This document shows positions 1 through 64,000 of a stretch of DNA of 64,000 bases, one piece after another (within the stretch, counting starts at the first letter, position 1; every line of letters begins with the position of its first letter). The notes below the pieces were generated by a model. The model searched no databases. It was not told where the DNA came from and saw only the letters and a list, made by a program, of their open reading frames with translations. The translations under genes were made by a program, and so were the position numbers. This DNA comes from Rhizoclosmatium globosum (lineage: Eukaryota; Chytridiomycota; Chytridiomycetes; Chytridiales; Chytriomycetaceae), in the NCBI GenBank assembly GCA_002104985.1, contig MCGO01000060.1, forward strand, positions 1 to 64,000, read 5' to 3'.

Positions 1-2216
1 CAAATCATAGGGGAATGTTCTTTTGAGTATGATTTGACCAAAACGCAGCCCCAAGAACAACCAGTTGCTACCACAACATCTCCGAAGCTTTTCAAGATGC
101 ATGAAGAGCATATAACCAAGAAAGAGCATTCAAAATAATTGCTGGTGCAGTAACTAACCCTGGCCCTGAACCACTTAGAATGCTTGTGACTGGAATAGCA
201 GGAAGTGGGAAATCTACTGTCATAAATGGGTTCACAGAGTTTTTGATGAGGAGAAATGAAAAGCATCGCATTTTGAAACTTGCACCTTCAGGGACAGCTG
301 CAAGTTTGATTGGAGGTGGCCTGTAAGTATAATAACAACAAGAAACAAAAGACGAGATGATATAAATTCTATGGGGGAAGCACAATTCAGTTATCTTAGT
401 GGAGAAGCTTTAACAAAATTATGCTCCTTGGATATCTGCATTGATTCCCAAAAGGCAAAGAAGTTTCTTCCAGCCTCAATACAAGCAGCTGTCTGGAAAC
501 TGTCACCAGCTGATACAGACCATATACCGGGACTGTTAAAACTCTGTAGGGGCCTTCCTATTCTGATAAAACGCAACCTTAGGATTGGAAGCGGTGTTAC
601 AAATGGAGCTGAAGGAACTGGTGTGTCTTGGACAATGACAGAGCATCCTCATTTCCAGGGAATGCAAGTAGCAAATGTTATATATGCAAAATTAATTGGA
701 AAATATTCTGATGTGGTTTTTGATGAGATTCTAGGGCCAGGAATAGTACCTTTGGTTCCTGTAGAAAATTACATCACTGTTAACGTCCCAAATTTTGGGA
801 AAATAAGGATATTAAGGCACATGCATCAAATATTGCCAAACTTTGCTATGAGTGATTTTGCATCCCAAGGAAAGGGTAGAAAGTTCAACATATTTTGGGG
901 AGAGCAAATAGACAGAGTTCAAAGCCTCTATACAATGGCATCCCGTTCAACAGATCCTTCAACAACAGCCATTCTAGGTCATGTGAATTTGCAATTATTG
1001 ACCACTATACCCCCATTTGATTACCTGAAGATATTGATGGATCTTGAGTTCTTGAACGTGGCTACAGTTGAAATGTATGAAAATGGTGAAACAATTGACT
1101 TCAGTTCTTGTATTACTCAGCATGATGTGATCCAAGCAATGCTACAGGGGTACGGCAATGATTATATTCCAGTATATTCCAGAGAGGATTGATACATCTC
1201 TTTTACATCAATGGAAAAAAGTAAATGGGAAAGGGAAGCAAGAAGCAGTAGGACTATCTTCTCTGAAAAAGAACCATTCACAGCAATCACTATTTTCAAG
1301 ACAACCACAGAAATTTACTAAAAAATACTCAGGAAATAATAAACACAAAACAAGAAGCCAGCCTTCAAACAACACCAAAAAAATGAAAGAAAATACATAT
1401 ACCAGTTTCAGGGGTTGTAATTGGATAGCCTCAAGATATACTTGCGCTTTAGATTGCCTTGTTACATCTACAGCCCATTTGTATAGCAAAGCAACCATTG
1501 GAATGAATCAAAGCTTACAAGAATTGTCACCAGCAATGACAAGCTTCTTTCAACTACTTCAAACTATGGATATCAACAAAATACGTGATGAGTTTCATCT
1601 GTACTTGGAACGTTTGGATCCAACCAACTTTCCCTACAATAGACCACTCCTTAAAGACTTGAATTTGGCATACACTCATCTTTTATCATCCAGCACATAT
1701 AACCATGGTTTCTACCATACAACATGCAATATATGCAATCTAACTCAATACAGTGAACATACCCAGTTAGTCACTCTTCTCACAAATTTTTCAGGCAATG
1801 CTCAGTCCCTCTCAGAATTGTTTATGGAGGAAAGAGAGACCCAAAAATTGTGTGAATTTTGCTCCACACAAACAGTGCAGGGATACTCAGTATCCAGCTC
1901 TGTTCCAACTATTGCATTCGAAATTGCTCATTATCGACACGCCCCTATATCAATAGAGTCTGTCATATCAGTCCCATCCTTTTCTACAGAATATGAATTT
2001 GGAATCCGGGAATTCTACTTGCATTCTGTCCACTGCCATAAAAATGGTCACTACACAGCTGTTATCAAAACATCATCAGAGTGGCAGTCTTATGATGGAC
2101 AAGACGGAGGGAAACTGAACACTTTAGAACATTCTTTTGACCTCAACCATTTTTTATTTTCTCAAGAGTGTGTCCCGGTTCTTGTTGTCTATGCAGCAGA
2201 GATGTTACAGAATTAA
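1..2216 (+). pseudogene. Broken mobile-element PIF1-like helicase with ubiquitin-protease-like C-terminus (left end outside window)
   Basis: This is a remnant of the SF1 PIF1-type helicase carried by fungal transposable elements. A Walker A block, VTGIAGSGKST, is encoded around 186-218, followed by LAPSGTAASLIGG (around 280-325). The Walker B and middle motifs then appear to be missing. Reading resumes at about 400 with the helicase C-terminus: PILIKRNLRIGSGVTNGAEGTG, then a MSDFASQGKGR block near 847, the usual C-terminal helicase motif. The frame breaks at 1163-1182, where the 10 bp TATATTCCAG is directly duplicated; without one copy the frame runs on into about 350 residues. Those residues hold a Cys-box-like segment (YTCALDCLV), a CxxC pair and a GHYTAVI segment, resembling a C19-type ubiquitin protease. 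A frame change near 105-117 adds to the damage. The superfamily of the parent element is not determined. Confidence 0.72.
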
Positions 2217-3005
2217 TAAATCATCTTACAGCTTTTACAACTTTCTAATCTCTGTTTAAGGCCAGAAAATCCATTATTTGAACAGAGAATCTATTAATAG
2301 AACTGTAAGGAAAGTGGACCCAACCCCCTCAAACTCCCCCCCTTTCATAAACAGGTTGGCAAGCAACCTGCAACACGAACACGATCATAACAGTAAGTCC
2401 ATACAGAGCAATTCACTATTGACTTTCATTAGATCCAACTCTCTAAGTCACTGTGAAACTTTTACTTGACTCCATCCTTCCTGCCCATTCATGTATTCAA
2501 TAACCAACCTCATTAAAAACGTGAACTTTCAACTACTTCATTCAGTTACTCCCACTCGGTTCACAATTGAGTAATGCCTTCGAGAATGGTAATTGACAAG
2601 GCATCCTAAAAACGTGCACGCTCAAAATGGTTCCTTGCTTACACACTCATCAAGAATCCGTCGTTGAAAGCGTACAGAAAGCAAAGAGTTCAAAAACTCT
2701 CTTGGCAGAATGTGCTGCCTCAAACAAGCAGGTGTTTGAAATGTTTGAAGTCAGGGAAGCAGTTGAAATCAGAGTCGTGATGAACGAGATGAGAGTCAAA
2801 GATTACAGGTTGTGGAGGTCTTTTTTGATGGGAAAATTGCAGGAAAATTGGCTTATTTAGGAAAAGGTTTACTGATTTCAGTCTCTAATTAGTAAAATAA
2901 CCAAGAGATCAAACTAAATCCAGTCATTGAACGTTGGGCGGCCTGAATGCTCCAACCAGTTAGCAATTAAAAGTTAAGTGTGAGTGGAGTTTTATTGTGA
3001 ATGGG
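2217..3005. other. Gene-free stretch
   Basis: About 790 bp of AT-rich sequence between the helicase relic and the stop codon of the Voa1-like gene. Only short low-complexity ORFs are present on either strand (for example at 2278-2469 and 2627-2860). They carry no recognisable motif and no convincing splice joins. I see no repeat or RNA gene here. Confidence 0.5.
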
Positions 3006-4081
3006 TTACTTTCTTGCAGGCTCTTCAAACTTGGTTGGAGTCTGAACAGATCTCAAAATATTGACTCCAATGAGGGAAATGACTGGAGTGCGTGGGTTAG
3101 AATGTAAAAGGCAAAAAGAATTTGAACTTACAGCACACCAAGAAAAGTGAAATAGATCCTTCAAATACACCCATGTTGAACAAAACATACTTTTGAATGA
3201 ATGTTCTGTTGTTGAATGGGACAAATGTGCTATTTTTGGTGGAGATCGGAGTATCTGTGCGTCGTTGAATACCCTGTTGAAGGACTCAGCCATCCTTTAT
3301 GATTGAGATGAATACAAACTCGGCTTTCAATATTGGAAGATGTAAAAATGATGACATGACTAGTGGACAAGGCTTTGGCCTTTGGAATCAACGAGTTCAT
3401 GATTTTTTCATTCAAAGTCGCTACTTTCTGCTGAGTCTCAATATTTCCACTGAAAGAAGCAAGCTTGGTAACGTAAATGCGAGAGACATCCAAGGAAAGG
3501 ATATCATTGGCTTTTGAAAAGACTGTGAGATCAAGTCCAACACAACTAGAACGAACCATCCACAGCCTTTGCTCGAGAATTAATATTACAGTGCTGCTGA
3601 ATTCTGGAGACAATCGCTTCAACCGCGTTTTCTCCGCGTGCGTATGGAACAATGATGGATGATCCCTCTGTCGCTAGTTCCTACAAAACGCATAAGCCAC
3701 AGGATATTTATAGAAGCGACAGTACTTTGATTGCAGCAAAGTTCTTTGAAAATCGCGAAAGGTCAGAAGCGTGAACCTGTTGTAGTGGGTGGTGGTTTTT
3801 GTCAACAGCGAAGTGGAGAAGACGAAGACGTACCTTGGGCTGGTCAAAGATTAACGTCACGTCAGCGCATGGGATGCTTTCGATGGCTGCTTCGAGCGAC
3901 GTTGCCGGGTTCAAGGGGCTTTCGCAAAGGTGAGTAAGACTACGACGGATGTTCGGTCGTACCTCATTTGACGCGCAGCACTCCCTTGTCCTTGGACAAT
4001 AATAAAAGGCGCGGAACCATCAAAGGCCAGGACTGGCGCGATGGAAGCCGCGGCAACCAGAAGTGAGAGAGTAAGTTGCAT
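3006..4081 (-). CDS. V-ATPase assembly protein, Voa1/Big1/ATP6AP1-like type I membrane protein
   Basis: Joining about seven exons through introns of 41-67 nt gives roughly 255 residues. It has an N-terminal signal peptide (MQLTLSLLVAAASIAPVLA), a lumenal domain with a CADVTLIFDQPKV strand and SHVIIFTSS strand, one C-terminal membrane helix (SLFLVCFISLIGVNIL) and a short cytosolic tail with TKFEEP. This layout is that of the Voa1/Big1/ATP6AP1 family, which assists V0 sector assembly in the ER. The start at 4081 was chosen because it begins the signal peptide; an in-frame upstream Met at 4138 would overlap ATP12. The gene lies 49 bp downstream of ATP12 on the same strand. The exon join around 3530-3600 is the least certain. 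Family assignment rests on architecture and tail, not a database search. Confidence 0.68.
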
Positions 4082-4130
4082 TTTTGTTGGAAAGTTACTT
4101 TTCTCCTTTCCTATTATACTTCTACTGTTT

Positions 4131-5029
4131 TTAATCAAGCAAACAACAAGTAACAGATCCCAAATCTCTCTTCAACGCCTGATAATCCACGTCGTGTGCA
4201 TCCAACACTTCTCCCCATTTCTGCACCTGGAAGTTGACTTCAACGCGTGCAGCGTCCGTCGCAAAATCTACCGTCACGCCTCGCTTCAAAATCGCGGTTC
4301 CAATTAAGAAAGATTTTGAACTCAACACAGCCCGTTCAAATGCTGCCAATTGCATTGGAGTCAAGGACTCAATGAATACCTTGAGTTTCGCAATAGCTTC
4401 GGGAGTTTGACGAACACTAAAGATTTCAAAAGTAGGTGTGATGGGAACTTGGAATTCAGCTGCAGCCCAGTTGATGATAGGACGCCAGTACTTTTCCTGC
4501 AGATCGACAAGGTTTTGAGGTCCGTCCTGCATATATCTGTATTCATTATATTCAGATTCTGCTTTCTGATAAACGTGAATGACGACTCACAAGATGGAAT
4601 CCGTGTCCAAATAACGAAACATGGTTTCAATCACGCCTTTGCGAGTTTCTGGAGCCTTTCCCAATTCGATTCCACGTACCGCAATAGAAGTCTAGTATAT
4701 ATTTTGTTAGTCATGTTGCTGTATTGCATGAAATAATGACATACCATGGGAAGGGATGAAGACTTCAGCAAACGTTCTTGTTCCTCCCATTCAGCAGCAA
4801 CAAGACTGGCAAGGATCTTGTTCTCTCTCGGTACAACAATCTCCACGCCTTCAGGGTTCTTTAGTGTGCGTCCATCGAGTTTGATGCGAATGCCGTCTGT
4901 TGACTCTTCAGGAAACGCCTTCTTCCAGAACCGCGAAATAACAAGTGGCTTAGCAGCTGGCGCAGGAGTAGCTGTTGCTGCAGCAGTTGTGTAGCATCGA
5001 GAAGCTGTCCGTGTCAAAGTGCGGATCAT
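4131..5029 (-). CDS. ATP12: ATP12, mitochondrial F1-ATPase assembly chaperone
   Basis: Three exons encode about 263 residues. The first has a mitochondrial targeting-like N-terminus rich in Arg, Ser, Thr and Ala (MIRTLTRTASRCYTT), then RFWKKAF and a DGRTLKNPEG segment typical of ATP12. The remaining exons contain ETMFRYLDTDSI, YWRPIINWAAAEF and a LTPMQLAAFERAVLSSKSFLIGTA-type helix typical of the ATP12 family. ATP12 binds free F1 alpha subunit in the matrix and prevents its aggregation before F1 assembly. Introns of about 54 and 53 nt lie near 4693-4746 and 4536-4589. Length matches fungal homologues. No frame break was seen. Confidence 0.92.
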
Positions 5030-5098
5030 GGAAACACAAGTTGAGAAAAAGAAGAGAGTTTTGTTCTTTGTTGCATTTATTTGGATTGTTTACTACAT

Positions 5099-5587
5099 TC
5101 ACAGCTTCTTTTTCAATTGAGCGTATTCATTTGGATCTGTGTACAGTCTCCATGACAGTTTGATGGCGTCGGGGATCTCACGGGCTTCCTTGTCAGCTTT
5201 CCCTGTTGAACCAAACATAGTGTCAGAAGAAACCCGATGCATTCAGAGGAACAGATTCAATATCTGTTTGATGAATACACACCTTTCCATGTTCTGATGC
5301 CGGTTGCAGTTCCGTTTCTAAAGCCCTACGTCCCCCAGTCAAATTCATCAGTCTCCTCATAACATCCTCGAAACAAATGAGCTTACATCTGTAAAGCTCA
5401 CACCAGTGACAGTCCAGTAAGATCCTTCAATGCCTTTGTTGATCCACTTTGTTGGGACTACTCTTGCTCCCTCCGCCATATTGTTTGGAGCGAGAGGTGC
5501 AAGAGTATCAAACAATGTTCGCTTTCTGGACAAGATATTGAGGAAAGATGGGTGGGTTCCCCATTTCGCTTTGATAACTGCTGCCAT
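5099..5587 (-). CDS. MRPS34: Mitochondrial small ribosomal subunit protein mS34
   Basis: Three exons give about 115 residues. Exon 1 carries LSRKRTLFDTLAPL and EGSYWTVTGVSFTD. The middle exon (after a CGTAG acceptor) gives GFRNGTATGIRTWKG. The last exon gives KADKEAREIPDAIKLSWRLY and ends KKKL. The block GK(A/T)xG-(I)xTWKGK-EAREI followed by a WRL motif is the hallmark of mS34. The protein is shorter than animal mS34, which has a C-terminal extension. Its start codon lies 71 bp from that of IMP4 on the opposite strand, suggesting a shared promoter for two ribosome-related genes. Confidence 0.85.
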
Positions 5588-5658
5588 AGGGATAGTCTCT
5601 TTTGTTGGTTTACTTTGTTTTTTCTTTTTGCAATTCAACCAAACGCAATAGTTCTGAA
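5588..5658. promoter_or_regulatory. Bidirectional promoter, mS34/IMP4
   Basis: This 71-bp spacer separates divergent start codons. It is strongly T-rich on the plus strand and contains TTTGTTGGTTTACTTTG. A closely similar string, TTTTGTTGGTTTTGTTTAC, lies in the SEC31/cardiolipin synthase spacer. No TATA box is apparent. A promoter role is inferred from position only. Confidence 0.45.
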
Positions 5659-6818
5659 ATGGACCGCCACAACACTCGTCTTCGCAGAGAATACCTTTAC
5701 AAAAAGTCTCTTGAGGCAAAGGACAAAACCATCCATGAGCGCAAAACGAGAATCCGAGAGGCGTTGGAGGGTGCGTGTTTTGTGCTCTCCAGTCAGTGTA
5801 CCCTAACTGTCCTTGGTCTACAGCTGGAAAGGCCATTCCAAGTGATCTCAGAAAAGAAGCAACTTTGTTGAAGAAGGATCTCTTTTATGATGAAGCCCAA
5901 GCTGGTTAGTAGACTTGCAACACTTAGTTCCTGAATTGACTCCTCAAAACCATTCAGCTCCAACAACGCACATTGACGACGAGTACTCGCGTGCAGGAGT
6001 AAACGATCCAAAAGTATTGATCACAACGTCAAGAGACCCGAGCAGTCGTCTCCAACAATTCGCAAAGGTGCACCAAACCATCAAAGAACTTCTTCCAATG
6101 CTGACTCTCTCTTGATTTCTCCCTCAAACAGGAAGTCAGACTCATTTTCCCAAATGCGCAACGAATCAACAGAGGTGGTTACGTCATGAAGGAAATCTGT
6201 GACGCCTGTCGTGCCAACGATGTGACAGACTTGGTTATTCTGCATGAACACCGTGGACAGCCAGGTACGTTCCGTCTACTCTTCTCATGTTCACTCCGAC
6301 GCTTTCGCTAAACTTATTGAACTGACAGACGGTCTCATCATCTCTCACTTCCCATACGGCCCAACCGCATACTTCTCCTTACACAATGTAGTCCTTCGAC
6401 ACGATATTCCAGATCGCGGAACCGTGTCTGAACAGTTCCCGCACTTGATTTTCAACAACTTCAATTCAAAGCTTGGGCAGCGATTCCAAAACATTTTAAA
6501 GTACCTGTTCCCTGTGCCCAAGGACGATAGCAAGCGTGTCATGACGTTTTCGAATGATGCCGATTTTATTTCTTTCAGGTTAGTGATTTTATGTTCGAGA
6601 TTTGTTGGTTTTGCGTGAGGGTTAACATACATCATGACAGGCATCATGTCTTTTACAAGATGGGTAAAGATGTAACGCTTTCAGAAGTTGGTCCACGTTT
6701 TGAAATGAGAGGATATGAAATCAAGCTGGGAACTGTTGAAGACGAAACAACAGCTGATACGGAATGGGTCAACAGGCCCTACTCAAATGCAGCAAGGAAA
6801 GGAAAGCTTATGTTGTAG
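5659..6818 (+). CDS. IMP4: U3 snoRNP protein IMP4
   Basis: Six exons give about 289 residues, the normal IMP4 length. The N-terminal helical region ([19 protein letters not shown]) is followed by a Brix domain with [58 protein letters not shown] and [14 protein letters not shown], and the C-terminal [14 protein letters not shown] block. IMP4 belongs to the Mpp10-Imp3-Imp4 complex of the small-subunit processome and helps the U3 snoRNA pair with pre-18S rRNA in the nucleolus. Introns are short; the join at the DGLIISH exon near 6329 is clear. The frame is intact. Confidence 0.96.
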
Positions 6819-7059
6819 TTTCGCGACGAGTAGAAAAATAAATCCATAAAAATGCAAAGTCCTCAAAAAGAACGTCTTGATATAATTTAGTCATTTGAGT
6901 TTCGGAACTGACGACAACAGAAACAAAAGAAAAGGTACAAACAATTATTACTGCAAAAAGAAAGAAACACAGGCCAAACCAAGATCCTGACAACGATAGG
7001 GATACTTCAAAGAAACCCAACTACAAGCAACGAATATACAAGCGAACGAAAAGTCTAAT

Positions 7060-9029
7060 TTACTTTCTGGTACGCTGTCGCTTAGCTGGGGCCGAGCTCT
7101 CTGATGCTGTTCTAGTAGATCCCGCGATAGAAGAGGATGAAGATGAGGCAGCAGGCGGTGCTGGGGTCAGAGATGGTGGAGTAGACACAGGTGCATTCAA
7201 ACTTGACAGTGAAAAAGTACCGTCTGGAGACTCTCTTGTACTCCATAAATCACTTGGCATATCAAGTCCCATGATATCTGTGAGGGACTCTGCCTTGATT
7301 CCATCCGACTCGTTTCCATCATCAAACCCACCAAACCCTCCACTGCCACCGAGACCACCAAACAACGTTGATTCAATTCCTTGACCTGCAGCAGCGATTC
7401 CTTCGTTGAATTGAAGTCCGTTCTGTTTTTAAGTTTTAGTTTTTTGAGTTTGACGGGAGGAAACGATAAAGGAGTCGTCGATGCTAAATCCTCGCATTCT
7501 TCCTTCAAGTCCCAGATCTTCATTCCAACGAAATACAAAGAAACACACACCTCTTCATACAAGTCACGTAACCGCTTCTTGTTGTTATCAGCACCATCCT
7601 TTTGATCAATTTCCTGACGCAACATTTGAATTTCCATTTCGTATTCTTTTTAGGTAACATTGTTAGTATGCATCCTATAAATTAAAGGCGAGATGGTCAA
7701 AAAGAAGGAGGCACCCCCACATGTTGGGCTGATTAGATAAGACTTCTTCCCTCAACCGTCAAATCCGCGGCATGGATATTCGCATTCGCACGAATACAAA
7801 CAAGAGGATCTTTGTTGGGCTCACTACTACCCTTGTTTCGTCTGACGACAATGATCTCCGCTCAGACTCATAGCTTCGCCACACAATTCACTTTGAAAAA
7901 GGATGTTCCCTTCGCTCATATTTCAATGGCTTCTCCTGATGGCGACGAGCTCAGCTAGTGACGTCACTACCAATTCACTTCATAAAAGGATGTTCGCTAC
8001 GCCAACTGCTTAAACATGGCAAACTCCATTCTCTCTTCCTCTCGTGAATTAAAACTGAAGCCACCAATATTCACATCCAGACGCATAAAAAGAGTGGCAT
8101 CAAAAGTGCCATTGTCAATATCTATCTAATCTCATGGGAGGAGCAAAGCATCAACAGTGTGACAAACCTTGAAGACGCCTCTCCAATAAAGACACTTTAT
8201 CGGACAACTGTTTCGTAGTCTGTTCCATCATTTGTTGCTTCTCCTTCTTCTTCGCTCTGAAACGAGCGGAGGCAGCAGTGTTACGACGACGCTTATCCAG
8301 TTCTGATTCCGTCTTTTCAGAGGCCGGTTTAGGGCCAGTTGAGGAGGCCGTTCGAGGTTGAGCTGAAGCAGAAGAAGAAGAAGGAACTGGAGGAGGCAGA
8401 ATGGGAGGCAGAGGAGATGGGTAGTAAGGTTGGGCAAGCATAGGCATCATAGGAGTCGCCGCCATCATTGGATTCATAGGATTCCCGAGGGCAGCGAGGA
8501 AGGACTGGTTCGCAAGCAGAGACGATGCCAGGATCGCCTGTTGAGTGGCAATGGCCATCTGAGACACAGTCATGTCACCGACGTGGTTGATGTTGTTGAT
8601 GTTGTTTGCAGCATTGTTGTTACTAATAGTGTTCTGCGCACCGGCCGAGTTCGAGTTCGCAGTTTCAGTTGAGGCGCCTGAGAAGCCGCGGAGACCCGCA
8701 AGGTCGTCGAGGTCGTCGAGTTCGAGTTGCTCCTCAGAAAGTCCCTCGAGCATCAGCGACGACAACTGAAGCCACTCATCGGCTTTGTTCGAAGTGTTCG
8801 TGTTGGCGTTCGAGCCTGACCCGCTTCCGCTTCCGCTTCCACTCGATTGATACTGGTCCATCGATAACTTTTTGAAGGTGAAACGTTTTGGACCAGCTGA
8901 AAAATTTGTGGGATTCATCTCGATTTCGAATTGCGACATCATCGGAATCCTCGATTCTTGCTGATTGCTGCGCTTCCGAGGTTGCATGGATGCTACTCGG
9001 CTATTTCGCTGCTCCTTAACCCTCCTCAT
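7060..9029 (-). CDS. bZIP transcription factor (Cys-3/Met4-type basic region)
   Basis: Three exons, about 438 residues. Exon 1 holds a Ser-Gly repeat (SGSGSGSGS), an acidic segment (EEQLELDDLDDLAGL), Asn-rich and Pro-rich stretches, then the basic region KRRRNTAASARFRAKKKEK. NTAASARFR matches the Nxx(A)(A)xx(C/S)R signature. The leucine zipper is interrupted by a 522-nt intron (7646-8167). Splicing joins LERRLQ to EYEMEIQMLRQEID and keeps the heptads in phase. Exon 3 is Gly, Ser and Pro rich and ends KRQRTRK, a possible nuclear signal. The basic region resembles fungal sulphur-metabolism regulators, but target genes cannot be told from sequence. Retention of the intron would stop translation five codons into it and delete half the zipper. 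Confidence 0.86.
7646..8167 (-). repeat. Intron of bZIP gene carrying degenerate copies of the intronic hairpin repeat
   Basis: The intron has a GTTTGT donor and a TACTAAC-like branch site about 20 nt before the acceptor. Between about 7800 and 8020 it contains diverged pieces of the repeat also seen in four other introns of this window, such as GGCGACGAGCTCAGCT and GTTCGCTACGCCAACTGC (plus-strand text). On the transcribed (minus) strand they read in the same sense as in the other genes. These are the most decayed copies in the window. Confidence 0.65.
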
Positions 9030-9356
9030 TCGCTGGTATTTTTAGATGCACCAGTTTGAAACACTCTATAACTGCTATTCCGTCAGAAGTACTCTCATTC
9101 ATCATACAACATTCAAAAACTCAACTTATGAGTGAAATAAAACTTGGACAATTTATTGCGCGTATGGGCAGTCTCTTGTGTACTTTCAAAAATTCTTCAA
9201 GTGATCGACATAGATACTTCTAGATTTTAATCATTGCGTATTGTAAGCTAGATATGCTTGGATCGATGTGAGTATATAGCGTACTTTTGGTTTCTTGTTT
9301 GGTGAGATTCTCTTTCTTTTTTTTTCTAAGTCCTGAAAGAACAACCAACCAACAAA
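9030..9356. promoter_or_regulatory. Divergent spacer between bZIP and RRS1
   Basis: This 327-bp gene-free spacer lies between divergent start codons. It holds a T-tract (CTTTCTTTTTTTTTCTAAG) about 25 bp before the RRS1 start and a TATATAG-like string near 9274. Nothing coding is seen. Promoter function is inferred from position. Confidence 0.4.
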
Positions 9357-10589
9357 ATGGACCTTGACCCAGGATCCCTCGCTGTCTTTGACACGGCAGC
9401 CGTTCACATCAACGCAACCACAAAAGCATCTGCGATCGAATCAATCCTCCAAGAACGAACAACCGCGGCTGTCCAAGCCCTCTTTGACGTTGTCTTTGCC
9501 CTCCCAGTCGAAGCCACAGACAACAACGGTGTCCTCGCGAAACTACCTAAACCAACCTCAAAACTGCCTCGTGCTCTTCCAGTCCCTTAAGCGACCAACT
9601 CACCACTCGTTGGGAAAAGTTTGCTAAAGAGAAGGGCATCATGAAAAAGAAGAAACAAAGACGTGTCTTTGATGAGGAAAGTGGGAAATATAAGGTCCGT
9701 TATGGGTATGATGAAAAGAAGGATAAGGATGCTGTTCCGGAGGATTGGTTGATTGAAGTCAAGAATTCTCGTGCTCCTTCTAAAGGTGCTGGATTCCAAG
9801 CTGGTGAGTGTGTATGTTTGTGCATGTCAGAGTACACAAAGCAGTTGCGGAATTGGATCAGCAGGAGCATTTATGAGAGTTACAAGAGTGCGAACAGACG
9901 AGAGTACGAGCGGAGCTCGTTGCCTTCAGAAAAAGTCTTGAACGTAGTGAGCACAGTGAACTGTGTAGTGAGGCAACGAGCGGAACTTGTTGCCATCTGT
10001 CGAAATCATACACAAACGAAGTGTTCATGAGAAAACCCCCCCAATCCACACAACATACAATTTAACATAAATACTTTGTAGATGCCGACACAGACGCATA
10101 CACCCAACGCAACGCCGACAAGCGTAAACGTGTCGCCAAAAACAAATCCCAACAACGTCGTAACCAGCTCGAAAACCCTCGTTCTGGACTTACCCCGAAA
10201 GAAGCGCGTGCAGCTCACTTGAAGGCTCAACTCAAGGACGCGAGAACAAGTACCGCTTCTATTGGTCGATTCGATAAAACTGTGAAGGGAGAAGACCAAG
10301 TCAAGTTTAAGCGTGCAAAGAGAAAGTTTGACGATGTTACTGGAAGTGCGGATTCTGAGAGGGATAAGCTCCGTAAGGTTGTTGGAGGGGTCAACAAGAA
10401 GGTGAATGCGGATGGTGGAATTATTGCAACCAAGGTATTGTCTCTACTACCCAGCACTTGCTTTTGGAATCGTAACTAATATGATACTTTTTTACAACAC
10501 AGGCTGTCTCACAAATCGCCCAATCCTCAAAGAAACCGAGTGCAAAGAAAACTGTCGATAAGAAATCATTCCGCAAGAACAAAAAGTAA
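9357..10589 (+). CDS. RRS1: RRS1, regulator of ribosome biogenesis (one apparent frame break)
   Basis: About 295 residues from three exons. Exon 1 gives the helical N-terminus and KLPRALPVP, then WEKFAKEKGI, KKKKQRRVFDEESGKYKVRYGY and DWLIEVK, the RRS1 signature. Exon 2 gives DADTDAYTQRNADKRKRVAKN and a Lys/Arg-rich tail; exon 3 ends KKSFRKNKK. RRS1 acts with RPF2 to load the 5S RNP onto pre-60S particles in the nucleolus. At 9584-9586 the frame breaks: one more C in the CCC run would join PVP to LSDQLTTRWEKF without a gap. As the gene is normally essential and the rest is intact, a sequence error is more likely than a mutation. Intron 1 (9804-10081) carries the intronic repeat. Confidence 0.92.
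9804..10081 (+). repeat. Intron of RRS1 with copies of the intronic hairpin repeat
   Basis: This is a 278-nt intron with GTGAGT donor and TTTGTAG acceptor. At about 9899-9990 it contains GAGAGTACGAGCGGAGCTCG and a diverged second unit ending CGAGCGGAACTTGTTGCC. The text is in the sense orientation. The other RRS1 intron, without the repeat, is only about 67 nt. Confidence 0.75.
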
Positions 10590-10761
10590 AAAGTCTCCAA
10601 TAAAACGCGAAATCATTCCAATCACTACAGTTTGAATCTCAAAATAAGCGGAATTTATTATGTGCACTGTTCCGTCACAAAACGAATGAAATAAACTCCA
10701 AAAACCCAAATCCATCATCACCCACCCAATCGTAAAACACGGTCATTCCTTCACGTTTAAC

Positions 10762-13700
10762 TTAGTAGCCATACTGTTGGTTTCCTCCGTATGGGTTTGA
10801 AGCGGCAGGTGGTGGAGCTCCTCCGTAAGGGTTGGACGCAGCAGGTGGAGGAGGCATTGCTGCAACAGGTGGTCGCCCGTATGGGTTTGACGCCGCTGGC
10901 GGTGGTGGTGCGGCAGCACCTCCGTATGGAGCAGTAGCTGCTGGAGGTGGCGCTACTCCTCCATATGGTTGCGATGGCGTTTGTTGTGGCGAAAAGACGC
11001 CTCGAGCAGACGGTGGTGGAGCGGCTCCGTAAGGACTAGTACCGGCGGCTGGAGGTGGTGGAATATTCGCTGATCCTCCGTATGGGGCAGTGGAAGCTGG
11101 GGGAGGAGGAGCTTGTTGGTATTGGTTGGCAGCCGGAGGTGGGGCAACATTGTTGTATTGGTTTGCTGACGGGGTGGTGCGCTCCGTACGGTTTAGCGGC
11201 TGGAGGAGGTGCATTTCCGTATGGGTTTGTTGCTGCAGGAGGAGCATTACCGTATGGACTGGCAGTCGCGGCAGGTGGTGGAGGAAGTTGATTCGCCCGA
11301 GGAGGTTGAGTGGCGTAAGCTGATGGAGGTGGCGCGGCCGCGGCTGGAAGAGGTTGTTGATGAGCTTGTTGCTTGTCGAGTTCCGCACGTTCCAGTGTGT
11401 CAATCACCCTCTTGACTCCAAGAATCCACGCTGACGTTGCCGAAAATTTAGCAGTCAATAGCTCAACTTGCAGTTTGTGAGCGGCTGAATAATCTCCAGA
11501 TTGCAAATCTGATTCGAATAGAGTTTTAGAACCAACTGGAAAGAAAACAAAATAATTACATTTAACAAGCGACAACAGCTTTGCAACAATGTCCTCAGCG
11601 ACTTCGCCGTTATTTAATTGATCGAATAAGTTCAAAACCTTCTTCTCCGTGTCTTCCCATTCTCGCTTTTGTTGAGGCTGTGAAAAACAGAGTCAGCTGT
11701 CCATCCATATCCATCACAAATCGAGGAAAAAACAGTACCTGAGTTTTTGTTTCCTTGCAAACATTCATTACAGCATCTAATCCTGTGACAATTGGCAAAT
11801 GAGCAGGCTTGATATGAGTTCTATCTCCAGAAGCTGTAATGCAAGCGTTAAGTCGCATAAAATAATAATAAAATACGATCTTACGATGACGCTTTGGACC
11901 AGTCGCGACAGCTGGAGCTGGAGCAGCCGTTGGTTGTGGTGGAACTGACGCACTTGGCGCAGGTGCAGGGAATCCAGCAAACGAGTTACTTGGGCCAGTT
12001 TGTCCCAGCATTTGTGGTTGTGGCGCAATGTATTGCCCAGATTGTGACACACTTCTACCAGCTACAGCAGGTGGTGGCACAAACCCGCTTGCCGCTGGAG
12101 GAGAGCTGGCGCACTATTGTAAGTGTTTCCATATTGATTACTTTGAGCGCCATAGGTTTGTGCGCTTGGTGGAAGTGGTGGGCGTATTGGTTGGAAGCTC
12201 CATATGGCTGTGCTGGGAGACCTGTGTTGACAGCTGGTGGAGGTGGAGGTGCGAATGTAGATCGAGGTGGAGCTGCAGGTTGTGGGTTGTACCCATATTC
12301 TACGCGAAGTAAGCATTGATTATGAGAGATAAATAAACATACGCTGAGTTTGGGCTTGTGGTTGTCCGTACGCAGAAGTCGCTCCACCATATGGTGATGG
12401 TGAGGATATTGGCCATATTGGTTCGCACAGTGGCTCCATATTGCCCTGATGAGCTTGGGTATCTTCCAAGTCCCTGAGGAACGGCTGGGGTCTGATACTG
12501 AGTCTGGTTTCCATACTGTTGTTGAGTTTGTTGGCCATACTGCTGTTGTCCATATTGAGAATAAGTTTGAGCCACAGGAACAGGTGCGGGAACGACTGGC
12601 TTCGCAATATCCACAAACTCGAAGGGGAATGCAGGTTGTTGCCCAATAGCGTCACGCACAAGTCCACTGTTGTACAAACGGTCCTTCAAAATCTCAACAG
12701 CAACCGGATCCGCCTTTGGAATTTGATAGCCCTCAGGAACCATTTGCAGTGTCTTCCAAGCGACACTCAAAGTCCCTGGTTTGCCGCAATTTGAGCATAC
12801 TCGACATATCGCTGATACAGTGTGTCAAGCGAGTAGTGTGTGGCATTAGGGTCTTGAACTCCGTGAACAAGCTCCACATCAACAAACTCTATCGCCTGAC
12901 GGAAAACATGAACCTTCTCAATCAAACTCTGAAGGGCAAGAGTATGCGAAGATTTGGTTGAGGTCAACAAAGTCTTGGCGTTCTTGACAGTCTTCAACAA
13001 CTTCTCCTCCTCTGATTCACGGAGCGCCCAGATATTCAAAACCTTGGTCAAGTCTCCACAACAAGGTAACAGAGAACCGCGCCAAACTTTTTCTCTTCCC
13101 GTGCTTTCCAGTCAATAGTCTTTAAACTAGCGCCACTGCAGGAGCAGTAGCAATCGCCTCCAATCGACGACCCAAAGCACTGAACAACCCAGCCAACTCT
13201 TCAGTCCGTCCATACGTGCAAATCAAGGCCAACAGGTCCTTCCAATCCGCATCTCCGCCATCAATCTGGGCATTCTCGACAATATCAACCAAATTGCCTT
13301 GAACAACATCGTTCAACACACGGATGTAACTCTTTTCATTTCTGAGACGCTTAAAGTACTCGGCCTGCGCGTATGCCATGAGTTCGCTTCCTCCACTGAT
13401 AGCAAACACGAGGGCGTCAGCGAGACGGTTAGCACCGAAACAGATGCGGACTGCAGTTTCAAAGTTTCCAAGGACCAAAGCTTTAGTGATCAGCGCGTCA
13501 GTGTCGCTCGATTCTCCTGGAATAGAAGAGTACAATTTGAATGGGACAGCTGGAGCTGGAGCTGGGGCCGGTGGAGCAGCCTTGTTCTGAGCCGCAATCA
13601 AAGTGAAATCATCACCTTCGACAGCACCTTCACCATTTGCATCGCCGTGGTATTGATCCTGCACCGCCGCAGGAACTCCTTCAACCTGCTCCTCTTGCTG

Positions 13701-16145
13701 CACCTCCGTAGAAATCAACAACTTTTTCAAAAGAGCCGCCAACTTCTCAGTCCCCGCAACTTCAGCTTTATCAAACCCAAGGAACTGCAACACTTGTTCA
13801 CGGCTCCCCGTCTCAAACATGACACCCAAGAATCTCCACAACTCACGATCCTTCTCGGAAATCACAGCTCCACCGTCGGATTGCGCCATTGACTGACAAT
13901 ACGTGATAAACTCTTGGATAGCGCCTGTTGAATCTACGCGCTCGAGTTCTGCTGCTCGGTTGACAAAGGCAGGTTCACTGACAACGGGGCGGATGGACAC
14001 AGTGTGTCGGGAAGTACCATCGGGTAACCGTGCGTTTGAGAAACGAACGAGACGGTTTCCGAAGCCCCATGAAGCACCCACAGGTCTTCGCAACCACTTT
14101 GGCGCATGCGGAAGTGAGAATTTCGAGTCTACTACTTGAGTAGTTTGTGGCTGTGGTTGTAAACTTCCGAATCCACCACCTGTAATGAACGCGTGTGGGT
14201 CCTGACTCAAGGAGGCTTGTACTTCGGCTTCAATTGCGGCGGCGGCGGCAGTTCCATCATCGGACTTTCCGGATCCTTGTAAGCTGTGAACACTGATGGT
14301 TCCATCAAATCCAGCAACAGCGATTAAGTCTGGGTTTCGGTGACACCATTGTGCCTCGAAACTCCAGTTTCTGCTGCGATGCAAGTCTCCAATGACTTTT
14401 CCTTCAGGGCCTGAGCTAGGGTCCCAAACGATTGTACGGTTATCTTTTCCACAACTGAGGAGGAGACTGCTGTCTTTGGGGCACCAAGACAGGTTAAGGA
14501 CACCCTTTGAGTGACCGGTGAGAACTTTTTCGGGGGCGCGCGAGTTTCTGAGATCCCACATGAGGATGACAGGGGCAGTGTCGTCATCACTGGCTGTTGC
14601 GATTTGTGTTGGCTGAAGGTTTGTTGGAGTATTAGTTTCCTTGATATTTCCTAACAAGGTAACATACGGAATCAGGGTTCCATGCAAGACTAGAAATCTG
14701 CTTGCGACCGTATGGGTGAGAAAAGGCAGCGATTTCTTGACGGTTTCGCAAGTCCCAGATAACAGTGCTTCCGTTGTTTGAAGCCGAAGCCAAAATGTAA
14801 TGATATAATCTGTTCCATGAGACTGCCGTAACATCTTCCAGACGAGTTGAACGAGCTCCTGGGGAGTATGGTTTTGATGGGTTGGTCAAGTCCCAAATGA
14901 AGAGCTATTGTGATGATTTAATCTCGATATTCTCTAGGGATTTAAGGGCACGAGTTTCGCATGACGGGCTTTGCGCTTGAAAGGGAGTTCGCTTTGCTCA
15001 CTATTTTCTATGGTTTCGCCTGAAGGTAACGAGCTCCGCTTGTGGACTCGTTTCGCAAGTTTTCCTTGTCGCACTATTTGCTACGCGAAACCATGTTCGC
15101 TGCGCTCACTTTGATCCAGCTTCGCCTGACGGTAACGAGTTCCGCTCGTGCTCTCGCTTCACAAGTCTTCTTGGAACACAATTCGCTTCGCGAAAGCAAG
15201 TTCGCTGCGCTCACTAACAATTAGCTTCGCCTGACGGCAACGAGCTCCGCTTGCTCTCGCTGCGCAAGTTTTCCTTATTGCACTATTCGCGTAGCGAAGA
15301 CATGTTCGCTGCGCTCACTTTGATCCAGCTTCGCTCGCCTGACGGCCAAGGTGAACTCGCTACGCAATTCACTTCGTGAAAGCAAGTTCGCTTCGCTCAC
15401 TAACAATTAGCTTCGCCTGACGGCAACGAGCTCCGCTCGTGCTCTCGCTTCACAAGTCTTCTTGGAACACAATTCACTTCGTGAAAGCCAGTTCGCTTCG
15501 CTCACTAACAATTAGCTTCGGCTTACGGCAACGAGCTCCGCTCGTGCTCTCGCTTGCGCATGTCACTTCGAAAGTCGTAGTATGCCATGTCACAATTTCG
15601 TTACCTCTCCATCAGCAGCACCGGAGGCAAGAAACTTTGAATCGACCGGATTAAAATCCAGGCCTTTGACAGGACCTTTATGTTTGACGGGTTTCATGAT
15701 GAAAGGGTCATGTGAGGCCTTGTTGGAGTAGTTGTCAAGAATGATGCGGGGATCCCAGAGCGCCATTTCACCGTTTTCGAGACCACCGGCCAAGATACCC
15801 ATTGGACGTTTGACCGGGTCAGGCGAGGGACCCCAAGCGAGGCGGTTAAATCTGTATTGAGAGACAGAGAGTGGGAGTCAGTCAATAAATTGGGGGTAGA
15901 TGCACCAAGTCGCCTGTCAAACAAACACAACAAACAGAGTCAAGTAGTTACCTCGCAGCAGCAGCAACCGAGCCCAGTACTTTAAAGTCTTTGAGCGGGT
16001 CGAGTAGTTCGAGTGTTGTCGAAGTAGAAAACGAGGCATCGAGGGCGCCGGCAACAGTCGCCGCGGCAAGAAGAGGCGTGCCAATCGAGGACACGGACGG
16101 CGACCACGCGATCGTCGAAGTGCGATCGGTTGACCCAAGAAGCAT
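10762..16145 (-). CDS. SEC31: SEC31, COPII outer-coat protein (several apparent frame breaks)
   Basis: The start MLLGSTDRTSTIAWSPS and following WD40 repeats (LASGAADGE, LFIWDLTNPSKP, ILASASNNGSTVIWDLRN, IATASDDDTAPVILMWDLRN, LLLSCGKDNRTIVWDP) identify SEC31, which forms the outer COPII cage with SEC13 at ER exit sites. Next come the alpha-solenoid region (about 13,122-14,300), Gln/Tyr and Pro-rich segments (about 11,900-12,650) and the C-terminal SRA1-like domain (DRTHIKPAHLPIVTGL to SATSAWILGVKRVI, about 11,390-11,830). Unusually, a second Pro-rich tail of (P)PPAASNPYGG-type repeats follows that domain and ends the protein at GGNQQYGY. Frame breaks near 11,171-11,180, 12,103, 12,180-12,182 and 12,774-12,776 each need one or two extra C/G bases to restore continuous coding. 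A further uncertain break lies near 12,410-12,440. The 700-nt intron at 14,905-15,604 is full of the intronic repeat. Confidence 0.93.
14905..15604 (-). repeat. SEC31 intron filled with about six tandem units of the intronic hairpin repeat
   Basis: This 700-nt intron interrupts the WD40 domain between GAADGE and LFIWDLT. Units marked by TTCGCCTGACGG-like text begin near 15,015, 15,121, 15,226, 15,330, 15,412 and 15,517, a period of about 105 bp with one shorter unit. Each holds the hairpin ACGAGCTCCGCTCGT, a TTCGCTTCGCGAA-type palindrome and TTCGCTGCGCTCACT. On the transcribed strand the order is GAGCACGAGCGGAGCTCGTT, then GCCGTCAGGCGAAGCT, then AGTGAGCGAAGCGAAC. Donor is GTAACG, acceptor AATAG. 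Confidence 0.88.
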
Positions 16146-16196
16146 TCGTTCGTTGGTTGGTTTTTTGTTGGTTTTGTTTACTTTCTCGCAAAGAAC
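16146..16196. promoter_or_regulatory. Bidirectional promoter, SEC31/cardiolipin synthase
   Basis: Only 51 bp separate the two divergent start codons. The spacer is G/T rich on the plus strand (TTGGTTGGTTTTTTGTTGG) and shares TTTGTTGG...TTTACTTT with the mS34/IMP4 spacer. Function is inferred from position. Confidence 0.45.
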
Positions 16197-17709
16197 ATGT
16201 TCCACCTACTAAGAAGACCTGTCTTCCGCGTCATCGCCTCAAATCACCCACTTCAAAGGCGCTTCTTTTCGGCGTCGCTTTCGCTGCGACTGCCGCTGCC
16301 CTCGCCGCCTTCTCCTTCTCCTTCTCCCTCAGTGCTCGCCAACAAAGAAAACATTTACACAATCCCAAACGCAATCACTTTTGCCCGTATCTGTGCATCG
16401 CCTGTCATTGGTTACTACATCTCGGCTCATCAGTACCCTTTGGCTCTCTCTCTGCTTGCCGTCGCCGCTGTCTCAGATGGCCTCGATGGCTTTATTGCTC
16501 GCAGATTCAACATGAAGACTCACTTTGGTACCGTCCTTGATCCCGCCGCTGACAAGATTCTCATGACCGTCCTCACTATTTCTCTTTGTGATGCCGGTCT
16601 TCTTTCGTGTACGTGTCTGTGAAAGTACATAAAGCGGCAGCACGAGCGAATCTGGCGAAGCTAGAAAAGAATAGTGACCGTAGTGGACATTCTTTTACGA
16701 AGTGAATTGTGGAGAGACCATGAACGAAGCGAGAGCACCAGCGGAGCTCGTTGCCTTCAGGCGGAGCTGAGGGAATAGTGAGCGTAGCGAACAGTTTATC
16801 GCGAAGCAAGTACCTAGGATTCATGACGTAACGAGAGCATGGCGTAGCGAGAGCACGAGCGGAGCTCGTTGTTTTCAGGCGGAGCTCAAAGGATAGACGG
16901 AGCTTAGAGAACAGTGAGCGTAGCGAACAGTATTTCGCGAAGCGAGTTTGATTCATGGCGGAACGAGAGCACGAGCGGAGCTCGTTGCCTTCAGGCGGAG
17001 CTGAGGGAATAGTGAGCGTAGCGAACAGTTTATCGCGAAGCAAGTACCTAGGATTCATGACGTAACGAGAGCATGACGTAACGAGAGCATGGCGTAGCGA
17101 GAGCATGGCGTAGCGTGAGCACGAGCGGAGCTCGTTGTTTTCAGCCGGAGCTCAAGGAATGGACAGAGCGCAGAGAACAGTGACCGTTGGGAACAGTATT
17201 TCTTGAAGCGAGCCTGTACAGACGAGACTAGCAACGTATGTAGAAGAAGAAGGGGAGTGGGATTAGAATGGATCAAATTTCCTTGACAGACTCTAAAAAA
17301 CTAACAACCCAAAAAATACAGTTCCTTTGGCTGCGTTAATTATTGGTCGTGATGTCGGTTTGGTCTTGGGTACCATGGTGTACAGATATACTACCCTTCC
17401 AGCACCGGTATGTGGCGCGTATACATACATCAGGATAAATCCGGAAAAACTGATGTAAACTCCAAACAGAAAACATGGTCACGGTATTGGGACGTTTCTC
17501 TACCTTCAGCAGAAGTACATCCACCTTTAATATCAAAAGCGAATACTCTGTTGCAACTGGTTCTCATGTATGGTACTTTGGCTGCTCCTGTCTACGGGGT
17601 TCCTATTGATCATGTTGCTCTCGAACTTTTACGCGCATCCGTTGTCGGAACTACAATTGCTTCAGGTGCCATGTACCTATTTGACAGGAGTCTTGTCAAA
17701 AAGTTATAG
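16197..17709 (+). CDS. CRD1: Cardiolipin synthase (CDP-alcohol phosphatidyltransferase), mitochondrial
   Basis: Three exons, about 246 residues. After a mitochondrial targeting-like N-terminus (MFHLLRRPVFRVIASN, then FFSASLSLRLPLPSPP) comes IPNAITFARICASPVIGYY. The CDP-alcohol transferase motif follows, DGLDGFIARRFNMKTHFGT then VLDPAADK, with all Asp residues of DGxxAR...GxxxDxxxD kept. Then FPLAALIIGRDVGLVLG and SRYWDVSLPSAEVHPPLISK, typical of cardiolipin synthases rather than phosphatidylglycerophosphate synthases. The enzyme joins CDP-diacylglycerol and phosphatidylglycerol in the inner mitochondrial membrane. Intron 1 (16,609-17,321) is 713 nt and packed with the intronic repeat; intron 2 is about 60 nt. 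The frame is intact. Confidence 0.95.
16609..17321 (+). repeat. Cardiolipin synthase intron with four units of the intronic hairpin repeat
   Basis: This is a 713-nt intron, donor GTACGT, acceptor ATACAG. GCGGAGCTCGTTG cores begin at 16,741, 16,859, 16,975 and 17,125. Two unit types alternate: type A reads TTGCCTTCAGGCGGAGCTGA, type B TTGTTTTCAGGCGGAGCTCA, giving A-B-A-B. Between 17,057 and 17,117 a small tandem run of ACGAGAGCATGRCGTA-like text occurs. The sense orientation matches the copies in other genes. Confidence 0.88.
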
Positions 17710-17940
17710 AGACGTTTAGACACTGATTTTGGATGGAATATTATTATGGCTCACTGGAAGCCCTGCTCAGGTCATCTATGTTTCATTATGACAGTTTTTG
17801 CTCTTCCACAGGACTGGCATTCTTCTGGCATCGACTTATTTACAAAGTATATAAATCAACCAAAGTATTTTTTACATGTCTGGATCCCATTCATTTACTG
17901 TATTACTCTCCAAAACAACAAACTCCCTTCTCTTTCAGCC

Positions 17941-20900
17941 TCAATTAATAGCTGGTGCTGATTGATTATGTGTCGGCGATGACCTACTTAACCCGACGGT
18001 CTGCAACGCAGGCGGTAACGGAGTCATAGAAGGAGAATACAGTGGAAGTGGAGGCAACTTGGACTCACTCTTTCTATTCTGAAACCCAACTCCTGCAGTG
18101 CTCTTTCGGTTATTGTTCCCAAACGTGCCCACACTTTGCATAACTCCCACGAGAGGATGTTTGTTGAAGATTTTGTTGAAGTTGGCCTCACGATTCGAGA
18201 GTTCGAGCTTACAATATTCAAGTTCTTCCTGAGTTTGGTGTATAACAGGTTTAGTTGGTCTTTTGATGGTTACAAGGTTACTACCATCAGCGTGTGGGCT
18301 TTCCGTTTCCTTCGCTTAATATCTTCCTCTAACTCTGCAATCTTCTTGACATCGTCCTCACGAGATTCGCGGTTTATGTACTTGAGTGCAGCCTCTTCCA
18401 ACCTAATGCACTGCGTTAGTTACACCATCATCCTTCGTATTCCTTACAGTTTCTGTTGATTCGCAATCTGTTTCCTCAAAAAGTCTTGAGCCTGCTCAAA
18501 GTCTTTGATCATTTTGTTGGCCTCGATAATATGCTCCTCATTGAGATTGAATACTTTGGCGTCATGTTCTCGAAGTAAGTTTTCCATCTGAGTATCGAGA
18601 GCAATTATGTGGCGATCGCTGTTAAGAAAGGCTTTCAGTTCGGTATTGAAGTGGAGCATGACACCGACCGCAGTTTAACAATTTCGGCACTCTTCATGGT
18701 GATTTGATCCTTGAGCTTGACAATATCCGATTCAAGCTGGAAGACTTTTCGAGAGAAGTCACCTTCCACACCCTTTCACAAATTTCTCATTAATCAGCTC
18801 ACAAACTTCACGTCACCTACAATTCTTCGAACAATCTCCTCATTCAAAGTTGCTATTTTGTAGTTCAGTTTGTCAATCTCCTGTTGATGCAATTCCGCCT
18901 GCTCCTTTAATTCTGCAATGCGTTGCATGTTCATTTGAAGAATCGTATTTGCCAATTCTTCCGAGTTCTTTTCGGCTTGAGCCTTCATTTCATCTGCATG
19001 AACACCTTTCAGTCTTGCAGTTTCATTCAACAGTTTCGTTTCAGCATCCTAATACCCTACGTTAGTTCAGTAGAAACCAAACAATCCCCACAATACCTTC
19101 TTAGCAGCTAACGCATTTTTAGTATTCGTATTCCTCAAATCATCCATCGCTTTTTTATGCAAAGCCTCAACTTCCTCCAAAGCAGCAACATGCTTCTTCT
19201 CCAAATTCCCCAACGCAATCGTACTCGCGACTTTCAATTGCGTTTCTTTCGCATTGATCTCATACTCAAAGTTTTTCCTCTCCTTCTCAAGGAATTTCTG
19301 GTGCTGTTCCTTTAATTCAGCGAGTTTACGGGCTTGGTCTTCTTTGAGGTCTGCCACGCCCTTGGTGAGCATTTTGATGTTGATTTCGTAGCCCATGATG
19401 CGGTCTTCGAGCGTTGTTTGGACGCGCGTTGCATCTTCCATTCGGAGAGCGTTGTCGTTCGCCATGACGGAGATTTGCTCTTTGTATTCGGTTTCCGTTT
19501 TTTCGATAGCAGCCTTTCAGTTGATATTGTTAGTATTTTGTACCGTTCAAAAGAATGTCTTAACCATCAATTCCATGTGATGCTCATGTGTCATCTGGTC
19601 CTTAAGCTTCTGCATCTCAGTTGCATGGAATATTTCCCTGAAGGTTGTGTAAGAGACCCAGCTTCCAATCACAGTACCGATAATTACCATTTCTCTTCAG
19701 ACTCCATCTTCTCTTTCCGGAATTGATCATTCAACTCTCCACGAATCTGATCATCAATCTTGACCATTTTCTGAAACAAATCCGCCTTATCTGTCTCAAG
19801 CCCTTTGATAGTTTGTACGTGTCCATTGATTGTTCGAGTCTGAACCTGGATTTCATTCACTTTCTCTTGAATAGTTTTCATGGCAGCTTCCAGTTTCTCT
19901 TTGACAACATTTTTGGCTTCCTCCATTTTATCAAGTTGGTCTTGCATGAATGCTTTCATTTCCATAAAGTTGTCTTTTTCCTTGTTTAGACGGAGAGTCC
20001 AGCCTTCGATTTCAGTCTTGTGTTTGGCGACTGTGTTGACCATTTCGGCGTCTTTTTCTTCGAGTTGGGCTTTGTAGTCTGAGTGGATTGTGGATACTGT
20101 TTCGATAAGTTTTTGTTCGGATTCTTCAAGCATTCGTTGTTCTTGGTCTGCCAATGCTTGATTCATTTTCTGAATAAGTTAAAATTAATTGACGCTGATT
20201 CGCAAAAATGTTAGAATGTACGTACCTGTGTTAATTCTGCTTCCAGCTCCTTCAAATCATCTTCGAGTTTCACCATTCGCCTTTCTAAAATAAAGAGTTT
20301 CAAGATTTATCATTGTAATTTAATCGATAGAATAGTTACCTGCTTCCACCTTCGCAATCTCCATTTCGGCCTTGGATTTGTTGGTGTCGTACAATGTTGC
20401 ACTGAGCTCATTGATTTCGCTGTTATGTGAGAGTAAATGCAGGTCATGAACGCAAAAAATATCGGAGCTTACTGTTGTGCGGACTCAAAACTTGCTTGCA
20501 AGTTTCTGTACTCAGAAGTAGTGCTTTCCAACTCATCACTACACTTTTTGAAGTCCGTTTCAAGCTCGAATAGTTGCTCAGCCCGTTTTCGAAGCTCTGC
20601 ATCTTGTTCCAGAACTTTGATGTCTATTTGATTGTTTGGTTGAATATCATCATAATGGTGGGATGGTTGAACTGACCAGCTTCGTTTAACTTTGAGGTAC
20701 AAATGTCCAAGTCCTAGTAACAATTCTCGAATAAACAAATACTAACTTCAAGATATTGTCGTGCTCACTTGTTTGGTTTCCGTCAGTTTGTCCGTCAAAT
20801 CCGTCAATTTCCCTTGTGCCTCATTCACAAACTTGTCCTTTTTGACTATGGCATCGTTCAAATCTTGAATTTCAGTCTTTTGCCTGTTTTAACTTATTAA

Positions 20901-21916
20901 ATACCTAATGTTTGGTTCACTGAACCGTCTTACTGTTTCGCTGCAAACTGAACATTGGCAAGTGTCTCTGTTATGTCCTTGTATCGTTTCGTTATATGCT
21001 CAAGATCGTCTTCAAGTTGTTTCTGAGTACTAGAATGTTGTTTCTCCATGGCAGTTATTGTTGAATCGTGTTCTGCTTTCATTCGCTCCATCTCTCGTTG
21101 AAGTGTTTGCTGTTGATCATTCATCTACGTTTTTAAATTAGAGAAAGAAAGGAGAGGAATCTTTTGTATTGCCTGTCGCATCATATTTGAAAGATTCTCT
21201 TTGGCTTGGGTCTGCATATTTTTCATGTCTTCCATCAGTCCTTTTGTTGCCTTCTCATTTTCCTCTTGAAGCTTGTTCATCTATAATTCGTATTATTACT
21301 AAAGCCAAGGGAGATTAGTGGTATTACTTCGGCTTTATGGCGTTCTTTTAATTGGACGTATTTCACTTCCAAATTTTGTTCACTTTCGAGTTGTTGAGAT
21401 CTAGAGAGTTCTTGCATTTCTCTAAGGTTTGATTCTATAGCTGAAGTAGTTTTCCTTGAATTCGATTAGCCGATGGGGTTATTGCAAACAGATAAAAATA
21501 CATTTCCATATGTTCCATTTCTTGTTTAAGCGTTTCTTCGCGATTGTAGCAAGTTCGCAGTTCTTCTTCTTTCGACTCGATTGTTTTTACGTATTGCTAT
21601 CGAAATTCATAAAATCATGGTGAAAAGGAGTTTGATCAACACCAAATCCACACCTGAATTTGTTTCTCAGCTTCAATAACCTTGGCTTCTGTCATCTCTA
21701 ATCCAAGTTTCAACTCAGTTATCTTGTTGGTTCCATCTTTAATGGCCTTTCAAGGTCGTAAAAGAATAAGAACGTTGGTGATTCTCAAATCAGTAACACC
21801 TCAGTTAGTTCGTCTTCATACGCGTCAATAAGACTCTGAATCTCGACATTATGATCTTCGTTCTTTGTATTGAGATAATAAATGACTTTTGTAAGCTGAG
21901 CAATCTTTTTCGACAT
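17941..21916 (-). CDS. FAM184-family coiled-coil protein
   Basis: Many exons (introns near 50-60 nt) encode roughly 1,000 residues of coiled coil. The N-terminus MSKKIAQLTKVIYYLNTKNE and the C-terminal block YINRESREDDVKKIAELEED then ELSNREANFNKIFN are the two conserved ends of animal FAM184A/B. Between them lie long heptad-rich stretches (for example 19,067-19,465 and 19,684-20,166). A Pro/Ser-rich tail ends at PTHNQSAPAIN. The function of FAM184 is poorly known. The divergent gene 195 bp away is a dynein assembly factor, which supports a flagellar or basal-body role (inference). Exon edges within the central region were not all resolved. Confidence 0.8.
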
Positions 21917-22111
21917 CTTGAACACGACTGTGGCGAGGATATTAGGTTTGAAACTTGGAATATTGCCGATTCCAAACCTTCAGGTGGTGCAAACACCCCC
22001 TTTTCAGAGGGAACTTCGCCCTTTCCGCCCGTTTTAGTTGCGGCTCGGGTTGCTGCCTGTGACATAAGAACTGCTGTTGAATTTGTCGATCTAAAAAACG
22101 AGTTTAAACAA
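21917..22111. promoter_or_regulatory. Divergent spacer, FAM184-like/DNAAF11
   Basis: This 195-bp spacer separates the start codons of two genes expected to act in the flagellum. I see no X-box-like palindrome that I would call, but the sequence is short enough that shared regulation is likely. Function is inferred from position. Confidence 0.4.
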
Positions 22112-23570
22112 ATGCCACAGGACAGACAGCAGAAAATCAGTGAGTATCTCTGAGCATGTTTGAAAATACGCTGATCAAGTTTAGTCACACAGGAGCTCCT
22201 GAGAAGACGCGCTGAGCATAACGATGGAGAGCTGTCAACTCTAAAAGAAGTGACACTACACCAATTCGACATCGAAAAGATTGAGAATCTCGATGTTTAT
22301 TGCCGCCACTTAGAGATCTTATATCTCCAGAACAATCAAATTAACAAGATTGGTGAGTTCGATTGTTTTGCCTCCTAAACTAAATAAACATCAGAGAATC
22401 TCCACAAGCTTAAAGAGCTTCAGTACTTGAATTTAGCTTTAAATAACATCAAGAAGATTGAAAACCTAGAGAAATGCGAGTCTCTGAGGAAGCTGGACTT
22501 GACAGTCAACTTTGTGTCAGACCCCCTTGATTTGGAGTCTTTGAAAGATAACATCATGCTTCGTGACTTGTTCTTAGTTGGAAATCCCTGCACTCAAGTT
22601 GATGGCTATAGAGAGTTTGCCATTGTAACGCTTCCGCAGTTGAAGGTGAGTGTCAGTTTTTAAGAAGAATACTAACTCCAATAGATGCTCGATGGAAAAG
22701 AAATCGAGAAATCTGAACGAATCGCCGCAGCTCAAGTGTATGATACAATCAGAGCGCGTTTGGTGAAAGAAAGGAATGAACGGACGAATACTGAAACAAG
22801 AGAAGAGAATCTACAAACTAAAACTGATCCGACTACTGCCGCCGCCAGGTTTGTGCTCAAAATTAACTTCTGTTTTAATGAAAAGAACTAGTCCTGAAGA
22901 CTTGGAAAAGTTGAAACACGAATTCAAGACGAAGCCCATTCCATACACACCAGAAACGCGACGCCAAACTGCAAAAGAAATCGAAACCATGAACGGACCG
23001 CCTCGTGAGGATCCATCAAAATCGAAGCCGCCCAAACCTGCAGACACGACCGTCTCTTATGGCCGTGATGGTCGTGTTCTGCAAAAGAATGAAGGGAAAT
23101 GGGAATTCCACAGGTGGTCCAATGACCTCGCCGTCTTTCTTGATATTGAAATATCCAAGTTTTTGGACTCTTCATTGATAGATGTGAACGTCAAACCCAA
23201 CTACATTCAGGTTGTCATCAAAAACAAGGTTCTCACCGTCACGTTCGACGATGAAGTGAGACCAAACCAAGTGCTGTGCGAAAGAAGCAAGGCTTCAGGA
23301 AACTTGTTGGTTACGATGGTGAAATCGAGTGCACCTAATGATTTGGATGTGGAGGACGTTGCAAAGGCACGACGAACAAAAAATGTCGTCACGCCTGCAT
23401 CCAACGCCCCGACCAATACAGAAAAGAATCGTCGTAAAGAGCGATTGTTTGGAACGATTGATGCAGAAATGCCAAAAAAGATTGTGGACATGAAGTTTGT
23501 TTTTGACAAGAGTATTCCTAGCGCGTCTGAAGAATTCACTGATGATCCTGACGTTCCACCGTTGTGTTGA
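22112..23570 (+). CDS. DNAAF11: Dynein axonemal assembly factor 11 (LRRC6/TilB)
   Basis: About 420 residues in five exons. Exon 1 (MPQDRQQKI) joins [20 protein letters not shown]; then come leucine-rich repeats [34 protein letters not shown] and [11 protein letters not shown], the LRR cap [20 protein letters not shown], and [14 protein letters not shown]-terminal CS/p23-like domain contains [20 protein letters not shown]. This order is diagnostic for DNAAF11, a cytoplasmic co-chaperone for assembling outer and inner dynein arms. The start at 22,112 is the only Met in frame upstream of the first join. It is strong evidence for a motile flagellum. Confidence 0.95.
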
Positions 23571-23619
23571 CAAAATAAAAGAGATGATGGTAAATAGTTA
23601 CTATATTCGCGATTCCAAA

Positions 23620-24446
23620 TCAAAGATTCTCATCTCCGTCGGCAATATTCTGCACAGTCTGGACTTCAACCTGTCCCCTTCCCTTTGTTTCCGCACTCAC
23701 GATTTCAACGAGAGATGGATATTGACCTGGATCCACAGAGCACAAGATTTCATAGACATCCCCAGAAAAGTCTTCATCCTCAATAGCAGCAATGAATGAC
23801 CCAATCTTTTCCTTCAACTTCTTGGATTCTTTTCCGGGAAGGACAATTCGGAGCCGCATTTGAGCACGTGCAATTGGAATGATTTGTTTTTCCTGCAATT
23901 GCTTGATGAGTTCGAGAGCTTGCTGTTTCGCACTCTTATTTGGAGAAATTGAAAAGTGGAGTTCGACCATGGACTTTTCAATAATTGAGACAGGATAAGG
24001 CCGTTTAGTTTGTGGGTTCACACACTTTTGTGATACAATTGTTGCAATCTCCTTTGACATTGACTCGCTTTCTGCAGCACGTTCCTTTTCACCAACTTGC
24101 AGTTCACCCTTTTTGAGGATCTGGAGAGGGAAGGGAATGACGGGTGTGGATCAGTAACCTGTCATCACTTCCAAACAAGTAAACTGACCTCAAGCAGGAT
24201 CTTTTCAACATCGTCTGTCTTGAACGCCTTCGAAAGGTCCTCCTGCGATGCCATTTGACCCTTGGAAACATTCATGTACACTGAGTGGATCTGGAGGACA
24301 TTGTCGATGTCTGTCTCAACACCGGACCGCCATTCTTTGACTTTGTTCTTGTAACAGGCAATCTCAAATCGGATTCCTCCTTTCTTTAACCGAACAATCG
24401 ATACGTTCGTCAGTCGGTTCTGGTTGGATGGCGTGAACACTCTCAT
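23620..24446 (-). CDS. SDO1: SBDS/SDO1 ribosome maturation protein
   Basis: Two exons, about 250 residues, the normal family length. Exon 1 encodes the FYSH domain ([20 protein letters not shown], then [20 protein letters not shown]). Exon 2 gives [39 protein letters not shown] and the C-terminal ferredoxin-like domain. SBDS works with the GTPase EFL1 to release eIF6 from pre-60S subunits in the cytoplasm. The frame is intact. Confidence 0.96.
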
Positions 24447-24657
24447 TTTGTGGATGAAACAAAGAGGAAATGAAAAAGAAAGAAAGAGATCCGTCGTTAA
24501 CCTTCTCAGATATTAAATATCTCAGAATGCAATAGTTTATAAAACGTCAGCCATGCAAAAGCCTGACGAAGAGATTCGGGCAATAGGTGGCTCTGGATTC
24601 GAAATCCTCCACGCCAAGAGACACAAGCACAACGTTTTGGATTCAAAAAAACTCATC

Positions 24658-24999
24658 ATGAAAGTATCATCCGCACTTGTATTCCTTGTTTCCGCTGCCA
24701 TTGCCAACGCTGCCCAACTTGTACCTGCTCACAAAATCACCCTTGTGAACGGAATCGCTGGATCAAACTCTCGTAGAAATGTGCAAGACCACCATGATCA
24801 CTGCAGTACCGCCGCAGCCTTGTGCATTAAGCACAGTGAGGAAGTAAACGACGTTCACTTGATTCGCAAGTGTGTCAAAGAAGCCAATATTTGTGAAATG
24901 AAACGGTGCCCTGCTTACAAGGCTTGCGCTCAACCATGTGGAAAGAATTCTGAGTGTATCGTCAGCAAGAAGTGCATCGATCAGCTGCAGCTATGTTGA
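24658..24999 (+). CDS. Small secreted cysteine-rich protein, unknown
   Basis: This single-exon ORF of 113 residues starts MKVSSALVFLVSAAIANAA, a clear signal peptide. The mature part has about ten Cys, mostly in spaced pairs (CSTAAALC, CVKEANIC, CPAYKACAQPC, CIVSKKC), so a disulphide-bonded extracellular protein is expected. The longer ORF start at 24,553 was rejected because it would bury the signal peptide. A TTTATAAAAC string about 120 bp upstream could be a TATA element. I do not recognise the family; no toxin or enzyme motif is visible. Confidence 0.65.
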   Translation: MKVSSALVFLVSAAIANAAQLVPAHKITLVNGIAGSNSRRNVQDHHDHCSTAAALCIKHSEEVNDVHLIRKCVKEANICEMKRCPAYKACAQPCGKNSECIVSKKCIDQLQLC

Positions 25000-25114
25000 G
25001 CTTTTGTATAGAAATGGAATAAAACCAGCTATCGATAGATATTCTTCAAGTAAAATAGAACCATAAGATTAAGTTCGTTTGACATAGTTAAAAAACAAAT
25101 ATGCTGAGAAAGCT

Positions 25115-27397
25115 TCATGGCTTGTCGCCAAGACCAAGTGCATTCGCCATCAAGAAGAACAATTCAGTGTTGTCCATAGTCTTTCTGCAAGAAGTGGCAA
25201 CAGCTCCGTAGCAGTACAAATCAACGGCTTGCAAAGTGTGGACAGTCGTACCACTGGTGATAGGTAAGTTTCCTGGAATTCTGTTCAATCCGGTTCCGCT
25301 GTTGGAGTCGTGTGGATCATTAACGTATACAGCTGAAGCATCCTTAATAATCTTAGTACCATTCACATATCCAACAGCCGGGTTACGAGTCAATGGGTTG
25401 GTTGGAGAAAAGTTGATACCATCACTACTCTGAGTTCCTGGCTCCTTAACCTCAAAGTTCTCAATCATGTTAGGCATATCGACCTTGCCTCCCGCCAATC
25501 TGTATCGAGCAGCAGTAAACTTGGTTGGAAGCCCATTTTCATCCAAAACATTGTCAACCCAACCGGCATCGTTGTACACTTCAATGGCATTACGTTGCTC
25601 AGCTTGCCAGTTGGCTCCAGCTGGTACTGCTCCATTAGGAGTTCCGTCTGCACTGAGGGAATCATCTTGTGTGGCTTTACGGAAATATTCCAAGTCGACA
25701 GATCCATAGACATCGTATCCTTGTGCGTGATCAGCAGTCAAAAAGATTGCGGTGTCCTTAGCAGATGGTAAAGCCTTGACGGCCTTGAGAGTACGGTCCA
25801 ACTCGAGTAAATCAGCCAATCCACGGTCATAGCTAAGAAAATAGGTGTTAATACAAATTAATTATTAAAGTACAGAAACTTACTCCATTGGGTGCATGGA
25901 CTTGTCAACAGCAGCAGCCTCAGATAACAAGAACCATCCGTCAGTACATTTCTTCTCCATAAGCTCAATAGCCTTCAAAGTCATTTGTTCAAGTCCTGGC
26001 TGGTTGTAGGCAGTAGTCTTGTCGAGTTTTGGTGATGAATCAGGGTTGATGGCAAGGGACTTGGTGTTGTAAGCGCGTTCATACCAAGTATCCATGTGTC
26101 CCTTATGGAAAATACCAAGAAGAGGAGCAGAAGTAGCAGCAGCCAAGTCGTTCTTGTCATACGCGACGGCGTATCCAGCAGCAGCAAATGCAGCGTAGTA
26201 GTCAGTTGAGTTCACAGCCAAACTTCCCTTGAACCATTCACCACCACCTCCAAGTAAAACATCTGGCTTGACGGCTGGACCCCATGGCATAGGCTCTCCC
26301 TTTTCAGTCCAGGTGTTGGTAGTTCCGTTCTGTACCAAGTGCTTGAACCCGTTCAACGCCTGATCAACGAGAACTTGCCCTTGACCGCGTTGACGTGTGT
26401 GTCCAAAGAAAGCAGCAGGTGTCGCGTCGACGACTGAAGCTGTGGTTACGATTCCAATACACATGTTGGGACGGGCTCGACGGATAATTTCTGTGATTGT
26501 CTCAACCTTGGCGTCATCCAAATTATCTGAAGAAGTAGTGTCTGCATACACATTCAATGTATTGACCCATCCCTATAAATAGCAGGTTCCAAAATTAACG
26601 TTCAGTCTTTCTAAAAAATTAAATACAGGAAGTACCTTGTGACCAGTAGAGTACGTTGCCGCAGAGTTGGCAGAATCAGTAATAATAGCATCAATTCCAT
26701 TGGTAGAGATTTTACCCATTCCATCCCACTTCTCCATTTCAAGGAACCCATCACCATTCGCAAACTTTCCAAACCGCGTGTTTCGTGAAATGTAACGAGC
26801 CGCCGAGATCATGGTAGGCGCCATACCGTCTCCAACGAAAAGAAGTGTGTTCTTGACCTTACGAGTAGATGAACCCTTGACAACCCACTTTGCGTTCACT
26901 TTTTCACCTCCGGCAGAGACTTGGATGTTGTATTCTCCTGAAGCTGGAAGGGAGAGGTATCGCCATGAAGCACGAGACACGGAGAAGGAAGTCTTTTTCT
27001 TGGCGTCTCTGGATTGAGAGTCCTTGAAATAAGTGGAGTTGTAGACACTGGTGTAAACAGTGGGGACGTTTGCAATTACGTCCTTGACTTGCTTTCCGTT
27101 AATAGTGAAGACGAGGTCAGAAAAGTCTATTGTCTTGAAGGCTTCAGAGTGCCATTCCAAAGCAATGTCGAATTTCTGATTAGTGAGGTTAATAAGTTTG
27201 TTCGTAAAGGAACAACCAAACATCTCAACCTGTCCAGCAAGAAACTCAGAACCATCGACAGGAACCAAAGCAAGGTTCGAGTCACGTGGTAAAGCACGGT
27301 AACGGTGTTGCTGTCCAACTGTAGGAACTGATGGGTCGATAGCAGCAAAGACCCTGGCGGCAGTCGCGGCAATAAGCAACAACGACTGAATCTGCAT
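25115..27397 (-). CDS. Secreted alkaline phosphatase
   Basis: About 720 residues in three exons. A signal peptide (MQIQSLLLIAATAARVFA) is followed by a 190-residue N-terminal domain not present in bacterial enzymes. The alkaline phosphatase core then follows: NTLLFVGDGMAPTMISAARY (first metal site), ITDSANSAATYSTGHK with the nucleophilic Ser, SEAAAVDKSMHPMDYDRG (compare bacterial VEGxxIDKxxH) and FLTADHAQGYDVYG. Metal-site Asp and His residues are kept. The enzyme releases phosphate from extracellular monoesters. Introns of about 60 nt lie near 26,575-26,640 and 25,835-25,880. The frame is intact. Confidence 0.9.
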
Positions 27398-27612
27398 TGG
27401 AAGGAAGTTGTCTGTTTTTGGAAAAGAAGTGATATTCCTGGAAACGCGCTTTTTTGGAAAAAAACTTCGAGAACACGCGCAGTTTTCTAATTCCAGGAAG
27501 TCCACCAATCACAAATTTGAGCTTCATAAAAATCACATAACTATATGATAGCTGGCAACGACTTATTGTGGAACTTAACATTATTATGCAACCAGGTTTA
27601 TTCTTAAAGCGA

Positions 27613-28726
27613 CTAGGGACTCATTTGTTTCTTGAGAGCCTCTTCGAGTTTCTTGAATTCATCTTGTGATTGCTGCTCCAATTCGTCAAATACTTGTTCC
27701 ACGACTGTTACTTCTGGAACGTAGTGCTGTAGAGGAGTATAAATTTAGTAATGCTCAAAACTTCAGTGCTATATTTGACTAGCTCCGCCTGAAGCCACTG
27801 AGCTGTGCTTGTGCCCTCGGCACTCTCGCTACGCAATTTACCTCGCAAAAGAGAGTTCGCTGCGCTCACTTTTTCTTTGGGTTTGTTTGAAAATGACGAG
27901 CTCCGCTCGTACTCTCGCTGCGCCAGAACAATTTCGCTTCGCAATAAATTGTCCACTTCGCTCACTATTCTTGTAGTTTTGCTTGACAGCATTGAGCTCC
28001 ACCAGTAACCACGCTCGGGTATACAACACTAACCATCAACATATTCTCAATACCATTCTTCAAGGTGACAACCGAAGAATCACAAGTCCTACAGGCCCCT
28101 TTCAGTTTCAACAGCACTTTGCCAGTTTCCTCATTGAAGCCCATGAATTCAACATCCCCACCATCGTCCTGGATAGTAGGACGAATACGAGTATCCAAGA
28201 GTTCCTTAATCATGGCAACAGTTTCCGAGTCGTCTGGATGAATGACTGTATCAGCAGGCACGGCTGACGAGGCACCAGAGTCCTGAGCAAGGACTGGTTG
28301 ACCAGAGGAGTAGTGATCCATGATAGAAGCATACAGATCCTGGTAGTAAGTAAACATGTATGATAAGTAAGACAGTAACGTAACCACTCTACTCTACTAC
28401 TCAACAGGCTTCAACAGCGGCCACTCAGCCTCATCCACTTTTGTAACGGTGATAAAGTCCGGGCCCAGAAACACTTCCTTCACGCCGTCAATGCGAAACA
28501 GGCGCTTGGCCAAGGGACTCGCCATCGCCGCGCGGGCCGAAGTGAACTCGATCGTTGTGTTTGCCGATCCAACAACAGCCACGCCCGGACTGAACTTGAG
28601 CGAATTGGCGTTCGGCGTCGGCGCTGTTTGGATGAACAGCGATCGCACGTGCGTCTGTTGGGCTCCTTGGACTTGGACAACGCGGACAACGGGTGGTGCC
28701 CGTGAAAGGAGGCGGTGGGCGAACAT
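27613..28726 (-). CDS. NFU1: NFU1 iron-sulphur cluster scaffold, mitochondrial
   Basis: Three exons, about 247 residues. A mitochondrial targeting-like N-terminus ([20 protein letters not shown]) precedes the Nfu N-domain ([20 protein letters not shown], then [12 protein letters not shown]) and the NifU C-domain ([37 protein letters not shown]) with its CxxC cluster ligand. The last exon gives [18 protein letters not shown]1 delivers 4Fe-4S clusters to lipoate synthase and respiratory complexes. The intron at 27,727-28,033 (307 nt) carries the intronic repeat; the other is about 60 nt. Confidence 0.95.
27727..28033 (-). repeat. NFU1 intron with copies of the intronic hairpin repeat
   Basis: This is a 307-nt intron, donor GTTAGT, acceptor CTACAG. 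On the plus strand about 27,780-28,005 it holds AGCTCCGCCTGAAGCC, GTTCGCTGCGCTCACTTT, ACGAGCTCCGCTCGTACTC and CCACTTCGCTCACTATTC. Read on the transcribed strand these match the orientation seen in SEC31, bZIP, RRS1 and cardiolipin synthase. Confidence 0.8.
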
Positions 28727-29129
28727 TTGAATGGAAGATTTGATTTGAAAAAGAACAAAGTAGTTTATTAAAAGAGAACTATCACAAAAGAACGACAACA
28801 CTAGAAACAATTGCAGACACTCTCATGTTTGGTACAAGATTTTTCTTTTTGGTATCCCGCCTCAGCAATGTGCTTTATATAAGACAATCACAAAAATTTA
28901 CCCTCGCTTTTCGGGCCCAGTTTGGAGCTTAACTCTTAGGCAGAAGATAAGAATGGAGGTTGGGCCTGTTTTGACAAAAATCTTGTCAGTAAAAACTAAT
29001 TCGCCTGTCAAGGGTTGAACCTTGTTTTTAAGGGGCAGATGGGAGGGTATAAAGTTTGAATACATTTTTCCTTTTTGCACTACTTCCAAAACCTCCATTC
29101 TCTCACTGCACTTGTCTTCAAGGGATCAG

Positions 29130-29230
29130 AGTGTGTAGGCGTCTCTGGCCAAGGGGGTCCAGCGCACGGACTGGATCCCTAGGGTGACGACCCTGGCTGT
29201 TTCGCGCTCCACCTGGTTCTGAGGCACGTG
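29130..29230 (+). other. tRNA-like sequence, possible SINE head or dead class II tRNA
   Basis: TGGCCAAGGGGGTCC fits a pol III A box or D arm. It is followed by an interrupted anticodon-like stem (CACGGACTGGATCCC) and a perfect variable-arm hairpin AGGGT-GACG-ACCCT as in Leu/Ser tRNAs. A clear GGTTCRANTCC B box and a paired acceptor stem are missing, so this is not a working tRNA. It may be a decayed tRNA or the head of a SINE; no tail or second copy was seen. Confidence 0.3.
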
Positions 29231-29590
29231 TGTCTTGATTAGGCTGGCCTTTGCCTGACCTAACCTGCCTCAAATGATATTTGTTCATGCAAGAGGTTTC
29301 TTACTAACACGTGCCAAAGCAACTGACGTTTTTATGTCTTGATTATGGAGAAGAGTCTGGATTCCTAAGGTTTCAGCATTTGTACATCAAATTCTGGAAA
29401 TTAAGGAACCCGGGCTCTTTTCCATACTTAAGAACATAATTTTGGGTTTCTACTGATGGCAGTTATTTGTCTTAGTGTCTTATTAACATTTGCCGAAGGT
29501 TATGATATTTCTTTTCCATCTGTCATAACCTTCATTTCATGCTTGGTTTCTTGGCAACTGTTCATTATTTCCAAAAATGACACACCATCT

Positions 29591-29684
29591 TAGGCTCGAA
29601 TCCAGCCTCTCCTCTTTCGTTTTTCTCCTCCGGGAGAAAAATGCCCCCAACAAAAAGAGAGAGGAGAGGCTGGCACCGAGCCTA
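29591..29684. mobile_element. 94-bp foldback MITE with perfect 9-bp target-site duplication
   Basis: The arms 29,591-29,619 and 29,656-29,684 are inverted repeats, starting TAGGCTCG and ending CGAGCCTA, with a nearly complete 29-bp match. Inside lies a second perfect hairpin, TTTTTCTCC-TCCG-GGAGAAAAA. ACACCATCT flanks both sides directly (29,582-29,590 and 29,685-29,693). A 9-bp duplication is typical of Mutator-type insertions, but the family is not shown. The element has no coding capacity and must have been moved by a transposase elsewhere. Confidence 0.85.
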
Positions 29685-30316
29685 ACACCATCTGCCATTT
29701 ATAAAGGAGAGTCTCCCCACTTGTAAACTCCTCTGGCAAATGTACAAGGACTATTTCTTATTTGACAACTGTTCACTGTCATCAGCTTACACATCGCCGT
29801 ATTTGTATGCGTCTATGGCTAGATGCTAGTTAGAGTTCTAAGCTTGATTCTAACAAAACATGTCCAGGTAGCCTTTTAATTTGAACAGAAAATAAACATT
29901 ATTTCAGTGAGAGTATTTATGATCTCTCAACTACAATCAAGTATCTTGGTACTGACCCTTTTCTTCAGGCCTTTTCAAACCTGAGGTGAAATGTGTTTGA
30001 AAAGGAATCAGACATACGTTGAAGACACCCTCAATTCCTTCGTGGTTCATCAATAGTTTACAATAAAAAACAAATGTGAATGTAAGGTGATTTAAATAGT
30101 TACTCTCCAACCCTTTCTCTCTCTCTTTTTGCAAAATGATCACAAACCAGAATCCCCATCATTTCCAACCGCCAACCCACCCAAAGTTTGATAGCAACTC
30201 TTCCCAAACCCCAAACAATTTCAGCGTGTAAGGTAAAAAACAACAAAGAAAGAAAGCAACAGTCTGTACAAAAACCAAAATAGCGATGATTAAGAGAAAA
30301 AACTGCAGTGTATCCC

Positions 30317-32796
30317 TCATCGATCTCGTAACCCCGCAAGATGGACAACAGCGACCTATACTACATTTAGCAATCACACACATCAAGGCCAAAAAACAAA
30401 GCAAAAACTCACCACCCCATCATTAAAGCAAACCGAAACTTTATCCCCCTTCACACCCCACTGCACCTCAAACACACTCCCATTCCCCTTAAAACTCTTG
30501 ACCAGCGCCCAATCCCGACACCGCCACACATTAAACACATTATCAAACCCACCACTCGCCAAAAAGTATCCATCCGCGCTGAAACTGAGTGCCGAGACCT
30601 GCGACGTGTGCTTCTCGAGCGTTTGCACGCATTTCCCTGTTGTTGTTGAAACGTCCCATATCCGGATGCTGAAGTCAAAGGAGCCTGTTGCCAGGATCCG
30701 CGGTGTTGAGGAGGTGGTTGATGTGGAGGCGGATGGGTTGTGAGGTGCCCATCGGAGACAGAAGACTTCCATTTTGTGACCGGAGAGGGTATGTATGGGT
30801 GTTGAGGAGTCCATTGACCAGACTTTGATGGAGTGGTCGTCTGAGCAGGAGGCAAGGAGTTGGTTTGTGGCGTCCCATTGAATTCCGTTTACATCAGCCT
30901 GTTCGTGAGTGCTTAGTTGAAGTCTTTTGATGCTCATGAGGATAGGAGGGAATTGACTTACTGTGTGTCCGGAAAATACTTTGATTGGTTCCATATATCC
31001 CATTCGACACACGTAGACAAGTTTATCACTACTACTTGTTGCAAAGGTAACGTCGTCTTTCCAATCGAGATCGAGGACTGCGTTTTCATGACATTGAAAT
31101 TGTTGCCGTAACTCGCCGTTCGATGCATCCCAAATCATAACGTGGGCATCAGCGCTTGCAGTACCCAGCAGGTCACCCTTTTTATTCCATTTCAGTGTAA
31201 AGACGGTTGATGTATGTCGGTTCATGGTATATTTGAGTTCTCCTGGTAAGGTTTAAAGGTTGACGAGAAAAGTTTGAGTCGGAATTCGGTAAGTTTTGAA
31301 CCGAGGATACGGTACCTGACTTTGTCCACACTTTGACGCTTCCTGTTACACTCCCTGTTGCCAGCAGCATTCCTTGTGGCTATTTTAAGCAGGAGAGAGT
31401 CAGCCAAGAAACCGGTAGCAGTACAAGACTGCAAAATACTCACATGCCAATCCAGACTCGTCACGCCATTTACTTCTTCAGGCTCAGCATGATCTAACGT
31501 TACAGCACATTCTGTCATGATACCGTCGGAAGAGTCGGAAGGTACCCGCCATAACCGTACTTTGCCATCTTCTGAACTGCGGATTGAAGCAGAGAGAGTG
31601 TCAGCGCATTCCATGCTGGTACACAATAGTATTGAACTCACCCAGCAGCAAGAAGCATGAACCGAGGGTTCCATCCGACGCAATATACGGCGCCGACAGG
31701 TGTTTGGCCGTTTTCTGCTGAAGGTCGGTACACAGTCACGTCTGATGCTGTTGCGAGGTGTGATTCGTCTTCTTCATTTGTCACTGCCACATTTTTTGAT
31801 TTAGCAAAGTGATTGAAGGCAATGAAGGTGGGTGTTTGGGAGGTTCCATTGTCGTTTCTTGATGAGGGCCGCTCCTTGCTCGCCCCGCCGGTTCACTGCT
31901 GCTACAATAGCTCTACTGCATTCTTAATTGATGGGTCTAATGCCGCTTTGATATCGTGCGTGATTACTCATAACGTTTGCTCTTCTTCATTCACTGTCAG
32001 AACGACTCAGACCAGCCGAGGGCATTCTCTATAGAAGCCATGAACACTATGAAGCGCTTCCATAGATACTCTGACGTGTACACAGCGTCCCACTTGTTGT
32101 CTGAGGTCCTAGCACCAATAAAGGGAGCCCAATACTCACAGTCAACGCCCAGAGACTTTGCCCGCTTCTCTCTTTCTAACCGCTTCGCTTCTTTCCTGTC
32201 CTTCTTGTCTTCTGTGGTATTTTTCTTTGCCTTCTTTGAAGCGGGCGCCGCAGCATCCGAGTCATCGTCCTGAGAGTCCCTCGCGGTTGAAGCTGGCGGC
32301 ACAATAGACTCAACGACACATTCGTGGGGCTGAGTGAGTGAGAAGGGGATAGAGCACTTTTTATGGGAGCCGTCCTGAGTTGAGTTTGTTGAGTATTTTA
32401 AGGCTGAGAGAGTTTTAAGCAACGCAAACGCCAACGCACATCGAGCGAGTGAGTCTCGACTTCCTGGTACAAAAGGCCGCGCTGCAGAAAGGCGACGAGG
32501 GCGCCCGGTGGAACCCTCGCGCCTTTGATGTCGTCTGGTTTGAGCATTGACGGGTACGCCGAGGGCAGCGACACGTGGTGGTGGAGGTAGTCCCGCGTGT
32601 GCACGGCGGCTTCCTGGGCGAAGGCGAAGGTTGAGTGGGTGAAGCCTTTGGTTGTGTTGTTGGTTGTTGGTTAGTTGGCTCCTCCTCGGTACATGTAGAG
32701 TAACTAGAGTAACAAGGACTAGCACGAACCACTCTCAAGCAGGTATCGATACACGAGATAGTTGACATCGTCTGAGGTGATTGTGGACGACGACAT
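30317..32796 (-). CDS. TBL1/SIF2-like LisH and WD40 repeat protein
   Basis: The gene starts with a LisH motif, SSTITSDDVNYLVYRYLLES, followed by FTHSTFAFAQEAAVHTRDYL and VPPGALVAFLQRGLLYQEVE, as in TBL1. A Lys/Glu-rich linker (KKDRKEAKRLEREK) precedes about eight WD40 repeats, including GVTSLDWH, LLATGSVTGSVKVWTKSG, LLGTASADAHVMIWDASNGE, LLASCSDDHSIKVWSMDSS, ILATGSFDFSIRIWDVS and FLASGGFDNVFNVWRC. The best final join gives a short end after NDG, like the DGSVCVLDLRK end of animal TBL1. Family members are core subunits of nuclear HDAC co-repressor complexes (SMRT/NCoR, Set3C). Exons between 31,760 and 32,160 are not fully resolved. Confidence 0.87.
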
Positions 32797-32851
32797 CTTT
32801 TTTCGCCCCTCTTTTTCTCTCTCTTCAGACAACTCTGACCCACAAAACCCA
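32797..32851. promoter_or_regulatory. Bidirectional promoter, TBL1-like/TRAP-alpha
   Basis: This 55-bp spacer lies between divergent start codons and is pyrimidine-rich on the plus strand (CCCCTCTTTTTCTCTCTC). No TATA element is seen. Promoter function is inferred from position. Confidence 0.4.
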
Positions 32852-34066
32852 ATGCGTTTCCAGGCCGTCTTCCTCACTCTCTTCTCCCTCGCTATCGGTA
32901 CGGTACCAACCACCTTAGCACATTCGTAGTTCCACGTGTGTTGTGTTTCTGACCCATCGCCCTGAACAGCGGTCCTGGCCCAGCGTGCCGAGAAGGACGA
33001 CTTCCTCGTCAATATGAACAAGGAGATTCTGCGCAACGGTGGTGCTCAGAAGCATGTGAACGAGCTTGCATTTGATACTGTCTTCCCGGGCTCAAAGGAC
33101 TCTCGTTAGTATTGGCCGTGCTCTACTCTTTCAAATTGGATGGGGGAACTCTGTCAATTGGATGTGGCAATTGGACATTGAAGATTTTCGCGGGGAGTCT
33201 GATTGATGCAGCCTATATGCTGTTCGTTTGACACAACTATTTATCTTGGCGAATGTCTATCTTGGAGTCTGATTGTCTGGCGAATGAGCCTTATGGCGCT
33301 GAGTCGATTCATATGCACACAAAACCCATCAATCACTGCATACATCAAATCAATAGTCTAAATATCAAATATTTTAATTCAGAGTTTGTGTCTGGAGAGC
33401 CTGCCGAAGTTGTTGTTGGCGTCACCAACTTGGCTCCTCACCCAACTGCCGTCTTTGCCATCTCAGGTTATTTTGCTCAAGCCAAAAACACGTCAAAGCC
33501 AATTCACGAGGTATCATCAAGAATTATGGCTTTATCAGTTTCTGAAATGATACAAATCACAAAAACAGCTCGACGCCCAACGATTCAACATTAGATTGGA
33601 CTCCAAGCAACAAGCTTCCTTCCCTCTCAGATTCACTCCAGAAATGGAAGCCCAAGACCTCATCCTTGTAGTTTTGATTGACTTTTTCGATGCTGTACGT
33701 CTACTTTCCTTCCAACACCAACTTCCCATTCTCATCAACCACTCTTCTTAGGACGAAACCCCACGCCGCGCCATCGCCTTCCAAGGCCCAGTCAAAATCA
33801 TCCCCTCCGACTTCATCCTCGACTTTGCCGGAATCTCAGTCATCGTAGTCATCTCCGGTCTCGCCTACATTGGCTACAAAATCGCCACCAACCCACCAAA
33901 GACCTCCTCCTCCTCAAACTCTTCCTCCTCCTCCTCTTCTGCTGAAGTCAAGAAGCAAAAGATTCCTGCGGCTGAGATTCGTGAGAAGATTGCTGCCAAG
34001 AAGGAGCAGTTGGATGATGAATGGATTCCAGAGCACTTGAAGAAGGCGGACAAGAAGAAGAAGTAA
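32852..34066 (+). CDS. Translocon-associated protein alpha-like (SSR1/IRC22 family)
   Basis: Five exons, about 265 residues. A signal peptide (MRFQAVFLTLFSLAIAVLA) precedes a lumenal beta-sandwich with SGEPAEVVVGVTNLAPHP, FAISGYFAQAKN, SFPLRFTPEMEAQDLILVVL and FFDADETPRRAIAFQGPV. One membrane helix (FAGISVIVVISGLAYIGYKI) and a Lys-rich cytosolic tail with a Ser run follow. This is the TRAP-alpha layout; the protein sits beside the Sec61 channel and aids insertion of some secretory proteins. Intron 2 (33,105-33,382) is long but lacks the intronic repeat. Confidence 0.84.
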
Positions 34067-34292
34067 ATGGGATGGTGTTTTGTGAGGAAGTGGGGGGTGT
34101 ATCTATATATCAGGAGGTGGGGAGGTTGAAAGGGGTTGATGTTGACGAGTGTGATGAATGATGGACGGATTAAGTTCAGTGTCTTTTTTTGGGGGGATGC
34201 GGGTTCTATTTTCTATTTCATTTGCAAAGAATACATTTGCAACTGTTCTGTTCTCATCCGGTTTTCTTTTTGTTTTATCGGATTTCTGAGAG

Positions 34293-35957
34293 ATGACATC
34301 ACCCATCACTGCAGCAGCTTTCTCACACACGCCAGTGCTTCTCCAGGAATGCCTTCATTACATTAGTCCAATAACAGCATTGAAACCATTTGTGACGAGA
34401 GGGGCTGGCACGGGAAGGAGGCGACAGGGACTCGCACCAACAACACCTGCCAAAGATACTTCAGCTTATGTTCGTAATACACTACAACGATCAACTCAAA
34501 TTGAATCTCTCGAATAGACATTTGTGGATGCAACATTTGGAGGCGGTGGATACACCAAGGCGATTCTTGGTTCGTCCTTCAACTATTCGAACTAGAAATG
34601 CCGGAACCTGATTCAATATTCTCTCAGAAAGATTTCCATCAGCACGTGTTATTGCCATTGACCAAGACCCTGCCGCATTCAAGGAAGCTGAAGCTCTGGC
34701 GTTGAAAATTGGTGGAGACAGAGTTCTCCCTGTTCGTGGAAAGGTATAACAGAAATATTGGATCAATACATCACTCTAATAATTCACTGGTTTCAAAGTT
34801 TGGTGATATGGTCGCACTTCTGGAAAAAGAGCTCGGACTGAAGTGAGCTCCCCCAAACCAAAACCAGGAATCCGTGTCAGAACTAACAACAAACAAGGGG
34901 ACCGTGCATAGACGGAGTCGTGTTTGATATCGGTGTGAGCTCATACCAAATCGACCAAGGATACCGAGGCTTCTCATTCCGAACCGACGGGCCCCTCGAC
35001 ATGAGAATGTGTTCTGATAAAGTCCACGGCCCGAAATACGATCTCCTCGCGAATTCAAGTTTGACGGCGGAGCATATCGTGAACAGTTGCGTTGCACTTT
35101 TGGGAAGGGTGGTGTAGCTAAACCTACTCGATTTTTGTAGCATTCTCGGAACCTGACCTTGCCAACATTATTTATGAAAACGGAGATGAGAAAAAGTCGC
35201 GTCGTATTGCACGTGCAATTGTAAAGGCGCGACAAGCTGAATCCATCAAAACAACAAAGCAGTTAGCAGATATTGTACTCAAAGGCGCAGGAAAGTACGT
35301 GGGCGCAATTCATCCCGCAACGAGAACCTTTCAAGCGTGAGTACATTTCGTCTCCCTTTCGGTTCTGTCGTCTCATTTTTTTCGAGCCAGTCTCCGAATC
35401 TACGTGAATGACGAACTGAATCAATTCCGACAAGGCCTCCTTGCCGCGGAAACACTTTTGAAACCAAGTGGAACTCTTGTTGGCGTCACGTTCCATTCCC
35501 TTGAAGACACGATTCTTAAAAACTTCTTACGAACCACAAGTGGAGCAACGATTGGACTGGGGTTACGGTATTACAAAGAGAAGGGGCGATATGGGTATCA
35601 AGGGATTGAAAGGTATCGGAATCGAAGAATTTCTGGTTTGTTGTTTTCTTGAATTTTAGGTGAGGGGTCTAATACTTGATAGTAGAAGTGTCTTCAATTG
35701 CAGCCATGGAGAAACTCTATCAGCAGGATATCGAAAGGCTTGAAGAACGGAGGAAGGAGTTGGAAGAGGGGAGGGAAGTGTTTGATGTGTCAAAAAATCA
35801 AGGCGACGAGGAAGGAATGAAACCATCATTTCAAATCTTGACCAAGAAATCAGTGGCGCCAAGTGATGAAGAGGTGGAACGGAATGTGAGGGCTCGGTCT
35901 GCAAAATTAAGGGCAGCTGTGAGGACTGAGAGTGAACCAATGGGTGCAACTGTCTAA
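34293..35957 (+). CDS. RsmH/MraW-type rRNA cytosine-N4 methyltransferase (METTL15-like)
   Basis: At least seven exons. The N-terminus [11 protein letters not shown], then [17 protein letters not shown] (SAM motif I), [57 protein letters not shown] and [15 protein letters not shown] follow the RsmH order. The enzyme methylates N4 of a conserved cytidine in small-subunit rRNA; in eukaryotes the METTL15 form acts in mitochondria. An apparent in-frame stop at about 34,515 lies inside a 48-nt intron (34,470-34,517, GTTCGT...AATAG). The C-terminal 90 residues, rich in Glu and Lys ([18 protein letters not shown]), are an added tail. No clear targeting peptide was seen. Confidence 0.9.
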
Positions 35958-36256
35958 AATATACTTAAGTTTTAAAACTGCCATACTTTTCAGTGAGCAA
36001 AAACTGGGTCTGGCCTATTTCAAACTAAACAGTTTATTTCCTGTTTCTATGGAGAGAGAACCACATGAGCATCCACAAACAAAATTAAAGCAGCTTCATT
36101 TTGAAACATCTTCCATTGAAACCCCTTTCACAATTACAGAATGACTCAACTTTCTGTTTTTCATACCATCATTCACATGGCTGCCACTAACCAACTGTGT
36201 TATACCAGCTAAAACTCATACAAGGCCTAACAATGTACAACCATATACTTTTATCC
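35958..36256. other. Gene-free stretch
   Basis: About 300 bp of AT-rich sequence after the RsmH-like stop codon and before the tandem array. I see no coding, RNA or repeat signal. Confidence 0.4.
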
Positions 36257-37303
36257 TCATTGATTGTAGTCGCAGAAATCCGCCAGCTCAAAATCAGACT
36301 GAAAGCACCACTTGGGAGAACACCACCAAGCTAACACACACAGCAGTCCTAATTACGCCACCACACCATCTCTCAAGCAGATACCATATACTATTCTCTT
36401 CATTGATTGTAGTCGCAGAAATCCGCCAGCTGTAACTCAGACTGAATGCACCACTTGGGAGAACACCACCAAGCTAACACACACAGCAGTCCTAATTACG
36501 CCACCACACCATCTCTCAAGCAGATACCATATACTATTCTCTTCATTGATTGTAGTCGCAGAAATCCGCCAGCTGTAACTCAGACTGAATGCACCACTGG
36601 GGAGAACACCACCAAGCTAACACACACAGCAGTCCTAATTACGCCACCACACCATCTCTCAAGCAGATACCATATACTATTCTCTTCATTGATTGTAGTC
36701 GCAGAAATCCGCCAGCTCAAAATCAGTCTGAATGCACCACTTGGGGGAACACCACCAAGCTAACACACACAGCAGTCCTAATTACGCCACCACACCATCT
36801 CTCAAGCAGATACCATATACTATTCTCTTCATTGATTGTAGTCGCAGAAATCCTCCAGCTGTAACTCAGTCTGAATGCACCACTTGGGAGAACACCACCA
36901 AGCTAACACACACAGCAGTCCTAATTACGCAACCACACCATCTCTCAAGCAGATACCATATACTATTCTCTTCATTGATTGTAGTCGCAGAAATCCGCCA
37001 GCTGTAACTCAGTCTGAATGCACCACTTGGGAGAACACCACCAAGCTAACACACACAGCAGTCCTAATTACGCAACCACACCATCTCTCAAGCAGATACC
37101 ATATACTATTCTCTTCATTGATTGTAGTCGCAGAAATCCTCCAGCTGTAACTCAGTCTGAATGCACCACTTGGGAGAACACCACCAAGCTAACACACACA
37201 GCAGTCCTAATTACGCAACCACACCATCTCTCAAGCAGATACCATATACTATTCTCTTCATTGATTGTAGTCGCAGAAATCCGCCGGCTGTAACTCTGAC
37301 TTC
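36257..37303. repeat. Tandem repeat of 143 bp, about seven copies
   Basis: Copies marked by CTGAATGCACCACTTGGG begin near 36,299, 36,443, 36,586, 36,729, 36,872, 37,015 and 37,158, exactly 143 bp apart apart from the first pair (144). The array opens with a partial copy at 36,257 and ends at about 37,303. Copies differ at only a few positions (for example ACGCCACC or ACGCAACC, GCTGTAACT or GCTCAAAAT). Since 143 is not a multiple of three, each frame opens over parts of two units only. The repeated ORFs are therefore a by-product, not a gene. Confidence 0.95.
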
Positions 37304-37734
37304 TGGTATTCTATTGACATGAGTTCATTACATAATGAAGTTGGAGTTAAACACGCACACATACCATTACTCAGGTGTTCTGGCATCTCCCCTGTCAGAA
37401 TCTGGCTATGCTTTCTTTTCAATAGTATATAGGAAGAGAAAATTTTGAAAAACGCAACAATCGTGCATTGTCCTGCCCGGCCCTCCCCTGGACTCATAAG
37501 CTGTCGTTCAGCCTTTCTGTACTCAACAAGCCTGATTTGCCACTACTGCACCAAATTGTTCTGACATCCCCAATTTGAATATTTTGGAAAATATATACAT
37601 TTGGAAGAGGTGGATTGTTTAAGTGTGATTGCATGTTGCTCTGGGCAGCTTCAGTAGTAGGTGTTGATTGGTTGGGGAAAGTGTGTTGTTAATTGTTTTC
37701 CCTTTTCTTTTTATTATCCCAGTTTAACTGGGAT
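37304..37734. other. Gene-free stretch between array and hAT relic
   Basis: About 430 bp with no supported coding region. It may hold the 5' part of the hAT element, but no terminal inverted repeat was recognised. Confidence 0.35.
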
Positions 37735-39030
37735 ATTATCCATAACAGTTGGCTATGCGGAACGACTGGAACAACTTCAATGTCTGCTGCATATTCTTAA
37801 TCTTGCTGTAACAGATGCAATTACTGGTCTTTGCAGCCTATCAACTATAATTGGAGACAAAGACAATGTCTGGTTAAGGTGATTTCGATGAACCTGACTC
37901 TGAGGAAACAGACCCTTTGTACACAGAGCCTAATGATGGTGTAGGCAACAATGATGATGAGAAACCAATGGTAAGTTCATTGGAACTGTATGTGTCATAT
38001 TGAACCTCTCCTTAGTGCATTGACAGAGAGACACACCGCATCATATCAATTCTTGCCGCCGCTGTTGATGTGGATAATGCTGATGATATCGTGAAATCAC
38101 TCACTGCTACTGAATCAAGTGTACCTGAGAAACTTCGTAAATTAATCAAGAAGGTATGTAGATTGTTAAGTTTTGAGCTCTATTTAATCATGACTTTGAA
38201 GGCCCAAGCTATTGCACGTATGCTTGCAGGAAGCCTGTCTCTTTGGCAAAAGCTTGAGAATATGTGCAAGGCTATGAATGTTGACTTCAAGATGCTCATT
38301 CATGCTGTAAAACTTGTTGGAATTCTATGTATGAGATGATCAATCCCCTTCTACATCTCTGGAAGCCATTGAATGCTGTGATGACTACAGTGAAACCACG
38401 AGATTATGCAAAGTACTGCTCTCATTTCTCACGAGATCCAGATATGGCATTCAAGGAATCTGACTGGGAATTGTTCCTTGCAGTTAAACAATTCCTTGAG
38501 CCATTTTATACTGCTTCCAAGCGTCTTTTGGTTGGAGATTGACCCTGTCTTACAAACTTGTGTAATTCAATGAGATCTATCAAAAACGGAGATAGTCCAC
38601 AATATTTGAAGTCTGGAGCTGGAGCTGCTCTGGTTAAGTTGAAAAAGCATGCCTTCAAGATGTGTGTATATCATCCCAACTGGTATGTTATTTATTGTTT
38701 GTTATGTGAGCTTTTTGACACCATTCAGTCTTAGATCCATGCCGTAAACTGGCCTCTTTTGAATATCACCCATACATGTCGCAATTGCATGTCAAGTCTT
38801 GAATGAAAGCTGTGTTTGGTGGCTATTCTGTCAAGTATGGCTCAATAACGAACCTCAGCAGCAAAGCCAATCAGTTCCTTTTTGACGCATATACCGAAGA
38901 CCCCGAGGATTACCCCAATCCCCGACCCGTTTCATCATGGTGCACCCAAATCCGGCACTGACCCAACCTGTTTGCACCTTATGATGAAGACAGCGTCGAG
39001 TGTGATGGAACTGGGGAAGATGCTTGAAGT
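37735..39030 (+). pseudogene. hAT-family transposase relic
   Basis: Fragments follow the order of hAT transposases. LQCLLHILNLAV at about 37,777 matches the RCxxHxLNL motif. An acidic stretch and ESSVPEKLRKLIKK come next, then after an intron-like gap LWQKLENMCKAMNVDFK. WNSMYEMINPLLHLW near 38,313-38,355 is the RWNST box, in a different frame from its neighbours. DWELFLAVKQFLEPFYTASK follows, and a DPCRKLASFEYHPYM segment near 38,737 matches LDPRxKxxYF. The C-terminal dimerisation domain is not visible, and stops and frame changes interrupt the text. The element is dead; ends and target duplication were not found. Confidence 0.7.
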
Positions 39031-39383
39031 GCGTGTTAAGCTGTTACATATGTGTTGACAAACCAAGTGTTTTTATTAAAAATTGTACTGTGATTTTACT
39101 TGCACTTAATTTAGTGTCCTTCATAATTAGTGTTGACGAATACTGCCAAGGGTCTACTATATTTTGAATGCAATAGATTGTTATTGATCTTGAAGTAGTA
39201 GGATAGTAGGGAAAAGAGTTGTGGCGAGTGGTGTGAGCTGGTGAGTGTGTTGGACCTTCGGCGGGTTTTCGTCTGGGGATTTTGAACTCTTCCTCAGTCA
39301 AACCCTTCAAACACAAACATCAGATATCTCGTCTGTACTGCGTGTGCATACTGATATTAGATAAGGAAACATCTCACTAAGTA
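39031..39383. other. Gene-free stretch
   Basis: About 350 bp between the hAT relic and the protein kinase start. I see no recognisable feature; it presumably includes the kinase promoter. Confidence 0.35.
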
Positions 39384-41846
39384 ATGCAGTCATTGATGGA
39401 GCCTCGGCAGGTGGGCGTTCTGAGCTGCCAAATGTCAATACTAATGCCGCAAATAGTTCGCCGCGCAGGTCCCTTTGCAGTTAATCCTGAAAGACCTTCA
39501 GGCGCTGGAAGCTGACCAAACGTCAGCTGACTTACAGTTACATGAAGCTCTGCTTCAAATCACCACTACTCGCGAAAACAACTGCCTCCAAAAAAGGAAG
39601 ATCAAAAGAATCGTTGACCTTGTATCCCATATTCTGGATACTGAAAACGATTCTTTTGTTGTTCTTCATGAAGCTTGGCTTGCTGCATCCAGACAACCGA
39701 TAGTTGAAGAATCTCGCGACGATTTGAAGCAGCAGAGGGACGAGAGGAGCTCAAGTCTTTGTAGAACACTTGAGAGTCTCTCAGCTCTTTCGAAAGGCGC
39801 AGACCGTGCAGCTACATTCATATCCACTGCATCGGCAAATAGAGTTCCTTCAAACGCTGAAGAACCCTCTGCAAATCTACTTCTCACTGGAACAGCAGCT
39901 GCTTTGTGTACTTTGCCCATCAATGACAATGATTTGCCAAAATTTGAAGCTATTGTACCGGCCAAATTAACTATACATTCCGAATTCAATGCGAGTTCGA
40001 CCATCGCGGCTTTAGCTCCTCCGACTCTTTTATCAAACGTTCATATGACAGCTTGTCCTACACCATCTACAGCAGCGTTTTTGTCTGTTGAAAGAGATGA
40101 GTTCCCAAAAACAAATTTAATGCCAGTTCAGAAGAATGTCTTGCCTCAACCACCCAAAGTGGTGGAATCTTCATTAACTGAGTTGGATGCTGTGACTTCA
40201 ACAATGCCACTGATACTTTCAGTTCCTCTGACCAAAGCTAGCCTTCCCGTATCCTCTGCAGCCGAGCCTATTATTTCTGTTGTCCGGGCTGAATTTATTC
40301 AAAAAGATGACAAAATTGTTCAGTTATGTGGGAAACAAAATGCATTGGTATTCGGGCAGATTGGAGAAGAAGGAGTTGATGTTGGTTTTCCAAAGAAACA
40401 TATGGAAGCAAAGGTAAGAGGTATGAATAGAGCCAAACACATACTTACTCTAAACATAGCATTTCAAAATCTATCAAAAAGTATCAGAGCCTTGGAAAGG
40501 TGTAATGATCAACTGCTTAACGGAGAAAGGGATTTCTGTTCTCAAATCTCCATATTCGGGACAGACAAGGCATCTGCATAAAGGCGATTAACGTCTTCTT
40601 GTTGACGGTGATGTCATCACAGCCGGTGGTTCAACATTTCGGTACCGAAACGTTCCTTGCGTGGATGTCCTTGTTGCCAAGTTCTTTATCAGCAAGAATT
40701 CGTTAGGAGATGGTGCCACAGGGAAAGTTGTTGCTATCAAGGACAGAATGACTGGGATGTTATGGGCGGCCAAAATTCCAGAGTCGCGAAACCTTTCCGT
40801 GCTGCAGGCGTTCCGACGAGAGGCTGAAATTCTTGCCAAATTGAAGAACCGGTCAGGGATTGTCCAATTGCAGGAAGTTTTGGAAGGAGACGGACAGATA
40901 TACATCATTTTGGAATATCTACCGCGTGGTTCTTTAGAAGACTTCATTAATGCATCGGGACCAGCTTCTGAAGCCGTTGTAAAAACCTGGGTTTTGAAAA
41001 TGGTGGAAATTCTTCAGGTATGTAGTTAAATTTCTGATGGACAGTATTCAGCTAACTGTTCAACAGCTTTTGGACGACATGGGAATCATTCACCAGGATT
41101 GGAAACCATCAAATCTCGTATTTGATTCGACGATGAACCTGAAGTTGATTGACTTTGGATGCGGTAAGGAGGCAGTTTCATCAACTCTCCGAGAAGGAAC
41201 TGTGTCATTTATGGCCCCAGAAGTACTTGAACGCAAAGAGCATGACCAACGCGCAGAACTTTACAGTTTAGGTCTGATTATTGTGTATTCACTTTGTGGG
41301 GAATCCTTATGGGGCTGTGAGGCTACAGAGAAGGAGATTTCCTCCCGAATGAAACTGGGTGCTCTCACGCTACAAAAGATTGACCATATTTCTAAAGACG
41401 GGTGTCATTTGATTGAAACTTTACTCGCGTATGATCGCGATGGTCGTCCTCGGTTGGAAGAGATACGAAACCACAAATGGTTTTCAATCGATAATCGATA
41501 TGAGAAGACAACTTCGAAATTCTCCTACATCCATGACACAGCTTCCAGAACAAACTTCATTCTAGTTCGGGATCTGATGAAAAGCGCGGACCTGAGGAAA
41601 GCGGTGCAGGGTTTCAGCATTGAAGGGATGGTTTATGAGGATATTGATCAATCCTTCAAAGACGCATTCAACCAAATGAAAATTTCCGAACCTGAGGTAA
41701 CTTCTACAAAAAGGGCGATCCCGTTGCATGCTGCGAATTTGACGATTATTGAGGCTTGGTGCAACTCAAACGCCCACAGTCTGAACCTTGTAAAAGACGC
41801 TCGTAAAAGACTGCTTGTTATGGAGGTTAAAGAAATAGTTTTTTAA
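39384..41846 (+). CDS. Serine/threonine protein kinase with long N-terminal extension
   Basis: The start MQSLMEPRQ joins across a 58-nt intron to VPLQLILKDLQALEADQTSA. A 350-residue region follows, helical at first and then Ser/Thr/Pro rich, without a known domain. The kinase domain begins near 40,685: GDGATG glycine loop, WAAKI with the ATP Lys, FRREAEIL with the helix-C Glu, YIILEYLPRGSLEDFI hinge, HQDWKPSNLVFD catalytic loop, LIDFGCG and MAPEVLE. Lys, Asp and DFG are present, so activity is expected; HRD is HQD here. It is of the Ste11/CAMK-like fold but I cannot name a subfamily. Joins near 40,410-40,620 are tentative, including an intron that removes the TAA at 40,579. Confidence 0.78.
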
Positions 41847-41903
41847 GAGTCTGAATTCATTTTAGTAATAAATATTTGTGAAAGATCGAAGAAAAGAAAG
41901 AAA

Positions 41904-42268
41904 ATGATGAAAATGCATCAAGTTGATGACGTTGACCAAGCCATCGACAACGCTTTGGCAGCGCAGGACCAGCTGGAAGTGTTCCGCCTGCTATTTGGAC
42001 GACGTATCGGACACGGACACTCCGGATTTTACATTGAAGCAGCCAAGTGTTCCTGTAAGTTCCAGGTTTTTCTATTAAGTTTTTGGTTAATTAAATAACG
42101 ATGCTGTCAATGTAGGGAGGATGCGGGAGTTCGGTGGCTTGAAACTGGAGCCAAGCTCTGTCGCGGAAAGGAACGCGTGTTAGGCAAGACACGCTCAATG
42201 CAATGCTTGGAAACTCCAACGATGACTCTGACGATGACAATGAGGAGTCTGATGAGAGTAACAACTAA
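41904..42268 (+). CDS. Small unknown protein with acidic tail
   Basis: About 100 residues. Exon 1 gives VDDVDQAIDNALAAQDQLEV then FRLLFGRRIGHGHSGFYIEA, and after a 60-nt intron WEDAGVRWLETGAKLCRGKE. The tail reads DTLNAMLGNSNDDSDDDNEE and ends SDESNN, but lies one frame away; one more G at the GG near 42,183 would make it continuous. Helical and acidic, with no family I recognise. The coherent reading after repair argues that it is real. Confidence 0.45.
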
Positions 42269-42286
42269 GACAAGAGTGCAAAGCCG

Positions 42287-42771
42287 ATGAAGGAGCAAGT
42301 AGAAAGTACAACTCTTGTCATACAAGGAATTATCAAAGACCACGATGAAATCGAGCCTGCATCAGCTTTGTTGTTTGATACTCCATTGGCTACATGTCTG
42401 ATTGGGAGAAATGGCTGTAACGTAAATCTCTTTGACCCAAACAGCAAACAACCTCCAATTTTCTGTCATAAAGTTATTATCTGAATTCTCTTTTTTTACA
42501 TCATGTCCAATTTATTTTGGCTTGAATTCGACTAGAATTTACTTGATGTTTGCAAATCTTACCCAGGTCACAAAATTCTCCGGAAAATGTTTGGAAAACA
42601 GAGGTGGCGCGAGTTTGTAGTAACGGTGAAGGGGGAGGTGAAAGTGACAGTGAAAACAATGGATTTGATGATGACGGAGAAGAAAAGGGTGAAGAGGACA
42701 GCATGTTTAGTGTCAGAGGTATTGCAACAGATAACGAGGGTCGAGGTACAAATAAGCGTCGCAAACTTTAG
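42287..42771 (+). CDS. Unknown protein, acidic with basic C-terminus
   Basis: A possible two- or three-exon gene. Exon 1 gives ESTTLVIQGIIKDHDEIEPA and GRNGCNVNLFDPNSKQPPIF. After a 63-nt GTTATT...CTAG intron come LLDVCKSYPGHKILRKMFGK and, in another frame, an acidic run (ESDSENNGFDDDGEEKGEED) ending NKRRKL, a possible nuclear signal. The frame change near 42,612 is unexplained. It starts 19 bp after the previous stop, so both could belong to one transcription unit. No family recognised. Confidence 0.35.
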
Positions 42772-42863
42772 CAGTCAATTCAATTCGATCGTTTTGACGT
42801 TACTATCATAAAACTCTCAATATTGCATTCGCTTACAATCTTTTATTTTTATCTCTGAGTGCA

Positions 42864-43974
42864 CTATGGATTCATACTATTCATACTCAAAGCAGTATCA
42901 TGCGATTTTCTCACATTCTTGCTCGTCACAGCTAAAGACGCAAACATGACATTCTCATTTAAAGGACTCCCCGTATCGCTCGATCCAATTCCAAATTTGG
43001 ACTGCTTCATTTCTGTTTGACTGTCAAGCTCCGACAACGCCGCACGTGCCTTCTCCTTCAAACAACTTGCACTCAACCTAATAGTATCTTTCTTTCCGTT
43101 ATTTCGTTCAACCCACATTCGAATCTTCAAAATCGCCATATTTGCATTTGCGATTCCCATCAACGTGGCACACATCGACTGTAGAAGGTTGGTGTACATG
43201 TTGTTCATACCCAACACAGCAGCAAGGGAAAAGATGGAAATTGCAATGTAAAGCGTAAAACATCCCATCATTCCATGAGCTGCAATAATTTGGAACTGAA
43301 GTGTTTGGATGGGATCGCTTTCAAGCTGGTCTCGAGCGTAATTGAGATATCGAATGAAGCATAGCAAAAGAATCGTATCAAATATCGTGATCGTCGAAGC
43401 TGTTATTAAGAGAGCGAAGAAATAGAGCCATGGCGCAACTTGTGCGATGATATCGGTTGGATTCGTTATTGTCGGGGGCGTCACTGTGTGTAATACAGCA
43501 GTTCCGGTTTGAAAGACAAGGATGGCAGGAGTTGCAGCTATTAAACGCGAAATGGTTCGTAAATGATGTGGCGCGATTTGGTTAAGGATCGGTTGGGATC
43601 GAGAATACGAGAATGCAATATAACTGTATTCCATGAACGCGAGACATACTGCAAAAATCATTTTCTATTAATTTAGCATTGTTTTTAAACGAAGGATACT
43701 TACGTGAGGCTGCAATGTAAGGAGTATGGTAAACTTGTGTATCATGATTTCCAGCTACCATGGTAGTATATAGAGCACAATAAACAGCTCCAGATGCGCT
43801 CGAAATTACCAATATAACATTGACACGCGTCCAAAAGGGCTCATTGTCGAACCAACTGACTTTTGCAATGAAGATCAAAATACAAAGAAGTGCAGCCCCA
43901 AAGAGCACAGCCGATACTGCGTAGATTATCACAGCTACTTCATCGGGTTTATGTGACCACTGAGCAGACATCAT
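42864..43974 (-). CDS. Seven-helix membrane protein of unknown family
   Basis: Two exons, about 350 residues. The N-terminus MMSAQWSHKPDEVAVIIYAV runs into helix 1 (VSAVLFGAALLCILIFIAKV), followed by six more hydrophobic segments: VILVISSASGAVYCALYTT, VCLAFMEYSYIAFSY, LIAATPAILVFQTGTAVL, VAPWLYFFALLITASTITIF, GMMGCFTLYIAISIFSLAAV and MCATLMGIANANMAI. A cytosolic tail of about 85 residues, Ser/Lys rich, ends SMNSMNP. The layout suits a G protein-coupled receptor or a fungal sensory membrane protein, but no diagnostic motif such as DRY or NPxxY was seen. Confidence 0.7.
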
Positions 43975-44257
43975 CGTCCTTTCAGCGACTGGTTTTGCAA
44001 TTGAAATCTAACAATGGCTGTTAAACCCCGTTTCGTAAAACAATGGCGTTTCCGAAAAAGTTTAAGATTATAGATATTTATTCATCCGTTATACATATAG
44101 ATGACTCGTGTCAACCCCAAAAGTCTCTATGCATCGTGTTCTCAGGTTTGCTGAATATTCGCGCTCTAAGTTGATCACACGCTAGAGATGGGTCAACATT
44201 TGATAAACTATCGAGATATATATCAGCAAACTTAACCATTGAAGTACTTAAAAACAC

Positions 44258-45868
44258 TCAACTCTTCAATGTCAAGAGTCCACACATCGCCTTAGCAACG
44301 AAAAACCGAGGATGCCATGCTTCTCCTTTATCTTCACGAAGTTTGCAAATTCTTCGCTGATTCTCTTCGATAGCAGTTTTCTCGGCTGTAGCCTCATCCA
44401 AATCCTTGTTTAAGATTCCTTTCGTCACCTTTTTCCATAACCTAAGGAGCAGGTCAGATTATAATCTTAACTTGAAGCATACCTTTGGCTTTCAAACGAT
44501 TCCATTTCAGATTCGGGAGGGACAGTCTTGGGACAAATAATGGCTGTTGCAGCATTGAATAACGACTTTTTCCGGCTGATTGTGTTGATCGGACTTGATG
44601 TTGTTGAACTCATTGGTGACGGAATGGACAGCATAGCACTGCTCGCTTTATGCAATAATCCATGGAGTGTGTTGGCAACTGACTTTGATGGCCTCGTGGG
44701 CGTGAGACTTCTAGGAGGAACATCTTGCAGAATGGAAGGGCGACTCAATGTGTCAGACGAGTCTACTGAATTTTGACGAGAATGTCTTTGTAAACTTGAT
44801 GAGGTTGCTCCACAAACTTTTCAACAAATAGCTCGTCGGACCACTTCCCGGATATTTGAGCAACGATGGTATTGCTGGATTTTTGTTTTATGGGCCCGTC
44901 CACCACATTGAGGCTTCGGTCACTGAATACACCACGTGTTTTGAAATCAATCGCTGTATACAAGTCCGTTTCGGCACATGTTATTGTCGCAACGTCTCCA
45001 AGCTCCGTATACATTGTACCAAACAATATTCCTCGAGCGTAAACATTTGGGAATGTGATGACGTAGAGTTCACTTTCGCTTGGAGTTGCACCTTGCGGAG
45101 TGATTCGAATGCGTGTGCTTCCGTGCATAAGAGTGGCAGCACTATTCCCAAGAAAGCGAGATTTCGGCCTTAGATCTCCATCAATGTGTATTCGATGATG
45201 AGGGTTGATGTATGTATACGTTGATATTGGAGGGTGATGCGAAACTTGTTCACAAACGTAGAACGAGGTAGACCCATCAGACAGAGTCCACGAGCATCGA
45301 AAGAATTCACCAAGTACAGGATTGTAGGGTTTTTTACGCCCTATTGCACATTTGAGCATCAACCAGGAATAGAATCAAAGGGCAAACCTTTGGCCGAATA
45401 TGCCAGCCAGATAGAAAGAAGCGCGTGACTGCAATAAACCGGTCGACTGGGTCGTTCAGCGTTGGTATTCTAGTTAATTTGTCACTAGTTGGTAGGAACG
45501 TGAGAGTTCGGCTTCACATACTCAGTAATCAGATCTGGATGAGAAAAGAAGTCTGTAATCTTTTCGCACATGGACCTGGTTTCAAGGACGAAGGTTGGAA
45601 GGGTAACCCTAAGTGCGTTGGACTGAGCAACCACCCACCCACCCACGAGTTCCAATCACACTCACTTGTGCAAGTCCATTCCAACGGTCAACTGCGAAAC
45701 AAGCGAAAGCAGAATCGACCGTGGCTCATCGTCAAGAACTTCAACTTCGACGGTTTGGATTGATGTGTGCGACTCAGCCGGTCCTGCCAATTCATGCGCA
45801 CTTTCAAACTTGTCGTCTAAATCATCATTCGATGTCGGTGCAAAACGTGCGATGGAGTCTACTGGCAT
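44258..45868 (-). CDS. Oxysterol-binding protein-related protein (short ORP)
   Basis: About 460 residues in five exons. An N-terminal acidic region (DDLDDKFESAHELAGPAE) is followed by RSILLSLVSQLTVGMDLHK, VTLPTFVLETRSMCEKITDF, the KKPYNPVLGEFFRC block and the ORP fingerprint EQVSHHPP. The lipid-binding barrel continues to GKWSDELFVEKF. A Ser/Thr/Pro-rich insert (44,467-44,740) separates the barrel from the final ENQRRICKLREDKGEAWHPR-FF block. No PH or ankyrin domain is present, as in yeast Osh4-type proteins that exchange sterol and PI4P between membranes. The frame is intact. The insert is unusual in position. Confidence 0.93.
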
Positions 45869-45931
45869 TGTTTTGGGAGAGATTCCAAAAATAAATAAGA
45901 ACAATGTATTTACGTAATATAGTCATGAGGT

Positions 45932-48900
45932 TTACTTGGCGATCGCTTTCTTGGCCAAATATGCAGCTTCAGCTTGCGCAACCAACAACTGACGTCCTTC
46001 ATCCCCTGTTTCACTCACTAAACGCGTAAAGTACGCATCTTCCTGATCTTCACCCTTTTTCAACAACTCCGCTGGAGCACCATACTCGACTACATTTCCA
46101 TCGTTAAGAACCAAAACATAATCGTAATCGATGATTGTGTTCTGAAATCTCATATCAGTCACAAACATTTTATCAAACAGGACTTACCAAACGATGAGCT
46201 ATGGTAAGGGTCGTAACTCCGGAAAACGCTCCTCCTTTATATCTCAATACTTTGGCAATCAATGCATCCGTGTTCAAATCGACTGCACTTGTCGCTTCAT
46301 CCATAACAAAGAGCTTACTGCGTCGCAAAATGGCTCGAGCCAGCACAGCAACTGTCGCTCTCCCACACTCAAATTACCGCCATTTTCGCTGATAAACGCG
46401 TCCAGCTTTCCTGGAAGTTGTTCAACCATTTCTCGTAACTGTACATCAGAAATTGCTGACCACAATTCTGCATCCGTGTGTTTCCAGTTGGATCCAAGTT
46501 GAAACGCAGCGAACCTCGGAACAAAAATGGGTCTTGTGGTACAATACTGAAAGAGGACCTCAGAGTTTTTAGTTTCAGCTTGGATGTATCAACCCATCAA
46601 TCGTAATGGTGCCCGTGGGGATGACAAGCCTGAACAAAGCCTGCAACAGAGAACTTTTACCACTTCCTGTTCTACCTACGATTCCAACTGTGGAGCCAGC
46701 AGGAATCCTGATATTCAATCCTTTCAGCACAAGTTTCTCGTTTCCAGGATACCGCATTTTTAGATCAACCACATTAATTTCTCCTTTCTGTGGCCATGAA
46801 GTTTCGGGAATAACTTCGTTTGTAGCATTTGGACAGGGCTCGCAGGAATTTGAGTGTACTCTACAACTCGTTCCACACTCGTCATCAGATTCTCCGTTTC
46901 CGCGCTTTGTCTAAATGCCCATTGCACAACGCCAACTAAATTCAAGCTGTATGTCAGGACTAGTCCAACGCTTGAACTGCCAAGAGCCAAGGAATCGACT
47001 CGAGTGAACCCAACTGCACAGAGCGTTACGAATGCATTGAATACTGCTGCTACCAGATCAAGTCTCATTCCGAGCCAGCGGCCAAGACCCAAATATAGAA
47101 CTGAAATTCTCGTATTTTCGTTTTGAAGGGACCCCAGTTTTCGACAAATCTTGCCTGTGCGCCAAAGGCACGTACAGTGCTCAATCCTTCCAGGTTGCAG
47201 GAATTGTAGAGTATATGGGGGATCGGGTAATAGCCTCTTCGCGTTTGATTTGACGGGACGTTTGAACAAACATTGTGCGTAAATACCAGAAAGCTAATGA
47301 AATGAATGGAACTGAGACCAAGACGACAGGCATGTAGTAGATGGCGAGAATAAGTGTTGCGATGGAGGATAATGCTGCATTGACAAAATCAAAGAAAGTC
47401 CAAGGAAGAGACTCGTCCATTCGATTCAAATCAGACGATAAGCGACTGAAAGGAAGTTAAATACAATTAAATAAATCAATAGAACTTACTTTAAAATTCT
47501 ACCAACTGGGTTCTCGACAAAGAACTGCATTTCGGCTCCGAATACACTTCGAACAAGTTTCTCGGACAGTTTCAATGAACTTTCAATGCAGACTATAAAG
47601 AACATCAAGGTTCTGGTCCCAACACTGGTCAGAGTAACGAGTGTAAGAATGAGAAACAGGATCCACCACTTTGACTCTTGTTGTCCAGATGCAGATTGCG
47701 AGGACCATTGACCGACCCACCAATCAGTCACAATCAACATCGCTTGTCCAGCGACGCAGAGAATTGAGAGAACAATTAGCATGAACCATGAAGAGCCGGC
47801 GCGGAAATAATCCCTGTAGACAGACAACGACACGGATCCTTTCGCAGCTTCTTCTTTGGTGAAAACAGCTGGAGCAGCGACATCCTCTTTCGTTTCTCCA
47901 TTCACGATAGTATCATCTTCAACTTCGACAGATTCATCTATCACTGTTTCTGAACGCTTTCTCCACTGTTTCCTGCATAAAACTCTTGCATCACCGCCGA
48001 GAACCCAGACTCAACTTTCATAACATCTTCAAACTTGCCAAGTCCAACAACGCGACCATTTTCCATCAATAGTACGTCTCCATCAGTACATACTGAAGCT
48101 GATGCGTAACTAGAATTCGTGCACGCCCAGCCAGGAACCCCATGATACAGTTGTCAAAAATCTGCCGACCAACTTTCGCATCAACTGCAGCGAGAGGATC
48201 ATCTAGAAGAACCAACTCTGCGGTAGAATAACATGCCCTCGCCAATGCAACACGTGCTTTTTGACCTCCACTCAGAGTAATTCCTCGCTCACCCACAATC
48301 GTATTGAGACCATGTTCAAAGCTCTTTAAATCTCGTTCCAGGGAACACGCTTTGATGACTTGATTTAGTCTCTCGACGTCAAGGGCTTCTCCAAACACGA
48401 TGTTGTCTTGAATAGATCCAGTGATAATCCATGGACTCTGACCGGCATAACTGATGTTAAGTCCATTTCGAGTGTAAAAACCACCGGTATGATCCATTTC
48501 CCGCAAGATTCCATTCAAAAGACTGCTCTTTCCAGCCCCGACAGGACCAATGATACTCAAAAGACTTCCCGTTTTCAAATGCAGATTGATGTTTTCCAGA
48601 ATGTACTTCACAGGTTCCACAGGGTCAAGAAGAGGCTTCAACGCGATAGTTTCCTGGCGCGTGCGATTTGAAAGCAGCCAATTCGACTTTGCTGGTTGAG
48701 TTTGAGTTGAGGAGGCCAAAGGAGACTTTGACCACTTGAACGAGCATTTATCCAACAGAATCAAAGTGGATTCGTCAGCACCATCTGGAATCACGTTTGA
48801 CACAGCGGGCTCTATTTCTGGGAGCAAGAAAAATGTTTGAATTCGCTTGAATGAAACCAACGACTCCGTTGTGAACTGAAGAGCATAGGGGAATCGAAGA

Positions 48901-50016
48901 CCCATATTCCACCTCAATGATTGCAATAGAGCAATACTTGTGAATACGTTACTTGGAGTCAGCACTCCTCCCATTAAATAAAATGAGACAAAAGCGAATA
49001 ATTCAATAATGCAGGAGAATGCTTGGAAGAAGGACAAGTTGATGGCTCGAAGAAAGTATGCTTTTTTCATCTGCGTTTAGAATCGTTAGTTGGGTACAGC
49101 CTCAGATGTCTTAATTTACCATAGAAACTTCCTCTTTTCTCAGATTATCAATGTTGTTGATTAATGGCTCCTCCCAAGCATAGAGTTTGACCATCATGAT
49201 TCCCGTGAGCATGTCAGACAAGCTCTTCAAGCGAGAATCTCGAGGAGCCACAGATGCACGTCGATACTTTCCAAATAATTTAGAAATAAAGCCTTGGAGT
49301 GGGATCATAAGCAAAGTGGCACCAGACGCGACGAACGCAGCATTTCCGATTTGGTGATACAACAGTACAGTGACGATGATGAGAATCAAGGGACCAATTC
49401 CAATGAATAAAAAGACAACTGAAGCTTCCTCAAACCGATTGAGATCGTTGGCAATAAGATTGACGATAAAGCCAGTGGAAGACGTGTGTGAAATGGACAG
49501 ATTCATACATTTTCTGTATATAGCCGCAATGAAGCTTACGCGGAGAACCATGCCTAGTTTGGTGTTTATCCATCGTGATCCATGACGAATGATCGCAGTG
49601 ACAACACCAACGACCGACAAAATAAGAGCGTAACCAATGCCTTGACTGAAATCTCTTTCACTAGAATCTTGCTTGAACCAGAGGAGGAGGAGAGAGAGGA
49701 TGTAAGCCGAAACAAGCATCAATCCCTCCTCCAACAAGTTTCCCACCAAAACAGCTGCCAAAGTCCATCGATGCACCTTCAGAGTTGTCCATGCGAGAGA
49801 GGCTTTGTCTCCGTACCGAGCAACATCGTTATGCCAGGCACTGAGGATTTCATCAGCCAGTTTGGTCGAATCATCACTATCATCCAAATACGCCCAATCT
49901 TCACTGCCAAGCGTCTTCTTGCGTCCTCTTGCAATGGCTTCGTTGATGTAGAAGAACAGCCATCGTGAGGGAAAACTGACAGACTGCCGCCGTCGAAATC
50001 GCTTGTCTGTTTGCAT
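45932..50016 (-). CDS. ABC transporter, ABCC/MRP family, short form (several apparent frame breaks)
   Basis: About 1,200 residues with the order TMD1-NBD1-TMD2-NBD2 and no TMD0, as in ABCC4-like exporters. NBD1 (48,100-48,600) has [25 protein letters not shown] and [13 protein letters not shown], the non-canonical catalytic Asp usual for ABCC. NBD2 has [21 protein letters not shown] and [15 protein letters not shown]2 contains [21 protein letters not shown]. It likely exports organic anions or conjugates at plasma or vacuolar membrane; substrate unknown. Frame breaks near 46,343, 47,132-47,135 and 47,200 would each be fixed by one extra C or G; another lies near 48,087. Start at 50,016 gives [15 protein letters not shown], normal for this family. 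Confidence 0.9.
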
Positions 50017-50170
50017 TCTAAAGTTAAATATGGCAAGGAAAAAAAGAAAGCCGCAGGGGGCTAAAGGCAAATTAGTGTTACGTCATCGACTTAACCAGAT
50101 CTTGATGATTCGGAAGTTGAATTAACAGTCTTCTCCTTTCCTGTTGTTTGGTGACAATTCTCCCACAACA

Positions 50171-51854
50171 ATGCTCACTTTCAAACCTCCTCGACCACTG
50201 CCCCCTTCCTTCAGGAAAACATCTATTGCGATTGGTTTATGCTTATTTGCATACTTATGTATACTGGGGCCAGACATTGACACGTTGTCGTTTGATTCAA
50301 GTCAGGCCATTCAGTCTGATTCTAATCTCGCGCCAGAATTTAAGTGGAGCCGATTCCTGAATGGAAATAGCACAGACTTGAGCTCCATTAGGCCATCTCG
50401 GTCTGATTGTGGAGGAATGGCTCTGATGGATCTATATCGCGAAAGAAACCTTCCGTCATTTTGGATTCTAGTCGCTCATGGATCTGGTTTCATCATACGA
50501 CCTCAAAATATGGAATTACTGCCATGTTCGCATTTGAGAAGTGCCAAGTTTTCAGTTGCCCTTGAGAATGAGGTGTCTGATCCTAAATTCAACTTTCCTC
50601 TGGGTTATGCATCCCAAACCAGACAGTTCCAGGAATATATCACATATACGCAAACTTAAAGGAATCGGAGTACCTGCCGCCTCGAAGATACGTTCTGTCA
50701 GCAAAACTGGAGTTTGGATTCATGTTTGAGACCCGAACAGGTTGGCTCGATTTTCTATGGCGTTATATACTAACGTTTTTAATAATGCAGGTGTTATTGA
50801 GTTTGGAGCAGCTCAGATTAAGGATACTGAGAAAATTCTCTTTAACGCTGAGGTGGTGGTGTGGAATAACGACACCACCCCTATCCAAGGCTCTCACACA
50901 ACAGTCATAGATATCACAGAACTTCCATACCAAACAAAGCAATCAAATCTGTACGAGCTATGCTCTCTACATCAACTATCAACTATGCGTATTTATCGCG
51001 ACCATCAGTCTCTCAATCCAACAGAATGCTTGATACCTGAATTCACACCACGGAATCTTGTAGCTCCTTCACCCGAACATAATCTTACTCCTCAATGGCT
51101 TCATATAGTCGGAGATTCCAACTCCCACATGCTCTTCAAACACTTAACCAGACACAAACTCTCGCTCAAACAATGTTGGTCAGGCCACTATCCCTCCCCA
51201 GTTGTATGTACATACCCATTTGATGGGCAAGCACCAGCCCACGGAATTCATTTCGTCGTCTACACAAACTGGTTTCTGGACGTGGATGTGCTACCTTTTC
51301 CTAAGAACGCTTTTCACAGTTGGGACTTGGAACGTTTCTTCCAAGAATACCGTCACTTCCTTCCCCAAAACGAGGAAGACCCCGAATCGGAGTATGGAAT
51401 TTTAATGGCCCGAGTCAAGGACACATATCCAATGCCTGCTCGAACAATTGTCAGTTTTGGTTCTCATTGGGATCACCAGACACCCTACGGCATGACGAAA
51501 ACCATGAATGCAGTCGTACATCAAATTGAGAATCAAAAGGAACGTGAATGGTACAAGAAAACTGCCCGGTTCGTGGCGGAAACTGCGGTCCTGACTTCAC
51601 AAATTCCACCAAAATACGTGGGACGAACATATCATCAGCAGAACGCGAGAATAATGGAGAGAAACAATGTAGTCTTGGATATATGTAGAGCTAATGGGCT
51701 TCAATTTATTGACCAGTTTGGTTGGGGTCAAGCGTGGGGAGTATGGAAAGAGCCAGGGGATGCATATCATTTCAAGGAAGATGGATGGAAGAACGGAATG
51801 GTCTATTCGAGAATGGCGGATACTTATTTAATGGACATGGGATTCCGCGTTTGA
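50171..51854 (+). CDS. PC-esterase-like type II membrane protein, tandem copy 1
   Basis: About 535 residues in two exons. A cytosolic Pro-rich start and one membrane helix (TSIAIGLCLFAYLCIL) precede a lumenal part. It has a CGG domain (DCGGMALMDLYRERNLPSFW) and an SGNH/PC-esterase domain (Pmr5/Cas1/NXPE type): WLHIVGDSNSHMLF with the GDS nucleophile at about 51,111, and GDAYHF, the DxxH dyad, near the C-terminus. Such enzymes usually add or remove acetyl groups on polysaccharides in the Golgi. The frame breaks at 50,613-50,615; one more C would give ASPNQTVPGIYHIY, matching copy 2. The intron (50,742-50,789) has a TACTAAC branch site. Confidence 0.8.
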
Positions 51855-51918
51855 TAAATCAAAAAGATAGAATGAATGATGAGATTAATTCACTAGTGAA
51901 GCTGTCAAAACTCGAAAA

Positions 51919-53580
51919 ATGCCCAAAACTTCAATTCCGTATCATCTATCGTATCGAAAAGCCTTTATAGCTATTTCATTGTGCATCGTCATATCATTCT
52001 CGATTCTGCAGCCTGAAGTCGATTCAAAATGGTTTCCGAATGGATCTCCAAAGATTATTCTGACCAACGCCGACACAACTCAAGAGTTCATATACGGAAA
52101 CAAATCTGACTTGAATGAATTAATCCGCACATTACCTTCAAACGGCCTCGAATGTGGTGGCCTCTCCACAGCAACCCTTTTTCAGTCACGAAACCAACCA
52201 ACATTTTGGACGCTCGCATCACTCGGAAGCTCCACCTTTTTCATTCTCCCTCTAAATAGAAGCATTCTTCCATGCGCACACTTGAAACATGCGAAATTCT
52301 CAGTCTCTCTTCTGAATGAACCTTCAGAACCTAAATTCAACTTTCCACTGGGCTATGCAACGCCAAATGACACAATACCAGGGATTTATAACATTCATAC
52401 GAATTTATCTCCGAATACGTGCTTACCGCAACGTCGATATGTTGTTTCCGTGAAAATGGAGTTTGGGTTTCTGTTTGATACACCAACAGGTTTGATTTCC
52501 TATTTTCGAGGTGCCTTCATTGTGTAGTTAAACAGTATTTAAGGTGCTCACGAATTTGGAACTGCTGAAATCAGGAAACTGGAGGGAAACGAACAATATG
52601 TTACGTTCAACAATGATACAACTCCAATTCAGACAGACGGCGATGGAATAGTCGACTTTACAAATACTGGATGCGTACAAGCCATAGATTCTCAACCTTT
52701 ATGCACGTTCCACCAATTTGAAACGTTGCGTGTGTACAGAGATTTCAAGTCTTTGATTTCGCTTGGCTGCACTATTCCTGAGTATACACCACAAACCATG
52801 TTTCCTCTTCGCACAAACCAAAATGTGACGCAGAAATGGCTGCATTTTGTTGGAGACTCCAACACACACCGTCTCTTCAAACATCTGACTGAATACAAAC
52901 TTGAGTTGACTCATTGCTTCTTCGGAAAATATCCGTCGCCAATCATTTGTACATACCCACCAACACTCCCATCTCCTCCGAATCATGGAATTACGTTCGC
53001 AGTATATACGAATTGGTGGTTGACGCCCTTGACTCACCCTCGAAACGCATTCCAAGGATGGACGTTGACGCATCTCCTCGAAAAAGACCCATACCGCACA
53101 TTTATATCAAAAAAAGAACATAAACTCATCTGGAAACGTGTCAAATCGACACAGAACCTTCCAATTCGGACTCTCGTCAGCTTCGGATCGCATTATGAGC
53201 ATCAAACACCGTTTGGAATGAACGTAACAATGAGTACAATCATACGACAGATGGAGAAGAGGAAAGAGAAAGACTGGTACAAGAAGACTGCACGATTCTT
53301 GGCTGAGTTCCCAGTCCTCACTTACCAACTCCCTCCAAAGCACGCAAAATCAACAGCCCATCAAAACAACATCCGAATCAAAGAACGAAACCAAGTTGTC
53401 TTGAACGCGTGTCGAGAATCAGGGATGCAATACATGGACGTGTTTGGTTGGGGCGAGGCTTGGGGTGAATACAAACAAATTGGTGATGCGAGGCATTTCA
53501 AAGAAGGAAAATGGAAAGGGATGGTGTATAATCGGATAGCAGATTCTATTTTATTGGACCTTGGATATCGAGTCCAATAA
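51919..53580 (+). CDS. PC-esterase-like type II membrane protein, tandem copy 2
   Basis: About 535 residues, two exons, frame intact, same layout as copy 1: membrane helix (FIAISLCIVISFSILQ), CGGLSTATLFQSRNQPTFW, FNFPLGYATPNDTIPGIYN, WLHFVGDSNTHRLFKHL with the GDS Ser at about 52,857, FGSHYEHQTPFGM, ARFLAEFPVLTYQLPPKHA and GDARHFKEG with the DxxH dyad. The catalytic triad is complete. It starts 64 bp after copy 1 ends. The best preserved of the three and the reference for comparing them. Confidence 0.83.
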
Positions 53581-53622
53581 AAAATAGGATCTGTCAAATT
53601 CCTATTCTCGAATTCTTTCAAT

Positions 53623-55265
53623 ATGGCTCCAAGCAAGCGAACGACGCGGAAGTTCCTCTCTTCCTTATTTTCTATCGGCATAGTTATATCAGTTTCACTG
53701 GTATTCTACATGACACTCGTTGACGATAAAGCTGAATCAACAGTGTCATCTAAATCTGACCAAATCGTCATTGACGCAAATGAGAATCTCCAAAGCTTTC
53801 TATACGGCACATCAACAAGTATTTCGCAACTATATCCAATCATACCACGAAAACCCAGACTTCAATGCGGGGGCCTGTCAAACTCAACACTCACAGAACT
53901 TCGTGGCCTCAATACTTTCTGGACACTCGAATCACATGACAATGCATTCATTATTCGTCCTTCAAACGCCAGTCTCCTTCCATGCACTTTCCTCTCACTG
54001 GCCGTGTTTTCAGTCTGGCTTGATGGCGACGTATTTGATCCTTCTGAGCCACGCTTTCATCTTCCACTCAAATTCGCAAAGAGAAACGATGAAGTACCTG
54101 GTTTATTTACGTTACATGCTGGATTGAAGAATGGAGAGTGTCTTCCGGCCCAAAAGTTTCAAGTGAATGCACAGTTGGAATATCATTCCCTGCCGCCTAC
54201 ACCTGAAGGTAAGGTCTTTATTCTCTCGCTTTTAATGAGCTAAAATAATTTGAAGTCTCTGAATACGGAACGCGAGAGATTAATGCTGTGAAGTCATTAT
54301 CAGAACGTGTTGTCGTCAACTTGAGTCCGTCCCCTTTTCCTGCAGCATCCCTCGACCTCACAAAGTACAAATGTCCTCGAAAATCAACCAAAAAGTTTCC
54401 ATGCACGGCGCAGCAACTTGAGTCTTTGACAGTATATCGGTACAACAACAAACTCAAACCTCTTGGCTGCACTGTACCGATTTACACCCAATTCAAAGAT
54501 ATTCAACTCCTGTCAGATCGAAAATCGTATACAAGCGATCAATGGATCCATTTTGTGGGAGACTTTACAACGAGAAAGTTGTTTTTGAAGCTTGCAGAGA
54601 AAGTAGGACTCACTCCCATCTCCGAAAAGTGTCATCAAACTGATTCAAAACACGGAGTTATTATTTGTTTCAGAGATCCCCTGTATGTTGAAAAGAGGGC
54701 AGATATGGACGTTACAGTTTTGGTATTTACTCCATGGAGTCTTCAATCAAACGATACAACCCCCCTAAATGCAATGGAGGGACAAAAGTTCCGTCAAATA
54801 ATGGACCTGGATATGTATTGGAAAGTGTTGCCGAAATTGTGGAGCAAGAAACAGAAGCGTATCATTTTCACGCGGACCAAGGCATTGGGTCTTCCACTGC
54901 GAACTGTTATCGCTCTTGGCAGTGAATACCCTGAGCAAACTTACTATGGACGCAAAGAAGCTCTCAAGAGTATATTTCGACGTGTATATCCAACGACACA
55001 TTTAAATCACTACAAGTCCTCAACTATGTTTATTGGCGAAACAGCGTCGGTCCCTTCTCAAATACCCGATACTAAAAAGCCGTTTATGAATAATCGACGT
55101 GTCATGGAACGTAATCAAGCTGTGTTGGAAGTGTGTCGTGAATATGGGTTTCAGTATTTGGATCTGTTTGGATGGGGAGCAGCGTGGAACGAAGAAGCTG
55201 AGCTCCATGGGACTGCATACAGCCGAATGGCAGACACTGTTCTGTATAATCTGATTGATAATTAA
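53623..55265 (+). CDS. PC-esterase-like protein, tandem copy 3, catalytically dead
   Basis: About 525 residues, two exons, frame intact, starting 42 bp after copy 2. It keeps the membrane helix (FSIGIVISVSLVFYMTL), the CGGLSNSTLTELRGLNTFW domain and the general fold, but WIHFVGDFTTRKLF replaces GDSNxH (Ser to Phe near 54,561). The C-terminal GDAxHFKE segment is deleted, AELHGTAYSRMADTV standing in its place. Both the nucleophile and the DxxH dyad are therefore gone. With an open frame over the whole length, it is better read as a pseudoenzyme, perhaps a binding partner, than a pseudogene. Confidence 0.8.
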
Positions 55266-55317
55266 AATGGATAATTGCTGAACCCACTTTGTTTTTTGTG
55301 CGCAACCACTTACTCAA

Positions 55318-56570
55318 ATGGCGTACACTGAAGCCACACCACTCTCCCACGACACCAGTCCAAGCAGACCACCACCACCACCGCCACTACCTTCGAGGCC
55401 ACCACGATCCAAGGCATCGTACGTGTTCCGGCTGGTGTTCTTCTCGCTTTCGGGGCTGTTTACGATGGGCACGTTGTCGCTGCTTCTCGTTCTTGGGCTT
55501 CCGCTGGGCCTGGTCCACGCACCGACTTTTCGGTTCTTTGTGCGTGAATCAATTGCGACGATTGGATCGCTCGGGGCGATTGTTCAGTGGCTTCTTGTTC
55601 CCGATTTGGAGTTTGTTGTTTCCGGCGACTCGGATCTCGGCGGGAAACAGCTGCTCTTTTGTAACCATGGCACGTTCTTGGACTGGTGGTTTCTGGGCTT
55701 GGTCATGTGAGTTGGTTTTGGTGGTTTCTGGTTCAGGGTTAACCCCTTCCACCAAATTGGTAATTACCAATTAGTTGGCATCAAGGCAAGGGGTCTGGCG
55801 TCAAGATCATGCTCATGGATGTCCTCAAGTACATTCCATTCACGGGCTGGATCATGTGGTTCGACGGATTCGTGTTCTTAAAACAGAAATGGGCTCTCGA
55901 TGAACCAATCTTGAAAAAGAGCTTGCCACCACTGGCGAATCGTCCAGCCGAACCACTTTCTCTGCTAATGTACCCAGAAGGCACTCTAGTGTATGGATCC
56001 AACATTGACCGATCCAAGGCATTCATTGAAAAAGAGAAAGAGCGAGTATTGGAGTCAGGCGAATACATTCCGCGTGTTCCAACCAATGTCATCTTGCCTC
56101 GCGCAAAGGGTCTCCGTGCAACAATTCAATTATTGAATGCTCCAGGATCCATTTCCCCCGTAAAGTCTCTCTATGATGTCACGATGGGTTACTGGCCTTC
56201 TTCCCGTGGCTTTGAGACCGGCGTGTATCCTTTTGACTCTGTCAGTCCGTTTACCGTGTTTGGTACTGGTGGAGATGCTCTAACTCGTGTCTGCATTGAT
56301 TTTCGTAGAATGGAGGGTTCCAAGAATGGTGTGGATGCGTTGAATAAGGCGACGGATGATGAGTTTTATGTTTGGCTTAACAAGAGGTGGGAACTGAAAG
56401 ACGATTTGTTGGCATACTTTCACGAATCTGGGAAGTTTGAAGGATTTGCTGGAAGTATCGATGATGAAAGAGTTGTTGTCGACTCTGAGTCTGTCAAGAC
56501 ATTCAAGATTGTCCCGCGATTCGTGGACTTTGTTCGCATCATTGGGCGTTTATTGTATTATGGGGCATAA
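55318..56570 (+). CDS. PlsC-type lysophospholipid acyltransferase (AGPAT/LCLAT-like)
   Basis: Two exons, about 390 residues. After a Pro-rich start and a hydrophobic segment (LFTMGTLSLLLVLGLPLGLV), acyltransferase motif I reads NHGTFLDWW (HxxxxD kept). Motif II lies around FTGWIMWFDGFVFLK, motif III is YPEGTLVYG and motif IV is VPTNVILPRAKG. The C-terminus ends with IVPRFVDFVRIIGRLLYYG, a likely membrane anchor. It acylates a lysophospholipid at the ER or lipid droplet; the spacing and long C-terminal part fit the LCLAT1/AGPAT5 branch that can act in phosphatidylinositol or cardiolipin remodelling. The intron lies at about 55,709-55,787. Confidence 0.87.
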
Positions 56571-56653
56571 TTGCCGCCATTGCCATTCTTGCCATTTACA
56601 CAAAGAAATAAAGATGGATGCTGGAATATCTTTCATAGACCGAAGACAAGGCT

Positions 56654-57748
56654 TTATTCCATCTTGGTACATGTCGGTTCATTCTCAACAGAGTGTGCAA
56701 CACCCCGTTCATACACATAATACCGAAACCTTTTCTCCTTTCCACTCTTGAACAAGTCCTCAACGACTCTCTTTCCATACAAGTCGCCATCCAGTGTCCA
56801 ATCCAACAACTCCTTTCTCCCAAAATCCTCACAGAAAACAACACGAAATCCTGACTTTACCATGCGTTCTTCAAACTCAATAGTGTAGTTTGAGAATCTG
56901 CTCACCCTTAATTCGGTGGTGATGTAGATTCGTGCACCAGCCTTGTCAGACAGTACTGTGTACATATTGGTGGAACCAATTCAACATGCATGGCATCATA
57001 GCAAATATCAGCTCCATAAATCACGTCAAACTTGTCGTCAGAGGCAGTTGTTTCTCATCAGAAACCCAAGCCCAATCCAATTTGAGTACAGACACAGCGT
57101 CAGCGCAACCGTTGGCTTCCACATTCACGATAGCGTTATCTAGGACTTTATCAAGATAGTCTGTAGCATAAACATGTTTGGCGCCATACTTTGCGGCAGC
57201 GATTCCTACAACTGCAGTTCCACAACCCAATTCCAAGATAGGACTTGTGGGCACAGGTATTTTCTTGCGTGCAATAAAGTACGCAAACCTTAGTTTTTGA
57301 GTTAACTGTAAATAACTGACACAACTGCTAAAACTGCAAGACAAACTCACAAGCATCCAGCCTTCCATACATTAGCCCCAACATCTTCATCCGTACAACT
57401 CATCTCATGAACATCAATCACCGTATCCCCATCAAGTTCCATTCTCCGCACCCACTGACTCGCAACAACAGGCACGTCCGAAATACAAGCAAGCAAGTTC
57501 GCAACCCTCTCCATTTCACAGTCTAGATCCACAGAATCTAATGGAACCCGTTTCGTCCATACACTCATGACAGAAGTCAACCAGTTTGAGATATGCTTTT
57601 CGAGTGTTGTGTCTGTAAATTGGCTTCTGGCTGACAAGAATGAATTGATTTGGTCAAGCACTGGAATTACGGCCTTGACACTGCGCTTGTCTACTGAGAG
57701 TAAGCATGTTTCGAGGGTTTCGATATCGACTGAAGGATAGGTCTGCAT
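56654..57748 (-). CDS. SAM-dependent protein-lysine methyltransferase (METTL21/FAM86-like), copy 1
   Basis: About 310 residues in three or four exons. A helical N-terminal part (VDIETLETCLLSVDKRSVKA) leads to GANVWKAGCLFAYFIARKKI. The SAM fold follows: ILELGCGTAVVGIAAAKYGA (motif I), VYATDYLDKVLDNAIVNVEA, LKLDWAWVSDE, FDVIYGADICYD (post-II) and IYITTELRVSRFSNYTIEF. The C-terminus KRVVEDLFKSGKEKRFRYYVYE is shared with copy 2. It belongs to the lysine methyltransferase 16 family that modifies translation factors and chaperones; its substrate cannot be deduced. Convergent with the acyltransferase. Confidence 0.8.
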
Positions 57749-57879
57749 TTGTTGGAGATTTTATGACCTTTGATGTCAAATTTGGAAAAACACGTGTTTT
57801 TTGGGCGTGGCCTTTCAGCACCATACGAACTCATGGTTTGTTTTTGGCTGATCGATAAGGCACTATATATTAGGTATAT

Positions 57880-58961
57880 TTACGTTTGGTTACTGTTTCC
57901 AGACTGCACATCCTCAACATTGTCCCTTTTCTTTTCATACACGTAATACCGAAACCTCTTTCCGGAACCACTACGAAACAAATCCTCAACAACTTTCCGA
58001 CCGTACATATCATTCTCGGGCGTAAATTCCAACAACTCACTCCTCCCATAGTCCTCCCTCAAAACACACCGAAACCAGCCTTCTCCATCTCGATCTCAAA
58101 CTTTGTCACATAGGGCGAGAATCGATTGACTCTCAATTCGGAAATGAAATATATTCTGGCATTTGGATTACTTGATAGGTAATGTCCGCAAACAGGAGGC
58201 ACGAGATCCGCGTGAATTGAATCATAACAAATATCCGCCCCGTAAATAACGTCGAATTTGTAGAGAGGGCAGGGGTTTGTTTTCAGGAACCCAGTTCCAG
58301 TCTAATTCGAGAACAGACACCTTGTCAACGCAATTGTTGGCTTCTACATTCGTTATGGCATTATCAACGACTTTAGGGAAGGTAATCTGTAGCGAACAGT
58401 TCTTGGCACCATACTTTGCAGCCGCGATGCTAACAACTGCCGTCCCACAACCTAACTCAGAATCGGGATATCTGTCAGAACTGGAATTTTCTTGCGTGAA
58501 ATAAAGTAAGCGAATCTGTTACAGTCTTAGCAACGTTTTGGACACAAAGGAAGACAAACTCACAAGCACCCAGACATCCAAACATTCCCACCAACGTCTT
58601 GATCCGTGCAACTCTTTTCATGTATATCAATCGCAACTGAATCGTCCAGTTCCATTCTTCGAATCCATTCACTAGCGACATAGGAACGTCTGAAATGGCA
58701 GCCAGCAAATTCGCAACACGTTCTGTGTCTTGTTCAAGATCCGTGGAGTCGATTGGAGGCGCTTTGACCAGATGCTCATACGGAGGTGAGCCAGTTGGAG
58801 AGTGCTTTTCAAGTGCTGAGTTGACGTGTTGAGATCTGTTTGACAGCATCGTATCAATCTGGTCAAGGATTGGGAGGACGCTTTCACGCTTCGCTTGTAA
58901 TTGAGAGAAGATCGGTTTCTAATTGCTCGATATCTACTGTGGAGGGCTGGAGGGACTGCAT
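57880..58961 (-). pseudogene. Second copy of the lysine methyltransferase, many frame breaks
   Basis: This is clearly a tandem duplicate of the preceding gene, with STVDIEQLETDLL, ERVANLLAAISDVP, ACEF, GCGTAVVSIAAAKYGAK, VEANNCVDKVSVLELDWNW, FDVIYGADICYDSIHADLV and RKVVEDLFRSGSGKRFRYYV. At least six frame changes separate these pieces (near 58,050-58,090, 58,380-58,420, 58,460, 58,680 and 58,890). Several, such as CCTATG at 58,680, need one extra C or G, the pattern seen in intact genes of this window. Others do not. A decaying pseudogene is the plain reading, though sequence errors may exaggerate the damage. Confidence 0.65.
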
Positions 58962-59069
58962 ATTGGCTGTCAAGGCAACCCCTTCTGGAAAAAAGAAAGG
59001 CGGTTTTATGCTGAACTCTTAAATGCACATGGTTCCATTCAATACTCATACACTCTCATACATACATAA

Positions 59070-60526
59070 TTAATACGATAATCTATGACTCTTTATTCTC
59101 GTCTTTGTCATTTCCACAATATATTCAAATAACAGTTGGGCAATCCCCTCTTGGGGAAGAAGCGTGAACAAATCAACCAAATCCCTCGCTTCTTGTCACG
59201 GTTAGTCAATGCAGGAAGTCCCCACAAAGTCTCAACAAACTTAAGGATGAAGTGTGATCATACTGAGCACCAGTATCATTACCATGCTGAACCAACCCAG
59301 CTGGAACATACGGGCTAATCAAGAAGGTAGGAACACGCACACCATATCGATCAAACTCAAAGATTCCACTTGCACCTCCGTTTCCACCTTTCCAGTTGTA
59401 CGGCAACCCATCACCAGGCTTTGGAGCTGGTGGAGGAGGTACATGATCAGCGAACCCACCATGCTCGTCAAAAGTAATAATCAAGGCAGTTGATTCCAAT
59501 CAGGACCGTTACGAACCGCCTCATACACCTGCTTCACGAACGCTTCACCCTTTGAAACAGGGGAAGGTGGGTGATAACTAAACTGTGAGCAGCATTCCGG
59601 GTTCAAGTACGAAAACTGAGGAAGAGCGCCGGATTTGCGTCCGTGTAAAAGTTTGATAAGGCAACAACGCGGTCGAGGTGTCCTGAAGTCCAACTGTAGA
59701 AACGGGAATCTGGAGCAAACCCAGACGCGCTGAGGCTTCGTAGTTTTTCCAGGTGATTCCTTTTTCGTGGAGGTGTGGAAGATGGAGCGTTGTTTCAAGC
59801 CGGCAAAGAAGAAGGCCACGTCTGTATCCTTTGAGTTCTATGTTACAAAATTATGTCAACAAATTACCGTTCTCTCCATGTCCTGCAGATGTCCACTTGT
59901 AGCATAGCGCGGTTAGGGTTCGTGGGTCCTGGAACAGAGGCAAACCATCTATCAAACAAGACAAAGTTCTTGGCAAGCGCTTCAGTGTGTGGAACCAATT
60001 GTCTTGGGACAGAGTCGATAAATCTGTGCAAGTAGTCCGCGGTGTGAGTTGCCTTGTTGATATTCTCATCGGCAACAAATCCGTTCATAGGTGGATATGT
60101 GGGCATGTACATAGAAGCGTTGTAGTATTTTCCAAGAGCTGGTACATGACTTTCGCGACGGCGTGGTCTGGGTCGTCGGCGGACGCAAGGGCGTCAGGGC
60201 CGTTTGGTTCTGCACAGACGGTTCCCTTTTCAGGGTGGGCTAGGTCAAGGGCATTGCAGAATTTGGCGCCGGTTTGGCTGGTATTGGATAAGGTTGTCAA
60301 TATCGCTTGTGTAGTTGTAGTATCCGGCAAGGTTGTCGAAACTGTTTTCGTGGCGTATTAATGGGTGTACATAGGTCAATGTTTAAATAAGGGTACCTTC
60401 TGTTTTCAAGCAAGAGGACAACAACCTTCTTGATCTTGTCAGAGAGAGCTACTGCATTCACAGATGATCCACTCGTAATGAAAGCCAGTAGGGCAAGGGG
60501 ACTAGAGCGATCGAATTAACGAGCAT
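59070..60526 (-). CDS. Secreted phospholipase C/acid phosphatase-type phosphoesterase (frame-disrupted)
   Basis: Pieces follow the PF04185 phosphoesterase order. After a signal peptide (ALLAFITSGSSVNAVA) come KKVVVLLLENRR, KPGAKFCNALDLAHPEKGTV-like text, MNGFVADENINKATHTADY, LAKNFVLFDRWFASVPGPTN, GITWKNYEASARLGFAPDSR, NPECC, VYEAVRNGPDWNSTALIITF then DEHGGFADHVPPP (a catalytic motif) and ALTNRD near the end. The enzyme cleaves phospholipid head groups or phosphomonoesters outside the cell. At least five frame breaks occur; those at 60,497-60,500 (within the signal peptide) and about 59,189 would be fixed by one C/G each. Whether a working gene or pseudogene is unclear until resequenced. Stop at 59,070. 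Confidence 0.68.
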
Positions 60527-60794
60527 CTGGTTTTGGACAAGATTAAGCGATTTAATCAAAGTTGCAGCTCCTTTTCAATGAATGACCTGGCGCGTGGCCA
60601 TTTTCGAGTATCACCAATCATCCAAGCAACACTGCGCGTGCCCTTGTTACAATAGTATTAATAATAGAAAATCAATTACGCGTTAGAAATATAGAAACTC
60701 TCCAGTAGGAAAGAATGTAACTAACTCGAGACGAATTTGCAGGTGAATTTCAATACTAAATAAACTGGGTACTCTCTCGCTTTAATTTACTTGC

Positions 60795-62214
60795 TTAGAA
60801 CTTAAAAACTTGCTGTGGAGTGTAACCAGCTCGTTTCAACACTCCAAGCAAAGGCCCTTGGTTGTTTTCACTCTTCTTTTCTCCTGCCAACCACTCCACC
60901 ATTCTGTTTTCAAATTAGAATCACATCAAAGACCATCATAAACAAAAAAACACTTACCCATCAGGTCCACAAACCAAAACAACAGGCTCCTCTCTGGTTT
61001 GGCAACTCCACATTCCTTCAAGACCTTTTCATCAATAATCCACCATGAATCGCTCCATATCCTCGGCTGGACACGTTAGTCGCCCCATTTTGAATCACAT
61101 GGTGAACTTGTAACCGTTCAGGAAACTTTTGTTGAAGGACATGCATTCATTTCCGAGTAGGATGTCACTTTCTGTTTTGGATCCGTAGACAGGTTGATTG
61201 ATGTCTTGTCATGTGGATTACGAAGGATTTGTTTGATAAGTTGGTACATGGGCGTGATTCCAGTTCCTCCTGCAATCTGTGGAGATAAGATTGCGTTAGT
61301 ATGAACCTGGAAACCAATTTGAATGGAGAAGGAAATCAAGGCAAGGATGGCATAAATCCAGAATCTTTCTGCGTCCTCCTTCAAAACTAACAGTTCTAGA
61401 GTTCCTCACTTGCAAACAATTTTAGACCAAAAGCAGATCTCAAGACCCTGTTACGTTTCACGATTCCATCAAGGACCACATCGTCAGAGAATCACGCTAT
61501 TATACGCACCATCACCAACTTTTCAGTCATATTTTGAGTATATGGGAACGAAAGAACAGGTCCGCGTGCAATAATAAAGTCTTTCCCAGGCTCCAACGAG
61601 TGAATCATTGATGAGACAGAGCCATTTGGATACTTTTTGACAGCAGATCGAAATAATCGCGGCCATACGTGATTGGAGTGTAGCTTCTGCCTACTTGGCA
61701 GGTATCGTCCTTAATAATATATGGTTTGGTGCAGGCACGTATTCATTGGTGGATAGGTGGACCTTTGCTGTTTTTCGACGGTTGATTCAGATTGAAGGCA
61801 TAAAGAAGGGAGCGGACCGTACATTTGCTTTTCCGGTCTTCGATAGGAATATTTTGCGAGTCAGGTATTTGGTGTGCGGCCCTGAAACGGAAGAGGGAGG
61901 TATCGTGAGTGACCGGGATGACTTCGAGCAGGGTAAAGTTGTTGAATCGGCCGAATTCGAGCGGCATCACCCGATTCGCATTTGGTTCTTCGGAAAGATA
62001 AAAGTAAATGTTTGCAGCAAGAACACCGGCCGTCACAGTGGCCAACGAGGGAAGCACCCACGTTGGACTGTTGTTTGGGCGGGTTCTGCCTTGGGCCTCG
62101 GCTTTGCATTCGCTGATCGAAGTGTGGAAGATGATGTGAACAGCCGGTGCTGCCCTGTGAAGATGCGGGTGGGGGGTGTACGCGATGTCGGACCAGTGAT
62201 GGGATTCGTTGCAT
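60795..62214 (-). CDS. NADH-cytochrome b5 reductase, MCR1/CBR1-like (apparent frame breaks)
   Basis: The likely start is MQRIPSLVRHRVHPPP with a presequence-like N-terminus; after a CCCCCC run (62,171-62,176) the frame shifts to RIFTGQHRLFTSSSTLRSAN. A membrane helix (LPSLATVTAGVLAANIYFYL) precedes EFGRFNNFTLLEVIPVTHDT and SLFRF. FAD-binding RSYTPITYGRDYFDL-like text is followed by VMVAGGTGITPMYQLIKQIL (NADH binding), SDILLGNE, VLVCGPDG and the C-terminus VLKRAGYTPQQVFKF. This is the full family order; the enzyme passes electrons from NADH to cytochrome b5. Breaks at 62,057-62,059 and 62,171-62,176 need one C each; another near 61,160 is less clear. Membrane anchor plus presequence suggests the mitochondrial MCR1 form. 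Confidence 0.85.
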
Positions 62215-62444
62215 CTTTTCTCTCTTTCTTCAATTGTATGTTTTGTAACAATATTCCGTATTTTAATCTTATTCATACTTGTTGTCATCAATGAGGCTGA
62301 AAACTTGTGAATCTAATGTGGTATGATCATGTCTGGTTTCTCCAAATGATACTTAGGATGTTGAGTATTTTGAAATCTTAAGGAATTAACGGTAAAAACT
62401 CCAGCTGCACTTCTTCTATTTCGTGTTCTATTTATCGGTAATTG

Positions 62445-64000
62445 ATGTCAAATCCATACCGACGCCTTGAAGAAGAACAGACTGACGATGCCTCGAGCTG
62501 CAACCACTCCAGGTATCATTTTTGCTTTATTTGTCACTGTTGCCAACCTGTATCTTCCCAGTCTTCATCTGATGCCAATCAAGGTGACCTGACTGACGAC
62601 CAAATCCGGCTCCAGCGAACCGAGGCCTCCCTCAACAAAGCCATCGATGCTTCAATTATGATGAACCCTGAAAAGCTCCCAAAAGCAGTGTGGTTTGTGC
62701 GTTCCTGTTGTTGCTAAATTGAAGATAGTTGACATCTGAACCCAGATCCTTCCAAGTGAACTTGGAGAACGTTTCTGTTTCTACGGAATAACTCCGATTC
62801 TTAAGAACTTCTTAAAGTATCAGTTAGGCTTCACGAGACATGTTGATGGTGAGAAGGCAGCTTCTGTTTCTGACGTAACCTAACTCGATATGACCTTGCA
62901 GCCGATATGATGTACCATATATTTACTGGCATAGCATACTTTACTCCGCTTCTCGGGTCGCTCCTCTCTGACTCGTATTTCGACAAGTACAACACAATCA
63001 TCTCACTCTCAGCAATTTACATCCTCGGCCTCCTCATCCTCGCAATTACATCCTGGCCGACATTTATGGACGTTCCCACAACAAAAATCCCACGTACAGG
63101 TCCACTATAGGCCTTCTCCTGATATGTATTGGAACAGGAGGCATCAAACCCTGCGTATCTGCACACGGTGGGGACCAGTTCTTGGAAGTGCAGAAAATAG
63201 GGCTTCAAAAATTTTACAATTATTTCTATATGGCTATTAATACTGGCGCGCTCGTGAGTTCGTATGTCAGTCCTTCGATCGCCAGAATGACGGTGTTTAC
63301 GGTTCCGAATTCGACTTTGGTGGAGTGGGAACGGATAGGGCTGAAACCAGATGTTGGGAATGGGTATCCGCTTGCCTGGGGACTGTTGGCAACTTCAATG
63401 ACGATTGCGCTGGGGATATTTATGATTGGGCACCGGTATTATCGTGTCGTGCCTCCTGCTGGGAGATTCATCCTGTGGGACCATTTGAGTATTGGTTGGG
63501 CTTACATCTCTTGTCAATGGAAGGGTCTTGACGCGTATGAGTTGACACGAGAAAAGTTTGGTAAAGGAATGGTGGATGAAATGTTGGATCTGGCTCAAGT
63601 TATCATGGCGCTGGCTCCTGCTCCGATATTTTGGATGGCTTTCGGTCAAAATGGGTCCACGTGGCAAGATATGGGGGATCAGATGGCAATTCCTTTTGGA
63701 GGTGACAGTAAGACCTCGTTCTTCAATTCAGAAACTACAAACAGCATCTGGAATCCTTTTTTTATCATCACCATCTCTCCAGTGATGGCGAACTTTGTAT
63801 ACCCATGGATAGAGAAACAATTTGGGTTTGTAATTTGCTTGTATTATGAATCTAACTGGCTCACAGTCCCGAAGCATTCGGATTAATGGATCGCATGGTA
63901 ACAGGACAAGTCCTTGCAGGAGTTGCATACATCTTGGCAGCAATTCTTCAAGCGCGAATCTATTCAACATGTCATCAAGATTCTTCACACCCAGTTCACA
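62445..64000 (+). CDS. PTR2: Proton-dependent oligopeptide transporter (POT/PTR2, SLC15-like), 3' end outside window
   Basis: The partial gene has over 400 residues visible. After MSNPYRRLEEEQTDD and a hydrophilic N-terminus come LPSELGERFCFYGITPILKN, the ExxERFxxYG proton site. Next are FTGIAYFTPLLGSLLSDSYF, then GLLLICIGTGGIKPCVSAHG-GDQF (PTR2 signature), KFYNYFYMAINTGALVSSYV and several more membrane helices to the edge at 64,000. It imports di- and tripeptides with protons across the plasma membrane. The frame breaks at 63,102-63,103, where one more C joins KIPRTGP to TIGLLLIC. Introns are short. Divergent from the reductase, with a 230-bp spacer. Confidence 0.92.

Follow-up and report, generated by a model that had tools for sequence, protein, structure and literature searches.

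A family of non-coding repeats lies in the sense direction inside the introns of many unrelated genes of Rhizoclosmatium globosum. It is dispersed and locally tandem, occupies the inner part of spliceosomal introns at a distance from either splice site, and seems to have been copied from intron to intron. An earlier note had found the repeat in five introns of the window, by which we mean the whole stretch of 64,000 nucleotides analysed, and had offered an introner with its own splice sites, an RNA structure and the purging of antisense copies as explanations; the bias in placement and orientation stands, the introner ends and the RNA structure are not supported, and for antisense purging the evidence is mixed.

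The repeat in the window and in the genome

All five coordinate pairs in the window (Table 1) delimit GT...AG introns that share related sense repeat units, as described previously, with bZIP, SEC31, and NFU1 on the minus strand and RRS1 and cardiolipin synthase (CLS) on the plus strand. Their lengths of 278-713 nt are indeed unusual against the median of 65 nt for predicted introns, and the alleles of the SEC31 intron measure 963 and 1091 nt. By identity of the SEC31 exon, Chytriomyces sp. MP71 comes closest among named relatives (77% over 19% of the query). The gene finder matched the RRS1, SEC31, and CLS introns exactly. Its NFU1 intron has a different donor in the window (370 nt) but measures 307 nt in allele L039 and 330 nt in L004, and for bZIP the finder preferred an exon, with the sense intron second by 0.5; the spliced bZIP model was made with the intron imposed. 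Pfam domains span the intron junction in CLS (CDP-OH_P_transf, residues 55-212, junction at residue 137) and in RRS1 (RRS1, residues 2-82, junction at 54), while the intron status of bZIP, SEC31, and NFU1 is based on the gene model. The same series of landmarks had been read in every intron; related units do occur in all five, but some introns lack one landmark or another, TTCAGGCGGAGCT being exact in CLS and NFU1 only, SEC31 carrying GTCAGGCGAAGCT in its place, and RRS1 and bZIP having degenerate units only. The label of hairpin-rich applies to short motifs and to nothing beyond them.

Table 1. Host introns of the window, with the repeat blocks and units they contain
Feature	Positions	Strand	Description
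bZIP intron, 522 nt	7646..8167	-	degenerate sense block 7803-8008, no exact core motif
RRS1 intron, 278 nt	9804..10081	+	sense block 9899-10005, no exact core motif
SEC31 intron, 700 nt	14905..15604	-	sense block 14978-15554, ~105-nt tandem units
Typical repeat unit	15458..15554	-	~85-nt consensus GCGAGngcACGAGCGGAgCTCgtTgccnTCAGgCgaAgCnannnnaatAGTGAGCGnAGCGAACatncTtTcgCGAAGcgAaTtg, built on 80 of 111 unit rows, each with coverage of half or more
CLS intron, 713 nt	16609..17321	+	sense block 16633-17212
CLS internal duplication	16725..17089	+	copies 16725-16855 and 16959-17089, 96%
NFU1 intron, 307 nt	27727..28033	-	sense block 27778-28011

Across the 57 Mb assembly, the core motif AGTGAGCGNAGCGAAC has 283 matches at no more than one mismatch (140 and 143), against 2 (2 and 0) for its reversed control, and a second module, ACGAGCGGAGCTCGTT, has 46 and 47 matches against 0 and 2 for its control. 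Sampling used a single motif: 97 of the 99 exact AGTGAGCGNAGCGAAC sites (all except C410:320479 and C412:1354) gave 70 repeat blocks and 39 independent loci in 356 kb of sequence, the count being 39 rather than 38 because L049, whose flanks differ, was counted apart from L048/L024. The exact motif is present in 67 of the 70 blocks (all but those of bZIP, RRS1, and a single CLS allele) and the opposite-strand motif in none, and two repeat-profile searches returned no further copies in the flanks. The ~85-nt unit is common to many unrelated introns and has GCGNAGC cores as its building blocks, with the middle base free in one module. Units stand head to tail, with length variation, as in tandem or satellite repeats; the host genes are diverse, with no common pathway seen among them, and homology together with host-gene identification gives similar introns in unrelated genes, as for introners.

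Placement, orientation and intron ends

With the repeat masked beforehand and each locus represented by a single call, that of its allele of largest margin, a repeat-blind gene finder placed a sense intron at 34 of the 39 independent loci and an antisense intron at none; at the other five the sense intron ranked second, and four of the 39 were called intergenic. Among 240 random non-coding intervals, the same calls were 16 sense, 13 antisense, 23 exon, and 188 intergenic (Fisher p ~3e-26). These gene models are ab initio, come from a finder that used a part of these loci for training, and leave out loci known by coordinates alone (e.g., on C376, C101, C389, C46, and C112). The intron-only and sense-only bias against random insertion noticed in the window thus survives a wider controlled test, and many intergenic or antisense copies, the outcome that would speak against it, were not found in the 39 loci, the four intergenic calls having the sense intron second. 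Gene models for PP2A-C and NDUFS2 align without gaps to solved chains across the element-intron junction; the PP2A model has an extra stretch at residues 39-85, away from the tested junction. We regard it as extremely improbable that the sampling, the one-strand orientation or the ad hoc gene finder produced the pattern as an artefact: the single sampling motif contains stop triplets and the partly circular training and intergenic calls lean that way, whereas the random-interval control, the masking, the protein-level alignment across two introns, and the existence of opposite-strand neighbours count against it.

Unlinked introns have long similar segments in common. Within 38 introns, 261 non-allelic pairs are homologous plus/plus and none plus/minus, and the homology lies almost wholly within the introns. 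The introns of L049 (a DEAD-box gene, minus strand) and L048/L024 (plus strand), 24 kb apart, share ~360 nt at 87% (93% over 170 nt) in a segment that is inverted on the chromosome and sense in both gene models; the pair depends on gene models with margins of 2.6, 5.6, and, for L024, 4.2, and since other copies of the segment at 80-88% exist, donor and recipient are not assignable. Neighbours within 50 kb have a mean similarity rank of 9.3 against 19.5 by chance, over 15 linked pairs that come mostly from the window cluster; in each of the three mutual-best neighbour pairs the two loci lie on opposite strands, and several neighbours have poor ranks (e.g., 16/18, 35/31).

A classical introner or introner-like element, which makes new introns with splice sites that it brings or co-opts at its ends, would yield many similar sense introns in unrelated genes, longer than ordinary introns, as found here. 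Where intron boundaries were called, however, a single one of 1398 HSP ends starts at or before intron base 6, and it begins 140 nt upstream; none ends 10 nt or less from the 3' splice site, and 3' intron ends are no more similar to one another than shuffles. In the 27 introns with called ends, 24-241 nt separate the block from the 5' splice site, and its distance to the 3' splice site is 51-550 nt (the NFU1 block is 22 nt from the 5' splice site with the donor of the earlier note). The intron is present in every allele traceable by coordinates (bZIP, RRS1, L043, L021, L054, L058, and L036) and in the allele of L029, traced in part; no intron-free allele occurs among those followed, which are haplotypes of one assembly. 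Because homology rarely approaches a splice site, and since the intron ends are unrelated, an introner carrying its own ends was rejected as very improbable.

RNA structure, splicing motifs and haplotypes

Fold z-scores against dinucleotide shuffles average +0.19 in sense and +0.40 in antisense, and sense RNA is not more stable than shuffled RNA, with 1 of 38 blocks below z -2. Raw MFE is lower in sense than in antisense in 5/6 introns, a difference lost in the z-scores; the 38 introns of that analysis, which also showed the GCGNAGC cores, include two second alleles. Two-sided stem changes number 2.04 vs 2.13 in H1, 1.62 vs 1.10 (sd 0.97) in H2, 1.48 vs 0.36 (sd 0.56) in H3, and 3.69 vs 2.11 (sd 1.26) in H4. 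Covariation appeared stronger when all 77 unique unit rows were used and is mostly gone with one unit per locus, amounting to at most ~2 sd, a hint; Rfam 15 at gathering score has no matches in the window. An RNA hairpin function, among the candidates proposed earlier, was dropped since the z-scores cancel the raw bias, covariation mostly vanishes, and Rfam gives no match.

CTRAC occurs 0 times in sense blocks and 16 times in antisense, and acceptor-like sites 7 and 25 times; among these counts, sense CTRAC alone departs from shuffles (0 vs 6.0, sd 2.2). These counts weakly support a selective loss of antisense copies, but most short introns lack CTRAC (33 of 182 have it) and plain YAG is more frequent in sense than in antisense (259 vs 70), and purging of antisense copies cannot account for the absence of intergenic copies. 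The 5' splice-site-like GT[AG]AG[TC] is absent from antisense (0) and occurs 81 times in sense, where shuffles have 13.0 (sd 2.8); the sense count is inflated by the sampling motif, which itself contains GTGAGC.

Unit number differs between haplotypes, with allele length differences of, for example, 231, 612, and 196 nt. Haplotype divergence is 5.6% at CpG and 4.1% at non-CpG positions in the cores, and the corresponding values for the remaining intron sequence are 5.6% and 4.3%, from pairs counted in both directions (the counts are thus non-independent) and with the sampling motif excluded save its free base. The L029 allele on C157 has an identical left flank and lacks the exact motif; it was dropped as a presence/absence allele, as it aligns at 92% over query positions 1-350 of 601, repeat included, with the right part unaligned.

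These observations bear on a functional cis-element, in which arrays would help long introns to be recognised, packed or spliced in a regulated manner (acting, e.g., as decoys that resemble 5' splice sites or as binding sites for proteins) and would be kept by selection in sense introns only. We consider it distinctly unlikely. The placement itself would be expected, as would the CTRAC depletion, the asymmetry of substitutions (C>T 32 vs G>A 12 in stem H4, 18 vs 26 in H1; p=0.005), and the presence of the exact motif in all three haplotypes at NFU1 and the groups of L007, L008, L017, L009, and L025, which could reflect constraint. Yet, outside the sampling motif, the cores change as fast as the intron around them, the folding signal is absent, unit number varies between alleles, and the exact motif is missing from other haplotypes at L034, L036, L043, L021, L052, L053, L054, and L058; there is no sign of a sequence-specific function that keeps each copy.

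Copying between introns and known systems

We tentatively favour intron-to-intron copying linked to transcription or RNA. New copies would arise in a way that depends on transcription or on the RNA of introns. Intron RNA might, for example, be reverse-transcribed with template switching, gene conversion being the next step, or RNA-guided repair might act; such a dependence would fix orientation and limit copies to transcribed DNA. Exonic or antisense copies would be purged as they disturb coding or splicing, which would make the inner part of an intron, upstream of its branch region, the safe site. The stronger form of this reading, an intron-internal parasite that moves as a non-coding repeat between introns, invariably in sense, by a route that depends on transcription or RNA, with no splice sites of its own and no copies in untranscribed DNA, strikes us as somewhat doubtful. 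Inverted copying or gene conversion at the DNA level would also be compatible with the local clusters and with neighbours on opposite strands. A DNA-level route with no RNA step, in which introns that already carried sense motifs would share segments through ectopic gene conversion or template switching, is in our view unlikely; the seed could be a local duplication of the 5' splice-site-like GTGAGT, sense and intronic by construction. The excess of GT[AG]AG[TC] in sense, the start of the L036 intron, where a GTGAGT-rich tract leads into the motif, and the mutual-best matches of some neighbouring loci agree with such seeding, but the ~85-nt unit is too long to have been seeded independently in many unrelated introns, and on this reading segments would then have to cross between introns by homology.

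Intron growth and the movement of DNA between introns are an open question. A repeat that is strictly confined to introns and to one orientation, yet has no splice sites itself, sets the lengthening of introns apart from their gain, and haplotype turnover makes the copying process testable. No description of such an intron-internal element was recognised in the literature searched.

Introner-like elements of ascomycete fungi were reportedly described by van der Burgt et al. in 2012, and such elements exceed ordinary introns in length. GNA-loop minihairpin motifs of the form GCGNAGC come from DNA structural work; the repeat units have these cores in common with them, which does not imply folding in vivo. 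As described by Collemare et al. 2015 (PMC4457414), ascomycete introner-like elements likewise comprise many similar introns in unrelated genes; here, by contrast, the splice-site ends are unrelated and the similarity is internal and tandem. According to PMC9860276, fungal introners are gene-biased, have no target-site duplications or inverted repeats, and are interpreted as RNA-based; its DNA-transposon introners are likewise dispersed non-coding intron repeats, whereas here the repeat ends carry no splice sites. The screen described there takes similarity that begins within 5 exonic or 10 intronic bases of both boundaries, judges the two ends later, and filters out interior-only similarity as secondary insertions, and would therefore miss intron-internal repeats like this family. 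Elements of this type may thus be overlooked elsewhere, at least one large introner survey having removed interior-only similarity (PMC9860276), and an intron-internal parasite, if true, would form a class of genomic element that the very design of existing introner screens filters out. Intronic tandem repeats and satellites share the ~105-nt tandem units and the allelic length variation; this family differs from them in having homologous units in many unlinked introns, in one orientation, with none confidently intergenic.

Repeat units and host introns

The window (C378:1-64000, from an assembly of 56.9 Mb in 420 contigs) encodes eukaryotic proteins, and the nearest named matches of its SEC31 exon were chytrids, Kappamyces and Boothiomyces by score and Chytriomyces sp. 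MP71 by identity. The five introns in which the earlier note had described one repeat, always in sense (bZIP, RRS1, SEC31, cardiolipin synthase (CLS) and NFU1), proved to have GT...AG ends at the positions proposed, and all five contained related units in sense orientation. Units were in tandem and ~105 nt each in the SEC31 intron, large duplications were present within the CLS intron, and 80 of 111 unit rows yielded a common core of ~85 nt with four modules, all built on GC-GNA-GC (ACGAGC-GGA-GCTCGT, AGGC-GAA-GCT, GTGAGC-GNA-GCGAAC and TTCGC-GAA-GCGAA). The middle base of GCGNAGC was A 66, G 43, T 39 and C 37 times in 38 introns, two being second alleles. At one fetched locus, L036, a GTGAGT-rich tandem tract opens the intron and continues into the motif; it could be a candidate seed of the repeat out of 5' splice-site sequence.

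The element introns are real at the loci open to testing: spliced models of a PP2A catalytic subunit (L060) and NDUFS2 (L001) aligned gaplessly with solved chains across the element intron (junction residues 213 and 123), and cardiolipin synthase and RRS1 each have a Pfam domain that spans the junction. Host genes were diverse, including Leo1, a cohesin STAG subunit, a DEAD-box helicase, a kinase and a short-chain dehydrogenase. At the SEC31 C-terminus, which holds repeats of its own, the decoded path contains one-base "introns" that point to miscalled bases in the assembly.

Coordinates of paired elements and other features (L, fetched loci; C, contigs of the assembly)
Feature	Location	Strand	Remark
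Divergent pair, bZIP/RRS1	window	minus then plus	
Divergent pair, SEC31/CLS	window	minus then plus	
Divergent pair	L013:3374-3552 and 5392-5600	minus then plus	
Divergent pair	C389:18651/20522	minus then plus	
Divergent pair	C376:96040/98035	minus then plus	
Divergent pair	C101:429141/431443	minus then plus	
Divergent pair	C135:194941/196580	minus then plus	
Element intron, DEAD-box gene	L049	minus	partner L048, 24 kb away
Element intron	L048 (allele L024)	plus	partner L049, 24 kb away
GTGAGT-rich tract	L036:1376-1470		
Identical stretches	C68 and C79 near 252399 / 392907 and 112260 / 533073		100%; third copy ~95-99%
Tandem array	window:36240-37301		143-nt unit, 7.4 copies, 97% alike
SEC31 C-terminal repeats	window:10762-12113		
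One-base "introns"	window:11182, 12114		
Inverted repeat	window:29575-29700		49 nt, spacer 28 nt, 78% complementary; called intergenic

Placement, orientation and position within the intron

With at most one mismatch, the core motif occurred 140 times forward and 143 times reverse in the whole assembly (reversed pattern, 2 and 0), and 60 fetched loci together with the window covered 97 of 99 exact sites. For the gene calls, an exon-intron model learned from the repeat-masked window and L001-L020 scored every possible state of a block by its best gene structure, with a neutral spacer standing in for the block itself. The 70 blocks, of which 67 contained the exact motif and 3 came from the profile only, were called sense intron 57 times, intergenic 9, sense exon 3 and antisense intron once (L045, by a margin of 0.3, its alleles L007 and L022 being called sense by 2.3 and only 0.1); sense intron was the second choice for every intergenic and exon block (9/9 and 3/3).

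Counting intronic against intergenic and sense against antisense copies genome-wide, as the earlier note had suggested, bore out the bias at the sampled loci: when alleles were grouped and the call with the widest margin was taken for each group, 34 of 39 independent loci were sense intron (27 of them by a margin of 3 or more) and none antisense, with four called intergenic (L002, L013, L030 and L005) and one exon (the bZIP intron). Among 240 random non-coding control intervals, 188 were called intergenic and 23 exon, leaving 16 "sense" and 13 "antisense" calls. GCGNAGC density in block-holding introns was 8.94 per kb in sense and 0.18 in antisense; it was 0-0.16 per kb for exons, the remaining introns and intergenic DNA without blocks; ten intergenic stretches with ambiguous blocks were rich in it, as expected from block content. 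Profile searches of 356 kb (window and fetched loci) found no copy outside blocks.

When 38 introns, each with 150 nt flanks, were all compared with one another, 261 non-allelic pairs were similar in plus/plus and none in plus/minus; regions had been oriented by the motif, so what this shows is a common orientation among units. Where intron ends were called, homology began 29 nt or more past the 5' splice site for 99% of 1398 HSP ends (one lay 140 nt upstream) and always stopped at least 42 nt short of the 3' splice site. Intron middles were strongly alike (297 pairs above threshold, 0 in shuffles), the first 80 nt showed a slight excess (3 pairs versus 0), and the last 90 nt were no more alike than shuffles. 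Blocks ended 51-550 nt from the 3' splice site in 27 introns, 10 of which had a branch-like CTRAC 15-25 nt from that site. With homology interior and ends unlike, the splice-site ends belong to the host intron and not to the repeat.

Turnover, copying and origin

Two or three haplotypes are represented in the assembly, with flanks 90-100% alike; identical stretches of C68 and C79 are probably redundant contigs of a partly phased assembly. Intron alleles measured 700, 1091 and 963 nt for SEC31, 713, 597 and 321 nt for CLS, and 612, 231 and 196 nt for L050/L041/L055. NFU1 and the groups of L007, L008, L017, L009 and L025 had the exact motif in each of three haplotypes; it was absent from the other haplotypes found for L034, L036, L043, L021, L052, L053, L054 and L058. 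Haplotype comparison, sampling motif excluded, revealed no site-level purifying selection on GCGNAGC cores, which diverged by 5.6% at CpG (35/629) and 4.1% elsewhere (31/749), similar to the remaining intron sequence (5.6% and 4.3%); for the free middle base the figure was 8.9% (29/326). For the sampled loci, the data establish an intron-confined, sense-only, interior, fast-turning repeat.

Across 15 linked pairs within 50 kb, mostly from the window cluster, the neighbor's mean rank was 9.3 of 39 (19.5 expected), poor ranks included, and the three mutual-best pairs were all on opposite strands. The clearest case of copying between introns is L049 and L048/L024, which have in common ~360 nt at 87% (93% over 170 nt), from ~20 nt past the 5' splice site of L049 up to AGTGAGCGCAGCGAACGACCTT, the 3' parts being unrelated; further copies at 80-88% mean that the pair does not fix the direction. 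The two introns carry the segment in opposite directions along the chromosome, yet by the gene models both copies are in sense; orientation therefore goes with the gene and not with the chromosome. Opposite-strand elements within ~2.5 kb were divergent in 7 of 7 pairs, with no convergent one in partial lists; in three pairs gene models give head-to-head genes, and four rest on element coordinates.

We infer that new copies would come from a transcription- or RNA-linked step, the simplest route to gene-wise orientation and the lack of intergenic copies without a selected function; conversion between introns at the DNA level, or a role in splicing, may instead account for them. The earlier note's RNA structure aiding splicing or export did not hold up in folding: across 38 blocks with 60 dinucleotide shuffles each, mean z was +0.19 for the sense and +0.40 for the antisense strand (p 0.37, Wilcoxon), no gain over shuffles, and stem covariation, one unit per locus, was not clearly beyond shuffles. 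The sole strand-asymmetric sign, a hint, concerned the last stem, with 32 C>T and 12 G>A changes (first stem 18 and 26; p=0.005). The earlier note's further suggestion, that antisense copies are selected out, fits the absence of CTRAC from the sense strand of 39 blocks (shuffles 6.0, sd 2.2; antisense 16, 17.1 predicted from composition); acceptor-like sites numbered 7 in sense (shuffles 9.9, sd 2.9) and 25 in antisense (26.0 predicted), and GT[AG]AG[TC] 81 and 0, a count inflated by the sampling motif. Against it, plain YAG was commoner in sense (259 versus 70), and CTRAC lay within the last 45 nt of just 33 of 182 short introns. With signals so mixed, purging is possible yet weakly supported, and it would leave the missing intergenic copies unexplained.

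Searches confined to one open-access collection of papers turned up no recognised description of this element. An introner bringing its own splice sites, also raised in the earlier note, is contradicted by homology that stays clear of the 3' splice site and by the unlike ends; with similarity interior only, the family falls outside introners as delimited by the boundary criterion in section 15 of PMC9860276, where interior-only similarity is filtered out.
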